NCBI RefSeq assembly: GCF_902832885.1
Contig: NZ_CADFDK010000003.1
Span: 310,001-374,000 of the forward strand
Reading direction: 5' to 3'
DNA from: Burkholderia seminalis DSM 23518
GTDB lineage: Bacteria; Pseudomonadota; Gammaproteobacteria; Burkholderiales; Burkholderiaceae
DNA length: 64,000 bases
The notes below the pieces were generated by a model that was not told the origin of the DNA, ran no database searches, and was given only the letters and a program-made list of their open reading frames with translations. Numbering within the stretch: the first letter of the stretch is position 1; every line of letters begins with the position of its first letter. Positions 1 through 64,000 of the stretch are shown piece after piece. Both the position numbers and the translations under genes were made by a program.

Positions 1-1785
1 GAGCGGGAAACACTGAGTCACGCGGGTGCGCAGGCAGACCGCCTTTCCGCGCGCTACGATTCGATCGTCGCATTGCCCGACGCGCTGTCGGGCAACATCC
101 GGCATCAAGGGACCGGACCATTCGTCCGCGTTCGCTTGACCGCGATTCAGCGCGACGGTGCGCCCGCATGCCGTGCTCGCGAGCGCACCGCCCCTTCCAT
201 TCGACAATACGCTCGGCTCTACAGCCCCCTCCCCTCGTCCAAGCTGAAAAACCGACACGACCTCCACGAGTTCCCGGGACTGCTGACGCAGACTGATGGC
301 CGCTGCCGCCGTTTGCTCGACCAACGCGGCGTTTTGCTGCGTCGTACGCTCCATCTGGCCGACGGCTTCGCCGATCTGGGCCACGCCGAGCGATTGCTCG
401 GTGCTGGCGGCGCTGATTTCGCTCATCGTCTCGGTGACGCGACGGATCGAGTTCACGACTTCGGTCATCGCCACCCACGCGCGCTCGACTTCCGCCGAGC
501 CTTGAGCGACGCGCCCCGCGCTCGAGCCGATCAGCTTCTTGATCTCCTTGGCCGCATCGGCCGAACGTCCGGCCAGGCTGCGCACCTCGCTGGCAACGAC
601 CGCGAAACCTCTGCCCTGCTCGCCGGCACGCGCAGCCTCGACCGCGGCATTCAAGGCCAGGATGTTCGTCTGAAAGGCAATGCTGTCGATGACACCCGTG
701 ATATCCGAGATTCGATGGGAACTGTCGTGGATGCCCTTCATGGTCGCCACAACCTGGTTGATCACTTCGCCGCATTGCGCGGTAACCGTGGACGCGTTCA
801 CGGCCAATTGATTCGCTTCGTGAGCGTTATCGGCATTCCGGGCCACCGTGGAACTCAGTTCTTCCATGGACGCGGCGGTTTGCTCGAGCGCACTGGCCTG
901 GCTCTCCGTGCGGGAGCTGAGATCGTCGTTGCCCTGTGCGATTTCGGCACTCGCCGCCGCCAGGTTATCCGAGCCGCGGCGCACATTGGAAACCACGCGA
1001 AGAAGTGCAGCCTGCATGTCACGCAAGCTGCCGAGCAATTGGCCGAGTTCGTCCGTGCCATGAACATCGACACGAACGCTAAGGTCGCCTCTGGCCACTC
1101 GATGCGCGACGTCCGTCGCGCGCATGAGCGGCCGGGTAATACTGCTGGTGATCAGCCATCCACATACCACGCTCAGCAGCATGCCGACCACGCCGAACGC
1201 GATCATCAACGTGCGCCCGAATTGATAATTTGCGTCGATCTCGGCCGCGAGTCCATCGATTTCCACGCGCTGGTACTTCACCAACGCGTCGACTTTTTCG
1301 ACCAATTGCCGCGCGGTCGGTATGAACTGCTGTTCGAGCAACTGGTCGGCCTGTTCCGCTTTTCCTTCTTTCTTCAACGCATAGATCCGATCCCGGATAG
1401 CGAGGAAAAGCTCGCGTTGTTCGCCGATGGCAGCGAACAAGCGCTTTTCCGTGCCCGACGTCATCAGCGCCTCGATGGCCGTTTGCTTCGCCGCAGACAC
1501 TTTCGATGCAGCAATGGCTTCGTCGTTGAAATAGCTGGCCAGCCCCGGATCGGCACTCTTGGCAATCGCGGTAGTACGCGTAACCGCGACGCTGATTTGC
1601 CGGGACCAGTCATTGACCAGCCGTTCGGTCTGCAACGGCTTGGCGACCAGGTCGCGGGTTGCCTGGGCAACGGAAGACAAACGCATCAGTCCGATGACGA
1701 TCCCGATCAACGACATCGCCAATACCAAGGCAAAACCGAGCCCCAGCCGCTTGCCGATGTTCAACTTCGAAATAACGGTCAACAT
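1..1785 (-). CDS. Methyl-accepting chemotaxis protein (3' end beyond window)
   Basis: Inner-membrane chemoreceptor that passes ligand signals to CheA/CheW. The frame starts at ATG 1785 and stays open to base 1, so at least 595 residues are present and the stop lies outside the window. Visible in order: transmembrane helix about residues 10-30, a helical periplasmic ligand-binding region, a second transmembrane helix about 190-212, a HAMP linker, and the cytoplasmic signalling hairpin whose conserved tip (NAAVEAARAGEQGRGFA) is near residues 378-395. A second MCP hallmark, QNAALVEQTAAA, follows near residue 480. The ligand is not predictable. No other chemotaxis gene is adjacent. The antisense frame over this gene is also long and open but has no recognisable domain. 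Confidence 0.93.
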   Translation of the reverse strand, partial: MLTVISKLNIGKRLGLGFALVLAMSLIGIVIGLMRLSSVAQATRDLVAKPLQTERLVNDWSRQISVAVTRTTAIAKSADPGLASYFNDEAIAASKVSAAKQTAIEALMTSGTEKRLFAAIGEQRELFLAIRDRIYALKKEGKAEQADQLLEQQFIPTARQLVEKVDALVKYQRVEIDGLAAEIDANYQFGRTLMIAFGVVGMLLSVVCGWLITSSITRPLMRATDVAHRVARGDLSVRVDVHGTDELGQLLGSLRDMQAALLRVVSNVRRGSDNLAAASAEIAQGNDDLSSRTESQASALEQTAASMEELSSTVARNADNAHEANQLAVNASTVTAQCGEVINQVVATMKGIHDSSHRISDITGVIDSIAFQTNILALNAAVEAARAGEQGRGFAVVASEVRSLAGRSADAAKEIKKLIGSSAGRVAQGSAEVERAWVAMTEVVNSIRRVTETMSEISAASTEQSLGVAQIGEAVGQMERTTQQNAALVEQTAAAAISLRQQSRELVEVVSVFQLGRGEGAVEPSVLSNGRGGALASTACGRTVALNRGQANADEWSGPLMPDVARQRVGQCDDRIVARGKAVCLRTRVTQCFPL

Positions 1786-2277
1786 ACCTTTCACTCGTTC
1801 ATGTTGATGAAAAATTGATGAATTCAAGACACGTGATTAATTCGGTTTACTGAGTATTTTTATTATCGTCACGCATCGAATAAACGTGAGGAAAGATGCC
1901 GTTCTGGACAAGATCCGCGCTTTCCCGTAGCGCCACTCCAGGCGGACATATGTTCTGCCCGCGAAGCGCGGGCGCGTACCCGGCACTTCGCGCGCATCGT
2001 CATGCCGATTACCAGGTGTCGACTGAACCGATCTCGCCTCGGAACGAGAATCGTCGAATATCTTTCAAGCCAACTCGGCTATTCGAGGCGTTGCATCGAG
2101 TCCGCTGCCCGTCATGCGTAAAACAAGCCGACATCGCGTGTAGCGGGATACCTGGTCGCGCATGTCGTTCCTGCATACACGCAGGAATCCCGTAGCGACC
2201 GGGCCCGTTCTCCGTCATTGAAATGACTCGAATAAATCCAGAAAACCACACTCCGAAGCAAGACCATTTTTATCGCA
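1786..2277. other. Intergenic region, no gene supported
   Basis: This 492-bp stretch is more AT-rich near 1800-1890 than its surroundings, as expected for the chemoreceptor promoter. It contains one clean hairpin, TTCCTGC/GCAGGAA with a 6-nt loop at 2168-2187, without a T tract. A 99-codon open frame on the plus strand (1896-2195) has no recognisable domain and no good ribosome-binding site, so it is not called. Confidence 0.5.
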
Positions 2278-2751
2278 TCAGTAAATTAATACGTGCTCGG
2301 CGATCGCCTGCTTCAACTCCTTCAAAACAAGCGTGAGAAGACGAGATACTTGCATTTCGACCCCGTCGCCCTCGACGGTAACGAGAGCACTCACCCTGTT
2401 TCCTTCGATGCTGCCGAGCCAGTCGAGGTCTTGCGGACGTGTCGACCACAATAGCAACGGCACGCCTCGCGGCAATTGACTCAACCGGTCATCCCCGCTC
2501 GTCTTCGACGCATTGGACATGCTGCCCGACATCAGCGACTCGCTCCATGCACGGTGTGCATCAGCGGGATCGTCAATCTGGAGAAGCGCCACCTCCGGCA
2601 CCGCCGTCAAGGAGGCTACGGTCGCTGAAACCGCGGCCACGCCAGGGCTTGGATCAACGACGACACACACGCGGGCCCGCTCCGAAGGCGGCAACAGCCA
2701 ATTCCACATCGAGGCCTCCAACGATACCGCGTCCAGTTTCCTTGCACTCAT
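2278..2751 (-). CDS. Hypothetical protein, 157 aa
   Basis: I do not recognise this protein. The start at 2751 is preferred over the ATG at 2769 because GAGGT lies a few bases upstream of it. The product would be soluble, with no signal peptide or clear membrane helix. It contains alternating hydrophobic stretches (VCVVVDPSPGVAAVSATVAS, VPLLLWSTRP, VSALVTVEG) that suggest an alpha/beta fold, and ends in a hydrophobic helix. It follows the MHS transporter gene on the same strand after about 70 bp and may be co-transcribed. Function unknown. Confidence 0.55.
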   Translation of the reverse strand: MSARKLDAVSLEASMWNWLLPPSERARVCVVVDPSPGVAAVSATVASLTAVPEVALLQIDDPADAHRAWSESLMSGSMSNASKTSGDDRLSQLPRGVPLLLWSTRPQDLDWLGSIEGNRVSALVTVEGDGVEMQVSRLLTLVLKELKQAIAEHVLIY

Positions 2752-2823
2752 TCCGACCTCGCCTCGCATTTCATCGAAACAGTCTCGGACCGCATCCGGT
2801 GAAGCAATCGCTCGATGCGCTGC

Positions 2824-4110
2824 CTATCGAAGATTCAACATCGATCGGCATCCCCGCAATGCACTCAAACTCAGCACGCCGAGCAGCATCAGGTAAAACG
2901 CCGGCGATGCCAAATTGCCTGTCTGATGTATCAACGATGCGACGATCAGCGGCGCGAAGCCGCCAAACAGCGTGACGCCGATGTTGTAGCTGATAGCCAT
3001 ACCGGTCGCCCGGGTTCCTGTCGGAAATACTTCCGACATCAACGCGGGTAGTGCGCCAAAATAGACCGCCTTCAGCGTCCCGATCCAGGCCATCATCGCA
3101 ATGAGCCTTCCCAGATCGGGATGCGCCCCAAGCAATTTGAAGACCGGATAAATGGTCAAGATAAATGCTGTCCCGGCCCAGGTCATCAGTCTAACGCGGC
3201 CGATCTTGTCCGAAAGATAGCCAACGAACGGCGTGACGAACGTCAGGATGCCGCCGGTCAACATCGTTGCGATGAAGCCGAAACTGGCAGGCAGATGAAG
3301 CTCGCGTACCGCGTAGGTCGGAATATAAAGAATGACGTAACTGGCGCCAGTGGAAAGGACGAGCGTACCGATCGCCAACAACATTCTGGTTTTCTGATTG
3401 ACGAACACCTCCCTTACCGGGAACGATTCTGGCCTTTCATGCCTTGCGCCATCGCTCTCATGCACGTGCTTTCGCAAGTACAGGCCGACGGGACCGATCA
3501 GCACGCCAAAGAGAAACGGCACGCGCCAACCCCATGAGTCGATCGCGTCTCCATCCAGGGTCAAGGTGAGGAGAACACCAAAACCGGCCGCGAGCATGTA
3601 GCTCAATCCCTGACTCGCGAACTGGAAGCTGGCGAACAATCCCTTGCGTTCGGGACACTGCTCCACCAGAAAGGCCGTTGTACTGCCAAATTCGCCACCC
3701 GCGGAAAAACCCTGAAGCAATCGAGCGCAGATCACCAGGATCGGTGCGGTCACCCCGATCGACTCGTAACTCGGCGTCAGTGCGATCGTCGTCGTGCCGA
3801 CCATCATCGTAACAATCGAAACCATCATCGACGCCTTGCGACCGCGACGATCCGCATACGAACCCAGCACGAGCGCGCCGATCGGCCTGGCCAAATACGA
3901 GATCGCGAATGTCCCGAAGGTCAGAAGCAGGGATACCCCACTGCTCGACGCCGGAAAGAAAGCCTTTGAGATCGAGATGGCGAAGAATCCGTAAATCAGT
4001 ATGTCGAACCACTCCAACGCATTGCCGACGGTTGCGGCAGACACCAGTCGAAAAACGTTTGGCGCTCGTTCCCTTGCCGGCGCGGCATCCACCATTTCCA
4101 TCGTACGCAT
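2824..4110 (-). CDS. MFS transporter, metabolite:H+ symporter (MHS) family
   Basis: A 428-residue, 12-helix inner-membrane transporter. Family markers are the N-terminal GNALEWFD segment near residue 30, the loop 2-3 motif YADRRGRK near residue 90, and GFSAGGEFGS near residue 135, all typical of MHS symporters such as the ProP, citrate and alpha-ketoglutarate carriers. The substrate is probably an organic acid or zwitterion but cannot be assigned. The start at 4110 has GGAG seven bases upstream. It lies 48 bp downstream of the M20 peptidase gene on the same strand, so uptake followed by hydrolysis of an amide or peptide is a plausible joint role. Confidence 0.9.
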   Translation of the reverse strand: MRTMEMVDAAPARERAPNVFRLVSAATVGNALEWFDILIYGFFAISISKAFFPASSSGVSLLLTFGTFAISYLARPIGALVLGSYADRRGRKASMMVSIVTMMVGTTTIALTPSYESIGVTAPILVICARLLQGFSAGGEFGSTTAFLVEQCPERKGLFASFQFASQGLSYMLAAGFGVLLTLTLDGDAIDSWGWRVPFLFGVLIGPVGLYLRKHVHESDGARHERPESFPVREVFVNQKTRMLLAIGTLVLSTGASYVILYIPTYAVRELHLPASFGFIATMLTGGILTFVTPFVGYLSDKIGRVRLMTWAGTAFILTIYPVFKLLGAHPDLGRLIAMMAWIGTLKAVYFGALPALMSEVFPTGTRATGMAISYNIGVTLFGGFAPLIVASLIHQTGNLASPAFYLMLLGVLSLSALRGCRSMLNLR

Positions 4111-4158
4111 CTCATTCTCCGTTAACTTACGATAACAAGTGCATTAAAAATGGGCGTC

Positions 4159-5583
4159 TTATGCCCGGTCGATACGTGCTCCTTCCCTGCGTCGATCTCG
4201 GACGGCGGATGCCGACTCCCCGAGATCCCAGAATATGCCGGCCATGATCTGCAGCGCCTCACGAGCGACGCTTCCAAGCAGGTGTTCGTTCGGGGCATGC
4301 TGGGAGCAGGCTCCGTACGAGTGCGGAATCCAGATCGTTGGAAGGCCCAGAACCTCGGAAAAGACGTCGTTTGGCAGAGACCCGCCAAGATTGGGAAGCA
4401 AATCGGGATGCTTTCCCGTCGTCTGCTCGATTGAATCGAGCGCCCATGCGACCCACGGATCTTCCGGCGGCAGACGCGTGGCGCCCATCCGCTCGCCGAT
4501 CGCAACCTCGACCCTGTCGAAGCCGCACGCGTCGAGGCGACGCCGTAGAACTTCTTCGATACGCTCGCAATCCGTACCGACGACGTATCGGAGTTGGCAA
4601 TGCGCATGCGCAACGGGAGGAATCGCCCCGATCGGGCTGGTCGGGTTACCGGTGGTGAAGGCCAGTACCTCAAGGGCGTTCCATGCATAGACACGCTCTT
4701 GAGCCGTCAAGCCAGGTTCTCCCCAATTACCGTCGATCTCAGGATCGTTGGAACCGCCGCCGACGGCAATATTCTTCAGCGCTGTTTGTACCGCAACCGG
4801 AATAGGCTTCGGCAACAGCGCGTCGACGAGGATCCGCCCACGCCCGTCGACGAGCGATGAAATGGCGTTGGCGAGTACGGTTCCGGCATTGCTGAGCGCC
4901 CCTCCCCAATTTCCGGAATGATGGGCGCCCGAACGGAGCCGGACGGAAAGCGTGAAGTTGACGAATCCGCGAGACCCAAGAAAAACACAGGGGATATTCG
5001 ATCTGGCCCGGGGGCCGTCCGAAGCGATCAGAAGGTCGGCCGCGAGAAGGTTCTTGTGCTGCTCGCACACCGTGCGTAGCCCAGGCGATCCTGTCTCTTC
5101 CCCCATCTCGAGCAGCAGCGTCGCATTGAAACCCAGACGTCGATTCCTGGCCTCGATGACTTGCTCCAACGCGGCCAGGTTGATGGTGTGTTGCCCTTTG
5201 TTGTCCGCCGTGCCCCGCCCAAACCACCGGTCTCCTTCAACCGTAATGTTCCATGGCGACATCTGGTCCATCCACTGTCCGTCATAACCACGAACGACAT
5301 CACCGTGCCCGTACATCAGCATCGTCGGAAGCGAGGGATCCTCGATACGCGTCGCAATCAAAAACGGCGCATGCCCTTCAACGGGGTTTTCGACAATACG
5401 CGACTCAAAACCAATACGGCCAATCGATGGGGCAATCTCGTCGACGAGGTATGCTCGAAGCTCGTTCAATCTTCCGGAATCCTGACTTTCCGTCATCATG
5501 TGGACGCGACGCGCGAGATCTTTCAGGAATCCACCCGAATCGAAATAGTTTGTGGCAGAGTCGATTGCTTGGCGGCGCGTCAT
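4159..5583 (-). CDS. M20 family metallopeptidase / amidohydrolase
   Basis: A 474-residue cytosolic di-zinc hydrolase of the M20 (dipeptidase/ArgE/DapE-like) family. Metal and catalytic motifs are present in order: YGHGDVV near residue 91, GRGTADNKG near 122, the catalytic and bridging acids in EMGEETGS near 157, the dimerisation-domain HHSGNWGG near 217, and the late histidine in QHAPNEHL near 428. AGGA precedes the ATG. Substrate specificity within M20 cannot be read from sequence. It appears co-transcribed with the MHS transporter downstream and is divergent from a LysR regulator, the likely controller of the pair. Confidence 0.92.
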   Translation of the reverse strand: MTRRQAIDSATNYFDSGGFLKDLARRVHMMTESQDSGRLNELRAYLVDEIAPSIGRIGFESRIVENPVEGHAPFLIATRIEDPSLPTMLMYGHGDVVRGYDGQWMDQMSPWNITVEGDRWFGRGTADNKGQHTINLAALEQVIEARNRRLGFNATLLLEMGEETGSPGLRTVCEQHKNLLAADLLIASDGPRARSNIPCVFLGSRGFVNFTLSVRLRSGAHHSGNWGGALSNAGTVLANAISSLVDGRGRILVDALLPKPIPVAVQTALKNIAVGGGSNDPEIDGNWGEPGLTAQERVYAWNALEVLAFTTGNPTSPIGAIPPVAHAHCQLRYVVGTDCERIEEVLRRRLDACGFDRVEVAIGERMGATRLPPEDPWVAWALDSIEQTTGKHPDLLPNLGGSLPNDVFSEVLGLPTIWIPHSYGACSQHAPNEHLLGSVAREALQIMAGIFWDLGESASAVRDRRREGARIDRA

Positions 5584-5717
5584 CGTGATCCTCGCGTGTA
5601 TCGTGGAAGAGCGGTGTGTTCAACCCTGATGAGTCAAGCGTACGGAACCAAAATGCGCACTACAATTGACTTTTTCGCCTGCCCCGCTTTCCGATAACGC
5701 AAACTTGGCGGCCCGTC

Positions 5718-6614
5718 ATGCACAACGCTGCACTCCGATACTTCCTTGCCGTTGCAAACACCGGTTCGCTGAGCGAGGCGTCCGACAAGTTGCACGTTTC
5801 GATCTCGGCGATCAGCCGCCAGATCACGAAGCTCGAGGAGGAGATCGGCTGCCCGCTTTTCGAGCGTCAGGCGCGTGGCATGGTCCCCAACAAGGCCGGG
5901 GAGCTGCTGGCCGCGCATGTCCGGAGAACCCTGCTCGAAGGTCAGCAGGTGATCGAGGAGATCAAGGCGCTGAACTCATTCGATCGAAGCACCATCCGCG
6001 TCTCGGCGTCGGAAGCGTTTGCCCGGGATGTTCTCCCTCGCGCCATCACGCAATTCCTGGAAAGGTCACCCGGTACCTGTTTCGAGGTCGCAGTGACTGC
6101 GCCTGGCGATGTGACGGCACACGTACGGAGTGGCGAAGCGGATATCGGTCTGACCTTCGGTGTCGTACGAGAGCCGGAGATCAACGTCGAGTACACGCAA
6201 AGCGCGCCCATTTGCGCCGTCGTGCCTCGCACTCACGCGCTGGCCGGGCACGCGACCGTGTCGATGGCCGAGTTGCGGAATTTCCCGATTGCCCTGCTGG
6301 ACCGCGGCACGACGATCCGCCAACTTTTCGATACGACCGCCAGCCTCGAGAATCTGCTCTTTGAGCCCGTTCTGACCTGCAACAACTCGAGCACGCTGTA
6401 TGCGTTCACTCAAATGTCCGGTGTGGTGTCGCTGACTAGCCGCATGACGGTGCAGGCACGTCTGACGGCGGACGGCCTGGTAGCAATTCCGATCGATCAT
6501 CCGGGGATGTCGTTACGCGCGATCCAGATCCAGACGCTGGCCGGACGCGTGTTGTCCACCGTATTGGCGGACTTCGTTGGCGAATTGATCAAGCAGTTGC
6601 ATACGGCCGAGTAG
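5718..6614 (+). CDS. LysR-type transcriptional regulator
   Basis: A 298-residue regulator with an N-terminal winged helix-turn-helix (YFLAVANTGSLSEASDKLHV, then ISAISRQITKLEEEIGCPLF) in residues 1-65 and a periplasmic-binding-protein-like effector domain from about residue 90. It is divergent from the M20 peptidase gene across 134 bp, the usual arrangement for a LysR regulator and its target operon. The inducer is unknown. Confidence 0.93.
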   Translation: MHNAALRYFLAVANTGSLSEASDKLHVSISAISRQITKLEEEIGCPLFERQARGMVPNKAGELLAAHVRRTLLEGQQVIEEIKALNSFDRSTIRVSASEAFARDVLPRAITQFLERSPGTCFEVAVTAPGDVTAHVRSGEADIGLTFGVVREPEINVEYTQSAPICAVVPRTHALAGHATVSMAELRNFPIALLDRGTTIRQLFDTTASLENLLFEPVLTCNNSSTLYAFTQMSGVVSLTSRMTVQARLTADGLVAIPIDHPGMSLRAIQIQTLAGRVLSTVLADFVGELIKQLHTAE

Positions 6615-6740
6615 ATACGCGGCGGCTTCGTACCGGCTCGTCGCCACCCAGTGCCGGCATGTCACGAACCGCGGCCGATCAAGAGAACACGAACCTGGGC
6701 AGGCCCCGTTGGCGTCTGCCCAGGGACGCGCCTTTCCTTT

Positions 6741-6793
6741 GGTTACCTTTCCTCGGAAGACAAGGAAAAGTGACCGCCGCCCCGCGTAGGGGC
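6741..6793. repeat. REP-like intergenic hairpin element
   Basis: Two adjacent stem-loops lie between the convergent lysR and acdS genes. The first pairs GGTTACCTTTCCT (6741-6753) with AGGAAAAGTGACC (6763-6775), 11 of 13 positions. The second pairs GCCCC with GGGGC around GCGTA (6779-6793). From memory, near-identical sequences are scattered between genes in many Burkholderia genomes, so I read this as a repetitive element that may double as a bidirectional terminator. Copy number cannot be tested in one window. Confidence 0.6.
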
Positions 6794-6881
6794 GACGCGA
6801 ATAGACCGTCAGTCGGTAGACCGAATTGTCTGTATGTCCATCGCTTCCGACTCCATCTTGCAGGCGGAACGCAGCCAAGCC

Positions 6882-7898
6882 TTAACCGTTCTTGAACAAG
6901 AAGCTGTAGGCGTTCAGTGCGGGGACGCCGCCGAGATGCGCATACAAAACCCGGGATCCTTCCGGAAACTCGCCCCGGCGCACCTTATCGATCATCCCGT
7001 GCATCGACTTGCCTTCATAAACCGGGTCGGTCAACATCCCCTCGGTCTTCGCGCTCAGTCGAATCGCTTCGAGCGTACCTTCCGACGGGAGGCCGTATTC
7101 GGGGCCCCCGTAGCGCGTGTCCAGCACCACATCCGCGTCCTTGATCGGCCGATCGAGTTCCACGAGGTCGGCGGTTTGGCGTGCGATGCGAAGAATCTGC
7201 TCACGCGTCTGCTCGGGTTTGGCCGACGCATCGATCCCGATCACGCGATCCGCGCGTCCGTCCGCCGCGAACCCGACGACCATGCCGGCCTGCGTACTGC
7301 CGGTCACCGAACAAACGACGATGTAATCGAACTTGAATCCGAGTTCAGCTTCCTGGGCGCGGACTTCCTCCGCGAAACCGACAAACCCCAGGCCGCCGAG
7401 CCGATGCTCGGAACAACCGGCGGGGATCGGATACGGCTTCCCTCCCGCCTTGCGAACGCTCTCCATTGCGTCTTCCCAGCTGGGACGAATGCCGATGTCA
7501 AAACCGTCGCTGACCAGCCGAACGTCAGCGCCCATCATGCGAGACATCTGAATATTGCCGACGCGGTCATACACGGCGTCCGAGTAGTTGACCCAATTTT
7601 CCTGAACCAGCACGCATTTCAGCCCAAGATGAGCCGCGACTGCCGCGACCTGACGCGTCTGGTTCGACTGGATGCCGCCGATCGATACCAGCGTGTCGGC
7701 TCCGCTCGCCAGAACGTCCGGAACGATGTACTCGAGCTTCCGCGTCTTGTTGCCGCCGAACGCCAGACCGCTGTTGCAGTCTTCGCGTTTCGCATAGAGA
7801 TGAACCTTGCCACCCAGCTCGGTGCTGAGACGGCGCAACTCATGGATGGGGGTGGGGCCGAAGGTCAACTTGTGGCGAGGAAAGCGATCGAGGTTCAC
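6882..7898 (-). CDS. acdS: 1-aminocyclopropane-1-carboxylate (ACC) deaminase
   Basis: A PLP enzyme that cleaves ACC, the plant ethylene precursor, to 2-oxobutyrate and ammonia. The start is GTG 7898, with GGAG seven bases upstream, giving exactly the family length of 338 residues; the longer open frame upstream is not coding. The PLP lysine is K51 (GGNKTRK), with S78 and Y294. E295 and L322, the pair that separates true ACC deaminases from D-cysteine desulfhydrases, are both present. The gene is divergent from its usual Lrp-type activator gene acdR, which appears damaged here. Confidence 0.97.
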
Positions 7899-8025
7899 GG
7901 AAGTTCTCCGAAAGATGGGTCGGTGGGTTCCGACGCCTGATGTCGTCAGGGCGACCGGGCACGATGAAATTCTAGTTAATTGACCACGAAACGTGCTTGC
8001 AAACATGCGTTCGTTGTCGTGCCTT

Positions 8026-8038
8026 GAAATGCAATTTC
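8026..8038. promoter_or_regulatory. Candidate AcdR/Lrp operator
   Basis: The palindrome GAAAT-GCA-ATTTC sits in the 174-bp acdS-acdR divergent promoter region. Lrp-family regulators bind AT-rich dyads of this kind, and acdS genes are known to be Lrp-controlled. The assignment is by position and symmetry only. Confidence 0.4.
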
Positions 8039-8072
8039 CGCCATCCGTACGAATGGTTATTTTTTTGAATCG

Positions 8073-8585
8073 ATGAAATAGACAACAAAATTTCTCGACA
8101 AATCTCACCCCGATGACGCGAGCCGCGTCGCGCTTGACCGTACGGAAAAAGCGATCCTGCGAGCCCTTCAGAAGGACGCATCGATCTCGAACGTTGCGCT
8201 GGCGGCGAAGGTGAATTTGAGCGCGCCGGCCTGTCTGCGCCACGTGGAACGACTCAAGAGTCTGGGTCTGATCCGAGGAATCGTCGCGTTGCTCAACGCT
8301 CCTGCCCTCGACACAGGCATGGTCGTCCTCATCGGCGTCGTGCTGGATCGGTCGACTCCCGAATCCTTTTCCGCGTTTGAAAAAGCGGCCCAGAACGTAT
8401 CCGGATGCGTGGAATGCCACGTGGTGACCGGCGAGTTCGACTACTTCATGATGCTGTGCACCCGCGGTAGCGAAAGCTTCAACCGACTCCATGCCGAGCA
8501 GCTTCTTTGTCTTCCCGGCGTGTGTCAGATTCGGACTTTCATGGTGCTCAAACAGGTTTTTCCTTCGACCCGGATCGCTATATAG
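8073..8585 (+). pseudogene. acdR: Lrp/AsnC-type regulator AcdR, apparent amber codon at position 3
   Basis: Homologous coding runs to 8585 and includes the AsnC helix-turn-helix ([20 protein letters not shown], then [10 protein letters not shown]) and the C-terminal ligand domain ([20 protein letters not shown]). In this frame the only upstream ATG is at 8073. It is followed by AAA and then TAG (8079-8081), and no ATG, GTG or TTG occurs between that stop and GTG 8211. Starting at 8211 would delete most of the DNA-binding domain. A single C-to-T change in a CAG codon would explain the stop. Alternatives are a rare start codon or a sequencing error. Confidence 0.65.
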
Positions 8586-8928
8586 CGGACGAGACAGGCA
8601 GCCATTTCCCGCACACCGGGGTGCAACAACCACGGCGGTCGTGCCACGACCGGTTCACCCAGGCCGCACGCCCGTGGCGGAAGCGAAAACACCGTCGCCC
8701 CGTGCCGCAGCGAACACGGCATCAGACCGGGCCGCCTGTTGATACAGCGAGCCATTCCGTTTTCGGAACATGACTTGCCGAGGAACAAAAATACGTGTGG
8801 TCGAAAACGATGTGGTTCATGTTTCCTTCTGCCCGCAAAACCTTGGCTTGACGAAGGTCAAACCCGTGAAGACCGCCCGTGCGAAAAATTGCATATGCAC
8901 GATCGCCGGTTGCCCGCGGGAGACATTC
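8586..8928. other. Intergenic region with FNR box
   Basis: No gene is supported in these 343 bp. A near-perfect inverted repeat CGGTCGTG-C-CACGACCG (8636-8652) follows acdR and may terminate it. An FNR-like box at 8848-8861 serves the downstream stress protein. An in-frame extension of that protein back to 8770 would cross the promoter and is rejected. Confidence 0.6.
8848..8861 (+). promoter_or_regulatory. FNR-like box
   Basis: TTGACGAAGGTCAA, centred 74 bp before the start of the stress-protein gene at 8929. An A-rich -10-like stretch begins about 22 nt downstream. This is the leftmost box of the low-oxygen block. Confidence 0.75.
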
Positions 8929-9882
8929 ATGAGCACCAGCACTTCCCCCTTCCACGCGGCACCCGCTCTCCAGCGGGTGCTGATCGCCGTCGACGGTTCG
9001 ACGGCATCCGCTCACGCGCTCGCGTATGCCAAAGCGTTCCTCCCGTCGAATGCAGCGGTGCACATCATTAGCGTTGCGGAAAATCCGAGAACGCTCGTCC
9101 CGCTCGGATCGAAAACCATGGCGTTCCTCGAATCTGCGCGCGCCGAGTTGCTCGGGGATGCATCTGATACGGTGTCGCGCGCCAAAGCCGCAATGGATCG
9201 CGGCGACCTCGTCGTCGACACGGAAGTCATCGACCTCGCCACGCGTGGCGGGGATGTCGTGGATGCGTTGGCCGACAGCGCACAAGCCTGGCAGGCCGAC
9301 CTCCTGATCGTCGGCACACGTCAGCATCACGGCCTGCTCGGCTGGATCGAAGGCACGGTTTCCGGCCCGCTCGGCAAGCTCGTCGGCTGCCCGCTGCTGA
9401 TCGTTCCGGACGGTTTCGCGTCGGTTGCCGAACACCTGCCGCGGCGGATGGTGTTCGCCGTCGACGGAAGCGCGATTGCGTTCCACGCATTGCGAACGGG
9501 GTTGAAATTCTCGCGACCCGACACCGAATGCCGGGCAATCTACGTGCTCGATCGCCCGACATCGCTGGGTGATTTCGTCCCCGTCGAGACGCTGGAAGGC
9601 GCGTTGATCAGCGAAGGCAATCACGTACTGAAAAAGGCCATGACCCTGCTCGACGGCCCACCCGCCGGGCGCGCGCAGTCGCAACTGATTCGAACGGATC
9701 GCACCGGTGCGGACGTGCCTCACCTGATCGTGCAAGACGCGCTCGAATGGCATGCGGACCTGATCGTCCTGGGCACCCATGGGCGGCGCGGCGTCACGGG
9801 CTGGCTCGTCGGCAGCGTGGCCGGACGCGTTGCACGCATCGCGAAAACGCCGGTTCTTCTGGTGAGTGCGCCGCATGCGTGA
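8929..9882 (+). CDS. Universal stress protein, tandem UspA domains
   Basis: A 317-residue cytosolic protein with two UspA domains. The first starts at RVLIAVDGS and the second at RRMVFAVDGS near residue 165. The second carries the full ATP-binding motif G-x2-G-x9-G-S (GTHGRRGVTGWLVGS); in the first the second glycine is replaced (GTRQHHG), so only one site is likely to bind nucleotide. ATG 8929 is chosen because GGGAG lies seven bases upstream and because a more distal start would read through the FNR-like box. UspA proteins act in survival of growth arrest; partners are unknown. Confidence 0.95.
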   Translation: MSTSTSPFHAAPALQRVLIAVDGSTASAHALAYAKAFLPSNAAVHIISVAENPRTLVPLGSKTMAFLESARAELLGDASDTVSRAKAAMDRGDLVVDTEVIDLATRGGDVVDALADSAQAWQADLLIVGTRQHHGLLGWIEGTVSGPLGKLVGCPLLIVPDGFASVAEHLPRRMVFAVDGSAIAFHALRTGLKFSRPDTECRAIYVLDRPTSLGDFVPVETLEGALISEGNHVLKKAMTLLDGPPAGRAQSQLIRTDRTGADVPHLIVQDALEWHADLIVLGTHGRRGVTGWLVGSVAGRVARIAKTPVLLVSAPHA

Positions 9883-9894
9883 TGCGTTTCGCCG

Positions 9895-12186
9895 TCACGC
9901 ATCCGCTCCGACGGCGTGGAACAGCTCCTCCTCCTGGGCGCAATGCAGGCGCACGATCGCTTCCAGTCCGTACAACAGGCGCTGTATCGCCTGCACCTGC
10001 ATGGCGTTCGTGCCGTCGCGCGGCAGGTCCGCGACCATCTGCCGGAGCGATCGGACCATCTTGAAGATTTCCCGGTGCGCGCCGCTCATCGCAGCCAGCG
10101 GGTCCTCGCCGCCGAGAAGCGGGGCGAGGCGCGCGTAGACGTCCCGATCGTCGGCGCGTTCGTGCGGCAGCAGCCGTTCGTCGAGCGAGTCGATCATCTG
10201 GACCAGCTCGCTGGCGACGGCGGCCCCGGATAGTCGCGGCAAGCGATCCGCGAGATCCCTGATCTGGTCCAGCAACGGTGACAATGCCGTGTGCTCGCGC
10301 CTGAGCCGCTCGACGTCGGCATCGTCGAGCCGGGCGTTCGTCGGCCTCGGGCGAACCAGCGACACGCGCAACGCATTGACGATGACGACGACGTCGATGA
10401 CTTCCTGAATCACCGCGCCGGCAATCGGCTGCAGGAATCCGGCCGCCGCAACCATCATCGCGGCGACCGACAGCGACATGCCGGCCACCACGCTCTCGAG
10501 TGCGATTCGGCGCGACCGTCGTGCGATACGGATCGCATCCACGAGTCGGTCCAGCCGATCGACCAGCAGTACCACGTCGGCCGCTTCGGATGACGCGGCC
10601 GCCCCCCGCGCCCCCATCGCGATACCGACGTCGGCGGCCGCCAGCGCCGGTGCGTCGTTCACGCCGTCGCCGACCATGATCATCACGCCCTCCTTGCGCG
10701 CGGCCTGGATCGCGACGAGCTTGTCCGTCGGCGTCTGCTCGGCACGCACGTCGGTGACACCCAGCAACTCGCCGACGGCCTGGGCGATGTCCCGCCGGTC
10801 GCCGGTGAGCATGACGAGGCGCTCGACGCCTTCTCGTTTCAACAGCCGCAACGCCCGCGGCGTTTCCAGCCGCACCTGGTCGGCCATCTGGATCGCGCCG
10901 ATCATGATGCCGTCGACGCCGACGAACACGGCAGCCCCGCCCTCGTTGCCGACCCGCTTGAGGAATGCGTCGCTCCACGGCGCGATCGTCGAACAGGCGG
11001 ACACATACCCGAACTTGCCGATCGCGACGGTCCGGTTGCCGACCCGGCCCGTCACGCCCTCGCCCGCCGTTTCCACGACGACCGACGGCGGCGACAGATC
11101 GATCCGGCGTTCCCGTGCGGCAACCGTCAGCGCATCCGAAATCACGTGCCCCGAAGCCTGGCCCAACGACGCCGCGAAACGCAGCACCTCGACCGCCCCG
11201 ACGTCCGTCTCGCATTCGATCGCCACGATGCGGGCCCGCCCTCCCGTCAGCGTCCCGGTCTTGTCGAAGAACAGGATCGTCGCTTGCGCGAGGCGTTCCA
11301 GCGCGCCCCCGCCCTTGACCAGGATGCCGCGCTTCGAACAACGCGACATGCCCGACACGATGGCGACCGGGACGGCGAGGATCAACGGACAAGGCGTGGC
11401 CACGACGAGCACGGCGAGCGCACGGGTGACGTCCCCGGTCAGCACCCAGGTGATGCCGGCGACGAGCAGCGACGCGAGCACGAAGAAGGCGGCATATCGA
11501 TCCGCGAGGCGCACGGACGGACTGCGCTCGCGCTGCGCGCGGGCGACCATGCGGACGATACCGGCAAACGTGCTGTCGCCCGCCGTCGTGCGGGCAACCA
11601 TGTCGAACGGCGCGCCGGCGTTGACCGCGCCGCTGCATGCGTTTTCCCCCGAGCGCCGCCGCTGGATGGACGACTCGCCCGTCAGCATGGATTCGTCAAG
11701 TTCCGCGTCATCCGTCAACGTGCCGTCGACCGGCACGCATTCGCCGCTTCGTACGAGCAACCTGTCACCGGGAACGAGGGTCTCGACGGCAACGGAACGC
11801 CATTCGCCGTTCTCGAACCGGGTTGCCTGCCGGGGCGCGCGAGCGAGCAGCGCGGTCATCTCGCGTTGCGCGCGGTCTTGCGCATACCGCTCCAGCGTCC
11901 GGCCGCTTGCCAGCATCAAGGCAATGACCGCGGCAGTCAGGGTCTCGTCGAGCGCGATCGCCAAACCGATCGCGAGCCACGCCAGCACATCGATGCCGGC
12001 TTGCCGCCTCGCCACGGCCCTGCCAACGGATACCGTCAACGCGAACAAGACCGGCAGCGCGCCCAGCAGCCAGACGACGCGTGCGAACGAAGGCAGGCCG
12101 AACGCAATGCACGCGCCTCCTGCAGCGAGCGTGACGGCCGCCAGAATCAGCAACGCAAGATCGATCGACCAGGGAATGCGCGACAT
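9895..12186 (-). CDS. P1B-5-type metal-exporting ATPase with C-terminal hemerythrin domain
   Basis: A 763-residue inner-membrane ATPase. Motifs: TGES (169-172), membrane metal site TPCPL (264-268), phosphorylated D308 in DKTGTLT, GDGVND (506-511), and QEVID (594-598) in the last membrane segment. TPCPL plus QExxD define subgroup P1B-5, whose characterised member Nia of Sinorhizobium exports nickel and iron. There is no N-terminal metal-binding domain. Residues about 625-763 form a hemerythrin-like four-helix domain with H632, H675-E676, H704, H748, E752 and H757, able to hold a di-iron site that could sense O2, NO or iron. The usual S-E-H-P motif is altered to S-G-H-V (346-348), keeping the histidine. 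It has its own FNR-like box. Confidence 0.92.
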   Translation of the reverse strand: MSRIPWSIDLALLILAAVTLAAGGACIAFGLPSFARVVWLLGALPVLFALTVSVGRAVARRQAGIDVLAWLAIGLAIALDETLTAAVIALMLASGRTLERYAQDRAQREMTALLARAPRQATRFENGEWRSVAVETLVPGDRLLVRSGECVPVDGTLTDDAELDESMLTGESSIQRRRSGENACSGAVNAGAPFDMVARTTAGDSTFAGIVRMVARAQRERSPSVRLADRYAAFFVLASLLVAGITWVLTGDVTRALAVLVVATPCPLILAVPVAIVSGMSRCSKRGILVKGGGALERLAQATILFFDKTGTLTGGRARIVAIECETDVGAVEVLRFAASLGQASGHVISDALTVAARERRIDLSPPSVVVETAGEGVTGRVGNRTVAIGKFGYVSACSTIAPWSDAFLKRVGNEGGAAVFVGVDGIMIGAIQMADQVRLETPRALRLLKREGVERLVMLTGDRRDIAQAVGELLGVTDVRAEQTPTDKLVAIQAARKEGVMIMVGDGVNDAPALAAADVGIAMGARGAAASSEAADVVLLVDRLDRLVDAIRIARRSRRIALESVVAGMSLSVAAMMVAAAGFLQPIAGAVIQEVIDVVVIVNALRVSLVRPRPTNARLDDADVERLRREHTALSPLLDQIRDLADRLPRLSGAAVASELVQMIDSLDERLLPHERADDRDVYARLAPLLGGEDPLAAMSGAHREIFKMVRSLRQMVADLPRDGTNAMQVQAIQRLLYGLEAIVRLHCAQEEELFHAVGADA

Positions 12187-12284
12187 GACGATTGTTCCGA
12201 TCGCCGTGCATGGAGGCGTTCACTGCATCCTGTTCAGGTTGCAGACGGCGTGACATCAGTCTAGGGAGCGTCGCGGTTCGACCG

Positions 12285-12298
12285 TTGACATGGGTCAG
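12285..12298 (-). promoter_or_regulatory. FNR-like box for the P1B-5 ATPase
   Basis: TTGACATGGGTCAG (one terminal mismatch). Read leftwards, 21 nt after the box comes TAGACT (12263-12258), a good -10 hexamer. The implied leader to ATG 12186 is about 64 nt. Confidence 0.75.
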
Positions 12299-12338
12299 CA
12301 CGATGCGCGTCCCGCGACATGCCGGCACGGCGCGTTGC

Positions 12339-12352
12339 TTGACGTGAGTCAA
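12339..12352 (+). promoter_or_regulatory. FNR-like box for the VTT-like membrane protein
   Basis: Perfect dyad TTGACGTGAGTCAA. The expected -10 falls at about 12374-12379 (CAAAAT) and the transcription start near 12387. This rules out TTG 12379 as the translation start of the next gene and favours GTG 12415. Confidence 0.8.
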
Positions 12353-12414
12353 GCCGCCGGCCCCTTTCGTCAGCAAAATTGAACCGTGACACCGGATGGC
12401 CTGGAATCGAAATC

Positions 12415-13032
12415 GTGCTGACGCTGGCTATACTTTTTCTGCTGATTCTTCTGCTGAATCTCATGCCTGCGTTCGCCCCGCCTACCTGGATGGCGATGTC
12501 GTGGGTCGGGTTCAACCTGCCGGACGGCAATCCGTTGATCTTTGCCATCGTGGCGGCCGGCGCGGCAACGACCGGCCGCGTGATTCTGGCGACCTTCGCA
12601 CGATCGCTCGTCCGCTCCCGCTGGATGCGGGAATCGGATCGCGAAAATATCGACGTCGCCGCACGCTGGCTGAGAAGGCACCGAACGCTCACCACCGGCG
12701 CGTTCTTCTTCTATGCGTTGAGCCCGCTTCCGTCGAACTATCTGTTCATTGCGTACGGACTGTCCGGGTTGCCGCTCAGGATCATCGCGGCGGCCTTCTT
12801 CTTCGGCCGCGCGACGACCTATGCGATCTGGGCGCATCTCGGCCGCTTCGCGTCGACCCGGCTCGACGTGGAATCCGAACTTGAAGGCACTTATCTCGGC
12901 GGATACTTCGTCGTCACGCAACTGGTGTTGCTGGGTCTCGTGTTCGTGTTGATGAAGCTCGACTGGCGCGCGCTTTTCAACGAACGCCGGTTGACGTTTC
13001 GGCGCGGCCATCGCCCGCGCAGCTCCGGTTGA
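12415..13032 (+). CDS. Integral membrane protein, VTT/DedA-like
   Basis: About 205 residues with four to five membrane helices: one at the very N-terminus, then IFAIVAAGAATTGRVILATF, a segment containing FFFYALSPLPSNYLF, and a C-terminal helix (VVTQLVLLGLVFVLM). The proline/asparagine-rich FYALSPLPSNYLFIAYG stretch followed by a helix and glycine resembles the conserved core of VTT (DedA/TVP38) proteins, but the match is by eye and remote. GTG 12415 is preferred because the alternative TTG at 12379 lies inside the predicted promoter. Function unknown; the gene has a dedicated FNR-like box. Confidence 0.75.
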   Translation: MLTLAILFLLILLLNLMPAFAPPTWMAMSWVGFNLPDGNPLIFAIVAAGAATTGRVILATFARSLVRSRWMRESDRENIDVAARWLRRHRTLTTGAFFFYALSPLPSNYLFIAYGLSGLPLRIIAAAFFFGRATTYAIWAHLGRFASTRLDVESELEGTYLGGYFVVTQLVLLGLVFVLMKLDWRALFNERRLTFRRGHRPRSSG

Positions 13033-13036
13033 CATC

Positions 13037-13079
13037 GCAGGCAGACTTGCCTGCCCATGCCGCGGCAGGCGTTCCTGCC
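13037..13079. terminator. Paired hairpins between convergent genes
   Basis: GCAGGCA/TGCCTGC with a 4-nt loop (13037-13054) is followed by GGCAGG/CCTGCC with a 4-nt loop (13064-13079), exactly in the gap between two convergent genes. Neither has a T tract, so rho-independent termination is possible but not certain. Confidence 0.45.
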
Positions 13080-14029
13080 TCAATACAGCAGGAACGACGC
13101 CCGCTCGCGCGCGAAAGCGGCGTTTTGCGCCTCGACCACGCGTTCCATCTCGTCGAGCGACCGCCCGCCTCCAGCATGTCCGCCACCTCGCGCGAGCCGA
13201 TCGATGCGCGGATCGCGTCGATCCGGAACTGCACCGGGTAACGCCGGTGCAGCGCCAGCGCGAGTGCCAGCCCGATCACGCCCGGCCGTGCCGGGCCCTG
13301 CGGCCGTTCGATGCGCACGCCTTCGCATATCCTGCCGCGATGCGGCTCCTCCGTCGGCACGAAGCGTACTGGCGAGAACGTCGCGTCCAGCCGCATCGCG
13401 CGAAGATCGTCGGTGAGGACGTGCCCATCGATCCACGGCGCGCCGACCACGCCGAACGGTGTCGCGGTGCCACGCCCGACGCTGACCGCCGCCCCTTCGA
13501 CGAGCCCTGTCTCCGGGTAGAGCGACAGCGCGGCGTCATCGCGCAGGTTCGGCGATGGCGGCACCCGGCCGGGCCCGGTGTCGTCGAAGCGCATCGCACG
13601 GGCGTAGTTCGCCATCAGCACCACGGTCAGTGCCGCGCCGGTATGCAGGCGGTCGTTGAACAGCCGCGCCAGTTCGCCGAGCGTCATGCCGGGCTGAAGC
13701 GGCAACGGGAAGTACCCGGTGAACGTGGCCGGCCCGGCATCGGCCACGGGGCCGCCGAACGTATCGCCGCCCAGCGGGTCCGGGCGGTCGAGCACAAGCA
13801 CCGGGCGATGCGCGGCGGCGCCCGACACGACGACCGCACCGGCAAGACGGCCGTCGGCGATCTCGGCGGCGATCGCCTCGTCGATCGTTGCGGCCGTGCC
13901 GGATTCCGCCCGCACGTCGGCCGGGGCAAGCGCGAACAGCAGCGCGCCGGTCAGCGCAGCGGCGCAGCGGCGCAGCGGCGCGGCGGCGCAGCGGGACCGT
14001 AGCGATCGAGCCGGTTTCACCGCATCCAT
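13080..14029 (-). pseudogene. Remnant of secreted serine hydrolase fused to DUF1343 (NamZ-like)
   Basis: The frame opens with a signal peptide and about 30 residues of a beta-lactamase-like serine hydrolase N-terminus (IDEAIAAEIADGRLAGAVVV). It then jumps directly into the middle of a DUF1343 domain, the family of the exo-muramidase NamZ: VLVLDRPDPLGG, GMTLGELARLFN, PSPNLRDD, GRGTATPFGVVGAPWIDG. The hydrolase catalytic region and the DUF1343 N-terminal half are missing. Near 13160-13170 the frame breaks at a G run: the family C-terminus (SLDEMERVVEAQ ... SFLLY) continues in another frame to a stop at 13080, while the original frame runs on into unrelated sequence to 12977. One missing G would restore it. 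Confidence 0.75.
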
Positions 14030-14138
14030 TTCTTCGTGCCGACGAAACCGGCGCTACCGCGTTCGGCACCGAAATCCGCGACGCCGACGGCGCGCACGCC
14101 GCGCATTGCCGCTTCGCCGGTCGCGATCGAAAGTACGG

Positions 14139-14615
14139 CTAGCGCGCCGGTTGCTGCTGCGATCCGGCACACCCGCTACACAGACGCATCGCCCCTTGCC
14201 GTTCGGGGTCGTGCCAGTAGAAGCGCACGTCGACGGCGCCGCGCGCCGGTACGACGACGTGCCGCACCTCCTGAACGCCCCGGTCGTGCGCGGACACCGT
14301 ATATCGCCCCGGCGGCACGCGGGCGAACAGGAACGGCCCGCTCGTATGCGCGTCGAGCATCGTCGACTTGCCGGACGACAGCGTGACGTCGACATCGGAA
14401 AGATAATGGCCCCGCTTCGAGGCGAACGTGATCCGCAGGTTGTATCGCGGTGCGACGTCGCGAAACGCGGCGACCTCGTCCTGACCGATGCCGCCGGTGA
14501 CATAAGCGACGCCGTTGCGCACGATCGGCTCGGGCGATGTTTCAGCCAGCGCGTTCGCCACGAGATTCAGCAGGCAGGCTGCCAGCAGCAGCCTCTTCAC
14601 GGTTCCGGTCCACAT
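14139..14615 (-). CDS. Secreted protein with carboxypeptidase-regulatory-like (Ig) fold
   Basis: A 158-residue protein with a signal peptide (VKRLLLAACLLNLVANALA, cut near A-E-T). The mature part contains a beta-sandwich pattern like the carboxypeptidase regulatory or surrogate-adhesin fold: SDVDVTLSSGKSTMLDAHTS, then FARVPPGRYTVSAHDRGV, a prealbumin-like turn. ATG 14615 is chosen for GGAGAG upstream and because it places the signal peptide at the N-terminus; the frame is open further upstream but crosses an FNR-like box. Probably periplasmic; role unknown. The protein family is common next to Burkholderia stress loci only as far as I recall. Confidence 0.75.
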   Translation of the reverse strand: MWTGTVKRLLLAACLLNLVANALAETSPEPIVRNGVAYVTGGIGQDEVAAFRDVAPRYNLRITFASKRGHYLSDVDVTLSSGKSTMLDAHTSGPFLFARVPPGRYTVSAHDRGVQEVRHVVVPARGAVDVRFYWHDPERQGAMRLCSGCAGSQQQPAR

Positions 14616-14743
14616 CTTCACTCTCCTGATCGAGCACGCAGGGCTGCCATGCCGCCCGTCCGGTCGCGGAACGGGGCGCGTGCGGTGACGTCGCTCGGGC
14701 GAGCCGACGACGCTGTCAGCGTCGCGCGGAACGTCGATTTCCC

Positions 14744-14757
14744 GTTGACTCAAGTCA
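14744..14757 (-). promoter_or_regulatory. FNR-like box
   Basis: Perfect dyad TTGACTCAAGTCAA, centred 135 bp before ATG 14615. No convincing -10 hexamer was found at the usual distance on either strand, so the direction is assigned by proximity. Confidence 0.65.
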
Positions 14758-14914
14758 AGTGCGCGTCTCTCGAAGCCGGGTGATGCGGGACGGGCGCGCG
14801 AGACGGTCATCGCGCCCGACCCGCCCCGAACGCGCGGCAAACCCGAAAACTCGGGGAAACAGCATGCGGACGGCGCAATCGTCCGTGACGGCTGTCAGCC
14901 GATATTGCAGGGCT

Positions 14915-15001
14915 CGTCGGAAATTTCCGACACGGCGGCCCGACGTCGGACAGCAAGCTCAGGCCACGCTGATTGTTCCGCGAAGCGTTGCTGCCAATAC
15001 T
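14915..15001 (+). promoter_or_regulatory. Palindrome / CGCTGATT / ATACT promoter element, copy C
   Basis: The element contains a perfect 16-bp palindrome GTCGGAAATTTCCGAC (14916-14931). Its centre is 43 nt before CGCTGATT (14967-14974), which is 22 nt before ATACT (14997-15001). The same spacings occur in copies at 45638 and 50290. The predicted transcription start near 15008 leaves a leader of about 74 nt before ATG 15082. Confidence 0.7.
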
Positions 15002-15081
15002 GGAAACGTGACAGGACGCAATGCTTTCGCGGCCGGCGCCTGGTTCTTCCACCCCGCCGCCGCAGGACCGAGGAGCTGGCG

Positions 15082-15585
15082 ATGATGGATCCGACCGCAG
15101 CACGCGCCGACGACGCCATGCCGGATGGCGAACCACCGGTCGGTGCGCACCTCGCGACCCGCCGCCCCGGTTACGTGCATCACGGGATCTACATCGGCGA
15201 CGGCAACGTGATTCATTACGCGGGATGGTCGCGCCGTGCGAGCGGCGGCCCGGTCGAGGTCGTCACGCTGGACGGCTTCCGGGCCGGTTTCGGGCTCGCG
15301 GTCATCCGCCACGCGCGCACGCCGTACGACGGAACGGAGGTAGCGCGCCGCGCGGCATCGCGCCTCGGCGAATGCCGCTACCGGCTGCTCACGAACAACT
15401 GCGAGCACTTCTGCCTGTGGTGCCTGTTCGGTGTGGGGAGAAGCGAGCAGGTCGCGTCGTGCCTGCGCAACCCGGTGCACGGCATCGCGGTCGCCGTCAT
15501 GCTCGCCGCGTGCATGCTGGCCGCGCGGTGGCATCCGGCGATGACCGCGCGCGAATGTCCGGTGCGGTGTACGGCCCAGTTTTGA
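15082..15585 (+). CDS. LRAT-domain (NlpC/P60-like) protein with C-terminal membrane helix
   Basis: A 167-residue protein of the lecithin:retinol acyltransferase fold, a permuted papain-like domain. The catalytic set is visible: histidine in YVHHGIYIGDGNVIHYAG near residue 34 and the nucleophile cysteine in LLTNNCEHFCLW near residue 114. Bacterial LRAT proteins are mostly uncharacterised; activity on lipids or thioesters is inferred from eukaryotic HRASLS/LRAT enzymes. A hydrophobic helix (IAVAVMLAACMLAA) near the C-terminus suggests membrane anchoring. AGGAG precedes ATG 15082. It is preceded by the second promoter type rather than an FNR-like box. Confidence 0.85.
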   Translation: MMDPTAARADDAMPDGEPPVGAHLATRRPGYVHHGIYIGDGNVIHYAGWSRRASGGPVEVVTLDGFRAGFGLAVIRHARTPYDGTEVARRAASRLGECRYRLLTNNCEHFCLWCLFGVGRSEQVASCLRNPVHGIAVAVMLAACMLAARWHPAMTARECPVRCTAQF

Positions 15586-15611
15586 CGGCATGGCGGTCGT
15601 GCAGCCACGCG

Positions 15612-15812
15612 TCACGTTGACCCGCGCGAGCGCCCGCGCAAGTCGGCGCGCGCATCCCCCCACCGTTTCGCCCGCGCGATCGCGATGCGGCTCGCGCTGC
15701 CTTCGGTCCGCCCCTGCCGCAGCAGCGCACTGGCCATCTCGATCGCCTTGCCGCGAACCGGCGGCGGCAGATGCCGCATCGAAGGCGGATAACGTTCGTC
15801 ATTCCACCGCAT
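15612..15812 (-). CDS. Small YdaT-like protein, 66 aa
   Basis: A 66-residue protein built on RYPPSMRHLPPPVRGKAIEM followed by a basic helix (GSASRIAIARAKRW). This pattern is that of small proteins like Bacillus YdaT (pattern 'YP-S-NL--PVR-KAI-IAN'), of unknown function. AGGAGAC precedes the ATG. It is convergent with the LRAT gene and lies upstream of no obvious partner; no box was found in its short 5' region, so it may be transcribed with the genes to its right. Confidence 0.75.
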   Translation of the reverse strand: MRWNDERYPPSMRHLPPPVRGKAIEMASALLRQGRTEGSASRIAIARAKRWGDARADLRGRSRGST

Positions 15813-15857
15813 GATCGATTCGTCTCCTGAACATTCGCGCCGCCTTGCCCGTGCCGC

Positions 15858-17135
15858 TCAGCGCGGCAACGCGGCAGGATCGTAGCGATTGCGCGGGTTC
15901 CACAGCATCCAGCCGTCCGTGCCCGCCGCGTCGGCCGCGTCGACCTGTGCGCGGATCTCGTCGGCATCGAACGGCCGGCGATCGAACGCATAATCGCGAA
16001 ACGCCTGGAGCCACGGCCGAAACCGGACATCGCCCAGGCCGGTCCGGCGCTTCGCCTCGGCCAGCGACCGCGCAACGATCTCGCCGGGATGCTCGGTCGG
16101 CTTCCGGCAGCCGGGCAGGCCCCACGTAAAGCCGGACGGATACAGCATCGGCGACACATAGTCGACGACCGGTCCGAGCGCGTCGAGCCGCTGCCCGATC
16201 GCGGTGTCGTCGGCGTTCCAGCAGACGTACCCGAAGATGTCGGCCGACACGTAGAGGTTGTACGGCCGCAGCCGTTCGCGCGCGCCGGTCAGGAATCCGG
16301 TGATCGCCGCGACCCGGTTGGCCTCGGTATTAGGCTCGGCGAACCGGAGACCGTTGGCGTCGGGGAAACGCAGGTAGTCGAACTGGATTTCGTCGAAACC
16401 CATGCGGGCAGCCTCCTCGGCGATATCGTAATTGTGTTGCCAGGCCGCCCGCGACGTCGGGTCGATCCAGCGCTGATGCTCGCGGTCCTGCCAGATCCCG
16501 CCCGCCGCGTCGCGCACGGCCCATTCGGGATGCGCGCGCGCCAGCGGGTCGTCCTTGAACACGACGATGCGGCCGATCACGTAAAGACCGCGCGCGTGGA
16601 ACGTCCGCAACAGGTCCGGCAGATCGGGCGGACGAACGATGGCACCTTCGGTATTGCTCGCGGCACCGGAGATGTCGCGCGCCTGGCTGCGATAGGGCGT
16701 CACGCCGCTGTCGCCCTTCACGTCGACGACGAGCGCGTTGATCGCCGTCTTGTCCTGCAGGGACAGCGCCGCGTCGCGCAGCGTGTGGTCCGCCACGCCG
16801 TAGGCGGACAGATACACGGCTTTCGGACGCACCGGCGTCATCCGGATCGTCTGCGCGCCCTCGGCGGGCGCGAGCGTCGCTTCGGTTCGCGCGTAGCCGG
16901 GCGCCCGCACGCTCACGCGTGTCCCCGCCGCGTCGATCTCCAGTGACAACGCGCCGTCGCGATCGGCGGTCCGGTTCGCGCCCGCCGCATGGCCGATCGC
17001 GCCCGCCGCATGGCCGATCGCGCCCGCAAGCGGCTGCCCGTTCGCGGCATCGACGACGGTGATCGTGACGGGCGCCGCCCGGGCGGCGAAGCCGGCGAGC
17101 GATACGAGCAGGCAGACGATCAAGCGTTCAATCAC
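15858..17135 (-). CDS. Secreted putative glycoside hydrolase (DUF4015)
   Basis: A 425-residue protein with a signal peptide (LIVCLLVSLAGFAARA), a short carboxypeptidase-regulatory-like domain (residues about 22-100), and a TIM-barrel glycosidase-like DUF4015 domain. The barrel shows INALVVDVKGDSG, GRIVVFKDDPLA, GFDEIQFDYLRFPD (probable acidic catalytic region), YVSADIFGYVCW and VDYVSPMLYPSG. Substrate unknown. Its start overlaps the stop of the polysaccharide deacetylase gene by 8 bp, so the two are translationally coupled, like the two domains of PgaB. The linker region carries a perfect 21-bp tandem duplication encoding the heptad AIGHAAG twice. Confidence 0.85.
   Translation of the reverse strand: MIERLIVCLLVSLAGFAARAAPVTITVVDAANGQPLAGAIGHAAGAIGHAAGANRTADRDGALSLEIDAAGTRVSVRAPGYARTEATLAPAEGAQTIRMTPVRPKAVYLSAYGVADHTLRDAALSLQDKTAINALVVDVKGDSGVTPYRSQARDISGAASNTEGAIVRPPDLPDLLRTFHARGLYVIGRIVVFKDDPLARAHPEWAVRDAAGGIWQDREHQRWIDPTSRAAWQHNYDIAEEAARMGFDEIQFDYLRFPDANGLRFAEPNTEANRVAAITGFLTGARERLRPYNLYVSADIFGYVCWNADDTAIGQRLDALGPVVDYVSPMLYPSGFTWGLPGCRKPTEHPGEIVARSLAEAKRRTGLGDVRFRPWLQAFRDYAFDRRPFDADEIRAQVDAADAAGTDGWMLWNPRNRYDPAALPR
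16981..17022. repeat. 21-bp tandem duplication inside the DUF4015 gene
   Basis: Two perfect adjacent copies of a 21-bp unit (16981-17001 and 17002-17022) keep the reading frame. They encode a repeated glycine/alanine/histidine heptad between the surface domain and its following strand. Confidence 0.9.
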
Positions 17136-17922
17136 GGTTTCCCCCGGCGGTTCTCAACAATCCGTTCATGCACCGTGTGTCGCAGTCGTCCGTCATCAGA
17201 TAGCGCGGCAACGCCATTGCCGGGTCGGTGACGCGCACGGGGCGCGCGTCGAGCGTGAACGCCGCGACGTAGCCTTCGCGGGCGGCCAACTGGTCGGTCT
17301 GCGCATCATGGACGCCGAACGGCCAGGCCAGCAGCCTCACCGGCTTACCGGTTTCCGACTCGAGTCGATCTCGTGACCGGATCAACTGGAACGACACGAA
17401 GCGCCGGTAGTCGTCCGGCGTGAGCCGGGCACGCTCGGTGTGGAAATTCGGATGCCAGTACGTATGGGACTCGATGTCGAACCCGCCGGCCTGCCCGAGC
17501 GTGCGCAGCTGGTCCCATGTCATCGCGTAGCTGGCGTTGGAGATGGCGGACGGATAGATGAACAGCGTGACCGGCATCGGACGGGCGGCCAGCAACAGAC
17601 GCAGCATGTCGTAGACGGAGCGATGACCGTCGTCGACCGTGATCGCGACCGCACGCGCCGGCACGGCATCGGCCTGGCCGCCGTGCCAGCGCACGACGTC
17701 GGCAAGCGGCACGATGCGGTAGCCGTTCGCGTCGATTGCCTGCAGCTGATGGCGAAAGGTTTCGGTACGCACCGTCATCGAATCCAGGCGCGTGGCGGCG
17801 AACCGGTGATAGACGAGGATCAGCACGCGCGGCGGTGGCGAGTCGACGGTTGCGACGTCGGCGGACGACACCGCCGACACGCACGACAGCAGGAGCAGGC
17901 AGGCGATCGAGCGAACGGCCAT
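17128..17922 (-). CDS. Secreted polysaccharide deacetylase (CE4 / NodB homology)
   Basis: A 264-residue protein with a signal peptide (IACLLLLSCVSAVSSA) and a NodB-homology domain. Metal-binding and catalytic motifs: AVAITVDDGHRS (general base and metal aspartates) near residue 95, SHTYWHPNFH (metal histidines, H-x3-H) near 157, and LLAWPFGVHD near 199. It should remove acetyl groups from N-acetylated sugars in the periplasm or outer membrane. ATG 17922 has GAGG upstream. The gene is followed with an 8-bp overlap by the DUF4015 glycosidase gene, so the two are likely one enzymatic unit. Confidence 0.9.
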   Translation of the reverse strand: MAVRSIACLLLLSCVSAVSSADVATVDSPPPRVLILVYHRFAATRLDSMTVRTETFRHQLQAIDANGYRIVPLADVVRWHGGQADAVPARAVAITVDDGHRSVYDMLRLLLAARPMPVTLFIYPSAISNASYAMTWDQLRTLGQAGGFDIESHTYWHPNFHTERARLTPDDYRRFVSFQLIRSRDRLESETGKPVRLLAWPFGVHDAQTDQLAAREGYVAAFTLDARPVRVTDPAMALPRYLMTDDCDTRCMNGLLRTAGGNRD

Positions 17923-17976
17923 GGCGGACCTCGTGGAATGGCTGCCCCATTTTTCGCGATCGCGGCGCGAATACCG

Positions 17977-17990
17977 CTGAGCCAGATCAA
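17977..17990 (-). promoter_or_regulatory. Imperfect FNR-like box
   Basis: On the minus strand TTGATCTGGCTCAG: one perfect half-site and one degenerate. An AAAAAT hexamer follows at the expected distance (about 17955) and ATG 17922 comes about 20 nt after the implied start. Confidence 0.5.
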
Positions 17991-18040
17991 TGATCGATCG
18001 CGCATCGACGCGATCGTGCTTGCGTCCAGCCGGCGAACCG

Positions 18041-18976
18041 TCAGCTTGCCTGCGCAACCAGTTCGGCATGAATCCGCTCGATGTCGTCGCGGGTGCACAG
18101 CGCCGTCCCCGGATGCTCGACCGACGCGGACGATGCCGCCAGCGCGTAGCGGCACGCGTCGTCGAACGGCACGCCGCGCGCCAGCGCCCAGACCATGCCG
18201 CCGACGAAACTGTCGCCGGCGCCGACCGTGCTGCATACCGCCGTCGGCCTGGCGGGCAGGCGCAGCGTGCGGTCGCGCGTGACGACCCAGGCGCCGCGCG
18301 CACCGAGCGTCAACGCGACGATGTCGGCCTGGCCTCGCGCCACGAGTTCGCTCGCCTTGCGGCAGGCCGACGTGTCGTCGAGCGGTTCGCCGGCCAGCGC
18401 GCTCAGTTCGCCGAGACTGGGTTTCACGAGATGAACGCCGGCCTCGAGGGCCGCTTGCAGCGCGCGGCCCGCCGCATCGACGACCACCCTGCTTCCCCGT
18501 GCCCGGGCCGTTCGCGCGAGCGTCGCATACAGGTCGTCGGGCGCGCCGGGCGGCAGGCTGCCGCTCAGCACGAGGTAGCGCGGCGCGGGATGCACGGCGT
18601 CGATGCGGGCCGCGCAGTCCCGCCACTCGGCCTCCGTGACCGGCGGCCCGGGCATCAGGAAGCGGTATTCGCGTCCGGTCGCGGTCTCGGTCACGCACAC
18701 GTTCTCGCGCGTCTCGCCCGCGATCCGGATGCGCACCGCCGGCAGGCGCTCCGCTTCGAGCAGCAGCGTCAAGACGTCGCCGGTCGGCCCGCCGGCCAGG
18801 TACAACGCGACGCAATCGCCGCCGAGCCGGTGAACGGTCCGGGCGACGTTGATCCCGCCGCCGCCGGGGTCGCGCCGCGGCCGTGCGCAGCGCAGCTTGT
18901 GGGTATCGACGATGTGCTCGACCGACGTCGAGACATCGACGGCCGGATTCAGCGTGACGGTCACGATATCGGTCAT
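18041..18976 (-). CDS. PfkB-family sugar phosphate kinase (probable phosphofructokinase)
   Basis: A 311-residue ribokinase-fold enzyme. It has the N-terminal PfkB signature region (LNPAVDVS, PGGGGINVART near residues 37-47), LSGSLPPG near 140, and the C-terminal catalytic motif STVGAGDSFVGG near 250, with the base aspartate. The pattern fits 6-phosphofructokinase II or 1-phosphofructokinase; the substrate cannot be separated by eye. It is divergent from the class II ribonucleotide reductase gene and shares a double-box promoter region with it. A PfkB kinase is also part of the mycobacterial DosR regulon. Confidence 0.9.
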   Translation of the reverse strand: MTDIVTVTLNPAVDVSTSVEHIVDTHKLRCARPRRDPGGGGINVARTVHRLGGDCVALYLAGGPTGDVLTLLLEAERLPAVRIRIAGETRENVCVTETATGREYRFLMPGPPVTEAEWRDCAARIDAVHPAPRYLVLSGSLPPGAPDDLYATLARTARARGSRVVVDAAGRALQAALEAGVHLVKPSLGELSALAGEPLDDTSACRKASELVARGQADIVALTLGARGAWVVTRDRTLRLPARPTAVCSTVGAGDSFVGGMVWALARGVPFDDACRYALAASSASVEHPGTALCTRDDIERIHAELVAQAS

Positions 18977-19054
18977 GGCAGGTTGCTCGTAGTCGATGGC
19001 AGGCGCGCAGGATGTCGGCGTGGCTCCACGTTACGTCCGACGCCGGTGACGGCG

Positions 19055-19068
19055 TTGACCGCCATCAA
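19055..19068 (-). promoter_or_regulatory. FNR-like box, pfkB side
   Basis: TTGACCGCCATCAA. Read leftwards, TAACGT (19033-19028) lies 21 nt beyond the box as a -10 candidate for the PfkB kinase gene starting at 18976. Confidence 0.7.
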
Positions 19069-19090
19069 GCGGTGCCGCGAAAGCGCCCGG

Positions 19091-19104
19091 TTGCGCTCGA
19101 TCAA
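19091..19104 (+). promoter_or_regulatory. Imperfect FNR-like box, nrdJ side
   Basis: TTGCGCTCGATCAA: two mismatches in the left half, perfect right half. TACATT (19126-19131) follows after exactly 21 nt as a -10 candidate for the ribonucleotide reductase gene at 19160. Confidence 0.55.
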
Positions 19105-19159
19105 CGGCACGGCCGGGCAGGCGCCTACATTGAATCATTCGTTGTCGCCGAGCCCCGCC

Positions 19160-20950
19160 ATGGATGAGCAGCCGCTTTGCACCACCGTGTTCGCCGAACG
19201 TTATGCGCAGCCCGGCGAAACGTCTCGCGCGGCCGTCTTCCGTCGGGTCGCGCATGCGCTGTCGCTCGCCGAGCCGACCGGATTGCGTGCGCAGATGGAG
19301 CAGGCGTTCTTCCGGAACCTGCAGCACGGCGCGATCGGCGCCGGCCGCATCCTGGCGAACGCCGGCGCACGGACGGGCGGGACGATGATCAACTGCTTCG
19401 TCCATCCGCTTGCCGTGTCGCCCGACCGGCCGGTGCAGACCGTCGACGCCGCGCTCGAGCAGGCGCTCGACGACGCGCGGCTCACGCTGTTGATGGGGGG
19501 CGGAATCGGCTACGACTTCTCGCCGGTGCCGCCCGCCGGTGCGTACGAACGGCGCCTGTCAGCCGAACGAGGGGCATGCGCGGCCATCGACCGCTTCGAT
19601 GCCATGTGCGGCGCCCTGCCGTTCACCGGCCCGCGCCGCGGCGCGCAAATGGGCGTGCTGCGCTGCGATCATCCGGATCTCCTCGCGTTCGTCGCCGCCA
19701 AGCGCGCACGCATGCGCTGGCCGACGTTCAACCTGTCGGTCGGCATCACGGACGCGTTCATGGAAGCGGTCGCGCACGATCTGCCCTGGGCGCTCGTTCA
19801 TCACGCGCCGCCCCGCGCCGCATCCGGTGCATCGATCCGGCGGCTGGATGGGCGCTATCTTCATGCAACGGTGCCGGCCCGCGCGCTCTGGCACGAGATC
19901 GTCCATGCCGCACGCGACAGCGCCGAACCCGGGTTGCTGTTTCTGGACACGATCCGCGAGGCGAATCCGATGCGCGCGCACGAGCGGATCGACGCGACGA
20001 ATCCGTGCGGCGAGCAGCCGCTGCCGTCCTACGGCAGTTGCGTGCTCGGACCGATCGACCTGTCGCGGTTCGTCTCTCACCCGTTCGGTGTCGACGGCAA
20101 ACCGCGCTTCGATGCCGCGGCGCTCGCCGACGCGGTGCGCATCCAGGTGCGCCTGCTCGACAACGTGCTCGACCTGACCGCGTGGCCGCTCGCGGCGCAT
20201 GAACGGGAGGCGCGCCGGATGCGGCGCGTCGGCGTGGGCGTCACCGGGCTGGGCGACGCGCTGACGATGCTTCGGTTGCGCTACGACAGCATCGACGCGC
20301 GTACGGTGGCGGCCGGCATCGCGCGGACGATGCGCGAGCATGCGTTTGCCGCGTCCGCTGCGCTTGCCGCCGAGCGCGGCGCATTTCCCGCCTACGATCC
20401 GGCCGCCTATCTGAGCGGCCCCGCGTACCGCATGCGCCTGCCGCTGAAGGTCCATCACGCGATCGCGCGGCACGGGCTGCGCAACAGCCATCTGCTGTCG
20501 TTTGCGCCGGCCGGCAGCGTGAGCCTCGCCTTCTGCGACAACTGTTCGAACGGGATCGAGCCGGCCGTCGGCTGGACGCAGCGCCGCATGGTGCGCACGG
20601 CGGACGGGCGGATCCGTCCGTTTCGCGTGGAGAATCACGCTTACCGGCTGTTTCGCGAGCGGCACGGCGAGCACGTCGCGTTACCGGACTACTTCGTCAC
20701 GGCGGCGGATATCGCACCGGCCGATCACGTCGCGATGCTCGCCGCATTGCAGCCGTGCGTCGACGCCGGCATCTCGAAGACCGTCACGATGCCCGGCCAG
20801 TGTTCGCTCGCCCAGGTCGATGCGCTGTTCTTCCAGGCCTGGCGCGACCGGCTCAAGGGCATCACCGTCTTCCGCCCCGATCCGCAGCTTGCGTCGGTCG
20901 TCGCGGATGACGCCGCACGACCGTGCAACGCCGTCTGCATCAGCTGTTGA
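19160..20950 (+). CDS. nrdJ: Adenosylcobalamin-dependent (class II) ribonucleotide reductase
   Basis: A 596-residue enzyme that makes deoxyribonucleotides without oxygen, using B12 as the radical source, so no small subunit is needed and none is nearby. The catalytic set is complete: C79 in MINCFV and C294 in SYGSC as the redox pair, and N281, C283 and E285 in the NPCGE motif holding the thiyl radical cysteine. The C-terminus ends in cysteines (589, 593 and 596) for re-reduction. ATG 19160 fits the homologous N-terminus. It functionally parallels nrdZ of the DosR regulon. Control is likely through the FNR-like box at 19091. Confidence 0.93.
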   Translation: MDEQPLCTTVFAERYAQPGETSRAAVFRRVAHALSLAEPTGLRAQMEQAFFRNLQHGAIGAGRILANAGARTGGTMINCFVHPLAVSPDRPVQTVDAALEQALDDARLTLLMGGGIGYDFSPVPPAGAYERRLSAERGACAAIDRFDAMCGALPFTGPRRGAQMGVLRCDHPDLLAFVAAKRARMRWPTFNLSVGITDAFMEAVAHDLPWALVHHAPPRAASGASIRRLDGRYLHATVPARALWHEIVHAARDSAEPGLLFLDTIREANPMRAHERIDATNPCGEQPLPSYGSCVLGPIDLSRFVSHPFGVDGKPRFDAAALADAVRIQVRLLDNVLDLTAWPLAAHEREARRMRRVGVGVTGLGDALTMLRLRYDSIDARTVAAGIARTMREHAFAASAALAAERGAFPAYDPAAYLSGPAYRMRLPLKVHHAIARHGLRNSHLLSFAPAGSVSLAFCDNCSNGIEPAVGWTQRRMVRTADGRIRPFRVENHAYRLFRERHGEHVALPDYFVTAADIAPADHVAMLAALQPCVDAGISKTVTMPGQCSLAQVDALFFQAWRDRLKGITVFRPDPQLASVVADDAARPCNAVCISC

Positions 20951-21002
20951 CCGGCACCATGGCCGACGGCAGGCGTCCGGCGTCGTTCCGGCGCTCGATC
21001 GC

Positions 21003-22910
21003 TCAGGCGGAGACGTCGTTGACGGCTTCCGTATCGGCTTGCGCCGGGCGGTGCTCCCCGTCGCCATCGTCCGGCGGCCCCATGAGGGCCACCAGCCTGT
21101 CGTGATCGATCGATTCGTGCTGCAACAGGCTCTGCGCGATCCGTTCGAGCGCATCGCGACGCGCGCCGAGCGTCGCCGCAACCCGCGCATGCGCGTCCTC
21201 GAGCAGCGCGCGCACTTCCCCGTCGATCAGTTGCGCCGTGTGCTCGCTGCAGCGACCGTCGCCCGGCGTCCACACGCCGGGCGACCCGCCCGGCGATGCC
21301 GCGTCGTCGAGCGTCATCAGGCCGATCGCGTCGCTCATCCCGTACTGCATGACCATGTGCCGCGCCAGCGCGGTCGCGCGTTCGAGATCGTTCTGCGCGC
21401 CGGTCGAGACGTCGCCGAACGCGATTTCCTCGGCCACCCGGCCGCCCAGCAACACGTCGAGCCGGTCGAGCAGTTCGCTCCGGCGCAGCACGTAGCGATC
21501 CTCGGTCGGCACTTGCTGCGTATAGCCGAGCGCCGCGATGCCGCGCGGGATGATCGACACCTTCTTCACCGGATCGCAGTGCGCACGGCTTTGCGCGACG
21601 AGCGCGTGCCCTGCCTCGTGGTAGGCGATGGTCCGCTTCTCCTGTTCGTTCATCACGCGGCTCTTGCGCTCCATGCCCGTCATCGCGCGATCGATCGCCT
21701 CGTCGAAGTCGGCCATGCCGATCGCTGGCTTGCCGAGTTCGGCCGCATGCAGCGCGGCTTCGTTGACGACGTTCGCGAGATCGGCGCCGACGAAGCCCGG
21801 CGTGCGCGACGCCAGCTCGGCCAGATCGACTTCCGGCGCGAGTTTCACGCGCTTCGTATGCACGGCCAGGATCTGCTTGCGTCCGGTCAGGTCCGGCCGG
21901 TCGATCGCGATGTGGCGGTCGAACCGTCCGGGGCGCAGCAGCGCCGGATCCAGGATCTCCGGCCGGTTGGTCGCGGCCATGATGATGACGCCCGAATTCG
22001 CCTGAAAGCCGTCCATCTCGACGAGCAGCTGGTTGAGCGTCTGTTCGCGCTCGTCGTTGCCCGACATCAGTCCGACGCCGCGCGCCTTGCCGAGCGCGTC
22101 CAGTTCGTCGATGAACACGATGCACGGTGCCTTCTGCTGCGCCTGCCCGAACAGGTCGCGCACGCGGGCCGCGCCCACGCCGACGAACATCTCGACGAAT
22201 GCCGACCCGCTGATCGTGAAGAACGGCACGCCCGCCTCGCCGGCAACGGCACGTGCCAGCAGCGTCTTGCCGGTGCCCGGCGCGCCGACGATCAGCACGC
22301 CCTTCGGAATCTTGCCGCCGAGCCGCTGATAACGTTCGGGGCTGCGCAGGAACGCGACGATCTGCTGCAACTCGGCCTTCGCCTCGTCGATACCCGCGAT
22401 GTCGTCGAACGTGATGCCGGTTTCCTGCTGCACGTACACGCGGGCCTGGCTTTTGCCCATGCCGCCCAGGTCCCTCATCCCGCCCGGCCGCCGCATCATG
22501 AAGTTCCACACCAGCAAGAACATGATCATCGGAAACATCCACGTCGCGAGCGTCGCGATCCAGCCCGAATCCGGCATCCCGCGATAGCGGATGCCGGCGG
22601 CGGTCAGCGCGGCGACCAGATGATCGTCGCCGACGCGGTTCGTCGTGAAGCGCCACGGCGGCCCGGCTTGCTTGACGGCGACCGCGTCGGAAGCCGGCAG
22701 CAGCGCGCCGGCTTCAGGCATGCGCAGCGCACCCGCGATCGACGACTGACCGATTTCGAGCTCGTCGACGAGCCGCGCGTCGACCAGCCGATGAAAATCG
22801 CTGTACGAAATCGATGTCGTCGCCGGCTGGGCCATCAGCAACTGATAGGCGATCAGGATGGCGAACGCGATCGGGATCAGCAACGCGGAGTAGTCGAATG
22901 GCTTCTTCAT
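21003..22910 (-). CDS. ftsH: FtsH-family ATP-dependent zinc metalloprotease (accessory copy)
   Basis: A 635-residue membrane AAA+ protease. Two transmembrane helices (about residues 9-28 and 118-138) flank a periplasmic domain. The AAA domain has Walker A GAPGTGKT (209-216), Walker [13 protein letters not shown] near 264-275 and the second region of homology ([20 protein letters not shown]). The zinc site is HEAGH (431-435). It degrades misfolded membrane and regulatory proteins. The periplasmic part and short glycine-rich linker differ from a typical housekeeping FtsH, and it sits in a stress operon, so it is most likely an additional copy. Last gene of the BON-NMD3-FtsH operon. Confidence 0.95.
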
Positions 22911-22943
22911 GACGTCGCGCCTGTGCGCCGGACTCGCGACCGC

Positions 22944-23453
22944 TCAAGCCGCGTCACGCGTCCAGCTCGCGCGCAGCAGGTCCTCGCTGTCGCGATAGTT
23001 GAATGCCAGCGCGCCGTGATGCGCATGCAGCAGCGCCTCGCCCATGCGCCTCACCACGTGCACGCCGGTGGTTCGAATCACGAGCGTGTCGCCGGATTGC
23101 TCGATCTCCATGATGCGTTCGAGCGCGTGCTCGCTCATTTCCAGACCGGCTTGCCGCTCGAGCAGTTCGAGGATCGCCGAGCGATGCTTGCGCATGTATT
23201 CGCCGCGCAGCACCAGTTCGCCCGCCGGCGCGTTTTCCCGCATGCGCTTGCAGGCCGGGCATTCGAGCTGACGCCGGTCGAGCGGCGTCGCGTACCAGGT
23301 CCAGCGGCCGGCATCGCAGACGGCCCCGCATCCGTCGCAGATCCGGTCGCCCGGCGGCCGTTTCGGCTCGCGGTAACTGTCCTTCGTGTGCGGTTGCATG
23401 CGCTTGTCGCGGCGCAAATAGTGGCGGCCGGGGCCGGAATGCGAGCGATTCAT
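22944..23453 (-). CDS. NMD3-like zinc-ribbon protein (putative ribosome-associated)
   Basis: A 169-residue protein with two CxxC knuckles, CDGCGAVC near residue 39 and CPACKRMR near residue 65, followed by an alpha/beta region (MEIEQSGDTLVIRTTGVHVV, then MGEALLHAHHG). Its overall form matches proteins annotated as NMD3-like 'ribosome stability and mRNA decay' factors, where archaeal/eukaryal NMD3 acts in 60S/50S subunit handling. No bacterial function is established to my knowledge. It lies between a BON-domain gene and ftsH with short gaps (40 and 33 bp), so it is probably co-transcribed from the box at 24236. Confidence 0.75.
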   Translation of the reverse strand: MNRSHSGPGRHYLRRDKRMQPHTKDSYREPKRPPGDRICDGCGAVCDAGRWTWYATPLDRRQLECPACKRMRENAPAGELVLRGEYMRKHRSAILELLERQAGLEMSEHALERIMEIEQSGDTLVIRTTGVHVVRRMGEALLHAHHGALAFNYRDSEDLLRASWTRDAA

Positions 23454-23493
23454 GGCTGCTTCTCCGTGGTAATGGACCGTACGGGCGCGACGC

Positions 23494-24141
23494 TCACGCG
23501 ACGGTCAACCGGTCGACGACCTCGCGCACGCCCCTGACCGACGCCGCCGCGCCGCACGCGGCGCGTCGTTCCGCCAGCGACGCGACCGTGCCCGTCAGCG
23601 TGACGATGCCGTCGTCCGCATCGATCGAGATCCCGGCGGATTCGCGCTGCGCGCGACGGGCCAGTGCTTCGGCGATCCGGGTGCCCACGTCGGGCACCGT
23701 ATGGTCGGCGCGCACCCGAATGCGGTTCGCGACACCGACGACGCCTTTCATCCGGCTCACCATCTTTTCCGCTGCGCGGCTCTGGTATGCATGATCGACC
23801 TCGCCGTCGAGCGTCACGCAGCCGTGATCGACCTCGACGCGAATCGCGTGATCGCGCAATGCCTCCTGCCAGCCGAGCGCGAACGTGATCGCGATCGCCA
23901 GTTCGTGGTCGGCACAGGCATCCTCCGGCGGCTCGACGTTCAGCTCGAGCACCAGCGCGCGCGCATCCGCGACATGCAGCGCGGTTTTCTGCGCCTCGAG
24001 TTTCTGGGCCCAGCTGTCGACCGTGCCGCGCAGCGTCACGATCCGGTCGCGTACGTCGACGTCGATCCGGCGCGCATCGATCGCCGGATTCCAGAACAGC
24101 GCCTGCTCGACATCCTGCTTGAGTGCTGCATCGGACTTCAT
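23494..24141 (-). CDS. Triple BON-domain protein
   Basis: A 215-residue protein with three consecutive BON domains (about residues 4-70, 78-145 and 150-215), each with the pattern 'I-V---DGIVTLTGTV'. No signal peptide is visible, unlike OsmY. BON domains bind phospholipids or interact with membranes; how a cytosolic triple-BON protein acts is unknown. ATG 24141 is preceded by GGGAGACC. The gene is the first of an operon with the NMD3-like and FtsH genes. A close paralogue is at 52849-53499. Confidence 0.88.
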   Translation of the reverse strand: MKSDAALKQDVEQALFWNPAIDARRIDVDVRDRIVTLRGTVDSWAQKLEAQKTALHVADARALVLELNVEPPEDACADHELAIAITFALGWQEALRDHAIRVEVDHGCVTLDGEVDHAYQSRAAEKMVSRMKGVVGVANRIRVRADHTVPDVGTRIAEALARRAQRESAGISIDADDGIVTLTGTVASLAERRAACGAAASVRGVREVVDRLTVA

Positions 24142-24235
24142 GTCGGTCTCCCGTCCGGGCGCGTGCCGATCGCGAAGCGTGCGACCGGAAGCGTGCCGTA
24201 CCCGATTCAGCATCGCGCATGGCGGCGCCGGCGGC

Positions 24236-24249
24236 TTGACGAGGATCAA
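24236..24249 (-). promoter_or_regulatory. FNR-like box for the BON-NMD3-ftsH operon
   Basis: TTGACGAGGATCAA, centred about 101 bp before ATG 24141. GATGCT (24214-24209) is a weak -10 candidate 21 nt further on. Confidence 0.7.
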
Positions 24250-24303
24250 TCAACCGCGGGCTTGCCGGCACGGCGCGCGCATGCGTCACCGCTGAATTCG
24301 TCT

Positions 24304-24317
24304 GTTGATGCAGATCA
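24304..24317 (+). promoter_or_regulatory. FNR-like box, canonical
   Basis: TTGATGCAGATCAA, a perfect match to the E. coli FNR consensus. GATCAT follows about 22 nt later. The flanks (ATTCGTC before the box) are shared with the paralogous promoter at 31341. Confidence 0.85.
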
Positions 24318-24423
24318 ACGGTGCGCCGCGGCGCGACTCGATCATGACCGGAGACGCCGCGAACGCCGCGACAACGCCGGCAGGTCGCGTCGAGAGGGTA
24401 GAACCGCTTCCCGGGAGACCGTC

Positions 24424-24612
24424 ATGAACCGAAAGCAGTACCGCATCGCACTCGCGACGCTGAGCGTGTTCATCGCGCTGGCATCGCTGGCCGGCATCGT
24501 GCACGGCATGCTGTTCGACGAACGGGTGTTCAGGTATTCGATCGTCACGTTGATCCTGAGCATCCTGTCGTTCGTCGTGCTGCTGAATCTCGCGCCCGGC
24601 GACCGCCTGTAA
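24424..24612 (+). CDS. Small two-helix membrane protein, 62 aa
   Basis: A 62-residue protein, almost all hydrophobic: helix one ALATLSVFIALASLAGIVHG and helix two SIVTLILSILSFVVLLNL, joined by a short charged loop (MLFDERVFRY). GGGAG lies upstream of the ATG. It is a paralogue of the 61-residue protein at 31461 (conserved ALATL-VF-ALASL-G-VH-ML-D-RV). The two copies, with matching FNR-like promoters, bracket the exporter operon. Function unknown. Confidence 0.8.
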   Translation: MNRKQYRIALATLSVFIALASLAGIVHGMLFDERVFRYSIVTLILSILSFVVLLNLAPGDRL

Positions 24613-24684
24613 ATGGCGCATCGGCCGGACGATCTGGCGCTTGCCTGTCAAGCGAGGGTTCACTCGAAACGCATTACAGCGGCA

Positions 24685-24698
24685 GTGATGCAGATCAA
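24685..24698 (+). promoter_or_regulatory. FNR-like box for the exporter operon
   Basis: GTGATGCAGATCAA (one mismatch). TATAAG (24722-24727) lies 23 nt downstream, a strong -10. Implied leader to ATG 24795 is about 60 nt. Confidence 0.75.
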
Positions 24699-24794
24699 GG
24701 GGGCGCGCGGCAATCGTCGGATATAAGTGAACCCGAAGCGGCGTCGCCATGAAGGCGGCGTCATCCAGTGTTCGCGTATCCGATGGGAGATCCC

Positions 24795-26291
24795 ATGCGC
24801 GCCGTCGCGCTTCCGCCGCTGTTTCAGCCTGCCTTCGCGCGGCGCATGCGTCTCGTTGCGCTGGCCGCCGGTGCGGCCCTGCTGTCCGGATGCCTGTCGT
24901 TCGCGCCACCCGACGAACGTCCGGCCGCCCCGATCCCCGCCGCGTTCCCCGATCCGTCGGCTCGCGGCCCCGCCATTGCACAAGCGCCGCCTGCCTGGCA
25001 AGACTACTTCGTCGACGCACGCCTGCGCGCGTTGATCGAGCAGGCGCTCGCCAACAACCGCGATCTGCGTGCCGCCGTGGCCCGCGTCGAACAGGCGCGC
25101 GCCGTCTACGGCATCCGCGGCGCGGATCAGTGGCCGACGATCGGCGCCGGCGCGGCCTATGCGCGGTTTCGCACGCCCGGCGGCTTCCTGACGCCCGCGC
25201 CGATCGTCGGCCAGGTCTACGAGGTCCAGCTGGCCGAGACGCAATGGGAGATCGATTTCTGGGGCCGCGTGCGCAACCTGAAGGCGTCGGCGCTGCAGCG
25301 CTATCTCGCGAGCGACGCGGCCCGGCAGGCGATGGCGTTGAGCGTGATCACCGGGGTCGCGAACGCCTACCTGACCCTGTGCGAGATCGATGAACGGATC
25401 GCGCTGACGCGCGCGACGATCGATACACGACGCGAGTCGCTGCGGATTTTCCGGCTGCGTCATGCGGCCGGTGCGATCTCGCGCCTGGACCTCACGCAAT
25501 CGGAGATCCTGCTGCAGCAGGCCGAGTCGCTCGGCACGCAGCTGGCGCAGGCGCGTGCATCGGCTGCCGATGCGCTGGCATTGCTGGTCGGCGCGACGCC
25601 GGAGCGGGCGGACACGCCGCTCACGCTCGACGACGGCGCCGTGATGCCGTCGCTCGCCCCGGGCCTGCCCGCCTCGCTGCTGACCCGGCGTCCGGACGTG
25701 ATGGCCACGGAGCACGAACTGCAGGCGACGCGCGCGAATATTGGCGCGGCCCGCGCGGCGTTCTTCCCGCGCATCGCGTTGACGAGCGCGATCGGTTCGG
25801 GAAGCAGCGCGCTGCACGACCTGCTGTCGTCCGGAGCGGGCGTGTGGTCGGTGATTCCGAACGTCACGCTGCCGCTCGTCGACGGCGGCCGCAACCGGTC
25901 GAATCTCGCCCTCGCGCGCGCGCAGCGCGACGAGGCCCTCGCGCAGTACGAGCAGACCGTGCAGCGCGCATTTCGCGACGTGTCCGATGCCCTCGCCGCG
26001 CGCTACTGGCTCGCCGATCAGGTCGCGATCGAGCATGCCACGCTCGTCTCCCAGATGGAGCGGGCGCGCCTCGCGAAGCTGCGCTACGACAGCGGCGCCA
26101 CCCGCTTTCTCGAAGTCCTCGATGCACAACGGGACCTGATGAACGCGGAGCAGCAATGGGTCATGACACGTCGCGCGTTGCTGTCAAGCCGCGTCGCGCT
26201 GTACGGCGCGCTCGGCGGCGGAACGACCGATACCGGCAAGACCGCCGCCGCACCGGACCACCTTTCCACCGATTCGGGTTCCCGACAATGA
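24795..26291 (+). CDS. Outer-membrane efflux lipoprotein (NodT/TolC-type)
   Basis: A 498-residue outer-membrane factor. The lipobox LLSGC ends a signal peptide near residue 32, so it is lipid-anchored. The body has the two duplicated TolC-like repeats, with AWQDYFVDARLRALIEQALA, ETQWEIDFWGRVRN, and in the second half DVMATEHELQATRANIGAAR. ATG 24795 is chosen for GGGAG upstream; in-frame starts 12 and 27 bp earlier are less likely. It forms the exit duct for the adaptor and ABC transporter encoded directly downstream with 4-bp overlaps. Confidence 0.92.
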   Translation: MRAVALPPLFQPAFARRMRLVALAAGAALLSGCLSFAPPDERPAAPIPAAFPDPSARGPAIAQAPPAWQDYFVDARLRALIEQALANNRDLRAAVARVEQARAVYGIRGADQWPTIGAGAAYARFRTPGGFLTPAPIVGQVYEVQLAETQWEIDFWGRVRNLKASALQRYLASDAARQAMALSVITGVANAYLTLCEIDERIALTRATIDTRRESLRIFRLRHAAGAISRLDLTQSEILLQQAESLGTQLAQARASAADALALLVGATPERADTPLTLDDGAVMPSLAPGLPASLLTRRPDVMATEHELQATRANIGAARAAFFPRIALTSAIGSGSSALHDLLSSGAGVWSVIPNVTLPLVDGGRNRSNLALARAQRDEALAQYEQTVQRAFRDVSDALAARYWLADQVAIEHATLVSQMERARLAKLRYDSGATRFLEVLDAQRDLMNAEQQWVMTRRALLSSRVALYGALGGGTTDTGKTAAAPDHLSTDSGSRQ

Positions 26292-27361
26292 AAACCATCA
26301 AGCACCCTCTTCTGATCGGTGCCGGTGCGGCCGTGCTCGCGATCGGCCTCACGTATTACGGGTGGACCCGCTGGCGCGACGGACAGTCGGATGCGGGCCT
26401 CGTCAGCGGCAACGGCCGCATCGAGGCGACCGAGATCGACGTCGCGACCAAGCTGCCGGGACGGGTCACCGCGATGCTCGTCGACGAAGGCGACTTCGTG
26501 ACGGCCGGTCAACCGCTGGCACGCATGGACGTCGTCGTCCTGCAGGCCCAGCTCGACGAGGCGCAGGCGCGGGAGCAGCAGGCCGTGAACACCGCGGCGA
26601 GCATCGACGCGCAGGTGGCGCAGCGCCGCAGCGACAAGGCGGCCGCCGCCGCGCTCGTCGTGCAGCGCGAAAGCGAGCTCGACGCCGCGATGCGACGCCT
26701 CGCGCGTTCCGAAACGCTGTCGCGGGACGGTGCGTCGTCGCTGCAGGAACTCGACGACGATCGCGCCCGCGCGGGCAGCCTGAAAGCGACCGTGAATGCC
26801 GCGCGCGCCCAGGTGGACGCCGCCCAGGCCGGGATCGACGCGACCCGCGCGCAGCTCGTCGCGGCGCGCTCGGCCGTGACGGCCGCGCAGGCGACGGTCG
26901 CACGCGTGCGGGCCGACATCTCGGACAGCGAGCTGACGTCGCCGCGCGACGGGCGCGTCCAGTATCGCATCGCCGAATCCGGTGAAGTCCTGCCGGCGGG
27001 CGGCAAGGTGCTCAATGTCGTCGACCTGTCCGACGTCTACATGACGTTCTTCCTGCCCGAAACGGTCGTCGGCAGGGTGCCGCTCGGCGCCGACGTGCGG
27101 ATCGTGCTCGATGCGGCACCGGAATACGTGATTCCGGCCCGCGTGTCGTACGTGTCGAGCACCGCGCAATTCACGCCGAAGACGGTCGAGACGGCCACCG
27201 AACGGCAGAAGCTGATGTTTCGGGTCAAGGCACGCATCGACCGCGACCTGCTGCAGCGCCACCTGAAACTCGTCAAGACCGGCCTGCCGGGCGTCGCGTG
27301 GCTGAAGACCGATCCGGGCGCAGGCTGGCCGGCCCGCCTCGCGATCAAGGTGCCGCAATGA
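26288..27361 (+). CDS. HlyD/EmrA-type periplasmic adaptor
   Basis: A 357-residue membrane-fusion protein. It has an N-terminal anchor ([18 protein letters not shown]), a biotinyl-lipoyl half ([18 protein letters not shown]), a long alanine-rich coiled coil (about residues 75-210), the second lipoyl half ([20 protein letters not shown]) and a beta-barrel domain. It matches the YbhG/YhiI group that works with RbbA-like ABC exporters. ATG overlaps the stop of the outer-membrane factor gene (ATGA), and its own stop overlaps the next start the same way, so translation is coupled through the operon. Confidence 0.92.
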
Positions 27362-30177
27362 AGTCGACGTTGCCCGTCGACACCGGGGCCGGCGCGGCGG
27401 AAGATCCGCCGGCGTCCGCGCCATCGGGCATGGTCGCCCGGCTGTCGGGTGTCTCGTTGCGCTACGGCGCCACGTGCGCGCTGGACGACGTGACGCTCGA
27501 CATCCCGGCCGGCCGCATGATCGGGCTGATCGGGCCGGACGGTGTCGGCAAGTCGAGCCTGCTCGCGCTCGTGTCCGGCGCGCGGGCGATCCAGCAGGGC
27601 CGGGTCTGGACGCTCGACGGCGACCTGTCGTCGCGCCGCCATCGCGCGCGGGTATGCCGGCGCATCGCCTACATGCCGCAAGGCCTGGGCCGGAACCTGT
27701 ACGCGACGCTGTCGGTCGAGGAAAACCTGCAGTTCTTCGCGAGACTGTTCGGCCACGATGCGGCCGAGCGGCGCCGCCGCATCGACGCACTCACGCACAG
27801 CACCGGCCTTCATGCGTTTCTCGACCGCCCTGCCGGCAAACTGTCCGGCGGCATGAAGCAGAAACTCGGCCTCTGCTGCGCGTTGATCCACGATCCCGAC
27901 CTGCTGATCCTCGACGAGCCGACAACCGGGGTCGACCCGCTGTCGCGCGCCCAGTTCTGGGAACTGATCGAACGCATCCGCGCCGCGCGCCCTGCGATGA
28001 GCGTGCTCGTGGCAACCGCCTACATGGACGAGGCACGGCGGTTCGACCGGCTGATCGCGATGGACGCCGGCCGCGTGCTGGCGACGGGCAGCCCCGCGGA
28101 GCTGCTCGCCCGCACCGGTTGCGACACGCTGGAAGACGCGTTCGTCGCGCTGCTGCCGGAAGCGCGGCGGCACGGGCACCAGCCGGTCCGGCCGACGCCG
28201 TTCGAGCCTGGCGCGGCCGCGGACTACGCGATCGAGGCCGACGCGCTGACGATGCGCTTCGGCGATTTCGTCGCGGTGGACCACGTGAGCCTGAAGATCC
28301 GGCGCGGCGAAATCTTCGGGTTTCTCGGCTCCAATGGCTGCGGCAAATCGACGACGATGAAGATGCTCACGGGCTTGCTCGCCGCGTCCGAAGGCACGGC
28401 GACGCTGTTCGGCCGGCCGGTCACCGCGAACGACATCGACACGCGCAGGCGGGTCGGCTACATGTCGCAGGGGTTTTCGCTGTACGGCGAGCTGACCGTC
28501 CGGCAGAACCTCGTGCTGCATGCGCGCCTGTTCGGCGTGCCCGAACCGGACCTGCCCGCGCGGATCACCGAAATGGTCGGGCGCTTCGGGCTCGCCGAGG
28601 TGCTCGACGCGCTGCCCGAACGCCTGCCGCTCGGCATACGCCAGCGGCTCTCGCTTGCCGTGGCGATGGTCCACAAGCCCGACCTGCTGATCCTGGACGA
28701 ACCGACGTCGGGCGTGGATCCGGTGGCGCGGGACGACTTCTGGCGCTTGATGATCGCGCTCGCGCGCAACGATCGGGTCACGATCTTCATTTCGACGCAC
28801 TTCATGAACGAGGCCGCCCGTTGCGACCGCATCTCGCTGATGCACGCGGGCCGCGTGCTGGCGAGCGCCGCGCCCGACGAACTGGTCCGCCAGCGCGGCG
28901 CCGGCACGCTCGAGGAGGCGTTCATCGGCTACCTGAGCGACGCGCAGCGTACCGACGCCGCGGACGGCGCGGACGGCGCACCGTCCGACGCCGGCTGGCT
29001 CGCCCCGCCGCCCGCGGCGGCCGGTGCGGGCGGCGGCGCCCATGCGGCGGCGTGGTTCAGCCCGGCGCGCGCCGGCAGTTATCTGTGGCGCGAAGTGCTG
29101 GAGCTGCGACGCGACCCGTTGCGCGCGACGCTGGCGCTGTTCGGCTCGCTCGTGCTGATGTGCGTGATCAGCATCGGGATCAGCCTCGACGTCGACAACC
29201 TGACGTTCGCGGTGCTCGACCGCGATCAGTCGATCCTGAGCCAGGACTATGCGCAGAACCTCGCCGGTTCCCGCTACTTCGTGCCGCGCGCGCCGCTCGT
29301 CGACGATCGCGACATCGAGCGCCGCATGCGCAACGGCCGGCTGTCGCTCGCGATCGAGATCCCGCCCGGTTTCGCTCGCGACGTCGCGCGCGGCCGCCGC
29401 GTCGAGATCGGCGCATGGGTCGACGGTGCGATGCCGATGCGCGCGGAAACGATCCGCGGCTACGTGGCCGGCATGCACGAGAACTGGCTGCGCGACCAGG
29501 CGAAGCGCCGGCTCGGCATGTCGCTCGCGCCGGCCGTCGACATCGCGATCCGCTATCGCTACAACCCCGACGTCAAGAGCCTGCCGGCCATGATTCCCGC
29601 GATCATGCCGATGCTGCTGCTGATGCTGCCCGCGATGCTGACCGCGCTCGCGGTCGTGCGGGAGCGCGAGCTCGGCTCGATCGTCAACCTGTACGTGACG
29701 CCCGTCACGCGGGCCGAATTCCTGCTCGGCAAGCAGGCGCCGTACGTCATGCTCGCCATGCTGAACTTCCTGCTGATGGTCGTGCTGGCCGACGTCGTGT
29801 TCGGCGTGCGGATCAAGGGCAGTTTCGCGACGCTGGCGGCCGCGGTGCTGATCTTCAATGTCGTGGCCACCGGCATCGGGCTGTTCGCGTCGACGTTCAC
29901 CCGCAGCCAGATCGCCGCGATCTTCATGACGATCGTCGGCACGCTGATTCCCGTCGTGCAGTTCTCGGGCCTGCTCACGCCGCTGTCGTCGCTCGAGGGC
30001 AGCGGCAAGTGGGTCGGCACCGCCTATCCGGCCACCTACATGCTCGCGATCAGCCGCGGCGTCTACAACAAGGCGCTCGGGCTGGCCGACCTGTCGTCCC
30101 AGTTCTGGCCGATGCTCGCGGCCGTGCCGGTCATCATGGTGGCGACCGGCATCCTGCTGCGCAAGCAGGAGCGGTGA
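27358..30177 (+). CDS. ABC exporter: two ATPase domains fused to ABC-2 permease (RbbA/YhiH-like)
   Basis: A 939-residue fusion. The first nucleotide-binding domain has Walker [10 protein letters not shown] near residue 61, signature LSGGMKQK near 162 and Walker [14 protein letters not shown]. The second has GSNGCGKST near 325, a degenerate signature [12 protein letters not shown] and [13 protein letters not shown]. The C-terminal third is an ABC-2 permease with about six helices and a large periplasmic loop. This domain order is that of RbbA/YhiH proteins, and the altered second signature is usual there. With the adaptor, duct and separate permease it should form a trans-envelope exporter; the substrate is unknown. 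Confidence 0.92.
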
Positions 30178-30179
30178 TC

Positions 30180-31304
30180 ATGTCACGCCTGCTCGTCATC
30201 TACCGGCTCGGCATCAAGGAACTGTGGAGCCTCGCCCGCGACCCGATCCTGCTCGCGCTGATCGTCTACACGTTCAGCGCATCGATCTACGTCGCCGCCA
30301 CCGCCCGCCCGGAAACGCTGCACAAGGTGCCGATCGCGATCGTCGACGAGGACGCGTCGCCGCTGTCGGCGCGCATCGCGGCGGCGTTCTTTCCACCGCA
30401 GTTCGCGCCGCCGCCGATCGTCGGCGCCGGCGCGGCCGATCGCGGTCTCGACAACGGCGACTACACGTTCTCGCTCGACATTCCGCCGGACTTCCAGCGC
30501 GACGTGCTGTCCGGCCGCCGCGCGACGATCCAGCTCAACGTCGATGCGACCCGCATGACGCAAGCGTTCACCGGCGGCAGTTACGTCCAGCAGATCGTGG
30601 CGGGCGAGATCGATGCGTTCGTGCGCCGCCATCGCGGCACGTCCTTGCCGCCCGTCGATCTCGCGATGCGGATGCGCTTCAACCCGAATCTCGACGAAGT
30701 CTGGTTCGGCGCGCTGATGGAGCTGATCAACAACGTGACGATGCTGTCGATGATCCTCACCGGGGCCGCGCTGATTCGCGAGCGCGAGCACGGCACGATC
30801 GAGCATCTGCTCGTCATGCCGGTCACCGCGGCCGAAATCATGCTCGCGAAGGTTTGGTCGATGGGGCTCGTCGTCACGGTGGCGGCCGTCGCTTCGCTGA
30901 CGTTCGTCGTGGGCGGCGCGCTGCACGTGCCGATTCCCGGGTCCGTGCCGCTGTTCGTGGCCGGGATGGCGTTGCACCTGTTCGCGACGACGTCGATGGG
31001 GATCTTCCTCGCGACGCTCGTGCGCAGCATGCCGCAGTTCGGCATGCTGCTCGTGCTGGTGCTGCTGCCGCTGCAACTGCTGTCGGGCGGACTGACGCCC
31101 CGCGAGAGCATGCCGCCCGTCGTGCAGGACATCATGCTGGCCGCGCCGACCACCCATTTCGTCGAACTCGCGCAGCGCATCCTGTATCGCGGTGCCGGGC
31201 TTGATGCGGTATGGACCCAGTTCGCGGCGCTGTTCGCGATCGGCTGCGTGCTGTTCCTGCTGTCGTTGACGCGGTTCCGCAAGACGATCGGCCAGATGGC
31301 GTGA
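30180..31304 (+). CDS. ABC-2 type permease (YhhJ/YbhR-like)
   Basis: A 374-residue membrane protein with the ABC-2 layout: first helix near residues 22-42, a long periplasmic domain, then five helices (for example LINNVTMLSMILTGAALIR, SMGLVVTVAAVASLTFVVGG). Conserved EREHGTIEHLLVMPVTA is the coupling region of the family. It starts 2 bp after the stop of the ATPase-permease fusion and supplies the second transmembrane half of the exporter. Confidence 0.93.
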   Translation: MSRLLVIYRLGIKELWSLARDPILLALIVYTFSASIYVAATARPETLHKVPIAIVDEDASPLSARIAAAFFPPQFAPPPIVGAGAADRGLDNGDYTFSLDIPPDFQRDVLSGRRATIQLNVDATRMTQAFTGGSYVQQIVAGEIDAFVRRHRGTSLPPVDLAMRMRFNPNLDEVWFGALMELINNVTMLSMILTGAALIREREHGTIEHLLVMPVTAAEIMLAKVWSMGLVVTVAAVASLTFVVGGALHVPIPGSVPLFVAGMALHLFATTSMGIFLATLVRSMPQFGMLLVLVLLPLQLLSGGLTPRESMPPVVQDIMLAAPTTHFVELAQRILYRGAGLDAVWTQFAALFAIGCVLFLLSLTRFRKTIGQMA

Positions 31305-31340
31305 TCGGGGCATCGCCCCCGTGACGCCGGGATTCGTCCG

Positions 31341-31354
31341 TTGATACAGATCAA
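31341..31354 (+). promoter_or_regulatory. FNR-like box, canonical
   Basis: TTGATACAGATCAA, perfect consensus. GATCAT (31376-31381) follows after 21 nt. Paralogous to the promoter at 24304. Confidence 0.85.
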
Positions 31355-31460
31355 GCGGGCGGGCGCGCGGCACGCGATCATGAGGCCATGTGTTGCGCAA
31401 TCCGCGGCCGCTGCGTCGACGGCAACGCCGTCCGCGGCGGCCGCCTCCCGGGAGAACGTC

Positions 31461-31646
31461 ATGATGGGTCTGCCATACCGAAGCGCGCTCGCGACGCTCT
31501 GCGTGTTCGTCGCGCTCGCGTCGCTGCTGGGCGTCGTGCACGCGATGCTGATCGACTCGCGGGTCGTTCCGTACGCGGCCGTCGCGCTGGTTGCCGGCAT
31601 CGTCGCGTTCGTCGCGCAGCTGGATCCCGCGTCGGCCGGGCGCTAG
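31461..31646 (+). CDS. Small two-helix membrane protein, 61 aa (paralogue)
   Basis: A 61-residue membrane protein with two helices (ALATLCVFVALASLLGVVHA and AAVALVAGIVAFVAQL). GGGAGAA precedes the ATG. It is paralogous in sequence, length and promoter to the protein at 24424. It lies just after the exporter operon and has its own FNR-like box. Function unknown. Confidence 0.78.
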   Translation: MMGLPYRSALATLCVFVALASLLGVVHAMLIDSRVVPYAAVALVAGIVAFVAQLDPASAGR

Positions 31647-31727
31647 CGGCACGGCCGGGCGCGCGGGATTCGCGATCATGAACGGCATCCTCCGGCTCGC
31701 CCGGCCCGCACGCGGATCCCGCCATCC

Positions 31728-31741
31728 CTGATTTCGATCAA
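31728..31741 (+). promoter_or_regulatory. FNR-like box for the beta-CASP nuclease
   Basis: CTGATTTCGATCAA (one mismatch). TGTAAT (31763-31768) follows after 21 nt, five of six matches to the -10 consensus. Implied leader about 30 nt. Confidence 0.75.
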
Positions 31742-31805
31742 CCGCCGCGCGCGCGTTCGGGATGTAATCGACCTACTGTTCCGTCGACTCGCGGTGAGGC
31801 AATCC

Positions 31806-33209
31806 ATGAAACTGACTTTTCTCGGTGCGACCGAAACGGTGACCGGCTCGAAGTATCTGGTCGAGCACGGCAGCCGGCGCGTGCTGGTCGATTGCGGCCT
31901 GTTCCAGGGGACGAAGAACCTGCGGCTGCGCAACTGGCGGCCGCTGCCGCTCGCGGCCGACACGCTGGACGCGGTCGTGCTCACGCACGCGCACCTCGAT
32001 CACACCGGCTATCTGCCGGTGCTCGCGCGCGAAGGGTATCGCGGGCCGGTCTACTGCACGGCGGCCACCGCCGAACTCTGCGACATCATGCTGCGCGACA
32101 GCGCGCGGCTGCAGGAGGAGGAAGCCGACTTCGCGAACCGGCACGGTTACTCGAAGCATCATCCGGCGCAACCGCTCTACACGCTGGACGACGCGCAGCG
32201 CGCGCTGCGCCTGCTGAAGCCCGTCGCCTTCGACGAATGCACGGCGCTGGGCGGCGGCGTGTCGTTCCGCCTGCTGCCGGCCGGGCACATCCTCGGCGCG
32301 GCGAGCGTCGTGATGCACTGGGATCACAAGGTGCTCGCGTTCTCGGGCGACCTCGGCCGGTACCACGACCCGATCATGCAACCGCCGCGCCCGCCCGCTC
32401 ATGCGGACTACCTGGTCGTCGAGTCGACGTACGGCGACCGGCTGCACCCGGCGTCGGACCCCGAGAACGAACTGGCCGCGCTGTTCGACAAGACCTTCTC
32501 GCGCGGCGGGGTCGTCGTGATGCCCTGCTTCACCGTCGGCCGCGCGCAGGAAATCCTGCACTACATCGCGCGGCTCAAGGCGTCCGGCCGCATGGCGCGC
32601 GTCCCGGTGTTCCTCGACAGCCCGATGGCGACCGACGTGACCGAGCTCTATCGCCGCCATATCCTCGAACACCGGCTGACCGTTTCCGACGCGAACGCCC
32701 TCGGCCACGCGGCCACGATGATCCGCTCGGTCGACCAGTCGAAGGCGATCGCCGAACACCATGGCCCGATGGTCATCATCGCCGGCAGCGGGATGGCGAC
32801 GGGCGGGCGCGTGCTGCACCACCTGACCCGCTACGCGCCCGATGCGCGCAACACGATCGCGCTGGTCGGCTACCAGGCGGCCGGCACGCGCGGCGCGGCG
32901 CTCGCCGCGCACGAGCCGACGCTGAAGATTCACGGCGAATACGTCCGCGTGCGCGCGCAGGTCGAGTCGATCACGACGCTGTCGGCCCACGCCGATTACG
33001 AAGAGATTCTGAACTGGCTCGGCACGATGCAGGGCGCGCCCGTGCGGACGTTCGTCACGCATGGCGAGCCCGCTGCCGCGGATGCGATGCGCCGGCGCAT
33101 CTCGGAGCGCCTGCATTGGCCGTGCGAGGTGCCGACCTACGAGCAGTGCGTCGATCTCGACGAAGCCGAATCGCGCGGCACGCAGGAACCGGCCGCGCTG
33201 TCGTCCTGA
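31806..33209 (+). CDS. Metallo-beta-lactamase / beta-CASP RNA-processing nuclease
   Basis: A 467-residue cytosolic nuclease-like protein. Zinc motifs: H61, H63, D65 and H66 in HAHLDHTG, the later histidine in PAGHILGAA, aspartate in FSGDLGRY, then the beta-CASP domain with ESTYGDR, PCFTVGRAQE, GSGMATGGR and the final SAHADYEE and VTHGE histidines. This is the bacterial form of the CPSF-73/YSH1 family. The substrate is presumably RNA; the role could be RNA turnover in arrested cells. GAGG lies before ATG 31806. Monocistronic by position. Confidence 0.92.
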   Translation: MKLTFLGATETVTGSKYLVEHGSRRVLVDCGLFQGTKNLRLRNWRPLPLAADTLDAVVLTHAHLDHTGYLPVLAREGYRGPVYCTAATAELCDIMLRDSARLQEEEADFANRHGYSKHHPAQPLYTLDDAQRALRLLKPVAFDECTALGGGVSFRLLPAGHILGAASVVMHWDHKVLAFSGDLGRYHDPIMQPPRPPAHADYLVVESTYGDRLHPASDPENELAALFDKTFSRGGVVVMPCFTVGRAQEILHYIARLKASGRMARVPVFLDSPMATDVTELYRRHILEHRLTVSDANALGHAATMIRSVDQSKAIAEHHGPMVIIAGSGMATGGRVLHHLTRYAPDARNTIALVGYQAAGTRGAALAAHEPTLKIHGEYVRVRAQVESITTLSAHADYEEILNWLGTMQGAPVRTFVTHGEPAAADAMRRRISERLHWPCEVPTYEQCVDLDEAESRGTQEPAALSS

Positions 33210-33300
33210 CCGCCGGCGAAGCGCCGGCCAGACGCCCGCCGCGCGTGACGGAGCCCGCAGCCTCCGCGGTTCCCGCCGCACGCGGCCCCGGGCGCGACAC

Positions 33301-34341
33301 TCAGCCGATCTCGATGATGACCTTCAACGCGCGGGTTTGCGCGGCGCGCCCGAACGTGTCGTACGCGCTTTCCACGTCGTCGAGCGAAAACCGGTGCGTG
33401 ATCAGGCGCGCCGGATCGAGGCGTCCGGCCCCCACGGTCTTCAGCAGCATCGGCGTGCTGACGGTGTCGACGAGCCGCGTCGTGATCGAGATGTTGCGAT
33501 CCCACAGCTTCTCGAGGTGCAGGTCGGCCTTGACGCCATGGACGCCGACGTTCGCGACCACCCCGCCGGGCGCCACCAGCGACGTGCACATCTCGAACGT
33601 CGCCGGAATGCCGACTGCCTCGATCGCGCAATCCACGCCCACGCCGTCGGTCAGCTTCATCACGCCCGCTACCGGGTCGCCGTCGCGGCCGTCGAGGCAG
33701 TCGGTCGCGCCGAAGCGCCGCGCGACGTCGAGCCGATGGCTGTCCGGGTCGATCATGATGATCCGCGCGGGGGAATAGAACTGCGCGGTCAGCAACGCGG
33801 CCAGCCCGATCGGCCCGGCCCCGACGATCGCGACCGAGCAGCCCGGCTGCACCTTGCCGTTCAGCACGCCGCATTCGAAGCCGGTCGGCAGGATGTCGGA
33901 CAGCATCACGAGCGCGTCCTCGTCCGCGCCGGCCGGAATCCGGTACAGGCTGGTCGCCGCATGCGGGATGCGCACGTACTCGGCCTGCGTGCCGTCGATC
34001 CGGTTGCCGAGGATCCAGCCGCCGGTCGTGCAATGCGAATACAGGCCGCGGCGGCAGTATTCGCAGCGGCCGCACGACGAGATGCATGAAATCAGCACGT
34101 GGTCGCCCGGCTTCGGCGAATCGACCGCCGCGCCGACCTGCTCGACGATGCCCACGCCTTCATGGCCGAGAACGCGGCCCGGTTCGCAGGTCGGCACGTC
34201 TCCCTTGAGGATGTGCAGATCGGTGCCACAGATCGTCGTGCGCGTCACGCGGACGATCGCGTCGGTCGGCGACTGCAGTTCCGGCCGGGGCCGCTGTTCG
34301 AGCGCCTTGCGCCCGGGCCCGTGATACACGAGTGCTTTCAT
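33301..34341 (-). CDS. Zinc-dependent alcohol dehydrogenase
   Basis: A 346-residue medium-chain dehydrogenase. Catalytic zinc ligands: cysteine in TTICGTDLH near residue 38 and the GHEG histidine near 60. The structural zinc site is CGRCEYCRRGLYSHC near 90-104. The NAD(P) fold has VGAGPIGLAALL near 175. It likely oxidises or reduces a simple alcohol or aldehyde, serving as an electron sink without oxygen. It is the last gene of the phasin-phaB-phaC-pta-adh operon; its ATG overlaps the stop of the phosphotransacetylase gene by 4 bp. Confidence 0.93.
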   Translation of the reverse strand: MKALVYHGPGRKALEQRPRPELQSPTDAIVRVTRTTICGTDLHILKGDVPTCEPGRVLGHEGVGIVEQVGAAVDSPKPGDHVLISCISSCGRCEYCRRGLYSHCTTGGWILGNRIDGTQAEYVRIPHAATSLYRIPAGADEDALVMLSDILPTGFECGVLNGKVQPGCSVAIVGAGPIGLAALLTAQFYSPARIIMIDPDSHRLDVARRFGATDCLDGRDGDPVAGVMKLTDGVGVDCAIEAVGIPATFEMCTSLVAPGGVVANVGVHGVKADLHLEKLWDRNISITTRLVDTVSTPMLLKTVGAGRLDPARLITHRFSLDDVESAYDTFGRAAQTRALKVIIEIG

Positions 34342-35381
34342 CGCGATTCCTCCATCGAAAGGGGGGCCTGTTCAGGCATCGGGGCGGCGTCGTGCCGGAC
34401 TTGCGCCAGCAACACCGCGAGCGCGCAGGAGGCGAGCCGGACGGCGACGCCGTCGGCGCGGCTCGTCAGCACGATCGGCACGCGCGCGCCCACGACGACG
34501 CCCGCGTTCGCGGCGCCGCCCAGGTATTCGAGCTGTTTCGCGAGCATGTTGCCCGCTTCGATATCGGGCACGACGAGGATATCGGCACGGCCGGCAACCG
34601 GCGAGTCGATCCCCTTCTCGCGCGCGGCGCGCTGCGATATCGCGTTGTCGAACGCGAGCGGGCCGTCGACGACCGCCCCCGTGATCTGCCCGCGCTCGGC
34701 CATCTTCGCGAGCGCGGCCGCGTCCAGCGTCGAACGCATCGCCGGATTGACGGTCTCGACCGCGCACAACACGGCCACGCGCGGGCGCGCGACACCGAGC
34801 GCATGCGCGACGTCGACGGCGTTCTGCGTGATCGCCGCCTTCTGCGCGAGATCCGGTGCGATGTTCACCGCCGCGTCCGTCAGGATGAACGGCCGCGAAT
34901 ACGCGGGCGCGTCGATCAGGAAACAATGGGACATGCGCTTGTCCGTGCGCAGGCCCGATTCCGCGGCCACGACGGCCTCCACCAGCTCGTCCGTATGCAG
35001 GCTGCCCTTCATCAGCGCGCCGGCGCGGCCTGCCGCCGCGAGTTGCACCGCGCGGGCCGCCGCCGCATGGCTGTGCGGCACGTCCTCGATCGGCCATTTC
35101 GCCAGATCGACGCCCGCCTCCGCCGCCACGCGCGACACCTTCGCGCGCGGCGCGACGATCAGCGGTTCGATCGATGCGCCCAGCGGCGACGCGGCGAGGG
35201 CGGCGAGCGCGACGAGGCTGGCCGTGTCGCACGGATGCACGACGGCCACCGTCAGCGGCGGCGCATGGCACGCACGCGCGATCAGGTCGGGCGGCGCGCC
35301 GTCCGCGCGCGGCAACAGGCCGGGCAGGCACGCGTCGGCGGGCGCTTCCGGAGGCAGGTTCATCTTCGGGTTCAGGTTCAT
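34338..35381 (-). CDS. Phosphate acetyl/butyryltransferase
   Basis: A 347-residue enzyme of the phosphotransacetylase/phosphotransbutyrylase family. Family segments: GALMKGSLHTDELVEAVV, RMSHCFLIDAP, ILTDAAVNIAPDL, AVLCAVETVNPAM, and the C-terminal VPDIEAGNMLAKQLEYLGGA. It converts acetyl- or butyryl-CoA plus phosphate to the acyl phosphate, from which acetate kinase could make ATP; an ackA homologue is 4 kb away but frameshifted. The sequence form is closer to the Ptb-like 'phosphate acetyl/butyryltransferase' group than to large Pta. ATGA overlap with the PHA synthase stop. Confidence 0.9.
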   Translation of the reverse strand: MNLNPKMNLPPEAPADACLPGLLPRADGAPPDLIARACHAPPLTVAVVHPCDTASLVALAALAASPLGASIEPLIVAPRAKVSRVAAEAGVDLAKWPIEDVPHSHAAAARAVQLAAAGRAGALMKGSLHTDELVEAVVAAESGLRTDKRMSHCFLIDAPAYSRPFILTDAAVNIAPDLAQKAAITQNAVDVAHALGVARPRVAVLCAVETVNPAMRSTLDAAALAKMAERGQITGAVVDGPLAFDNAISQRAAREKGIDSPVAGRADILVVPDIEAGNMLAKQLEYLGGAANAGVVVGARVPIVLTSRADGVAVRLASCALAVLLAQVRHDAAPMPEQAPLSMEESR

Positions 35382-37198
35382 GTCTCGAGCACGTAACTGC
35401 CGGGCGCGGCGCCGAAGCCGGCGGCCGGCACCCGTGCCGGCACGTCGCCCGACGAATGCACATGCAACCAGTCGCGCCAGCACGTCCACCACGAGCCGTC
35501 GACCACTGGCGTTGCGCTCGCGAAATCGTGCCGGCTGCGGTATGGCGCGCCGGGCTCGCGCGTCGCGCAGCGATAGTGGCGTCCCGGATGGCCGGGTTCG
35601 GACACGATCCCGGCATTGTGGCCGCCGGAGGTCAGCACGAACGTCAGCGCGTGGTGCGTGAGCAGATGGAGTTTGTAGACGGAATGCCAGGGCGACACGT
35701 GATCGCGCTCGGTCCCGACCGCGAACGTCGGCACGTCGATATCCGACAGCGCGACAGGCCGCCCGTCGACGCAGTAGCGGCCGGCCGCGAGATCGTTGTC
35801 GAGGAAAAGCCGCGTCAGGTATTCGGTATGCATCCGATACGGCATGCGCGTGGTGTCCTCGTTCCACGACATCAGGTCGTTCGGCTTGGTGCGCGTGCCG
35901 AACAGGTATTCGCTCATCATGCGCGACCAGATCAGGTCGCGCGCGTTCAGCAGCTGGAACGCGGCGGACATTTGCGCGCCGTCGAGGTAACCCTGCCGCC
36001 ACATCAGCGCATCGAGCGCGGACAGTTCGCTGGCATCGATGAAGAGGCCGAGCTCGCCGGGCTCGCTGAAATCGGTCTGGGCGGCCAGCAACGTGACGGA
36101 GCGCAGTACCTCGTGTTGCCGCCCGTCGCGCGCGAGCGCCGCCGCGCCGATTGCCAGCAGCGTGCCGCCGAGGCAATAGCCGACCGCGTGAACGGCCTCG
36201 GCGCAGATCGAGCGGGCGGCGTCGAGCGCCGCCATGCACCCGTCGCGCAGGTAATCGTCGAGCCCGAGCTCGCGCGCTTCCGCGCCCGGATTGCGCCACG
36301 ATACGGCAAACACCGTGTAGCCGGCGTCGACCAGGAAGCGAATCAGCGAATCGTGCGGCTGCAGGTCGAGGATGTAGTACTTCATGATCCACGACGGCAC
36401 GATCAGGATCGGCTCGCGTGCGACGTCGGCCGTCGTCGGGTCGTATTGCAGCAGCTCGCACAGCGCGTTGCGCCAGACCACGCGGCCCGGCGTGATCGCC
36501 ACGTCGCGCCCCGGCAGATAGGTGCGTGTGTCGCGCGCCCGCGTGCCGCGCGTGCGTTCGAGCAGCGCGTGCGCGTCGTCCAGCCAGTGCCGCAGCCCTG
36601 CCGCGAGATTCGCGCCGCCGCTGCGCATCGTCGCGTCGAGCACGACCGGGTTGGTCGCGAGTAAATTGCCCGGCGAGCATGCATCGAGCCACTGCCGCGC
36701 GGCGAATCCGACCAGTGCCTCATGGTGCCGTTCGACGCCCGGCACGCCGCGCGTCGCGTCGCGCCACCAGCGCTGGATCGACAGGAAGCCGTCGCGGTAC
36801 GCGCAAAACGGCCAGCCGGCCCATGCGGGCGCGACGAAGCGCGGATCGGCCTGCCCGGCGTGCACCGCCAGGCCGCTCGTGTCGGCGGCGTCGGCCTCGT
36901 CGTCGCCCGGGTTTGCCGCCGGTGCGGCGGCGGCCAGCCACGCCTGCGTCGCAAGCTCGAAGCATTTTCCCGGCGACACGGCCAGATGCGCGCCCCAGTC
37001 GAGCACGGCCAGCGCGAGCGACACGGGCGACAGCCCGAAGGTCATCGCGGCCACGTTCGCATGCGCGGCGCGGTTCCATTGGTCGGCGGGCGACGGCCGG
37101 GCCGGCATGCATTCGGTCGGGTTCGACGCCGGTGCGTGCGTACCCGTTGGCCGTTTCGGCTCGTGCTCGACCGGCATGCGCGTGACGGATGCTTTCAT
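35378..37198 (-). CDS. phaC: Polyhydroxyalkanoate synthase (PhaC)
   Basis: A 606-residue synthase polymerising 3-hydroxyacyl-CoA into PHA granules. The catalytic triad is C342 in the lipase-like box GYCLGG, D499 in GTERDHVSPW and H527 in GGHNAG. Length and N-terminal domain fit class I. Neighbouring phaB and phasin genes support a PHB role. The ATG overlaps the phaB stop by 4 bp. It is likely an additional, low-oxygen copy, since Burkholderia normally has a housekeeping phaCAB elsewhere; that is knowledge, not seen here. No phaA thiolase is present in the cluster. Confidence 0.95.
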   Translation of the reverse strand: MKASVTRMPVEHEPKRPTGTHAPASNPTECMPARPSPADQWNRAAHANVAAMTFGLSPVSLALAVLDWGAHLAVSPGKCFELATQAWLAAAAPAANPGDDEADAADTSGLAVHAGQADPRFVAPAWAGWPFCAYRDGFLSIQRWWRDATRGVPGVERHHEALVGFAARQWLDACSPGNLLATNPVVLDATMRSGGANLAAGLRHWLDDAHALLERTRGTRARDTRTYLPGRDVAITPGRVVWRNALCELLQYDPTTADVAREPILIVPSWIMKYYILDLQPHDSLIRFLVDAGYTVFAVSWRNPGAEARELGLDDYLRDGCMAALDAARSICAEAVHAVGYCLGGTLLAIGAAALARDGRQHEVLRSVTLLAAQTDFSEPGELGLFIDASELSALDALMWRQGYLDGAQMSAAFQLLNARDLIWSRMMSEYLFGTRTKPNDLMSWNEDTTRMPYRMHTEYLTRLFLDNDLAAGRYCVDGRPVALSDIDVPTFAVGTERDHVSPWHSVYKLHLLTHHALTFVLTSGGHNAGIVSEPGHPGRHYRCATREPGAPYRSRHDFASATPVVDGSWWTCWRDWLHVHSSGDVPARVPAAGFGAAPGSYVLET

Positions 37199-37941
37199 CG
37201 CATGTGCATGCCGCCGTTGACGTCGAATTCCGCGCCGGTCGCGAAAGCCCCCGCATCGGAACACAGGAAGGCGACGAGCTCGGCGATCTCGTCCGGATTG
37301 CCCAGGCGGCCGACCGGAATCTGCGGCAGGATCTTGGTGTCGAGCACTTCCTTCGGCACCGTCGCGAGCATCGCGGTCGCCAGATAGCCGGGGGCAACCG
37401 TGTTGACCGTCACGCCGTGGCGCGCGAGTTCGAGCGCCAGCGCCTTCGTGAAGCCATGGATGCCGGCCTTCGCCGCCGCGTAGTTCGCCTGCCCGTACGC
37501 GCCGCGCGAGCCGTTCACCGAGCCGATGTTGACGATCCGCCCGAAGCCGGCCTCGATCATGCCCGGCACGAACGGCTTGGTCATGTTGAACATGCCGTCG
37601 AGGTTGGTGCGCAGTACCGCGTCCCACATGCTCTTGGTCATCTTCACGAAGGTCGCGTCGTGCGTGACCCCCGCGTTGTTGACGAGCACGTCGACGCGCC
37701 CGAACTCGGCCAGCACGCGCGCCGCGCAGTGCTGGCACGAATCGTAGTCGGAGACGTCGACTTCGAAAGCGTGGAACGTCCTGCCCGCGTCGCGTTCCTG
37801 CGCGAGCCACGTCGCGACGTGGTCGTTGCGCTCCGTATGCGACACCGCCACCGTCATGCCCGCGTCGTGCAGGCGCCGGCCGATCGCCGCGCCGAGCCCG
37901 CCCATTCCGCCCGTGACGAACGCGACACGATCAGCGCACAT
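37195..37941 (-). CDS. phaB: Acetoacetyl-CoA reductase (PhaB), SDR family
   Basis: A 248-residue short-chain dehydrogenase. Cofactor motif TGGMGGLG near residue 10, NNAG near 88, catalytic serine in NIGSVNG near 138 and YxxxK in YGQANYAAAK near 151-155. The pattern VTHDATFVKM and the IGSVNG-KG-like loop are typical of NADPH-dependent acetoacetyl-CoA reductases. It supplies 3-hydroxybutyryl-CoA to the synthase and reoxidises NADPH. It overlaps the phasin gene by 11 bp upstream and phaC by 4 bp downstream. Confidence 0.93.
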   Translation of the reverse strand: MCADRVAFVTGGMGGLGAAIGRRLHDAGMTVAVSHTERNDHVATWLAQERDAGRTFHAFEVDVSDYDSCQHCAARVLAEFGRVDVLVNNAGVTHDATFVKMTKSMWDAVLRTNLDGMFNMTKPFVPGMIEAGFGRIVNIGSVNGSRGAYGQANYAAAKAGIHGFTKALALELARHGVTVNTVAPGYLATAMLATVPKEVLDTKILPQIPVGRLGNPDEIAELVAFLCSDAGAFATGAEFDVNGGMHMR

Positions 37942-38461
37942 GATCGTTCTCCCGGGCGTCGGTCACGCCGTTCAGACGGCGACGGGCAACCGGCGCCTCG
38001 TCGTTCGCGTCCTCGAGCCCGCGTTCCAGTGCCGTCATCCATTCGGCCCACGGCATGCTGGCTTCGTTGACCGCGGCCAGTCGTCCCAGATCGGGCAGCC
38101 AGTCGGTCTGATAACGCGACAACGCACCCGCGCCGTATTCGCGCAACCAGTTGCGCCACGCGCCGGCGTTCTCGAACTGCGCACGCATGCCCAGCTCGAC
38201 GGCATCCTGCCAGATCGCGACGCTCGCGATCGCGTAGTCGCGCATCACCTGCCGGGTCGCCTCGCCGAACGCCGTCCATTCTTGCGTTTCAGCCAACGCC
38301 TGCTGCAGGTGGCCCACCGCGGCGCGGTCCCGCTCGATGCGCCGCCCGGCCAGCGCATGCCATTCATGCTGCCAGTCGCGGTTCAGCGCGGCCATGCGCA
38401 GCGCGAGATCGCAGCCCGCGCGGCAAACGTCGTTCGGTGTCGTCCAAGCGTACGTACTCAT
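37931..38461 (-). CDS. Phasin-like PHA granule protein
   Basis: A 176-residue, mostly helical protein. It starts with a short segment (TTPNDVCRAGCDLALRMAAL), continues with amphipathic helices rich in W, Q, E and R, and resembles granule-associated phasins in size and helical pattern; this is supported mainly by its position at the head of the phaB-phaC operon. ATG 38461 is used; the frame extends upstream across the FNR-like box and is not coding there. Confidence 0.78.
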   Translation of the reverse strand: MSTYAWTTPNDVCRAGCDLALRMAALNRDWQHEWHALAGRRIERDRAAVGHLQQALAETQEWTAFGEATRQVMRDYAIASVAIWQDAVELGMRAQFENAGAWRNWLREYGAGALSRYQTDWLPDLGRLAAVNEASMPWAEWMTALERGLEDANDEAPVARRRLNGVTDARENDHVR

Positions 38462-38570
38462 CGGCTTCCCTCTTTCGATCCGGTCAATGGGTTGGCATCG
38501 CGCCACATGCCGCCTGCCCGGGATCGGCATCGCGACCGCTTCACTGTGCGGGCATCGCGCGCGGGAGCCG

Positions 38571-38584
38571 TTGATCTGAGTCAA
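38571..38584. promoter_or_regulatory. FNR-like box between divergent PHA operon and stress protein
   Basis: TTGATCTGAGTCAA. To the right, TAGACT (38606-38611) follows after 21 nt, an excellent -10 for the gene at 38652. To the left, only a weak GCACAG is found for the PHA operon (start 38461), so the same box may serve both directions unequally. Confidence 0.8.
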
Positions 38585-38651
38585 GCACGCGGAAACCCTG
38601 CTTCGTAGACTGGATTGCACTGGCGGTTCCCCCGTCGATGGAGCGATTCCG

Positions 38652-39491
38652 ATGAGCTACAAAAGCATGCTCGTGCACCTCGATACGAGCGCCCGCGCGC
38701 ATTCGCGCCTCGAGTGCGCGTTGCGTCTCGCCCGGCGCTTCGGTGCGCATCTCACCGGGCTGTTCGCGGTCTACACGCCCGAGCCCTACTCGTTCTACGT
38801 GATGGCCGGCTCCGCCGACTATTTCCACGCGCACCGCGAACAACGCGACGAGCGGCTCGCCGCGCTGGAACGCCTGTTCCATGCGGAGACCGCCCGGGCA
38901 AAAGTACCGGCCACCTGGGTTCGCGCGGACGAGCGCGCGAACGTGGCCGTGCCGCGCGCCGCCCGTCTCGCCGATCTGGTGATTGCCGGCCAGAGCGACC
39001 CGAACGACCCCGAGACCTATATCGACGACCAGTTTCCGGAGAACCTCGTGTTGTCCGCCGGCCGCCCGGTGCTGTTCTGGCCGTACACCGGCGAATTTCC
39101 GTCGATCGGCGAACGGGTTTTCGTCGCATGGGACGGCAGCCGCGAAGCCGTTCGCGCCGCGCACGACGCACTGCCCTTTCTGGAGCATGCGAAGCGCACG
39201 ACGGTCGCCGCCGTGGTCGACGGCAACTCGGAAGCGGCGACCACGCGCATTCCGGCCGCCGATGCCGCGCTGATGCTGGCCCGCCATGCACGCGACGTGA
39301 ACGTGCTCGACATCGATGCCGGCGCCGGCTCGGCGGTCGGCGACACCTTGCTGTCGCGCGCGTATGAAACCGGGTCCGACCTGCTCGTGATGGGCGCCTA
39401 CGGCCATTCGCGCTGGCGCGAGCTGGTGATGGGCGGCGCCACGCGCACGGTGCTGGCGTCGATGACGCTGCCGGTACTGATGTCGCACTGA
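38652..39491 (+). CDS. Universal stress protein, tandem UspA domains
   Basis: A 279-residue protein with two UspA-like halves (MSYKSMLVHLDTSARAHSRL and GERVFVAWDGSREAVRAA). The first half has lost the ATP motif. The second has GAYGHSRWRELVMGGATR, in which the final serine/threonine position is glycine, so ATP binding is uncertain. It ends with TLPVLMSH, a form shared with the protein at 41275. GGAG precedes the ATG. Divergent from the PHA operon; followed 9 bp later by the frameshifted acetate kinase gene. Confidence 0.93.
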   Translation: MSYKSMLVHLDTSARAHSRLECALRLARRFGAHLTGLFAVYTPEPYSFYVMAGSADYFHAHREQRDERLAALERLFHAETARAKVPATWVRADERANVAVPRAARLADLVIAGQSDPNDPETYIDDQFPENLVLSAGRPVLFWPYTGEFPSIGERVFVAWDGSREAVRAAHDALPFLEHAKRTTVAAVVDGNSEAATTRIPAADAALMLARHARDVNVLDIDAGAGSAVGDTLLSRAYETGSDLLVMGAYGHSRWRELVMGGATRTVLASMTLPVLMSH

Positions 39492-39500
39492 GGGCGGCCG

Positions 39501-40705
39501 ATGCGTACGCTCGCCCTGCTCGTCGTCAATGCCGGCTCGTCGAGCGTGAAGTTCGCGGTCTTCGCGTACCCGCCCCGCACGGCGCCCCCGCGCGGCGGCC
39601 GCTGCACGAGGGCGAAGCGGTCGCTGCCGGCCACCGCGTATCGATCCGCTTCGACGCCGAGCCCGACGGTTCGCTGCCGCTCGGCACGCGGGAAGACCCC
39701 TACCGCGCGGTGCTCGCGCGGATCGCGACGTGGATCCGCACGAAATTGCCGCATGTCGCGCTGGGTGCGATCGCGCATCGCGTCGTGCACGGCGGCGCGC
39801 GATACGTGGAGCCGGTGCTCGTCGACGACGACGTGCTGGACGCGCTGCGCACGCTGACGCCGCTGGCGCCGTTGCATCAGCCGCACAGCCTGGATGCGAT
39901 CGACGCGCTGCGCGACGCGTTTCCGGACGTCCCGCAGATCGCCGTGTTCGACACGGCGTTTCATCGCACGCTGCCGCGCACCGAGCAGCTGCTGCCGCTG
40001 CCGCACGCGTGGTTCGACCAGGGCGTGCGCCGCTACGGATTCCATGGACTGTCGTACGAATACCTGTCCGTCGCGCTCGACGAGTCGTTCGGCGCGCGTG
40101 CGCACGGCCGCGTGATCGCCGCCCATCTCGGCAGCGGCGCGAGCCTGTGCGCGCTGCGCGACTGCCGCAGCGTCGCGACGACGATGGGCTTCTCCGCGCT
40201 CGACGGATTGATGATGAGCACCCGCTGCGGAACGCTCGACCCCGGCGTCGTCCTGCACCTGCTCGAGGCCGGCAAGCTGTCCGGCGACGCGCTGGGACAC
40301 CTGCTGTATCACGAGTCGGGGCTCAAGGGCGTGTCGGGGGCTTCCGGCGACCCGCGCGTGCTGCTCGCGCGCGAGGCGGCCGGCGACGCGCCGGCCCGCG
40401 ACGCGCTGGCGCTGTACGTCCATCGCATCGTGCGCGAGGCGGGTGCGCTGACCGCCCTGCTCGGCGGCCTCGACATGCTCGTCTTCACGGCCGGCATCGG
40501 CGAGCACTCGGCGGTGTTGCGCGAGCGGATCTGCGCGGCGCTCGGCTGGCTCGGCGTCGCGCTCGACGCGCGCGCGAATGCCGCCGACGCGCATGTCGTG
40601 TCGTCCGCGGCGAGCGCGGTCACGGTGGTCGTCGAGCCGACCAACGAGGCCTGGATCGCGGCGCGCGCGGCGGTGCGCGTGCTGCGCGGCAACCGGGACG
40701 CTTGA
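39501..40705 (+). pseudogene. ackA: Acetate kinase, frameshifted near the N-terminus
   Basis: The N-terminus is clear in one frame (LLVVNAGSSSVKFAVFA, the acetate kinase NAGSSS-K motif). From about 39560 onward the homology continues one frame away (HEGEAVAAGHRVSIRFDAEP, HRVVHGGARY, YGFHGLSYEYL, HLGSGASLCA, FTAGIGEHSAVLR) to the stop at 40705. A single base missing from the C-rich stretch 39568-39596 explains the shift. Without it the protein would be about 400 residues and complete. Acetate kinase makes ATP from acetyl phosphate. The lesion could be real, a sequencing error in a C run, or less likely a programmed shift. Confidence 0.85.
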
Positions 40706-40715
40706 TCCAGATCAG
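40702..40715 (+). promoter_or_regulatory. FNR-like box overlapping the ackA stop codon
   Basis: TTGATCCAGATCAG (one terminal mismatch); the ackA TGA lies inside the box. GATGAT (40737-40742) follows after 21 nt. Implied leader to ATG 40775 is about 25 nt. Confidence 0.78.
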
Positions 40716-40774
40716 CGCGACCGGCGTGCACGCGCCGATGATGAGTGCATCGACATCCGTTCAAGGGAACTGCC

Positions 40775-41278
40775 ATGTACTCGAACATTCTGGTTGCGCT
40801 CGACGGCAGCGACACGTCGTCCCGTGCACTCGACGCCGCGCTGACGCTCGCGTCGGAAACGGGTGCCCGGCTGACACCCGTCTACGTCGTCGATTTCCTG
40901 GTGCCGGCCTACGACATGTACGGATACGATCCGTCGATCCTGGTCGATGCATTCCGTGAAGAGGGGCTGCGCGTCACCGAGGACGCGGCGCGACGCATGA
41001 AAGCACGCGGCGTGGCCGGCACGCCGCAGATCTCCAACGTCGCGCCCGCGGGCGAAACCGTCCCGCACCGGATCGTCGGTCTCGCCGGGGAGATCGAGGC
41101 CGACCTGATCGTGATGGGCACGCACGGCCGTCACGGCTTTCAGCGCCTCTTCCTCGGCAGCGTGGCCGAGCGCGTGCTGCGTCAAGCCACCTGCCCGGTC
41201 CTGATGATTCCGGCGAGCTGCCCGTCGGAGCACCCCGCCGAATCCCCCGCCGCCTCAACCGAAAAGGTACCGTCATGA
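40775..41278 (+). CDS. Universal stress protein, single UspA domain
   Basis: A 167-residue UspA protein starting YSNILVALDGSDTSSRAL, with the full ATP-binding motif GTHGRHGFQRLFLGS near residue 115, followed by ATCPVLMIP. A flexible tail rich in S, P and E extends beyond the domain. It belongs to the nucleotide-binding class. The stop overlaps the start of the next stress-protein gene (ATGA), so both are made together. Confidence 0.95.
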   Translation: MYSNILVALDGSDTSSRALDAALTLASETGARLTPVYVVDFLVPAYDMYGYDPSILVDAFREEGLRVTEDAARRMKARGVAGTPQISNVAPAGETVPHRIVGLAGEIEADLIVMGTHGRHGFQRLFLGSVAERVLRQATCPVLMIPASCPSEHPAESPAASTEKVPS

Positions 41279-42108
41279 GCTACAAGACCCTGCTCGTTCA
41301 CCTCGACGACAGCGAGCGTTGTGCGACGCGAGTCGACCTCGCGCTCGAACTCGCGGGACGCTGGAACGCGCATTTGATCGGCCTCTACGTGGTCTGCCAG
41401 GATCTCCTCGAGCCGTTGCGCCGGCCCGACGAGCCGCTCAAGCTTGCCGTCTACGAGCGCCTGTGCGACCAGCGGCGCAAGGAGGCGGAAGAACGGTTCC
41501 TGACCGCCGCCGAGCGCGCGGGACGCAGCGTCGAATGGCAGGCGCCGGCCGGCGACCCGATTGCCGCCACGATCCTGCATGCTCGTCACGCGGATCTGCT
41601 GGTGCTCGGCCAGGAAGATCCCGACGACCGCATGACCTACGTGGCGCGCCGTTTCGTCGAGGATGTCGTGATGGGCAGCGGCCGTCCGGCGCTCGTCGTG
41701 CCGTATGCGGGCGACGTGCGCACGCTCGGCGAGAACGTGCTGGTCGGCTGGGACGGCGGGCGGGAAGCCGCGCGCGTGATGGCCGACGCGCTGCCGCTGC
41801 TCGCCCGCGCACGCTTCGTCAACGTCGAGACGGTTGTCCGCGGCCAGCCCGATCCGGACAAGACGCCCGCCGGCGTCGACGTCGCCGCGTATCTCGAACG
41901 GCACGGCGTGCGCGCATCGTTCTCGACGACGCCGCGCGATCGGTCGGTCGGCGTGGGCGCGACGCTGCTGAACCGGGTGACCGACCTGCATGCGGATCTG
42001 CTCGTCATGGGCCTGTACAGCCATACCCGCGCCCACGAGCGCGTGCTGGGCGGCGCGACCCGCACGATCCTCGAAACGATGACGGTGCCGGTCCTGCTGT
42101 CTCACTGA
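41275..42108 (+). CDS. Universal stress protein, tandem UspA domains
   Basis: A 277-residue two-domain protein (SYKTLLVHLDDSERCATRVD; GENVLVGWDGGREAARVM). It is paralogous to the protein at 38652 and ends TVPVLLSH. The second-domain loop reads GLYSHTRAHERVLGGATR, in which the second glycine is serine, so neither half keeps the standard ATP motif. Coupled to the upstream single-domain stress protein by a 4-bp overlap. Confidence 0.94.
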   Translation: MSYKTLLVHLDDSERCATRVDLALELAGRWNAHLIGLYVVCQDLLEPLRRPDEPLKLAVYERLCDQRRKEAEERFLTAAERAGRSVEWQAPAGDPIAATILHARHADLLVLGQEDPDDRMTYVARRFVEDVVMGSGRPALVVPYAGDVRTLGENVLVGWDGGREAARVMADALPLLARARFVNVETVVRGQPDPDKTPAGVDVAAYLERHGVRASFSTTPRDRSVGVGATLLNRVTDLHADLLVMGLYSHTRAHERVLGGATRTILETMTVPVLLSH

Positions 42109-42120
42109 GCCGGCGCGAAC

Positions 42121-42142
42121 GGGCAGCCACTCGCGGCTGCCC
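42121..42142. terminator. Bidirectional hairpin between convergent stress-protein genes
   Basis: GGGCAGCC pairs with GGCTGCCC around a 6-nt loop, in the 46-bp gap between convergent genes. It is followed by GCTTCCTTCCCC, a T/C-rich but not T-only tail. Confidence 0.7.
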
Positions 42143-42154
42143 GCTTCCTTCCCC

Positions 42155-42625
42155 TCACAACACGCCGGCGCACGCGTCCGGCCCCTCCCGTACGACCAGC
42201 ACCGGCCGGTCCGCGATGCGCACCAGCGACTCGGCGACACTGCCGAGCAACGCGCGGCGCACGCCGCGCCGGCCATGCGTGCCCATCACGATCAGGTCCG
42301 CCTCGCATTCGGCCGCGGCGCGCGCCAGCACGTCCGATATGTCTTCTCCGCACGCGTCGATGGTTTGCGCGACGCCGCGCACCCCCGAGAGCCGGAACGC
42401 CGTTTCGGCGTCCGAGACCGCTGTCGCGGCCCGGTCCGCGTCCAGCCCGGCCGGATCGCGCTGATCGATATAGCCGCTGTCGACGTCGGCGAGCCGCGGC
42501 GCATCCGACACCACGCACATGGCGATGACCAGACTGCCAGACTCGCGGGCGAGCGAGATCGCCTCGTCGAGCGCGAGCCGCGCGCCACGGCTGCCGTCGA
42601 GTGCCGCAAAGATCCTGTGATACAT
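42155..42625 (-). CDS. Universal stress protein, single UspA domain
   Basis: A 156-residue UspA protein (YHRIFAALDGSRGARLAL) with the complete nucleotide-binding motif GTHGRRGVRRALLGS near residue 115. GGGAGG lies before ATG 42625. It has its own FNR-like box, with an implied leader of about 37 nt, and is divergent from the sensor kinase gene. Confidence 0.95.
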   Translation of the reverse strand: MYHRIFAALDGSRGARLALDEAISLARESGSLVIAMCVVSDAPRLADVDSGYIDQRDPAGLDADRAATAVSDAETAFRLSGVRGVAQTIDACGEDISDVLARAAAECEADLIVMGTHGRRGVRRALLGSVAESLVRIADRPVLVVREGPDACAGVL

Positions 42626-42696
42626 GACGCCTCCCAGTTGTCGTCCGGGTTCGACCGGTTCATGAAGCCAGTCTGATCCCGGCAGGCGCCGGTCCG

Positions 42697-42710
42697 TTGA
42701 CACGGGTCAA
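42697..42710 (-). promoter_or_regulatory. FNR-like box
   Basis: Perfect dyad TTGACACGGGTCAA. Read leftwards, CAGACT (42675-42670) follows after 21 nt. No good -10 is seen toward the histidine kinase on the right. Confidence 0.78.
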
Positions 42711-42875
42711 GCACGCGCGGCGTCGCCCCCTTGCGCATCGGTCCCGATTGGCGAATGCCGACAAAACGCGCACAATTCAGGGCGATATCGTGGTTGCGGC
42801 CCGCTCCGCCCTTCGTGCCCGGCGTCCGGCCCGCCGCCAGCCCGCCGTCGACGAAATCCGTCAGGATGAACGGCA

Positions 42876-44864
42876 ATGACCGTGAATGCGCCCCCCTTCC
42901 GGGCCGGACCGGCTTCGCAGCCGATTCGGCCCAGCCGATATGCGACCGTTGCCGTGCTGCTGACGCTGGTGCTCGGCGTGGCCGCCTCGTTTGCCGCATC
43001 CCGGCTGCTGCAGCATCGGGCGGAGCAAGCCGCCCAGGCACGCTTCGCGCAAACCGCGACGCGTGCGACAGCCGACCTCCGCCGCAGCCTCCTCGGTGCC
43101 GCCGTCGTCCTGCGCGGCGCCCGGGAATTCGCGTCGGCACTGCCCGCGCCGCCGGACGGCGGCGCGTGGCGCCGGTATCTCGCCGGTCTCGATCTGGACG
43201 GGTTGCAGTCGCCGGTCCGCAGCCTCGGGCGAATCGAGCCGAGCCTGGCGAACAACGATCAGCCGACCCGGCAGGCGCTGCAGCGGGCGGCGGAAACCGG
43301 CAAGGTCGCGCTCGCCGCGAACGCCATTCAGGACGGCACCGATGCGGCGATCGCCCGGACCGAACTGACGCTGTACTTGCCGATCGATGCACAGGGTGAA
43401 GACCGCACGTCGCCCGGCGCGCGGCACGCAACGGCGGCCGGGTACGTGTATGCGGCGCTGAATCCGGCTCGTCTCGTCGATCCGTCCCTGCTCGAACGGC
43501 TGCGCCTGGAAATCCTGGCCGACCATCCCGCGGCGCCCGTGTATTCCGGCGGTTTCGGCGGAAGCGACGCATTCGACGCCGGCGCGACGTTCGAGCGGAC
43601 CGATGCGCTGACGTTCGGCGGCACGCCGCTCTCGCTCCACTACAGCGCGCCGCGCGCCGCGACGGACGCGGCCGCGACGGCCGTGCTGCTGGCGGGCATC
43701 GTACTGTCGCTGACGCTGGCCGCGCTCGTGCGGCAGGCCGTCGCGAACCGAACGCCGGCGCCCGCCGGCGACAGCCAGCCCACCGAGGCCCGGATGATGG
43801 GCATCATCCGCTCGTCGATGGAGGCCATCATCACCGTCGACGAAAGCCAGACGATCGTGATCTTCAACCCGGCCGCGGAGCGCGTGTTCGGCGTCTCCGC
43901 GATGGAGGCGGTCGGTGCGCCGCTGTCGCGTTTCATCCCCGAGCGCTTTCGCGCCGTGCATGCGCGACACGTCGAGCAATTCGGCGTGACCGGCGTGTCG
44001 GAGCGCCAGATGGGCCGGCAACGCGTGCTGTTCGGCTTGCGCGGCGACGGCACCGAGTTTCCGATCGAGGCGTCGATCTCGCAGATTCGCGACGGCACCG
44101 GCAAGCTGTACACGGTCATGCTGCGCGACGTGACCGAGCGGGTGCGCGCGGAAAACGCCCTCAAGCAGTCGCGCGAGGAACTGCGCGACCTGTCCGCCAA
44201 CCTGCAGAACGTGCGCGAGGAAGAGAAGACGCGGATCGCGCGCGAACTGCACGACGACCTCGGCCAGCAACTCACCGCGCTCAAGATGGATCTGTCGGCC
44301 GTCGAACTGGGGCTCGCGGGCGTCGTCGCGCCCAACCCCGGCGTGCGCGAGCAATTGGGCGGCATGCACCGCCTGATCGATTCGACCGTTGCGTCGCTCC
44401 GGCGCATCGCGGCCGATCTGCGGCCGGTGATGCTCGACGACCTGGGCCTCGTCCCGGCGATCGACTGGCTGGCGAACGATTTCACGCGCCGCTACAGAAT
44501 CACGGTCGACCGGGACATCGCCCCCGGCGACATCGCGTTCACCGGCGCGGGAGCGACCACGCTGTTCCGCATCGTGCAGGAGGCGCTGACCAACGTCGCG
44601 CGGCACTCGGACGCGACGAACGTGAAACTGTCGTTGAAAGCGGAAGACGGTTATTGCATGCTGCGCATCGCGGACAACGGTCACGGCGCGCCGGCGCCCC
44701 CCCGCGATGCGCAGGACCGTCCGTCGTTCGGCCTGATCGGCATCCGCGAGCGCGCGCACATGCTCGACGGCACGGTGACGATCGACAGCCAGCCGGGCAA
44801 GGGATTCACGATCACCGTGGCGCTGCCGCTGCACGCCATCGAGCAAGGAGAGATGCGGTCATGA
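42876..44864 (+). CDS. PAS-domain sensor histidine kinase (NarX/DegS-type HisKA_3)
   Basis: A 662-residue membrane kinase. Two helices (about residues 24-45 and 265-290) enclose a roughly 220-residue periplasmic region of the CHASE type. A PAS domain follows (about 300-425, MEAIITVDESQTIVIFNPAA). The phosphoacceptor is H459 in ARELHDDLGQQL, of the HisKA_3 class that pairs with NarL-type regulators. The ATP domain has IVQEALTNVARHSDA and IADNGHG, then GLIGIRERA. The signal is unknown; PAS could bind heme or flavin, but no diagnostic residue is claimed. Its stop overlaps the regulator start (ATGA). No FNR-like promoter was found for it. Confidence 0.93.
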   Translation: MTVNAPPFRAGPASQPIRPSRYATVAVLLTLVLGVAASFAASRLLQHRAEQAAQARFAQTATRATADLRRSLLGAAVVLRGAREFASALPAPPDGGAWRRYLAGLDLDGLQSPVRSLGRIEPSLANNDQPTRQALQRAAETGKVALAANAIQDGTDAAIARTELTLYLPIDAQGEDRTSPGARHATAAGYVYAALNPARLVDPSLLERLRLEILADHPAAPVYSGGFGGSDAFDAGATFERTDALTFGGTPLSLHYSAPRAATDAAATAVLLAGIVLSLTLAALVRQAVANRTPAPAGDSQPTEARMMGIIRSSMEAIITVDESQTIVIFNPAAERVFGVSAMEAVGAPLSRFIPERFRAVHARHVEQFGVTGVSERQMGRQRVLFGLRGDGTEFPIEASISQIRDGTGKLYTVMLRDVTERVRAENALKQSREELRDLSANLQNVREEEKTRIARELHDDLGQQLTALKMDLSAVELGLAGVVAPNPGVREQLGGMHRLIDSTVASLRRIAADLRPVMLDDLGLVPAIDWLANDFTRRYRITVDRDIAPGDIAFTGAGATTLFRIVQEALTNVARHSDATNVKLSLKAEDGYCMLRIADNGHGAPAPPRDAQDRPSFGLIGIRERAHMLDGTVTIDSQPGKGFTITVALPLHAIEQGEMRS

Positions 44865-45508
44865 TCAGGGTACTCATCGCCGACGACCACGCACTCGTCA
44901 GGGACGGTCTTCGGCACATCCTGCAGAGCGCGAGCGGGTTCGAGGTCGTCGGCGAAGCGCAGGACAGTGCGTCGACGATCGCGCTCATGCGCGGCACGGA
45001 CGCCAACGTGCTGGTGCTCGACCTGTCGATGCCCGGCCGCAACGGGGTCGAGCTCATCAAGCAGATCAAGGACGAGAAGCCGGGATTGCATATCCTCGTG
45101 CTGACGATGCATGCCGAGCAGCAGTACGCGGTGCGGGCATTCCGCGCGGGCGCCTCGGGCTACATGACCAAGGAAAGTGCCAGCGCCGAACTGGTCGCCG
45201 CCCTGACCAAGATCGCGGCCGGCGGCGTCTATGTCAGCCTGACCATGGCCGAGCAGTTCGCGCAGAGCCTGAACGAGCCGACCGATCTCCTGCCGCACCA
45301 GCGCCTGTCCGACCGCGAGTTCGACGTGTTCCGGCGCGTCACCACCGGCGAGTCGATTTCCGAGATCGCGCAGGCGCTCTGCGTCAGCGTCAAGACCGTC
45401 AGCACGTACAAGACGCGGATCCTCGAAAAAATGCAGATGCCGAACGACACGGCACTCGTCCGCTACGCGATGCGCCACAAGCTGTTCGAGGACCCGGACG
45501 AGCTGTGA
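44861..45508 (+). CDS. NarL/FixJ-family response regulator
   Basis: A 215-residue regulator. The receiver has D8 and D9, phosphoacceptor D54 in VLDLSMPG and the conserved lysine in GYMTKESAS near residue 104. The C-terminal LuxR-type helix-turn-helix is at about 150-195 (LSDREFDVFRRVTTGESISE, then IAQALCVSVKTVSTYKTRI). It is translationally coupled to the kinase. Downstream, before the FNR gene, is a palindrome of the kind NarL-type dimers bind, so direct control of the FNR gene is proposed. Confidence 0.95.
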   Translation: MIRVLIADDHALVRDGLRHILQSASGFEVVGEAQDSASTIALMRGTDANVLVLDLSMPGRNGVELIKQIKDEKPGLHILVLTMHAEQQYAVRAFRAGASGYMTKESASAELVAALTKIAAGGVYVSLTMAEQFAQSLNEPTDLLPHQRLSDREFDVFRRVTTGESISEIAQALCVSVKTVSTYKTRILEKMQMPNDTALVRYAMRHKLFEDPDEL

Positions 45509-45918
45509 CGCCGACGGCGGCATCGGGCACGGCCGCTTCCCCGCGCGGAGGGACCGGACGCATCGGCGCGGCGAAGCGCCATCCGCCGTCCGTGTCCGGC
45601 GCACGCCGGCGACGCTCGCGACAAGATGCCGCAGCGCTGTAGGAAACGTCCTACAAGGCTTCCCTCTCCCCTACCGCAACTTCAATTCCGGCTGATTTTC
45701 TTGACGCCGCGCAACCTCCATACTTCGCATCAAGAAAAACGAGCAAACGTGCCTCCCGGAGCCAGGGCAGCATCATCGACGAGACCGGCGTAGCGGTCTC
45801 CGGCGCGTCCGGCGGGCTTTCCCGACAGGAAGGCGGCAGACACCAAGACCGCCGCTACAACGGCCAGCGCGATCCCGCCCGACGGCGAACCGCCGCTGCC
45901 GCCGAACAGGAGCCGATC
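45509..45918. other. Intergenic region with long leader of the FNR gene
   Basis: No gene is supported in these 410 bp. The promoter element at 45638-45724 is the main feature. From its predicted start near 45731 there is an unusually long leader of about 188 nt before ATG 45919, containing an arginine-codon-like purine-rich stretch and several short GC-rich stems but no recognised riboswitch. Confidence 0.55.
45638..45724 (+). promoter_or_regulatory. Palindrome / GGCTGATT / ATACT promoter element, copy A
   Basis: Perfect palindrome TGTAGGAAACGTCCTACA (45638-45655). Its centre is 43 nt before GGCTGATT (45690-45697), which is 22 nt before ATACT (45720-45724). Same geometry as copies at 14915 and 50290. 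It lies between the NarL-type regulator gene and the FNR-type gene. Confidence 0.75.
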
Positions 45919-46692
45919 ATGCAGAGCAGTGCCGAAGTCCCGACGACCATGCCGTTACCCCCGTTCATCCCGCTGCGCTCCGTCGAGCCGGCGGATCAGC
46001 CCAAGCGCGCCGCGTCCCGCTGTTCGACATGCGCGTTGCGTACCGTCTGCATGCCGCCCGATCTTTCTCCCGACGATTTCGCGCGCGTCGACGCGATGAT
46101 CTGCACGACGCGCCACGTCCGGCGCGGCGAAACGCTGTTTCGCGCGGGGGACGCCTTCACCAGCATCTATGCGGTGCGGACCGGGTCGTTCAAGACCATC
46201 ATGATGCATCGCGACGGCGACGAGCAGATCACCGGCTTCCAGATCGTCGGCGAATCGCTCGGGCTCGATGGCGTGCACACCGGGCATCACAACGGCGACG
46301 CGGTCGCGCTCGAGGACAGCACGGTCTGCATCATCCCGTTCGGCCAGCTCGAGCAGCTGTGCCGCGAAGTGCGGCCGATGCAGCATCACGTGTACCAGAT
46401 GATGGGCGGCGAGATCGTGCGCGAATCGTCCCAGATGCTGCTGCTCGGCACGATGAGCGCCGAGCAGCGGGTGGCCGCGTTCCTGCTCAATCTTTCCGCG
46501 CGCTTCAAGGCGCGCGGCTACTCGGCCGCGGAATTCGTGCTGCGGATGACGCGCGACGAGATCGGCGAATACCTCGGCATGAAGCTCGAAACGGTCAGCC
46601 GCATGTTGTCGAAATTCCAGCACAAGGGGCTCGTCGCGGCGCAGGGCAAGCAGATCCGGATCGTCGATTCGGAAGGCCTGCGGCAAATCTGA
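45919..46692 (+). CDS. FNR-type oxygen-sensing transcription regulator
   Basis: A 257-residue CRP/FNR protein. C35, C38 and C44 (CSTCALRTVC) reproduce the C-x2-C-x5-C spacing of E. coli FNR, and C137 (STVCIIPF) matches the fourth cluster ligand, so an oxygen-labile 4Fe-4S cluster is expected. The cyclic-nucleotide-like beta-roll spans about 60-150. The recognition helix carries E224-T-V-S-R228, equivalent to the E-S-R residues of FNR that read TTGAT half-sites. It is therefore the likely activator of the many boxes in this window. AGGAG precedes the ATG. Its own promoter is the second type, not an FNR-like box. Confidence 0.95.
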   Translation: MQSSAEVPTTMPLPPFIPLRSVEPADQPKRAASRCSTCALRTVCMPPDLSPDDFARVDAMICTTRHVRRGETLFRAGDAFTSIYAVRTGSFKTIMMHRDGDEQITGFQIVGESLGLDGVHTGHHNGDAVALEDSTVCIIPFGQLEQLCREVRPMQHHVYQMMGGEIVRESSQMLLLGTMSAEQRVAAFLLNLSARFKARGYSAAEFVLRMTRDEIGEYLGMKLETVSRMLSKFQHKGLVAAQGKQIRIVDSEGLRQI

Positions 46693-46717
46693 GCGCGCCG
46701 CGGCGCCGTCGGGCGGA

Positions 46718-47707
46718 TCAGCCGCGCATGCCCAGCACGGCGGCGCCCGATACGCGTCCGCCGCGCAGGTCGTCGAGTGCGCGGTTCGCGTCGGTCAGCG
46801 CGTAGCGCACTGCCTCGACCCGCAGCGGCATCGCGGCGGCGACCCGCATGAATTCGACTGCGTCCGCACGGGTCAGGTTGGCCACCGACGCGATGCGGCG
46901 TTCGCCCCACAGCCACGCGTACGGAAAGGCCGGGATGTCGCTCATGTGAATGCCGCCGCACACGACGATCCCGCCTTTGTCGACCGCGCGCAGCGCGGCC
47001 GGCACCAGCGCGCCCACCGGCGCGAAGATCAGCGCCGCATCGAGCGGCTCCGGCGGCGTTTCGTCGCTGCCGGCGGCCCATGCGGCGCCCAGCGACAGCG
47101 CGAGCTGCTGCGCGTCCGTGTCGCCGGGCTTCGTCAGCGCGAACACCTCGCGTCCTTCGCCATGCGCGACCTGCGCGACGAGATGCGCCGCCGCACCGAA
47201 GCCATAGATGCCGATGCGGCGCGCGTCGCCCGCCATGCGCAAGGTTCGGTAGCCGATCAGGCCCGCGCACAGGAGCGGCGCGGCTTCCAGGTCGGCATAG
47301 CGCCGCGGCAGATGCACGCAATACCGGTGATCGGCGGCCGCACGCTCGGCGTAGCCGCCGTCGATCGTATAGCCGGTGAATCCGGCGGTGTCGCACAGGT
47401 TCTCGCGGCCGGACGTGCAATACGCGCAATGCCCGCACGTCGAGCCGAGCCACGGAACACCCACGCGGTCGCCCACCGCGAAGCCCGTCACGCCCGCACC
47501 CATCGCGCGCACCGTTCCGACGATTTCGTGCCCCGGAATCAGCGGCAGCTTCGGATGCGCGAGCTCGCCGTCGACGACGTGAAGATCCGTCCGGCACACG
47601 CCGCATGCATGCACGTCGATCAGCAGTTGGCCCGGCGCGGGCGACGGATCCGGCACGCGCGCTTCGCGCAAGTGCGGCGTCGTGCCGTCAAACATCATCG
47701 CGAGCAT
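46718..47707 (-). CDS. Zinc-dependent alcohol dehydrogenase (AdhA-like)
   Basis: A 329-residue medium-chain dehydrogenase. Catalytic zinc: CGVCRTDLH near residue 38 and PGHEIVG near 60. Structural zinc: CGHCAYCTSGRENLC. Cofactor fold: GIYGFGAAAHLVAQVA near 165, in which the usual G-x-G-x-x-G reads GFGAAA. The sequence FTGYTIDGGYAE is typical of the AdhA/'alcohol dehydrogenase AdhP-like' group active on primary alcohols. ATG 47707 is preferred because GGGAGGGGAGC precedes it. Divergent from the nitroreductase operon, sharing one FNR-like box. Confidence 0.92.
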   Translation of the reverse strand: MLAMMFDGTTPHLREARVPDPSPAPGQLLIDVHACGVCRTDLHVVDGELAHPKLPLIPGHEIVGTVRAMGAGVTGFAVGDRVGVPWLGSTCGHCAYCTSGRENLCDTAGFTGYTIDGGYAERAAADHRYCVHLPRRYADLEAAPLLCAGLIGYRTLRMAGDARRIGIYGFGAAAHLVAQVAHGEGREVFALTKPGDTDAQQLALSLGAAWAAGSDETPPEPLDAALIFAPVGALVPAALRAVDKGGIVVCGGIHMSDIPAFPYAWLWGERRIASVANLTRADAVEFMRVAAAMPLRVEAVRYALTDANRALDDLRGGRVSGAAVLGMRG

Positions 47708-47796
47708 GCTCCCCTCCCTGCGCGATCGGTCTCGCGCGTTTCGCATTCCAAGCGTAGCCGCACCGCAACGCGCGCGGCTCGCCCGATGACGGGGGC

Positions 47797-47810
47797 TTGA
47801 CGTGGGTCAA
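47797..47810. promoter_or_regulatory. FNR-like box between alcohol dehydrogenase and nitroreductase operons
   Basis: Perfect dyad TTGACGTGGGTCAA. A weak CACGAT -10 follows to the right for the gene at 47881. None is clear to the left. Confidence 0.75.
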
Positions 47811-47880
47811 CGGCCGCCGGTCGGTTGCTGACACGATGAAGTGGCATGACGCCGCCCGCGCGGCAACCAGGAGATGATCG

Positions 47881-48888
47881 ATGATATCCGTTCCCCCGCT
47901 TGCCGCAAGCGCCCATCCCGACCAGCAACTGAGGGAGCTGCTGGGCTACGCGGTGCTGGCGCCGTCCAGCCATAATTCCCAGCCGTGGCGCTTCCTGGTC
48001 AACGGCACCACGATGTCGGTCTGCGCGGACCGCGTCCGCGCGCTGCCGGTGGTCGATCCGTTCGATCGCGAGCTGATCATGAGCTGCGGCGCGGCGTTGC
48101 TCAACCTGCGAGTCGCGCTCAATCACGCCGGGCTCGCCCATACGATCCGCACGTTTCCGTCCGAAGTCGATCCCGATCTACTGGCACTCGTCCGGGTCTG
48201 CGACGACGGTTATTCCGATGCGTCGCTCGGCGCGCTGTTCGATGCGATTCCGGAGCGCGTCACCACGCGCGCGCCGTTCGAATCGACGGCCGTGCCGGAC
48301 GAGATCCAGCAGGCGCTGATCGCGGCGGGCGTCGCGGAAGGTGCCGACGTCGCGTGCGTCGACTCGATCGCGCATCGCGCGCGCGTCGCCGAGCTGGTGG
48401 CCGAGGCCGACCGTCAGCAGTTCGCGGACCCGCGCTTTCGCCGCGAGCTGGCGAGCTGGATCGATCCGCGCCGGCACGTCGACGGCATGCCGGCCTTCGC
48501 GGCCGGCGTGCCGTCGTTGCTGGACTTCGCCGCGCCCGTCGTGACGATGGCGGTACGGACCTTCGATCTCGGCAACGGGCTCGCCGCGCTGCATCACCAG
48601 CTCGTCGGTGCGTCGCCGCTGATCGTGTGCATCGCGACCGTGCGCGACGATCGCGAAGCGTGGCTCGCCGCCGGCCAGGCGCTCGAGCGCATCCTGCTCG
48701 TCGCGACGCGCGCGGGTTATACCGCGTCGTACCTGAACCAGCCGATCGAGACGGCCGGCCTGCGTGCCCACCTCCGCCACATGCTCGGGCTGCGCGGCGA
48801 GCCGCAGTTGCTGCTGCGCGTCGGGCGCGGTCCGCATACGCCGCATTCGCCGCGTCGCCCGCTCGACGACGTGATCTCCTTCACCTGA
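47881..48888 (+). CDS. Acg-type nitroreductase-family protein
   Basis: A 335-residue protein of the Acg group of the FMN nitroreductase family, as in Rv2032 and Rv3131 of the DosR regulon. Markers: LGYAVLAPSSHNSQPWRFLV near residue 23 and the C-terminal half GYTASYLNQPIETAGLRAHL followed by LGLRGEPQLLLRVG. Acg proteins have a large lid that can exclude substrate, and a role in storing FMN has been suggested; enzymatic activity is uncertain. AGGAG lies upstream of the ATG. First gene of an apparent operon with the cytochrome and LOG genes. Confidence 0.88.
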   Translation: MISVPPLAASAHPDQQLRELLGYAVLAPSSHNSQPWRFLVNGTTMSVCADRVRALPVVDPFDRELIMSCGAALLNLRVALNHAGLAHTIRTFPSEVDPDLLALVRVCDDGYSDASLGALFDAIPERVTTRAPFESTAVPDEIQQALIAAGVAEGADVACVDSIAHRARVAELVAEADRQQFADPRFRRELASWIDPRRHVDGMPAFAAGVPSLLDFAAPVVTMAVRTFDLGNGLAALHHQLVGASPLIVCIATVRDDREAWLAAGQALERILLVATRAGYTASYLNQPIETAGLRAHLRHMLGLRGEPQLLLRVGRGPHTPHSPRRPLDDVISFT

Positions 48889-48907
48889 CCTCGACGAGGA
48901 ACCGAAC

Positions 48908-49243
48908 ATGAACGTCATGCGTTGCGCCGCCCTCTGCGTGATCGCCGGCGCGGCCGGCGCGGCCGCCGCGCAGACGACCGTGCCCGAGCCGACCGAACTC
49001 GTCAATGCCCAGCACTGCATGTTCTGCCATACGCTCGACATGACGTTCCTCGGGCCGTCGTTTCACGAGATCGCCGAGCGCTACCGCGGCGATCCGCACG
49101 CCGCCGCGGAACTGGAACGCAAGCTGCGCGTCGGCGGCCGTGCGCATTGGGGCGACACGCCGATGCCGTCCGCCGTCGATCGCGGCGGGCCGCTGTCTCC
49201 CGACGACGCGCATCAGCTCGTGCAATGGGTGTTGAGCCAGTGA
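48908..49243 (+). CDS. Periplasmic monoheme cytochrome c
   Basis: A 111-residue protein with a signal peptide (ALCVIAGAAGAAAAQ) and a mature c551-like domain of about 88 residues. The heme site is CMFCH, with methionine ligand probably in WGDTPMPS, and the conserved LGPSFHEIAERY helix. It carries electrons in the periplasm, possibly to a terminal reductase encoded elsewhere. GAGGA precedes the ATG. It lies 19 bp after the nitroreductase gene. Confidence 0.9.
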   Translation: MNVMRCAALCVIAGAAGAAAAQTTVPEPTELVNAQHCMFCHTLDMTFLGPSFHEIAERYRGDPHAAAELERKLRVGGRAHWGDTPMPSAVDRGGPLSPDDAHQLVQWVLSQ

Positions 49244-49265
49244 TCGGCGCGCGGCACTTCCGTTC

Positions 49266-50294
49266 ATGTCGACCCTCGTGAAACGCGCGCCCGCCGGCAT
49301 GGCAAGAGGCCGCGCACGCCGCCGCCCCGCATCCGCCGCGACGCTCGCGAAGGCCCGCGCCAAACGGCCGCGCGCGAAGCCCGAGGCCGTCGCCGGCAAG
49401 GCCGCCGGCGGGCGCACCCCGCGCCGGCCGCGGCGCGGCGCCCATTCCCTGAACCGGCCGCCGGCCGAGGAAGACGCGACCCTTCTGCAGGGTGCCGGCA
49501 TGCGCGGCATCCGGCTGCAATTCGATTACTGGAAAGCCGAGGAGCGGCTGCAGAACGAGCGGATCGGCCATGCGGTCGTGATCTACGGCAGCACGCGCAT
49601 CGTCGCGCCGTCGGTCGCGAAGGCGCGGCTGGACGAAGCGAATCGCCTGCTGGCGGAGCGTCCGTACGACGCGGGCCGGCGGCGCGCCGTCACGATCGCC
49701 AGCCGGCTCGTCGAATACAGCGTGTATTACCGCGTCGCGCGCGAATTCGGGCGCATCGTCGCGCATGCCGACCGCTGCACGCGCACCGCGCGCCTCGCCA
49801 TCGTCACGGGCGGCGGTCCCGGCATCATGGAGGCCGCCAACCGCGGCGCCTACGAACGCGGCGCGCCGAGCATCGGCTTCAATATCGAGCTGCCGCGCGA
49901 ACAGGCGCCCAATCCGTACATCACGCCGGCGCTCGGCTTCCGGTTCCACTATTTCGCGATCCGCAAGCTGCACCTGCTCGAGCGCGCGAAAGCGGCCGTC
50001 TTCTTCCCCGGCGGCTACGGCACCTTCGACGAACTGTTCGAGGTGCTGACCTTGCTACAGACCCGAAAGATCGCGCCGCTGCCGGTCATCCTCGTCGGCG
50101 AGGCGTACTGGCGCCGCGCGATCGACCTGGCGTTTCTTGCCGACGAAGGGATGATCGACCGCCGCGACCTGGAACTGTTCACGTATTGCGAATCCGCCGC
50201 GGCGATCTGGCAAGCGATAGGCGGCTGGTATGCGCGGCGGCGCGAACGCGCGCCGGCACGCTGCAACGCGGCTTCGACGCCACGTGCCGTGTAG
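49266..50294 (+). CDS. LOG-family protein with basic N-terminal extension
   Basis: A 342-residue protein with the LOG/TIGR00730 Rossmann-like core: VIYGSTRIVAP, VTGGGPGIMEAANRGA near residue 180 and PGGYGTFDELFE near 248, the active-site loop. LOG proteins release cytokinin-type bases from nucleotides or act as nucleosidases and phosphoribohydrolases. The first 65 residues are rich in K, R, A and P without a predicted fold; a shorter start further in is possible because the upstream ribosome-binding site is weak. Last gene of the nitroreductase-cytochrome operon. Confidence 0.85.
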   Translation: MSTLVKRAPAGMARGRARRRPASAATLAKARAKRPRAKPEAVAGKAAGGRTPRRPRRGAHSLNRPPAEEDATLLQGAGMRGIRLQFDYWKAEERLQNERIGHAVVIYGSTRIVAPSVAKARLDEANRLLAERPYDAGRRRAVTIASRLVEYSVYYRVAREFGRIVAHADRCTRTARLAIVTGGGPGIMEAANRGAYERGAPSIGFNIELPREQAPNPYITPALGFRFHYFAIRKLHLLERAKAAVFFPGGYGTFDELFEVLTLLQTRKIAPLPVILVGEAYWRRAIDLAFLADEGMIDRRDLELFTYCESAAAIWQAIGGWYARRRERAPARCNAASTPRAV

Positions 50295-50376
50295 GAATCG
50301 GCCGACGGAACGGGCGCGATTCCTACCGCGACTTCGGGGCAGGCTGATTGAACCGCGGGCGCGCGGCAACGATACT
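50290..50376 (+). promoter_or_regulatory. Palindrome-like / GGCTGATT / ATACT promoter element, copy B
   Basis: Left half TGTAGGAAT (50290-50298) is intact and the right half is degenerate. The centre is 43 nt before GGCTGATT (50342-50349), which is 22 nt before ATACT (50372-50376). The stretch TACCGCGACTTC matches copy A. GTAGGAATCG and CGATTCCTAC also form a 10-bp inverted repeat here. The implied leader to ATG 50435 is about 52 nt. Confidence 0.7.
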
Positions 50377-50434
50377 GAAATCACGGGTACCGGCCGACCG
50401 GCACGCCGATCGCGCAACCACCAGGAGAGACGTC

Positions 50435-50659
50435 ATGTCAAACGCCGACTATCGTTCCGATTCGGGGATGCGGGTTGCCGCGTCCGACACGGCAGCGCTC
50501 GACACGCTGGCACTCGTCGCCCTCGCCCGGGACGCCGGCATGCTGGTGATACTCGACGGACAGATCGGGCGCGAGCGGTACGAAAGCGTGACGGGATCGA
50601 TCGCCACGCTGGCCCGCTTCGCCCAGGCGCTGCAGCTTGCCGCGCTCAAGGCGGCGTGA
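50435..50659 (+). CDS. Orphan 74-residue protein
   Basis: I do not recognise this 74-residue protein. Its centre is hydrophobic and helical or alpha/beta (LDTLALVALARDAGMLVILD, then a charged turn GQIGRERYE and ATLARFAQALQLAALKA). No signal peptide. AGGAGAGAC lies upstream of the ATG. Support for it being real comes from the ribosome-binding site and from the second-type promoter immediately upstream. Confidence 0.65.
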   Translation: MSNADYRSDSGMRVAASDTAALDTLALVALARDAGMLVILDGQIGRERYESVTGSIATLARFAQALQLAALKAA

Positions 50660-50823
50660 TGCCCGGCATCGCGGCGGCGGGCATCGGCAGCCGTCGCCGC
50701 TGCGACGGCCGCTGTCGCCGCGCGGTGTCGCGCGTCCGTTCGGGAGCGGCCACCTTTCAATGAACGGCTGCCTGTCCGGGCACGGCAACCCTTGCGCCCC
50801 GACCTTGTCCCGATGAAGCCGCG

Positions 50824-52590
50824 ATGAACCGCCCGTTTTCCGGAAGGGTTGCCCGCATGCTTCCGGGCGTGGCGCTGCTCGCGCACTATCGGCGCGCGTG
50901 GCTCGCGCGCGACCTGTACGCGGGAATTGCGCTTTCGGCCATCCTGGTGCCGGTCGGCATGAGCTACGCGCAGGCAGCCGGGCTGCCCGCCATTACGGGC
51001 CTCCATGCATCGATCGCCGCATTGCTCGCCTATGCGCTGCTCGGCCCGAGCCGGATCCTCGTTCTCGGCCCCGATTCCGCGCTGGCGGCGCTGATCGCGG
51101 GTGCCATCGCCCCGCTCGCCGCCCATGATCCGCAGCGCGCGATCGCGCTGTCGGGCGCGCTGGCGCTGTCGGCGGGCGCGATCTGCATCCTGTTCGGTGC
51201 GCTCGGTCTCGGTTTCGTCACCGACCTGCTGTCGCGCCCGATCCAGTACGGTTACCTGAACGGCATCGCGATCGCGCTCGTCGTCGGGCGGTTGCCCGAA
51301 TTGTTCGGCATGCCCGTGTCGGGCAGCGACGTGTTGTCCAGCTTGCCGCGCATCGCGCACGCCTTCGCCGACGGCCGTTTTTCCCTTGCCGCCGGCCTGC
51401 TCGGCGCCGCGGTGCTGGCAGCCATTTTCCTGATCAAACGCGTGACGCCGCGCGGGCCCGGCATATTGGTCGCCGTGCTGGCGGCAACGCTCGTCGCTCG
51501 CCTGCCGCCGTTGCACGGCGTCGCGACGGTCGGCGCGTTGCCGGCCGGCCTGCCCGCCCCGCACCTGCCGGCCGTCTCGCTGGCCGACGTGGGCGCACTC
51601 GCGTCCGGCGCGATCGCCGTCGCGCTGGTGTCGTTCGCCGACATCAGCATGCTGTCGCGCGCGCTGTACGTACGGGCGGGCGATGCGCCGGACCGCAACC
51701 AAGAGCTGATCGCACTGGGCGCGGCCAATCTGCTGGCCGGCGTGACGCAGGGCTGCGCGGTCAGCAGCAGCGCGTCCCGCACGCCGGTCGCGATCGCCGC
51801 GGGCGCGCAAAGCCAGGTCACGAACGTCGTCGCCGCCGCGTGCATCGCGATACTGCTCGTTGCCGCGCCGATGCTGCTGACGTTCGTCCCGCGCACCGCG
51901 CTGGCCGCGGTCGTGATCTACGCGGCGTTCGGCATCGCCGACGTCCGCGGCGTCGTCCGGCTGTACCGGATGCGCCGCGGAGAATGCCTGATCTCGATGC
52001 TGTGCTTCGCCGGCGTGATCGGCATGGGCGTCGTGCCAGGCATCCTGCTCGCCAGTGCACTGTCGCTGCTGTCGTTCGTCTGGCGGGCCTGGCACCCGTA
52101 CGACGCGGTGCTGGGCCGGCTGACCGGCGTGCGCGGCTATCACGACGTCGCGCGGCATCCCGACGCCGTGCAAACGCCGGGGCTCGTGCTGTTTCGCTGG
52201 GATGCGCCGCTCTTCTATGCGAACGTCGAGATCTTCTGCGAGCATCTGGATGCCGCGATCGCACGAGCGGCCGGCCCGGTCACGCGAATCGTGATCGCCG
52301 CCGAGCCCGTCACCGACATCGACGTCAGCGCCGCGGACCGGCTCGTCGCGCTGCGCGAGGAACTCGGGGAGCGCGGCATCGCGATGAATTTCGCGGAAAT
52401 GAAGGGGCCGGTGAAGGATCGCCTGCGCGCCTACGGCCTGTTCGACGCATTCGGCGCGGCCAGCTTCTTTCCGACCGTGACCGATGCGGTCGCCCGTCAT
52501 GTCCGGCAGCCGGAACGACATGTGCGTGCCTGCCGGAGAAAGCGCGCGCGGCACCGGCGCGTCTCGCGCAAGACGCGGCAAACGCAATAG
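50824..52590 (+). CDS. SulP-family anion transporter with STAS domain
   Basis: A 588-residue inner-membrane transporter. The SulP signature region is near residue 40 (LVPVGMSYAQAAGLPAITGL), followed by about 12 helices, with GPDSALAALIAG and QGCAVSSSASRTPVAIAAGA in the transport core. The cytoplasmic STAS domain occupies about 440-560 (VLFRWDAPLFYANVEIF; DIDVSAADRLVALREEL), and the tail is arginine-rich. Substrates of SulP proteins include sulfate, bicarbonate and dicarboxylates, which cannot be chosen here. No box was seen in the 164 bp upstream. Confidence 0.92.
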   Translation: MNRPFSGRVARMLPGVALLAHYRRAWLARDLYAGIALSAILVPVGMSYAQAAGLPAITGLHASIAALLAYALLGPSRILVLGPDSALAALIAGAIAPLAAHDPQRAIALSGALALSAGAICILFGALGLGFVTDLLSRPIQYGYLNGIAIALVVGRLPELFGMPVSGSDVLSSLPRIAHAFADGRFSLAAGLLGAAVLAAIFLIKRVTPRGPGILVAVLAATLVARLPPLHGVATVGALPAGLPAPHLPAVSLADVGALASGAIAVALVSFADISMLSRALYVRAGDAPDRNQELIALGAANLLAGVTQGCAVSSSASRTPVAIAAGAQSQVTNVVAAACIAILLVAAPMLLTFVPRTALAAVVIYAAFGIADVRGVVRLYRMRRGECLISMLCFAGVIGMGVVPGILLASALSLLSFVWRAWHPYDAVLGRLTGVRGYHDVARHPDAVQTPGLVLFRWDAPLFYANVEIFCEHLDAAIARAAGPVTRIVIAAEPVTDIDVSAADRLVALREELGERGIAMNFAEMKGPVKDRLRAYGLFDAFGAASFFPTVTDAVARHVRQPERHVRACRRKRARHRRVSRKTRQTQ

Positions 52591-52848
52591 TCGGGCGCGG
52601 ACGACCCGGGCGCGCAGCGAATCCGTCGCGGCTTCGCGCTCGATCCCGTGCGTCCCGCCGTGCTCGAACGTCCGCCCGCGGATACCGTCCGGTGATTCGA
52701 GCGTGACGTGGGGCCGGCAGCGGAAGCCGCCCGTTGCGGCCGCGACCGTCTCGATCGCAACCGCCCCGCCCGTTTCGTGAAGTGCACCTGAAAGCGTCAT
52801 CCGGCGACCCTGCCGGATCGCCGTGGACCGCCCGTCCGCCTGCCGGAC

Positions 52849-53499
52849 TTACTCGACCACCAGGTCGTCGACGACGGCACGCACGCCGCGCGCGGACCAC
52901 GCGGCACCCCGCACGGCCTTGCGTTCGGAAAACGAGCCGACCTTGCCGGACAGCCGCACGGTACCGTCGTGCACGTCGATCGCGATGTGCTTCGCCTCAC
53001 GCTCCGCGTGACGCATGATCGCGCGCTTGATGTTGCCGCCGATGTCGTCCGAACCGACCGTGCCCTGCACCGCGATGTGGTCAGTCACGCCCGTCACGCT
53101 GCGCATCTGCGAGATCGCGCGCACGGCCAGGTGGCTCTGGTACGCCCAGTCGACCCTGCCCGACAACGTGATCCAGCCGCGCTCGACCTGCACCTTGACC
53201 GCGTCGTCGTGCAGCCCGACCGTCCAGTGCAGCACCGAACGCACCGCTTTCGCGATGTCCTCGTCGGTGCGCACGTCGTCGTCCGGCAGATGCACGGTCA
53301 TGTCGACGACGAGCGCCTTGACGCCGCCCACGCGGTTCGCCGCACGCTCGATCGCCAGCTTCTCCGCGTAGCTCGGCGGATGACCCGAAAGCGTCACGAT
53401 CCGGTCGGCCACCTCGACGCCGATGCGGGTCGAATCGATCGACGGGTCGGACTCCAGTTCGTCCTGGACATCCTGCTTCAACTGCTTGTCGGTTTTCAT
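52849..53499 (-). CDS. Triple BON-domain protein (paralogue)
   Basis: A 216-residue protein with three BON domains, a paralogue of the protein at 23494: MKTDKQLKQDVQDELESDPS opens both in similar form, and the pattern RIVTLSGHPPSYAEKLAIE, GWITLSGRVDWAYQSHLA and TVRLSGKVGSFSERKAVRG marks the three domains. No signal peptide. ATG 53499 is preceded by an AGGAGAG. The FNR-like box at 53576 lies upstream. Monocistronic by position. Confidence 0.9.
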   Translation of the reverse strand: MKTDKQLKQDVQDELESDPSIDSTRIGVEVADRIVTLSGHPPSYAEKLAIERAANRVGGVKALVVDMTVHLPDDDVRTDEDIAKAVRSVLHWTVGLHDDAVKVQVERGWITLSGRVDWAYQSHLAVRAISQMRSVTGVTDHIAVQGTVGSDDIGGNIKRAIMRHAEREAKHIAIDVHDGTVRLSGKVGSFSERKAVRGAAWSARGVRAVVDDLVVE

Positions 53500-53575
53500 C
53501 GTCTGCTCTCCTGTGAGCCGCGGCGCGCCTGTCCGCCGCACGTCGTCAGCGTTGCACACGCGCGGCGCCCGGTCG

Positions 53576-53589
53576 CTGATGCAGGTCAA
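53576..53589 (-). promoter_or_regulatory. FNR-like box for the BON-protein gene
   Basis: Top strand CTGATGCAGGTCAA (one mismatch). The -10 toward 53499 is weak (CAACGC), so assignment rests on position. Confidence 0.6.
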
Positions 53590-53631
53590 CGGATGCCGCA
53601 CGCCGCAAGTCGTGGCCGGCCGGTGCGCTGC

Positions 53632-53645
53632 TTGACGGAAATCAA
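53632..53645 (+). promoter_or_regulatory. FNR-like box for the SagB-type oxidoreductase
   Basis: TTGACGGAAATCAA. TATCGT (53667-53672) follows after 21 nt. Implied leader to ATG 53730 is about 50 nt. Confidence 0.75.
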
Positions 53646-53729
53646 GCCGATACGGCCCAGCCGCCTTATCGTGAGATCGCCGATGCGCGAGGTTCCAGGC
53701 ACGCGCAATCACGCTTCAAGGAGACTCGC

Positions 53730-54395
53730 ATGACCGCACCGCACCTGTTGGCCTATTCGCCGGCGCCCGCCGCGCGGCCGGCGTCGCCCGAGGGCGACTC
53801 GCCGGAGATCATCGACCTGCCGCGCCCGATGCTCGACAACGACGTGCCGCTGATGGCCGCGCTCGCGACCCGCATGAGTTCCCGCGAATTCGCCGCCGCG
53901 CCGCTCCCGCCGGTGACGCTCGGCACGCTGTTGTGGGCGGCGGACGGCATCAACCGGCCGGCGAGCGGCGGCCGAACCGCGCCGTCCGCGCACGCGTTCA
54001 ACGAAATCGACATCTACGTGGCGCTGCCTGGCGGTGTCTATCGTTACGATGCGCCCGCGCACCGGCTCGTGCTCAAGCATGCCGTCGATGCGCGCAACCT
54101 GACCGGCTATCAGGACTTCGTCGGCCGCGCGCCGCTGGATCTCGTCTACGTCGTCCGGACGGCCGCGATACTCGACATGCCGCCCCAGCAACGCGACGTG
54201 TTCTCGGCAATCGCGGCCGGCGCCATCGCGCAGAACGTCTCGCTGTACTGCGCGGCGGCCGGCCTCGGCACCGTCGTGCGCGGCTGGATCAATCACCGCA
54301 CGCTCGCCGACGCGCTGCGGCTGAACGAGGACGAGTTGCCGATCCTCGCGCAGACGGTCGGCTATCGGACCGGCAGTGCGCCCTCGCATGCGTGA
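53730..54395 (+). CDS. SagB/ThcOx-family nitroreductase-like oxidoreductase
   Basis: A 221-residue FMN oxidoreductase. Family features: RMSSREFAAAPLPPVTLGTL, LLWAADGINRPASGGRTAPS near residue 72 (FMN phosphate contact region), AFNEIDIYVAL, and AIAAGAIAQNVSLYCAAAGL near 170. It belongs to the group that includes SagB dehydrogenases and free-standing nitroreductases. AAGGAG precedes the ATG. No toxin or heterocycle biosynthesis genes accompany it, so a redox or FMN role is more likely than peptide modification. Confidence 0.88.
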   Translation: MTAPHLLAYSPAPAARPASPEGDSPEIIDLPRPMLDNDVPLMAALATRMSSREFAAAPLPPVTLGTLLWAADGINRPASGGRTAPSAHAFNEIDIYVALPGGVYRYDAPAHRLVLKHAVDARNLTGYQDFVGRAPLDLVYVVRTAAILDMPPQQRDVFSAIAAGAIAQNVSLYCAAAGLGTVVRGWINHRTLADALRLNEDELPILAQTVGYRTGSAPSHA

Positions 54396-54422
54396 GCGCG
54401 GAGGCGGCCGCGCCTGCCAGAC

Positions 54423-54446
54423 GGCGCGCGGATCGCTCCGCGCGCC
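54423..54446. terminator. Strong GC hairpin between convergent genes
   Basis: GGCGCGCGGA pairs with TCCGCGCGCC around TCGC, a perfect 10-bp stem in the gap between the convergent oxidoreductase and Hsp20 genes. No T tract. Confidence 0.6.
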
Positions 54447-54499
54447 GGATCCTCCCGATGGGCGACGCGTGCCCGCATCGCCCGTTGCCCGTCGTCCGA

Positions 54500-54934
54500 T
54501 CAGCTGATCGCGAGTTTCTTCTGCCCGACCGGCGCCTTCTTCGGCAGCGTCAGCGACAGCACGCCATCCTGATAGGTCGCCTTCGCGTTCGCATCGTCGA
54601 TGTCGCCGGACAGCGAGAACGAGCGGCTGATCGCACCGCTGTAGCGCTCGCGCCGGATCACGCGCTCGCCGTCCTTCTGCTCGTTGTTGCGCTCGATCTT
54701 CGCGTGGATCGATACGGTGTTGCCCGTCACCTGGACGTCGATGTCGTCCTTCGCGACGCCGGGCAGCTCCGCGTTCACCGTGTACGCCTTGTCGTTTTCC
54801 GTGACGTCGATCTTCATCGATGCGAGATCGGGCTCGTCGGCCAGCGTCATGCCGCGCAGCGGCCTGAACAGACCCTGGAACAGATCGGCCACGGGTTCGA
54901 TCGAAAACGGATCGTAACGCGTCATGTTGCTCAT
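54500..54934 (-). CDS. Small heat-shock protein Hsp20
   Basis: A 144-residue alpha-crystallin chaperone. The core domain (about residues 38-135) contains KIDVTENDKAYTVNAELPGV, a dimer loop with RRERYSGAISRSFSLSGDID, and YQDGVLSLTLPKK, the family A-x-x-x-n-GVL motif. It holds unfolding proteins for later refolding. Start 54934 (MSNMTRYD) is chosen over 54943 because GAGGAG lies eight bases before it. The 5' leader just before the start can fold into a hairpin that includes part of the Shine-Dalgarno site. FNR-like box at 55086. Confidence 0.95.
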   Translation of the reverse strand: MSNMTRYDPFSIEPVADLFQGLFRPLRGMTLADEPDLASMKIDVTENDKAYTVNAELPGVAKDDIDVQVTGNTVSIHAKIERNNEQKDGERVIRRERYSGAISRSFSLSGDIDDANAKATYQDGVLSLTLPKKAPVGQKKLAIS

Positions 54935-54939
54935 GATTC

Positions 54940-54963
54940 GCACTCCTCATAGGGATGACGTGC
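54940..54963 (-). promoter_or_regulatory. Leader hairpin over the Hsp20 ribosome-binding site
   Basis: On the minus strand, GCAC and GTGC bracket an inner TCAT-CCCT-ATGA stem, with the GGA of the Shine-Dalgarno sequence in the internal loop. Small heat-shock genes often have RNA thermometers here; this one is short and unproven. Confidence 0.3.
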
Positions 54964-55085
54964 AGCCGGTGCGCTCGTCCCGACAGCAGCGGCCGCGATG
55001 AAGACCGGATGGCGCGGCACCCAATGCCGCGCGTGGGACGAATGATCTTTCGAATTCCAGCGTACCTCCGCGCCCCGGCACGCGC

Positions 55086-55099
55086 TTGAAGCGCGTCAA
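55086..55099 (-). promoter_or_regulatory. FNR-like box for hsp20
   Basis: TTGAAGCGCGTCAA (one mismatch). Read leftwards, TACGCT (55064-55059) follows after 21 nt. The implied leader to 54934 is about 117 nt. Confidence 0.65.
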
Positions 55100-55112
55100 G
55101 GGCGGCGGCCGA

Positions 55113-55388
55113 TTACGTGCAGAACCGGAAATGGCCGCTATGGAGCAGGATCGGCCGTCCGCCGATTTCCTCGAGCAGGCAGCGCGCGGCGCGCTCGATC
55201 GCGGGACGATGGCGTGCGAATGCGTCGACGAGGTCCGGCTCGCGAGGAGATGCCGCGCGGAAATGATCTTCCAGCGCGGCCGCGGTGATCGCGCAGCGTA
55301 CGCGGCGGCCCTCGACGAGCGCCGGAAAGCTCAGTGCGGAATCGAGGTCGCAATACGTCGGATGTTCGGAAGGAAACGAGATCTGCAT
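55113..55388 (-). CDS. DUF1488-family small protein
   Basis: A 91-residue protein with the DUF1488 pattern: MQISFPSEHPTY, then ALSFPALVEGRRVRCAITAA, ALEDHF and ending LLHSGHF. Function unknown. It follows the stress-protein gene on the same strand after 41 bp, so co-transcription from the box at 55981 is likely. Confidence 0.8.
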   Translation of the reverse strand: MQISFPSEHPTYCDLDSALSFPALVEGRRVRCAITAAALEDHFRAASPREPDLVDAFARHRPAIERAARCLLEEIGGRPILLHSGHFRFCT

Positions 55389-55429
55389 GATGATCACCTG
55401 GGCGGGTAACGCACGGGCCGACGGCGGGA

Positions 55430-55903
55430 CTAGGCCGCCGCGACCGTCGCGTGCGCGGCATCCTCGCCGCGCACGAGCAGGACCGGGCAACGCGATGCGC
55501 GGAGGAAGCGCTCGGCAACGCTGCCGAGCACCAGCCGCCGGACACCGCGTCGACCATGCGTGCCGACCACGGCCAGATCGATCGAATGATCGACGACGTA
55601 GCGCTGCAGGCGCTCCGCGACATCCTGACCGAAATCGGTCTCGACGAGGTCCGTCTCGCCGTTGACGGCGGCGCGCGCGATCGTCCGGTCGGCATCGTGC
55701 AAGATCGCGGCGCCGTGGCGCCGGATCTCGTCGAGCAAGGCTTCCGGCTCGATGCGGCCGCGGTAGGCGAGCAGCGCGGATTTGTCGACGACGAACACGG
55801 CGACCAGGCGGGCGCCGCACACTTTGGCCATTCTCAGGCCTGCGTCGAGCGCCTGATTCGCCGTAGGACTGCCGTCCGTCGCAACCATGATCGTCGTGTA
55901 CAT
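55430..55903 (-). CDS. Universal stress protein, single UspA domain
   Basis: A 157-residue UspA protein (YTTIMVATDGSPTANQALDA) with the complete ATP-binding motif GTHGRRGVRRLVLGS near residue 116 and a short alanine-rich tail. It is the sixth universal stress protein of the window. Preceded by a perfect FNR-like box with an implied leader of about 43 nt. Confidence 0.95.
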   Translation of the reverse strand: MYTTIMVATDGSPTANQALDAGLRMAKVCGARLVAVFVVDKSALLAYRGRIEPEALLDEIRRHGAAILHDADRTIARAAVNGETDLVETDFGQDVAERLQRYVVDHSIDLAVVGTHGRRGVRRLVLGSVAERFLRASRCPVLLVRGEDAAHATVAAA

Positions 55904-55980
55904 GCGGGCCTCGCTGAGGAACGGACGCGCGAGCGGCGTCCGGATTCGCTTCCATCATCGGCGCTCGCCGCCGGCGCGCG

Positions 55981-55994
55981 TTGACCGGGGTCAA
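55981..55994 (-). promoter_or_regulatory. FNR-like box
   Basis: Perfect dyad TTGACCGGGGTCAA. Read leftwards, GATGAT (55959-55954) follows after 21 nt, the same hexamer as at the 40702 promoter. Confidence 0.82.
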
Positions 55995-56125
55995 CGGTTT
56001 GAAACCGCGATGAAACCGGCACGCGTGGAGACTGGCGGCAGCCGCGGCATGCGGGCCCGAGCGGCCGGCATCCGGCCGACCGGGAGGCGCGGCACCGCGT
56101 GGCCCGGAATCGGCGGCATCCGACG

Positions 56126-56566
56126 CTAGCTCGGCGGGTTCTCATCAGGCCGGAAGCCCTGCTCGATTTCAAGGATCTTCCGCGCGCACACATCGTATTG
56201 CCAGCCGGGGCCGCCGTCGGTGTCGTACATGCCCTTGCACATCGCCTTGAGCCGGATCACCGCGCCGCCGCCGCCCGATTCCACGCGCGACGCCCAGAGA
56301 TAGACTTGTCCCGCCGCATACGGTTGCGCCGTCTCGATCCGGTCCGCACCGAATCGCGTGATCCGGGTCGACGAATGCGCCTGGACGTAGCGCCGCGTGC
56401 GGCTCCACGCACGGTCGCATTCGGACGGTGTCGAACACGGCAGCGATGCGGCCTGACGCATCGCGAGCAGTCGTGTTTCCATCGTCCTGAATGTCGCGGA
56501 TCGCTCCGCGCCGGCGCAGGCGCCCAGCGCGAGCAGCACGATCATCGCGAACGCTCGTCGTTTCAT
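56126..56566 (-). CDS. Putative lipoprotein, 146 aa
   Basis: A small secreted lipoprotein: basic start MKRRAFAMIVLLALGACAGA with lipobox LGAC, cysteine near residue 17. The mature part is mostly helical at first (TFRTMETRLLAMRQAASLPC), then contains a beta region (TQ/QVYLWASRVESGGGGAVIRL) and four further cysteines that could pair. Family not recognised. ATG 56566 has GAGAGG upstream. Two FNR-like boxes lie in the divergent region upstream. Confidence 0.75.
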   Translation of the reverse strand: MKRRAFAMIVLLALGACAGAERSATFRTMETRLLAMRQAASLPCSTPSECDRAWSRTRRYVQAHSSTRITRFGADRIETAQPYAAGQVYLWASRVESGGGGAVIRLKAMCKGMYDTDGGPGWQYDVCARKILEIEQGFRPDENPPS

Positions 56567-56674
56567 CGTCAATGCCTCTCGGGCCGTGAATGAGGCCGTG
56601 AATGCCGCACATGGTCGCGCGCCGCTTGACGCAGGCGCCACAGCCGACTGTATGCGCCGCGTCGGCGGCCGCCG

Positions 56675-56688
56675 TTGACCTGCATCAA
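56675..56688 (-). promoter_or_regulatory. FNR-like box, lipoprotein side
   Basis: TTGACCTGCATCAA. TACAGT (56652-56647) is a -10 candidate toward the lipoprotein gene. Confidence 0.7.
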
Positions 56689-56709
56689 GCGCGCTTTCGC
56701 GCCTCCGGC

Positions 56710-56723
56710 TTGACCGGCATCAA
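56710..56723 (+). promoter_or_regulatory. FNR-like box, kinase side
   Basis: TTGACCGGCATCAA. TGCAAT (56746-56751) follows after 22 nt as -10 toward the gene at 56888. Confidence 0.7.
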
Positions 56724-56887
56724 GCCGGAATGCGCCGCGCTCGGCTGCAATACGGCTCATCGAGTCGGCAATGCCCGGCCTGCCGGTCCGGCGACATCGG
56801 GCAGACGGGAGCGCGCAGGCTCGTGTCGAATCCAACCCGCCGGGTGCGGCAACGCGCAGACGCACCCGTACAACCCATTCGTTCATC

Positions 56888-58486
56888 ATGTCCCGAGCGC
56901 CGCATCCCCCGTTCGTGCCGAGTCGCGGAAACACGCGACGACAGTCGACGCAATTCGATCGCGCCATGCGCCGACCTGCCACCTATCCGCACCCCGCGGG
57001 CCGGATCGAGCGGATCGAAACCCATCTGTCCGTCGTTTATCTGGCCGGGCGCTATGCGTACAAGCGCATCAAGCCGGTGCGCTTCGCCTTCGTGGATCTC
57101 GTGCGGCCGGCGCGGCGGCGCCGCTGCGCGCTCGCGGAGTGCGTGCTCAACCGGCCGTTTGCCGGCCCGTTGTACCTGGGCGTCTGGCCGCTCCTCGCGC
57201 ACGGCCGGCGCTGCGCGTTCGGGGCACCGGTGCCGACCGGCGGGCGCCGGCAGCGGACGGTGCCGGGCGAGTACGTGGTGCGCATGCGCCGTTTCGACGC
57301 GCACGCGATGTTGTCGGCTCGCAGCGCATCGCACGACGACGGTCTCGCGGATGCGGACGCCCTCGCCGATACGCTGGCCCGCCACCATCTGCATGCGCCG
57401 CGCCGTGCGCCGCGCGGCCATCCCGGTAGCGCCGCCGGCGTCGCGGCCCAGTGCCGCCCCTTGCTCGACACGCTCGACGTCACGGTGCCGGACGAAGCCG
57501 CGCTGCGCGCCTGGTACGACGCCGAACTGATCCGCATCGCGCCGCTGCTCGCCGCTCGGCAGTCGCGCGGTTTCGTGCGCGCGTGCCACGGGGATCTGCA
57601 TCTCGACAACATCGTGCGCTGGCGGAACCGGATCCTGATGTTCGACTGCATCGAATTCGACGACGCGCTGCGCTGGATCGACGTGGCGAGCGATCTCGCG
57701 TTCGCGCTGATGGATTTCTCCGCCCGCGGACGCGAGGATTGCGCCCGGCGCCTCCTTTCCGGCTGGCTGGCACGCACGGGCGACCCCGCGGCACTGGGCG
57801 TGCTGCCGTGCTACTTCGTCTACCGTGCGCTGGTGCGCGCGCTGACCGCCCGGCTGCGCGGCGACGAAGCGGCGCGCGAGCGCTATCTGCGCACGGCGTC
57901 GGCGATGGCCGACGCACGACGCGATGCGCAACCGGTTTTGCTCCTGTGTCACGGGCTGTCCGGCTCGGGCAAATCGCTGGCCAGCCGCGCACTGGCCGAG
58001 CGGCTCGGCGCGATCCGGTTGTCCAGCGACGACACACGCAAGCGCGTGGCCGGCGCCTCGGCCGGCACCCGCCTGCCCTCGAATGCGTATTCGGACACGG
58101 CGATCGACGAGATCTACGACGGACTGCTTTCGACGGCTCGCGTAGTGCTCGACAGCCGCTACACGGCGATCGTCGACGCCACGTTCCTGCGCGGGTGCCA
58201 CCGGGCAGCGTTCATCGCGCTCGCCGCACGGCTCGGCGTGCGCGTCGCGATACTGGATTTCACCGCGAGCCCGGCAACGCTTGCCGCGCGTGTCGCTGCC
58301 CGGGCGGCACGCGGAGGCGATGCCTCCGATGCCGACACCGCCGTGCTGGCCCGGCAGATCGAGCACGCCGATCCGCTGACCGAAGCCGAAGCGGCGATCG
58401 CCGTCCGCTTCGATACCGACCGCGACGCCGCCGAATATGGCAGCCGCGCGTTCTGGTCGCCGCTGCTCGCCGCACTGCGCGCGTAG
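56888..58486 (+). CDS. Fusion of APH-like phosphotransferase and P-loop kinase
   Basis: A 532-residue cytosolic fusion. The N-terminal half is aminoglycoside-phosphotransferase-like: GRYAYKRIKPVRFAFVDL (lysine region), HGDLHLDNIV near residue 236 (catalytic HGD-x4-N) and MFDCIEFDDALRWIDVASDL (metal D). The C-terminal part is a P-loop NTPase: Walker A GLSGSGKSLASRAL near 360 and a gluconate-kinase-like RLSSDDTRKR. This arrangement is found widely as an uncharacterised COG0645/COG2187 pair; the substrate is unknown. A later start at 56966 is possible, since homology begins only near HPAGRIERIETH. Confidence 0.85.
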   Translation: MSRAPHPPFVPSRGNTRRQSTQFDRAMRRPATYPHPAGRIERIETHLSVVYLAGRYAYKRIKPVRFAFVDLVRPARRRRCALAECVLNRPFAGPLYLGVWPLLAHGRRCAFGAPVPTGGRRQRTVPGEYVVRMRRFDAHAMLSARSASHDDGLADADALADTLARHHLHAPRRAPRGHPGSAAGVAAQCRPLLDTLDVTVPDEAALRAWYDAELIRIAPLLAARQSRGFVRACHGDLHLDNIVRWRNRILMFDCIEFDDALRWIDVASDLAFALMDFSARGREDCARRLLSGWLARTGDPAALGVLPCYFVYRALVRALTARLRGDEAARERYLRTASAMADARRDAQPVLLLCHGLSGSGKSLASRALAERLGAIRLSSDDTRKRVAGASAGTRLPSNAYSDTAIDEIYDGLLSTARVVLDSRYTAIVDATFLRGCHRAAFIALAARLGVRVAILDFTASPATLAARVAARAARGGDASDADTAVLARQIEHADPLTEAEAAIAVRFDTDRDAAEYGSRAFWSPLLAALRA

Positions 58487-58541
58487 GCGCGCGGGGCGAA
58501 TCCCGCCGGCACACGGCCGGGCCGCCCCATCGCCGTGACGG

Positions 58542-59885
58542 TCAGCGGCCGAACGTGCGGGTGTGGTCGTCGTAGTCGAACAGTCCCGCGTAACGGCCCC
58601 AGTCGGTCACGACCCGCAGCGCCTGGTCCGCGCTGCGCGGATCGAGACGATCCTCCAGTTCGAGTTCGAAACGCTCGCGCGGCGCGCGACGCCCCTCGCG
58701 TTCGCCGAGCACTTCGTCGATATGCTCGGCGAGCGGCACGAATCGGACGACGTGCTCGCGAAACAGGCGCCGCCGCGCATCGTCGTCGCTTTGCGCGAAC
58801 ACCTGGCCCGCGGCGCTCAGCCGGATGGTCCGGTCGCGCCATTCGGCGAACGCGAGCAGATGGAGCGCGGCCGCCGTCGAATGGAGCGCGTCGACCCGGA
58901 GCGCGAGCGCCGCTGCAATCGTGCCGAGTTCCGCATGCCCGTCGTACGGCGCGGCCGCGAGCGTCTCGACGAATCCGGCGAGGTGGTGACTCGACACGTT
59001 AGGCAGTTTCATGGCCAGCGCACCGCCCGTCGCTGCGCGGTCGGCCGTCGCATCGGCGATGCGTGCCGTCAGCGCCGCATAGATCTTGCCGACGATCGCC
59101 TGCACGGCCGGATCGTGCCGGCTGCGCGGGCGCGGCAGCGGCACGTTCAGCGTCGCCTCGACGTGCGCCGGGCCGCCGCCGAGCACCAGGATGCGATCGC
59201 ACATGAGCACGGCTTCCTCGATGTTGTGCGTCACCATCAGCACCGACCGCGTCGACAGCTGGTGCGCATCCCACAGGTCGAGAAAGTCGGTGCGCAGCGT
59301 TTCGGCGGTCAGCACGTCGAGCGCGGAGAACGGTTCGTCCATCAACAGCAGCACGGGTTCGCTGACGAGCGCGCGGGCGAAACCGACCCGCTGACGCATG
59401 CCGCCCGACAGTTCGCGGGGAAACGCCGATTCGAACCCGTCGAGCCCGATCAGCTCGATCGCGGCGGCCGCGCGGGCGCGGGCATCGCCCGGCGCAAGAC
59501 CCAGCGCGTCGAGGCCGAGCTCGACGTTTTCGAGGACGGTCAGCCACGGATACAGCGCGAAGGTCTGGAATACCACCGCGATGCCGTCGGTCGGACCGGC
59601 GAGCGGCGCACCGCGATACGTCACCGTCCCGGACGAGGGTCTGACGAGCCCGCCGGCGATCCTCAACAGCGTGGATTTGCCCGAACCGGAGCGGCCCAGC
59701 AGCCCCAGGATCTCGCCCGTGTGCAGCGCGAGGTCGATGTCGGCCAGCACGTGCCGCGGCTCGCCGGACGGCTCCGTGAACGATCGGGATACGGCCCGCA
59801 TCTCGAGCACGACCGCCGCCGGGTCGGGCGGTGGCGCCGCCGCGTGCGTGACGTTGCGTTCGGTGTCTTCGCTGAGGTTCGGCAC
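58542..59885 (-). CDS. ABC transporter ATPase (nitrate/taurine type) with C-terminal AAA-associated domain
   Basis: A 447-residue ATPase. Walker A GRSGSGKST near residue 60, Q-loop VVFQTFALYPWLTV, signature LSGGMRQRVGFARAL near 160, Walker B LLLMDEPFSALDVLTA and the switch histidine in VMVTHNIEEA-like order. After residue about 290 comes an AAA-associated domain typical of the NrtC/SsuB-like group 'ABC nitrate/sulfonate/bicarbonate'. GTG 59885 is selected because GGGAGA precedes it; the longer frame upstream lies inside the permease gene. Works with the fused permease encoded upstream. No substrate-binding protein gene is adjacent. Confidence 0.9.
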   Translation of the reverse strand: MPNLSEDTERNVTHAAAPPPDPAAVVLEMRAVSRSFTEPSGEPRHVLADIDLALHTGEILGLLGRSGSGKSTLLRIAGGLVRPSSGTVTYRGAPLAGPTDGIAVVFQTFALYPWLTVLENVELGLDALGLAPGDARARAAAAIELIGLDGFESAFPRELSGGMRQRVGFARALVSEPVLLLMDEPFSALDVLTAETLRTDFLDLWDAHQLSTRSVLMVTHNIEEAVLMCDRILVLGGGPAHVEATLNVPLPRPRSRHDPAVQAIVGKIYAALTARIADATADRAATGGALAMKLPNVSSHHLAGFVETLAAAPYDGHAELGTIAAALALRVDALHSTAAALHLLAFAEWRDRTIRLSAAGQVFAQSDDDARRRLFREHVVRFVPLAEHIDEVLGEREGRRAPRERFELELEDRLDPRSADQALRVVTDWGRYAGLFDYDDHTRTFGR

Positions 59886-59920
59886 CCGCGTCTCCCGTGC
59901 GTAAAGGATCGGTTGAGGGC

Positions 59921-61654
59921 TCAATCGAGCCGCGTGCGGCGTTCCGCGAACGCGACCATCGGGCGCCACACGAGCCGGTTGGTCGCGATCACGAGCAGCG
60001 ACATCGCGGCGACGCCGAGCGCGATACGCGGATAGTCGCCGGCGTCGGTCATCCGCGCGATATAGGCGCCGAGTCCGCCGGCATCCAGGCGCGTGCCGCC
60101 CCAGCTCACGGCCTCGGCGACGATGCTCGCGTTCCATGCGCCGCCCGACGCGGTAATCGCGCCCGTCACGAAGTACGGCAGGACGCCGGGCAGCATCACG
60201 TGTCGCCACCAGGTCGCCGGCCGTACCCGAAAGCACGCGGCCGCTTCGCGCAGGTCGGCCGGGAACGCGCTCGCCCCGGCGATCACGTTGAACAGGACAT
60301 ACCATTGCGCGCCCAATATCATCAGCGGGCACAGCCAGATGCGGGGTTCGAGCCGCAGGTGCACGATCGCGAACACCGCGACCGGAAACAGCAGGTTGGC
60401 CGGAAACGCGGCGAGGAACTGCGTGACCGGCTGGATGCGGGCGGCTACGCGCGGCCGCAGACCGATCGCGATGCCGACCGGCACCCAGATCGCCGACGCG
60501 ATCGTGACCAGCACGGTCACGCGCACGAACGTCAGCGCGCCTTCGCTCGCGACGACACGCAGGTCCGTCCACGTGAGCGTCGCACGTCCGTGCCGGTACA
60601 GTTCGACCGCCGCATACACGCATCCCGCCCCGCACAGTGCAAACCCGAGCACGTCGCCCGCGTGGCGCGGCAGCGCGATCCGGGCGCGCCATGCCGGCAC
60701 GAACCCGCACAGCCGCGCGCGCGCCGCCCGGCGCAACACCGCCCGGACCGGGCCGACCCCACGGGCGATCCATGGCGATCGGTGGAACAGGTCGAGCATC
60801 CAGCTGCGCGACGCGACCGTGGGCGACGCATCGCCATAACGGAACCGCTCCGACCACGCGACCAGCGGCCTGAACAACAACTGGTCGTACAGGGCGATCG
60901 TGACGCTCATCGCGACGATCGCCCAGCCCACGGCCGCGAGGTCGCGATTCGCGATCGCCTGCGCGACGAAGGCGCCGACGCCCGGCAGGTCGACGCGCCG
61001 GCTGCCGACCGCGATCGCCTCGGCCGCGACCACGAAAAACCAGCCGCCCGACATCGACATCATCGCGTTCCAGACGAGCCCCGGCATCGCGAACGGCACG
61101 TCGAGGCGCCAGAAGCGCTGCCATGCCGACAGCCGGAAGCTGCGGCTGGCCTCGTCGAGATCGAGCGGCACGGTGCGCAACGCCTGGTAGAAGCTGAACG
61201 TCATGTTCCACGCCTGGCTGGTGAAGATCGCGAAGATCGCCGCGCACTCGGCGCCGAGCATCCGCCCCGGAAACAGCGCCAGGAAGAACGGCACGGTAAA
61301 CGACAGGTAGCCGAGGATCGGCACCGACTGCAGCACGTCGAGCAGCGGGATCAGCACGCGCTCGGCGCGACGGCTGCGCGCCGCGGCGGTCGCATAGACG
61401 AACGTGAAGACGATCGACGCGAGCAGTGCCGCAAACATGCGCGCGACGGTGCGCAGCGCGTAGCCGGGCAGCGCCGCGGGCGACAGCGAAATGGCCGGGG
61501 GAGGCGCCACCGCCAGCGGGCCGGCCATCTGGTGCGCCGAGAGGCCGGCCAGCAACAGGAACCCGACGACGATCAGCATCGCGGCGAGATCCCGCCAGCC
61601 CGGCGCCGGCAGCGACCAGCGCCCGCCCCGCAAACCCTCCGCATGGTGCTCCAC
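59921..61654 (-). CDS. ABC transporter permease, two fused membrane domains
   Basis: A 577-residue inner-membrane protein with two binding-protein-dependent permease domains in one chain. Each half has about six helices and an EAA-like loop: EASRSFRLSAWQRFWRLDVP near residue 165 and EAAACFRVRPATWWRHVMLP near 465. Tandem fused permeases of this kind pair with a homodimeric ATPase such as the one downstream (35-bp gap). GTG 61654 is used because GGGGAGG precedes it; longer frames cross the FNR-like box. The ligand is unknown and no periplasmic binding protein is encoded in the window. Confidence 0.9.
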   Translation of the reverse strand: MEHHAEGLRGGRWSLPAPGWRDLAAMLIVVGFLLLAGLSAHQMAGPLAVAPPPAISLSPAALPGYALRTVARMFAALLASIVFTFVYATAAARSRRAERVLIPLLDVLQSVPILGYLSFTVPFFLALFPGRMLGAECAAIFAIFTSQAWNMTFSFYQALRTVPLDLDEASRSFRLSAWQRFWRLDVPFAMPGLVWNAMMSMSGGWFFVVAAEAIAVGSRRVDLPGVGAFVAQAIANRDLAAVGWAIVAMSVTIALYDQLLFRPLVAWSERFRYGDASPTVASRSWMLDLFHRSPWIARGVGPVRAVLRRAARARLCGFVPAWRARIALPRHAGDVLGFALCGAGCVYAAVELYRHGRATLTWTDLRVVASEGALTFVRVTVLVTIASAIWVPVGIAIGLRPRVAARIQPVTQFLAAFPANLLFPVAVFAIVHLRLEPRIWLCPLMILGAQWYVLFNVIAGASAFPADLREAAACFRVRPATWWRHVMLPGVLPYFVTGAITASGGAWNASIVAEAVSWGGTRLDAGGLGAYIARMTDAGDYPRIALGVAAMSLLVIATNRLVWRPMVAFAERRTRLD

Positions 61655-61712
61655 GACGCCCCTCCCCGCCGATGATGGCGGTTCATCTTCGCGGGCGGGG
61701 CGGCCGGCGGGC

Positions 61713-61726
61713 TTGACTTGCGTCAA
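61713..61726 (-). promoter_or_regulatory. FNR-like box, right border of the block
   Basis: Perfect dyad TTGACTTGCGTCAA, centred about 65 bp before GTG 61654. The -10 region is weak (GATGAA). It is the last box seen toward the right; the sugar operon beyond it has none. Confidence 0.78.
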
Positions 61727-61765
61727 GCGCGCCGCAACGGGCGGCGCCATGCATGCGGCGAGTGG

Positions 61766-62659
61766 TCAGAGGCGATAGATCCGTTCCGCATTGCCGATGA
61801 ACAGCGCCTGCCGTTCCGCATCGCTCGCGCCGGCGACGATGTCCGCATACGCTCGCCAGAGCGCCGGATAGCCGGCATGCAGCCGGTCGATCGGAAAATT
61901 CGACGCGAACATGCATCGCGCGGCGCCGAACGCGTCGATGCCCTCGAGCACATAGGGCCGGAAGCTCTCGACCGTCCACTGGTGATCGAACATCGCAAGC
62001 CCGCTCAGCTTGAGCATGACGTTCTCGCGGCGGGCGAGCCCGTGCAGCCCGGTACGCCACGCGCGATAGCCGTGCACGCTGTCGCGGTCGACGAACATGC
62101 CCGCGTGATTGACGATGAAGACCGTGTCCGGATGCGCGTCGACCAGGGCCAGCGCGGCCTCGACCTGGGACGGATAGAGCTGCAGGTCGAACGACAGCCC
62201 GAGCCGGGCGAGCCACCCGAAATGCGCGCGCCAGCCGGGATCGTCGAGATAGTCCCGGTCGACGTAGTTGTACCAGGGGTTCGCGTGACGGTTCAGCACC
62301 TGACGAATACCGCGCACGTTCGCGCAGGCGGCGGCCGCCTCGAGCCGCGCGGGCGCGTCGGCACGCGACAGGTCGACGCCCGCGACGATGCCCTCGGGCA
62401 TGCCGCCGCTCGCCGGCGCATCCGCGAGCGCCTGCAGCCATTCGACCTCGCTCGGCGTGGTCCACGCGTCATGGATCGCCTCGACGTGCACGACTTTCAG
62501 GACATCGATCTCGCCCGCGTCCGCGCGCAGGTCGGCCGGGCCATAGGCGCGCGGCAGCGCGGCCACCGGCCCGGAGAACGCCGGCTGCGCGCGGTCGAGC
62601 CAGCCGTAGCTCAACGCATCGGCATCCCAGAAATGCACATGTGGATCGACGACCTGCAT
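61766..62659 (-). CDS. Amidohydrolase-superfamily sugar lactonase (COG3618, probable L-fuconolactonase)
   Basis: A 297-residue TIM-barrel hydrolase. Metal motif near the start VDPHVHFWD, later HVEAIHD, the strand-6 histidine in FIVNHAGMF and the strand-8 aspartate in FASNFPIDRL. COG3618 members from Burkholderia are known L-fucono-1,5-lactonases, and the neighbours (mutarotase, dehydrogenase, dehydratase) fit that pathway. L-rhamnono- or related lactones are alternatives. AGGAGG precedes the ATG. Last gene of the operon. Confidence 0.88.
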   Translation of the reverse strand: MQVVDPHVHFWDADALSYGWLDRAQPAFSGPVAALPRAYGPADLRADAGEIDVLKVVHVEAIHDAWTTPSEVEWLQALADAPASGGMPEGIVAGVDLSRADAPARLEAAAACANVRGIRQVLNRHANPWYNYVDRDYLDDPGWRAHFGWLARLGLSFDLQLYPSQVEAALALVDAHPDTVFIVNHAGMFVDRDSVHGYRAWRTGLHGLARRENVMLKLSGLAMFDHQWTVESFRPYVLEGIDAFGAARCMFASNFPIDRLHAGYPALWRAYADIVAGASDAERQALFIGNAERIYRL

Positions 62660-62674
62660 GGCGCCTCCTGACGG

Positions 62675-62989
62675 TCACGCGAGATGGAACATCGGTTCCA
62701 GCGGTTTTTCGAGCGGCCGCCCGTCCTCGTCCGTCGCCATCAGGTCGGCCATGTACGCCCACCACCGGCGCATCACGTCGGCCTGCGCGAGCTCGGCCAT
62801 CCGGTGCCCGGCCGGGCGTTTCAGGACGGCGAACAGGCAATCCGTTTCGTCGTCGAGGAAAATCCAGTAGTCCGCGATGCCGGCCGCGCGCAGCGCGTCG
62901 GCGAGCGCCGGCCAGATCGCGTCGTGGCGCCGCCGATACTCGTCCTTGCGCCCGCGATGCAGCCGCATCCTGAACGCGATCGTCTCCAT
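62675..62989 (-). CDS. L-rhamnose/L-fucose mutarotase (RhaM-like)
   Basis: A 104-residue protein of the COG3254 family that interconverts sugar anomers. Family residues: FRMRLHRGRKDEYRRRHDAI (histidine near residue 22), IADYWIFLDDETDCLFAVLK and a tryptophan pair in MRRWWAYMADLM. It is 15 bp upstream of the lactonase gene and 11 bp downstream of the dehydrogenase gene. Confidence 0.9.
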   Translation of the reverse strand: METIAFRMRLHRGRKDEYRRRHDAIWPALADALRAAGIADYWIFLDDETDCLFAVLKRPAGHRMAELAQADVMRRWWAYMADLMATDEDGRPLEKPLEPMFHLA

Positions 62990-63000
62990 GTCCGCCCCCT

Positions 63001-63786
63001 TCATTGCAGGTTCACGTACAGGCCGCCGTCGACGAGCAGCGCCGCGCCGTTGACGTAGCGTGCCAGGTCCGACGCGAGGAACACCACGCAGTCCGCGACG
63101 TCGTCGGGCTCGCCGAGGCGGCCGAGCGGAATCCGCTGCTCGAAGTACTCGGCCTTGCCGGGCGCCGCGAGATCCGCTTCGTTGATCTCGGTGCGGATCG
63201 TGCCCGGCAGCACGGAATTGCAGCGGATCCGGTGCGGGCCGAGCGCGACCGCGCACGACTGCATCAGCGCATGCACGCCGGCCTTCGTCGGCGTGTAGTG
63301 CGTCTGCATGCCGCCGCCGACCAGCGCGCTGATCGAACTGGTCGCGACGATCGCGCCGCCGTCGCCTTGCCTGGCCATTTGGCGCGCGACCGCCTGGGTC
63401 ACGTGGAACGCGCCGTGCAGGTTGACCTCCATCGTGCGTCGCAGCAGGTCGGCGGGCAGGTCGAGGAACGCGTGGAACGGGCAGATCCCCGCATTGCTCG
63501 CCAGCACGTCGATCCGGCCGAACGCAGCGACGGCCCGCTCGACCAGTTCGTCCGCGGTGTCCGGCCGCGCGATGTCGCCCGGCACCGCGAGCGCGCGCCG
63601 GCCGGTCGCCCCGATCTCGTCGATCAGCGCGTCGAGCGCGTGATCCGACTGCGCCGGCAGCAGCGGGTTGGCCCAGTAATTGACGACGACGTCGGCGCCA
63701 TGCCGCGCGCATGCAAGCGCGATCGCCCGGCCGATGCCGCGCGAGCCGCCGGTGACGACGACCACCTTGTTCTCGAGCAGTTTCAT
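63001..63786 (-). CDS. SDR-family sugar 1-dehydrogenase
   Basis: A 261-residue short-chain dehydrogenase: cofactor motif TGGSRGIGRAIA near residue 13, NAG in LASNAGICPF near 98, catalytic serine in ATSSISALVGGG near 148 and YxxxK in YTPTKAG near 162. Position between a mutarotase and an aldonate dehydratase gene implies oxidation of L-fucose or L-rhamnose to the lactone. Starts 9 bp after the dehydratase stop. Confidence 0.9.
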   Translation of the reverse strand: MKLLENKVVVVTGGSRGIGRAIALACARHGADVVVNYWANPLLPAQSDHALDALIDEIGATGRRALAVPGDIARPDTADELVERAVAAFGRIDVLASNAGICPFHAFLDLPADLLRRTMEVNLHGAFHVTQAVARQMARQGDGGAIVATSSISALVGGGMQTHYTPTKAGVHALMQSCAVALGPHRIRCNSVLPGTIRTEINEADLAAPGKAEYFEQRIPLGRLGEPDDVADCVVFLASDLARYVNGAALLVDGGLYVNLQ

Positions 63787-63795
63787 CGCGGCGGC

Positions 63796-64000
63796 TCAGT
63801 GCGTGTAGGGCCGTTCGGTGCGCACGGCCGGATTGAGCCGCACACCGAACCCGGGCGTGTCCGGCACCTTCATCCGTCCGCCGCTCGGCACCGGTTCGTC
63901 GAGCAGCAGCGGATCGAACATCGGCACGACGCGATCCGCCTGCGGCGCCATCATCAGGAATTCCGCGAACGGGCTGTTGTGCCGCGTCGTCACGAAGTGA
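63796..64000 (-). CDS. C-terminal end of an enolase-superfamily sugar acid dehydratase (5' part beyond window)
   Basis: Only the last 67 codons are inside the window; the frame is open through the right edge. The segment HNSPFAEFLMMAP ... FDPLLLDEPVPSGGRMKV and PDTPGFGVRLNP is the C-terminus of L-rhamnonate/L-fuconate dehydratases. It is the most upstream visible gene of the sugar operon, which enters from the right. Confidence 0.8.
   Translation of the reverse strand, partial: HFVTTRHNSPFAEFLMMAPQADRVVPMFDPLLLDEPVPSGGRMKVPDTPGFGVRLNPAVRTERPYTH

Follow-up and report, generated by a model that had tools for sequence, protein, structure and literature searches.

A promoter family of near-fixed geometry in the lxa locus of Burkholderia seminalis and its candidate response regulator

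Three putative promoters of one layout lie within 64,000 nt of the forward strand of Burkholderia seminalis DSM 23518 (GCF_902832885.1, NZ_CADFDK010000003.1, 310,001-374,000; this whole stretch is hereafter called the window), raising the question of whether they form a true family and which protein would activate them. The window corresponds to the lxa (low-oxygen-activated) locus: in the part compared with Table 2 of PMC4981469, around BCAM0281-BCAM0290, the content and order of genes agree with those of the lxa locus of B. cenocepacia J2315 (BCAM0275A-BCAM0323). Its universal stress proteins, Hsp20 and Acg-type nitroreductase are reminiscent of the DosR regulon of M. tuberculosis (PMC6127331, accessible part). 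Control of lxa was left at candidate FNR-type regulators in the literature examined, the accessible portions of which name no direct regulator or promoter motif for these genes. Start sites from dRNA-seq have been published for biofilm-grown J2315 (PMC4603805, accessible part).

Two of the genes behind these promoters differ in expression within a single pair of B. contaminans isolates, BCAM0287 by 7.4-, 7.2- and 8.8-fold and BCAM0282 by 4.2-, 4.1- and 8.5-fold (serum, sputum and medium, respectively), a contrast for which other strain differences could account. Unlike these two, most lxa rows of the comparison had sputum values several-fold below those for serum; the regulator gene proposed below was itself hardly altered (1.9, 1.8 and 1.7).

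Elements of the promoters

The original prediction described a palindrome, GCTGATT and ATACT recurring at 14915-15001, 45638-45724 and 50290-50376, and all three copies are present there, in register (Table 1). These three elements stand, and to them is added a conserved block that had been missed between the palindrome and GCTGATT, so that the consensus reads A, the palindrome TGTAGG-N6-CCTACA; B, CCTAC..GCA.CTTC; C, GCYGATT; and then ATACT. Block B is CCTACCGCAnCTTCA-like before the FNR gene and the gene of the 74-residue protein, and CGGACAGCAAGCTCAG-like before the LRAT gene. In the promoter alignment it repeats the CCTAC half-site of the palindrome at a distance of 20 bp downstream; GCYGATT resembles CCTAC poorly, and the half-site is clearly repeated only in block B. 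The 74-residue protein has no match in Pfam or NCBIfam.

Table 1 Promoter elements, target genes and proposed regulatory genes (positions in the window)
Feature	Coordinates	Strand	Remarks
Palindrome A, LRAT promoter	14915..14932	+	CGTCGGAAATTTCCGACA; 18 LRAT promoters in genus
Block B, LRAT promoter	14947..14960	+	CGGACAGCAAGCTC; promoter alignment
Block C GCTGATT, LRAT promoter	14968..14974	+	Predicted at -40 to -34
-10 element ATACT, LRAT promoter	14997..15001	+	Predicted start ~15008
LRAT-domain protein, target gene	15082..15585	+	Pfam LRAT E 2e-24
Sensor histidine kinase, CHASE-PAS-HisKA_3-HATPase	42876..44864	+	By sequence, PAS is nearest to the heme PAS of FixL
NarL/LuxR-family response regulator, proposed activator	44861..45508	+	Pfam Response_reg + GerE; just upstream of FNR promoter
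Palindrome A, FNR promoter	45638..45655	+	TGTAGGAAACGTCCTACA; 44 orthologous promoters
CTTCC, common among FNR promoters	45659..45663	+	Promoter alignment
Block B, FNR promoter	45670..45683	+	CCTACCGCAACTTC; promoter alignment
Block C GCTGATT, FNR promoter	45691..45697	+	
-10 element ATACT, FNR promoter	45720..45724	+	Predicted start ~45731
FNR regulator, target gene	45919..46692	+	BCAM0287 by synteny; NCBIfam Fnr 231 bits, cut-off 228
Palindrome A, ORF74 promoter	50290..50307	+	TGTAGGAATCGGCCGACG; right half degenerate; 13 orthologous promoters
Block B, ORF74 promoter	50322..50335	+	CCTACCGCGACTTC; promoter alignment
Block C GCTGATT, ORF74 promoter	50343..50349	+	
-10 element ATACT, ORF74 promoter	50372..50376	+	Predicted start ~50383
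74-residue protein, target gene	50435..50659	+	BCAM0282 by synteny

GCTGATT-22-ATACT occurs three times in the window, against 0.0007 expected from base composition. On both strands GCTGATT is found 12 times and ATACT 19 times, and within 0-79 nt the two stand 22 nt apart three times, 29 nt apart once, and at no other distance. A search of the whole genome with 20-24 nt between the two elements gave four matches, three of them the window copies, and the reversed control none. A profile of the whole promoter gave four full-length matches in the genome (E 8e-20 to 8e-10), the next being partial (E 0.009). The profile did not recover the genome match with 20-nt spacing (L001), even with E as high as 10. 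The target genes originally named, for LRAT, FNR and the 74-residue protein, were right, and a fourth promoter was overlooked which precedes a receiver-FNR operon on another contig.

Two readings of the proximal elements were discarded. Sigma-28 promoters carry GCCGATAA and TAAA, and the alignment, inspected by eye, has no TAAA-like element at the place needed. The usual distance between -35 and -10 is 17, and the 21-22 nt between GCTGATT and ATACT are too long for such a pair.

Conservation of the layout

Conservation in other Burkholderia, proposed as a check along with the original prediction, was found: GCTGATT-22-ATACT was matched 83 times among 65 genomes of the genus, 43 of which contain it, against two matches for the reversed control, and orthologs of the same three genes lie downstream in 75 of the 82 examined (FNR 44, LRAT 18, 74-residue protein 13; the match left out is on contig 1 of G048). 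The spacers diverge among orthologous promoters while the blocks stay conserved. The promoter alignment comprises 78 of these matches, after exclusion of four (L025, L031, L035 and L063) without the palindrome. Conservation from the palindrome to GCTGATT peaks at a period of 10-10.5 bp (p ≤ 0.0015 in a permutation test that ignores local autocorrelation); target labels in this analysis are approximate (45/18/12/3, compared with 44/18/13/3 in the promoter survey).

At genus level the invariance of GCTGATT, ATACT and the 22 nt between them follows from the construction of the search, and therefore a separate set of loci was considered, selected for no more than the regulator gene and the palindrome. 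Among the best 80 of 494 relatives, named loci fetched by the regulator protein alone, 43 have the palindrome in the 1.5 kb that follow the regulator gene (3.1 expected in shuffles), and in 40 of these 43 GCYGAT and ATACT, neither required by the selection, are both at most 1 nt off register. In the subset from L226 on, mostly Paraburkholderia and Trinickia, this holds for 22 of 25. From the palindrome to GCTGATT, 43 nt is the usual rather than the sole distance, since 5 of the 78 promoters have 44 (the others keep the 43 register) and two Trinickia loci apparently 45, as judged by eye. In eight variants from other genomes ATACT lies one base farther from the palindrome.

Across species and genera, blocks A, B and C and ATACT thus stand upstream of the same genes with hardly any change of register, which confirms the original observation. 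This cross-species conservation gives good support to the first suggestion of a promoter family, with ATACT as the predicted -10, GCYGATT as the proximal element close to -40 and the palindrome farther upstream.

A response regulator as the candidate activator

The gene just upstream of the FNR promoter encodes a response regulator whose best NCBIfam model is GacA/UvrY, at 178.9 bits, far below the family cut-off of 280; with FixJ it scores 92 bits (cut-off 255). The PAS domain of the adjoining kinase has FixL as its best sequence match (E 1e-17), and 64 of 66 alignable loci (of 80) carry His at the position that aligns with the heme histidine of FixL. A paralog of the regulator, ~81 % identical, is found in nearly all of the genus.

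The whole-promoter profile was run over 398 genomes of the family, 61 sampled within the genus and 337 outside it. Motif and regulator occur together in 60 of the 61, and the remaining genome (G054) has neither. Outside the genus, 86 genomes have a close regulator ortholog and 251 do not; at cut-offs of the analyst's own choice, and with genomes that are not independent samples, the motif reached E ≤ 1e-6 in 51 and 0 of these, respectively, and E ≤ 1e-5 in 59 and 3; at E ≤ 0.01 it was present in 71 of the 86, in 30 of 59 with a distant homolog and in 9 of 192 with no homolog. One regulator-negative genome, G100 (70 % complete), just misses the strictest cut-off (E 1.5e-6). The profile missed 15 regulator-positive genomes, of which 10 were inspected; eight have the palindrome (≤ 2 mismatches) with ATACT in register, six of them with GCYGAT too, and in the other two nothing was evident downstream of the regulator.

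The motif is also linked to the regulator gene. Among the same best 80 of 494 loci it was matched in 56, and in 40 it lies 7-1368 bp downstream of the regulator's stop codon on the same strand; 84 of 86 matches are on the regulator's strand. In six genomes (G002, G010, G019, G022, G028 and G048) the available stretches, 3.0 kb in G002 and 2.4 kb in G048, contain no kinase-regulator pair adjoining the FNR promoter, and the closest regulator is ~81 % identical, so that the paralog has to be invoked for these promoters.

Co-occurrence, linkage downstream of the regulator gene and the helical periodicity of conservation together point to the regulator at 44861-45508, which probably switches these genes on. 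At a probability of roughly 0.75, we consider the three sites to be promoters of one direct regulon of this NarL/LuxR-family protein, which would load at the palindrome and form an array reaching to GCYGATT.

The original prediction of two bound activators receives less support than one regulator on several sites, because block B repeats CCTAC 20 bp on and conservation is helically periodic; the earlier interpretation is in this sense partly supported. With two different proteins, one (the response regulator or some other) bound at the palindrome and a further factor at GCYGATT, it would be understandable that GCYGATT is unlike the CCTAC half-site and that its spacing varies less on the ATACT side (22) than on the palindrome side (43-45). 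The last unit of an array touching RNA polymerase would, however, likewise be expected to keep a strict proximal distance, and with block B bridging the gap by the same half-site we regard a second factor as unlikely. Co-occurrence alone cannot name the binding protein, because FNR genes co-occur with the regulator too. Autoregulation by FNR would fit the finding that FNR genes accompany the motif and are its commonest target. Yet while FNR boxes (TTGAT-N4-ATCAA) are abundant in the window (38 versus 7.7 expected), none lies inside the three promoters at ≤ 2 mismatches, and an FNR box there was rejected. Among 42 genomes outside the genus with FNR and without the regulator gene (counted by eye), whose FNRs may mostly be another ortholog, the motif is present in one (G100) at E ≤ 1e-4 and in two at E ≤ 0.01. 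The third FNR gene of the genome (contig C25, a 3.7-kb locus), judged by its neighbour gene to be of the fixK/anr2 type, has no profile match at E ≤ 1, and its promoter was rejected as a member of the family. The stand-alone receiver would be another binder, and the one tested has a Response_reg domain only; binding by either FNR or the receiver is thus quite improbable.

The absence of the motif from the presumed fixK-type gene bears also on FixLJ of B. dolosa, a two-component system of the low-oxygen response through which fixK is induced in the complex (PMC5234846, accessible part), and for that reason a rival controller. The motif follows another regulator gene, one that fails the FixJ cut-off, and control by FixLJ appears very improbable. 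That only three copies occur in the window might suggest chance or shared ancestral sequence without function, but conserved blocks between diverged spacers, controls near zero and conservation across genera contradict this, and we give it practically no weight.

Comparison with known systems and proposed mechanism

BvgA is a regulator of the LuxR/NarL type. At fhaB of Bordetella it occupies a high-affinity inverted repeat farthest upstream and two more dimers below, the last abutting the -35, on one helix face (PMC7250471, accessible part). Here, too, an inverted repeat is followed by conserved elements down to the -35, blocks A, B and C in near-fixed register, and a gene of that regulator type, linked and co-occurring, is the candidate activator by sequence. 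The fhaB palindrome is TAAGAAATTTCCTA and its dimers are spaced 22 bp, whereas here the palindrome is TGTAGG-N6-CCTACA and sequence alone gives a half-site step of 20 bp and a period of 10-10.5 bp; moreover, this is a low-oxygen regulon. The GacA/UvrY box, TGTAAG-N6-CTTACA in the accessible part of PMC3171408, shares the 18-bp frame and near-identical arms, one base per arm differing, but the targets here are protein genes of a low-oxygen locus. As in FixL-FixJ-FixK, there is a FixL-like PAS kinase, a LuxR-type regulator and an FNR-type target gene; unlike there, the kinase is of the HisKA_3 type and the regulator is not FixJ by score. No description of the motif was found in the literature searched, whose reach did not extend to the founding lxa paper (PMC3721108); this fits the original statement that no described regulon with this pattern was known, although lxa, to which the genes belong, is a known locus and the layout resembles the BvgA/fhaB type.

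In the proposed mechanism, the adjacent kinase would phosphorylate the regulator at low oxygen, and the phosphorylated protein would bind with high affinity to the palindrome centred near -84. It would extend cooperatively along one helix face over block B to block C, which abuts the -35, and would there touch RNA polymerase positioned on ATACT as the -10 and on a weak -35. In the B. seminalis genome this would switch on the FNR gene of the window, the FNR of the receiver-FNR operon, the LRAT gene and the gene of the 74-residue protein, whereupon the numerous FNR boxes of the locus would become targets of the FNR proteins. Where the promoter lacks an adjacent pair, the ~81 % identical paralog would do the job.

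We would give an even chance to the broader proposal that Burkholderia, Paraburkholderia and relatives share an undescribed oxygen-response system, in which a FixL-like PAS kinase and a GacA-like regulator, bound as a multi-dimer array on a promoter of fixed geometry, stand above FNR proteins and in other genera drive an flhD homolog. If this is true, oxygen sensing, FNR output and a motility regulator would all be joined by a single array promoter. A promoter code kept over several genera would lead to a small regulon with a named regulator and base-level predictions, and would offer a second case of the BvgA-like promoter layout, with many natural variants for a comparison of spacing.

Conserved promoter architecture in the genus

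The 87-bp architecture of the original prediction, a palindrome centred 43 nt before GCTGATT, followed after 22 nt by ATACT, was confirmed at all three positions in the window. GCTGATT-22-ATACT occurs three times in the window (expected 0.0007), and a loose form four times in the whole genome, three of them within the window (reversed control 0). The exact form has 83 occurrences in 43 of 65 genomes of the genus (reversed control 2). The genes downstream of the 82 matches fetched, assigned by tblastn of the window proteins, were 44 FNR, 18 LRAT and 13 74-residue protein; the remaining 7 matches comprise three with the palindrome and four without it. A palindrome-bearing copy before a gene without assigned identity is common to three species (L023, L049, L057).

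The alignment of 78 palindrome-bearing promoters was nearly gap-free, with four strongly conserved blocks, TGTAGGAA-N4-CCTACA, CCTAC.GCA.CTTCA (block B), GCTGATT and C.ATACT, and many weakly conserved columns between them. Because the search was keyed on GCTGATT and ATACT, their invariance in this alignment is no proof by itself. Block B is an addition to the earlier description and often has CTTCC on its 5' side in FNR promoters. The 43-nt palindrome distance held in most promoters, 5 of the 78 having 44 nt instead.

A sequence-only profile (R1) built from these promoters matched the genome at full length in four places, the three window promoters and one site (L137) on contig C6; the next match was partial (E 0.009). 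No equally good matches inside genes, which the original prediction had named as a refuting case, were seen in this genome-wide search; the window promoters are all intergenic, the third running over the final 5 bases of the preceding gene. We regard the motif as real and conserved.

Promoters, genes and example FNR boxes (window coordinates unless a contig is named)
Feature	Position	Strand	Remark
Promoter	14915-15001		before LRAT gene
Promoter	45638-45724		before FNR gene
Promoter	50290-50376		before 74-residue protein gene
Fourth full-length promoter (L137)	source genome (G000), contig C6, 14374-14460	minus	R1 match, E 8e-10
Kinase gene	42876-44864		
Regulator gene	44861-45508		
74-residue protein gene	50435-50659		
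FNR box	24305-24318		TTGAT-N4-ATCAA match
FNR box	31341-31354		TTGAT-N4-ATCAA match
FNR box	24236-24249		TTGAT-N4-ATCAA match
FNR box	38571-38584		TTGAT-N4-ATCAA match
FNR box	53632-53645		TTGAT-N4-ATCAA match

Downstream of the fourth promoter come a stand-alone receiver and an FNR gene sharing 66% identity with the window FNR gene; a regulator gene 81% identical to the window regulator is approximately 12 kb away. This receiver-FNR operon would be the counterpart of BCAM1483. The two FNR genes of B. cenocepacia H111 are described as BCAM0049 and BCAM1483 (PMC3759415), and loss of both anr genes is reported to abolish its anoxic survival (PMC9104464).

Association with the adjoining response regulator

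Genes encoding a CHASE-PAS-HisKA_3 kinase and a LuxR/NarL-type response regulator lie immediately 5' of the window FNR promoter. Motif and regulator homolog were both present in 60 of 61 genomes sampled in the genus. The remaining genome, G054, has neither; among 65 genomes it alone lacks such a regulator at E 1e-70, a threshold at which it has one FNR gene. Outside the genus, a close regulator ortholog (E 1e-90 or better, a cut of our choosing) was found in 86 of 337 family genomes. The motif was present at E 1e-6 in 51 of these 86 vs none of the 251 others, at E 1e-5 in 59 and in three others (G100, G297, G365), and at E 0.01 in 71 of 86 genomes with the close ortholog, in 30 of 59 whose homolog is distant and in 9 of 192 lacking any homolog. 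Fifteen regulator-positive genomes had no profile match; among ten of them that were inspected, eight carry the palindrome (up to 2 mismatches) with ATACT one base farther away, six of the eight also having GCYGAT, and in two nothing was evident at the locus.

Eighty named loci of Burkholderia, Paraburkholderia and Trinickia (best 80 of 494) were fetched by the regulator alone. Among these best 80 the profile gave 86 matches in 56 loci, 84 of the matches on the regulator strand, and in 40 loci a match lies 7-1368 bp past the regulator stop codon. The palindrome was found downstream of the regulator in 43 of the 80 (3.1 expected from shuffles); in 40 of these 43, picked by palindrome only, GCYGAT and ATACT were at most one base off register, and of the 25 among them from L226 on this held for 22.

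FNR itself as the binder was considered with 42 genomes outside the genus, counted by eye, which have FNR (E 1e-70) and lack the regulator; the motif occurred at E 1e-4 or better in one of them. The evidence for assigning the motif to one regulator is good, though indirect, and the relation is not simply one-to-one. No adjoining kinase-regulator pair was found in the stretches fetched around the lxa-type FNR promoters of G002, G010, G019, G022, G028 and G048, each of which has a regulator of about 81% identity elsewhere in the genome. In KTVSTYKTRI, the region of the DNA-binding helix, 7 of 10 positions are at least 97% conserved among the best 80 of 494 loci. As most of this region is thus invariant, the paralog may serve both roles. 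G044 carries a pair of lxa-type regulator genes, each with 95-96% identity to the window regulator, and four motif matches before lxa-type genes, as if its lxa locus were partly duplicated.

Proposed promoter mechanism and oxygen signal

With ATACT assumed at -11 to -7, the palindrome centre would lie at about -84, block B at about -61 to -48 and GCYGATT at -40 to -34, where it would extend into a weak -35. Family-balanced conservation from the palindrome to GCTGATT was strongest at 10-10.5 bp among the periods tested, and a single protein stacked along one DNA face would fit this period. The step of 22 nt to ATACT varies less than the palindrome distance, as would be expected if the last unit touched polymerase. 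Such an array would resemble the Bordetella fhaB promoter, where three BvgA dimers are described as stacked in this way, with the strong inverted repeat at the upstream end and a final dimer that abuts the -35 (PMC7250471). The palindrome shares the frame of the GacA/UvrY box, given as TGTAAG-N6-CTTACA (PMC3171408). The window regulator itself comes closest to the GacA/UvrY model, scoring well under its cut-off.

The kinase PAS domain best matched FixL heme PAS structures (E 1e-17), followed by a multi-sensor kinase (9e-13) and DosP (6e-9). In the FixL PAS domain a histidine serves the heme. The aligned residue is His in 64 of 66 alignable loci among the 80 (best 80 of 494), and the kinase is predicted to sense oxygen.

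The window is, by gene order, a low-oxygen-activated (lxa) locus. It holds 38 FNR boxes (TTGAT-N4-ATCAA, up to 2 mismatches) vs 7.7 expected, about five times as many, and none at this stringency inside the three promoters; the boxes probably represent a second family of promoters in the locus. A cascade is proposed in which the regulator would act on FNR, and FNR on the FNR-box genes. In one published B. contaminans isolate pair, the fold changes of BCAM0287 (FNR) and BCAM0282 (the 74-residue protein by synteny) in sputum are close to those in serum, while for most lxa rows the sputum values are several-fold lower; by eye, the only other rows to retain over half of their value in sputum are BCAM0285, WR30_RS16550 and BCAM0288, the regulator, which is unchanged (PMC4981469, Table 2). 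This difference hints that BCAM0287 and BCAM0282 are controlled separately from most lxa genes.

The motif in other genera

In 398 family genomes the profile matched at E 0.01 or better in 170 (the E-value predicts about 4 by chance), spanning 12 of 25 genera, with GCCGATT in place of GCTGATT in many matches from other genera. Downstream genes, read for 30 of the 54 matches that nine such genomes contain, encode FNR, receiver-FNR, LRAT, relatives of the 74-residue protein, an FlhD-family protein and some unnamed proteins. Pfam gave Response_reg for L176 and FlhD for L185 (E 1e-39); FlhD-like genes also follow the motif at L186, L199 and L204, the Pfam match having been checked for L185 only. 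Relatives of the 74-residue protein stand behind the same promoter in other genera, one containing the stretch LVTLDGQIGRE, and the family has no match in Pfam or NCBIfam. In the genus g25 (L190, L191, L196) the motif precedes a protein with MKRRQFLGCL near its start, without a Pfam match (L190 tested).

As far as the literature search reached, the regulon and its motif are new, and their general kind is already known. The motif before FlhD-like genes points to a possible link between the regulon and motility control.
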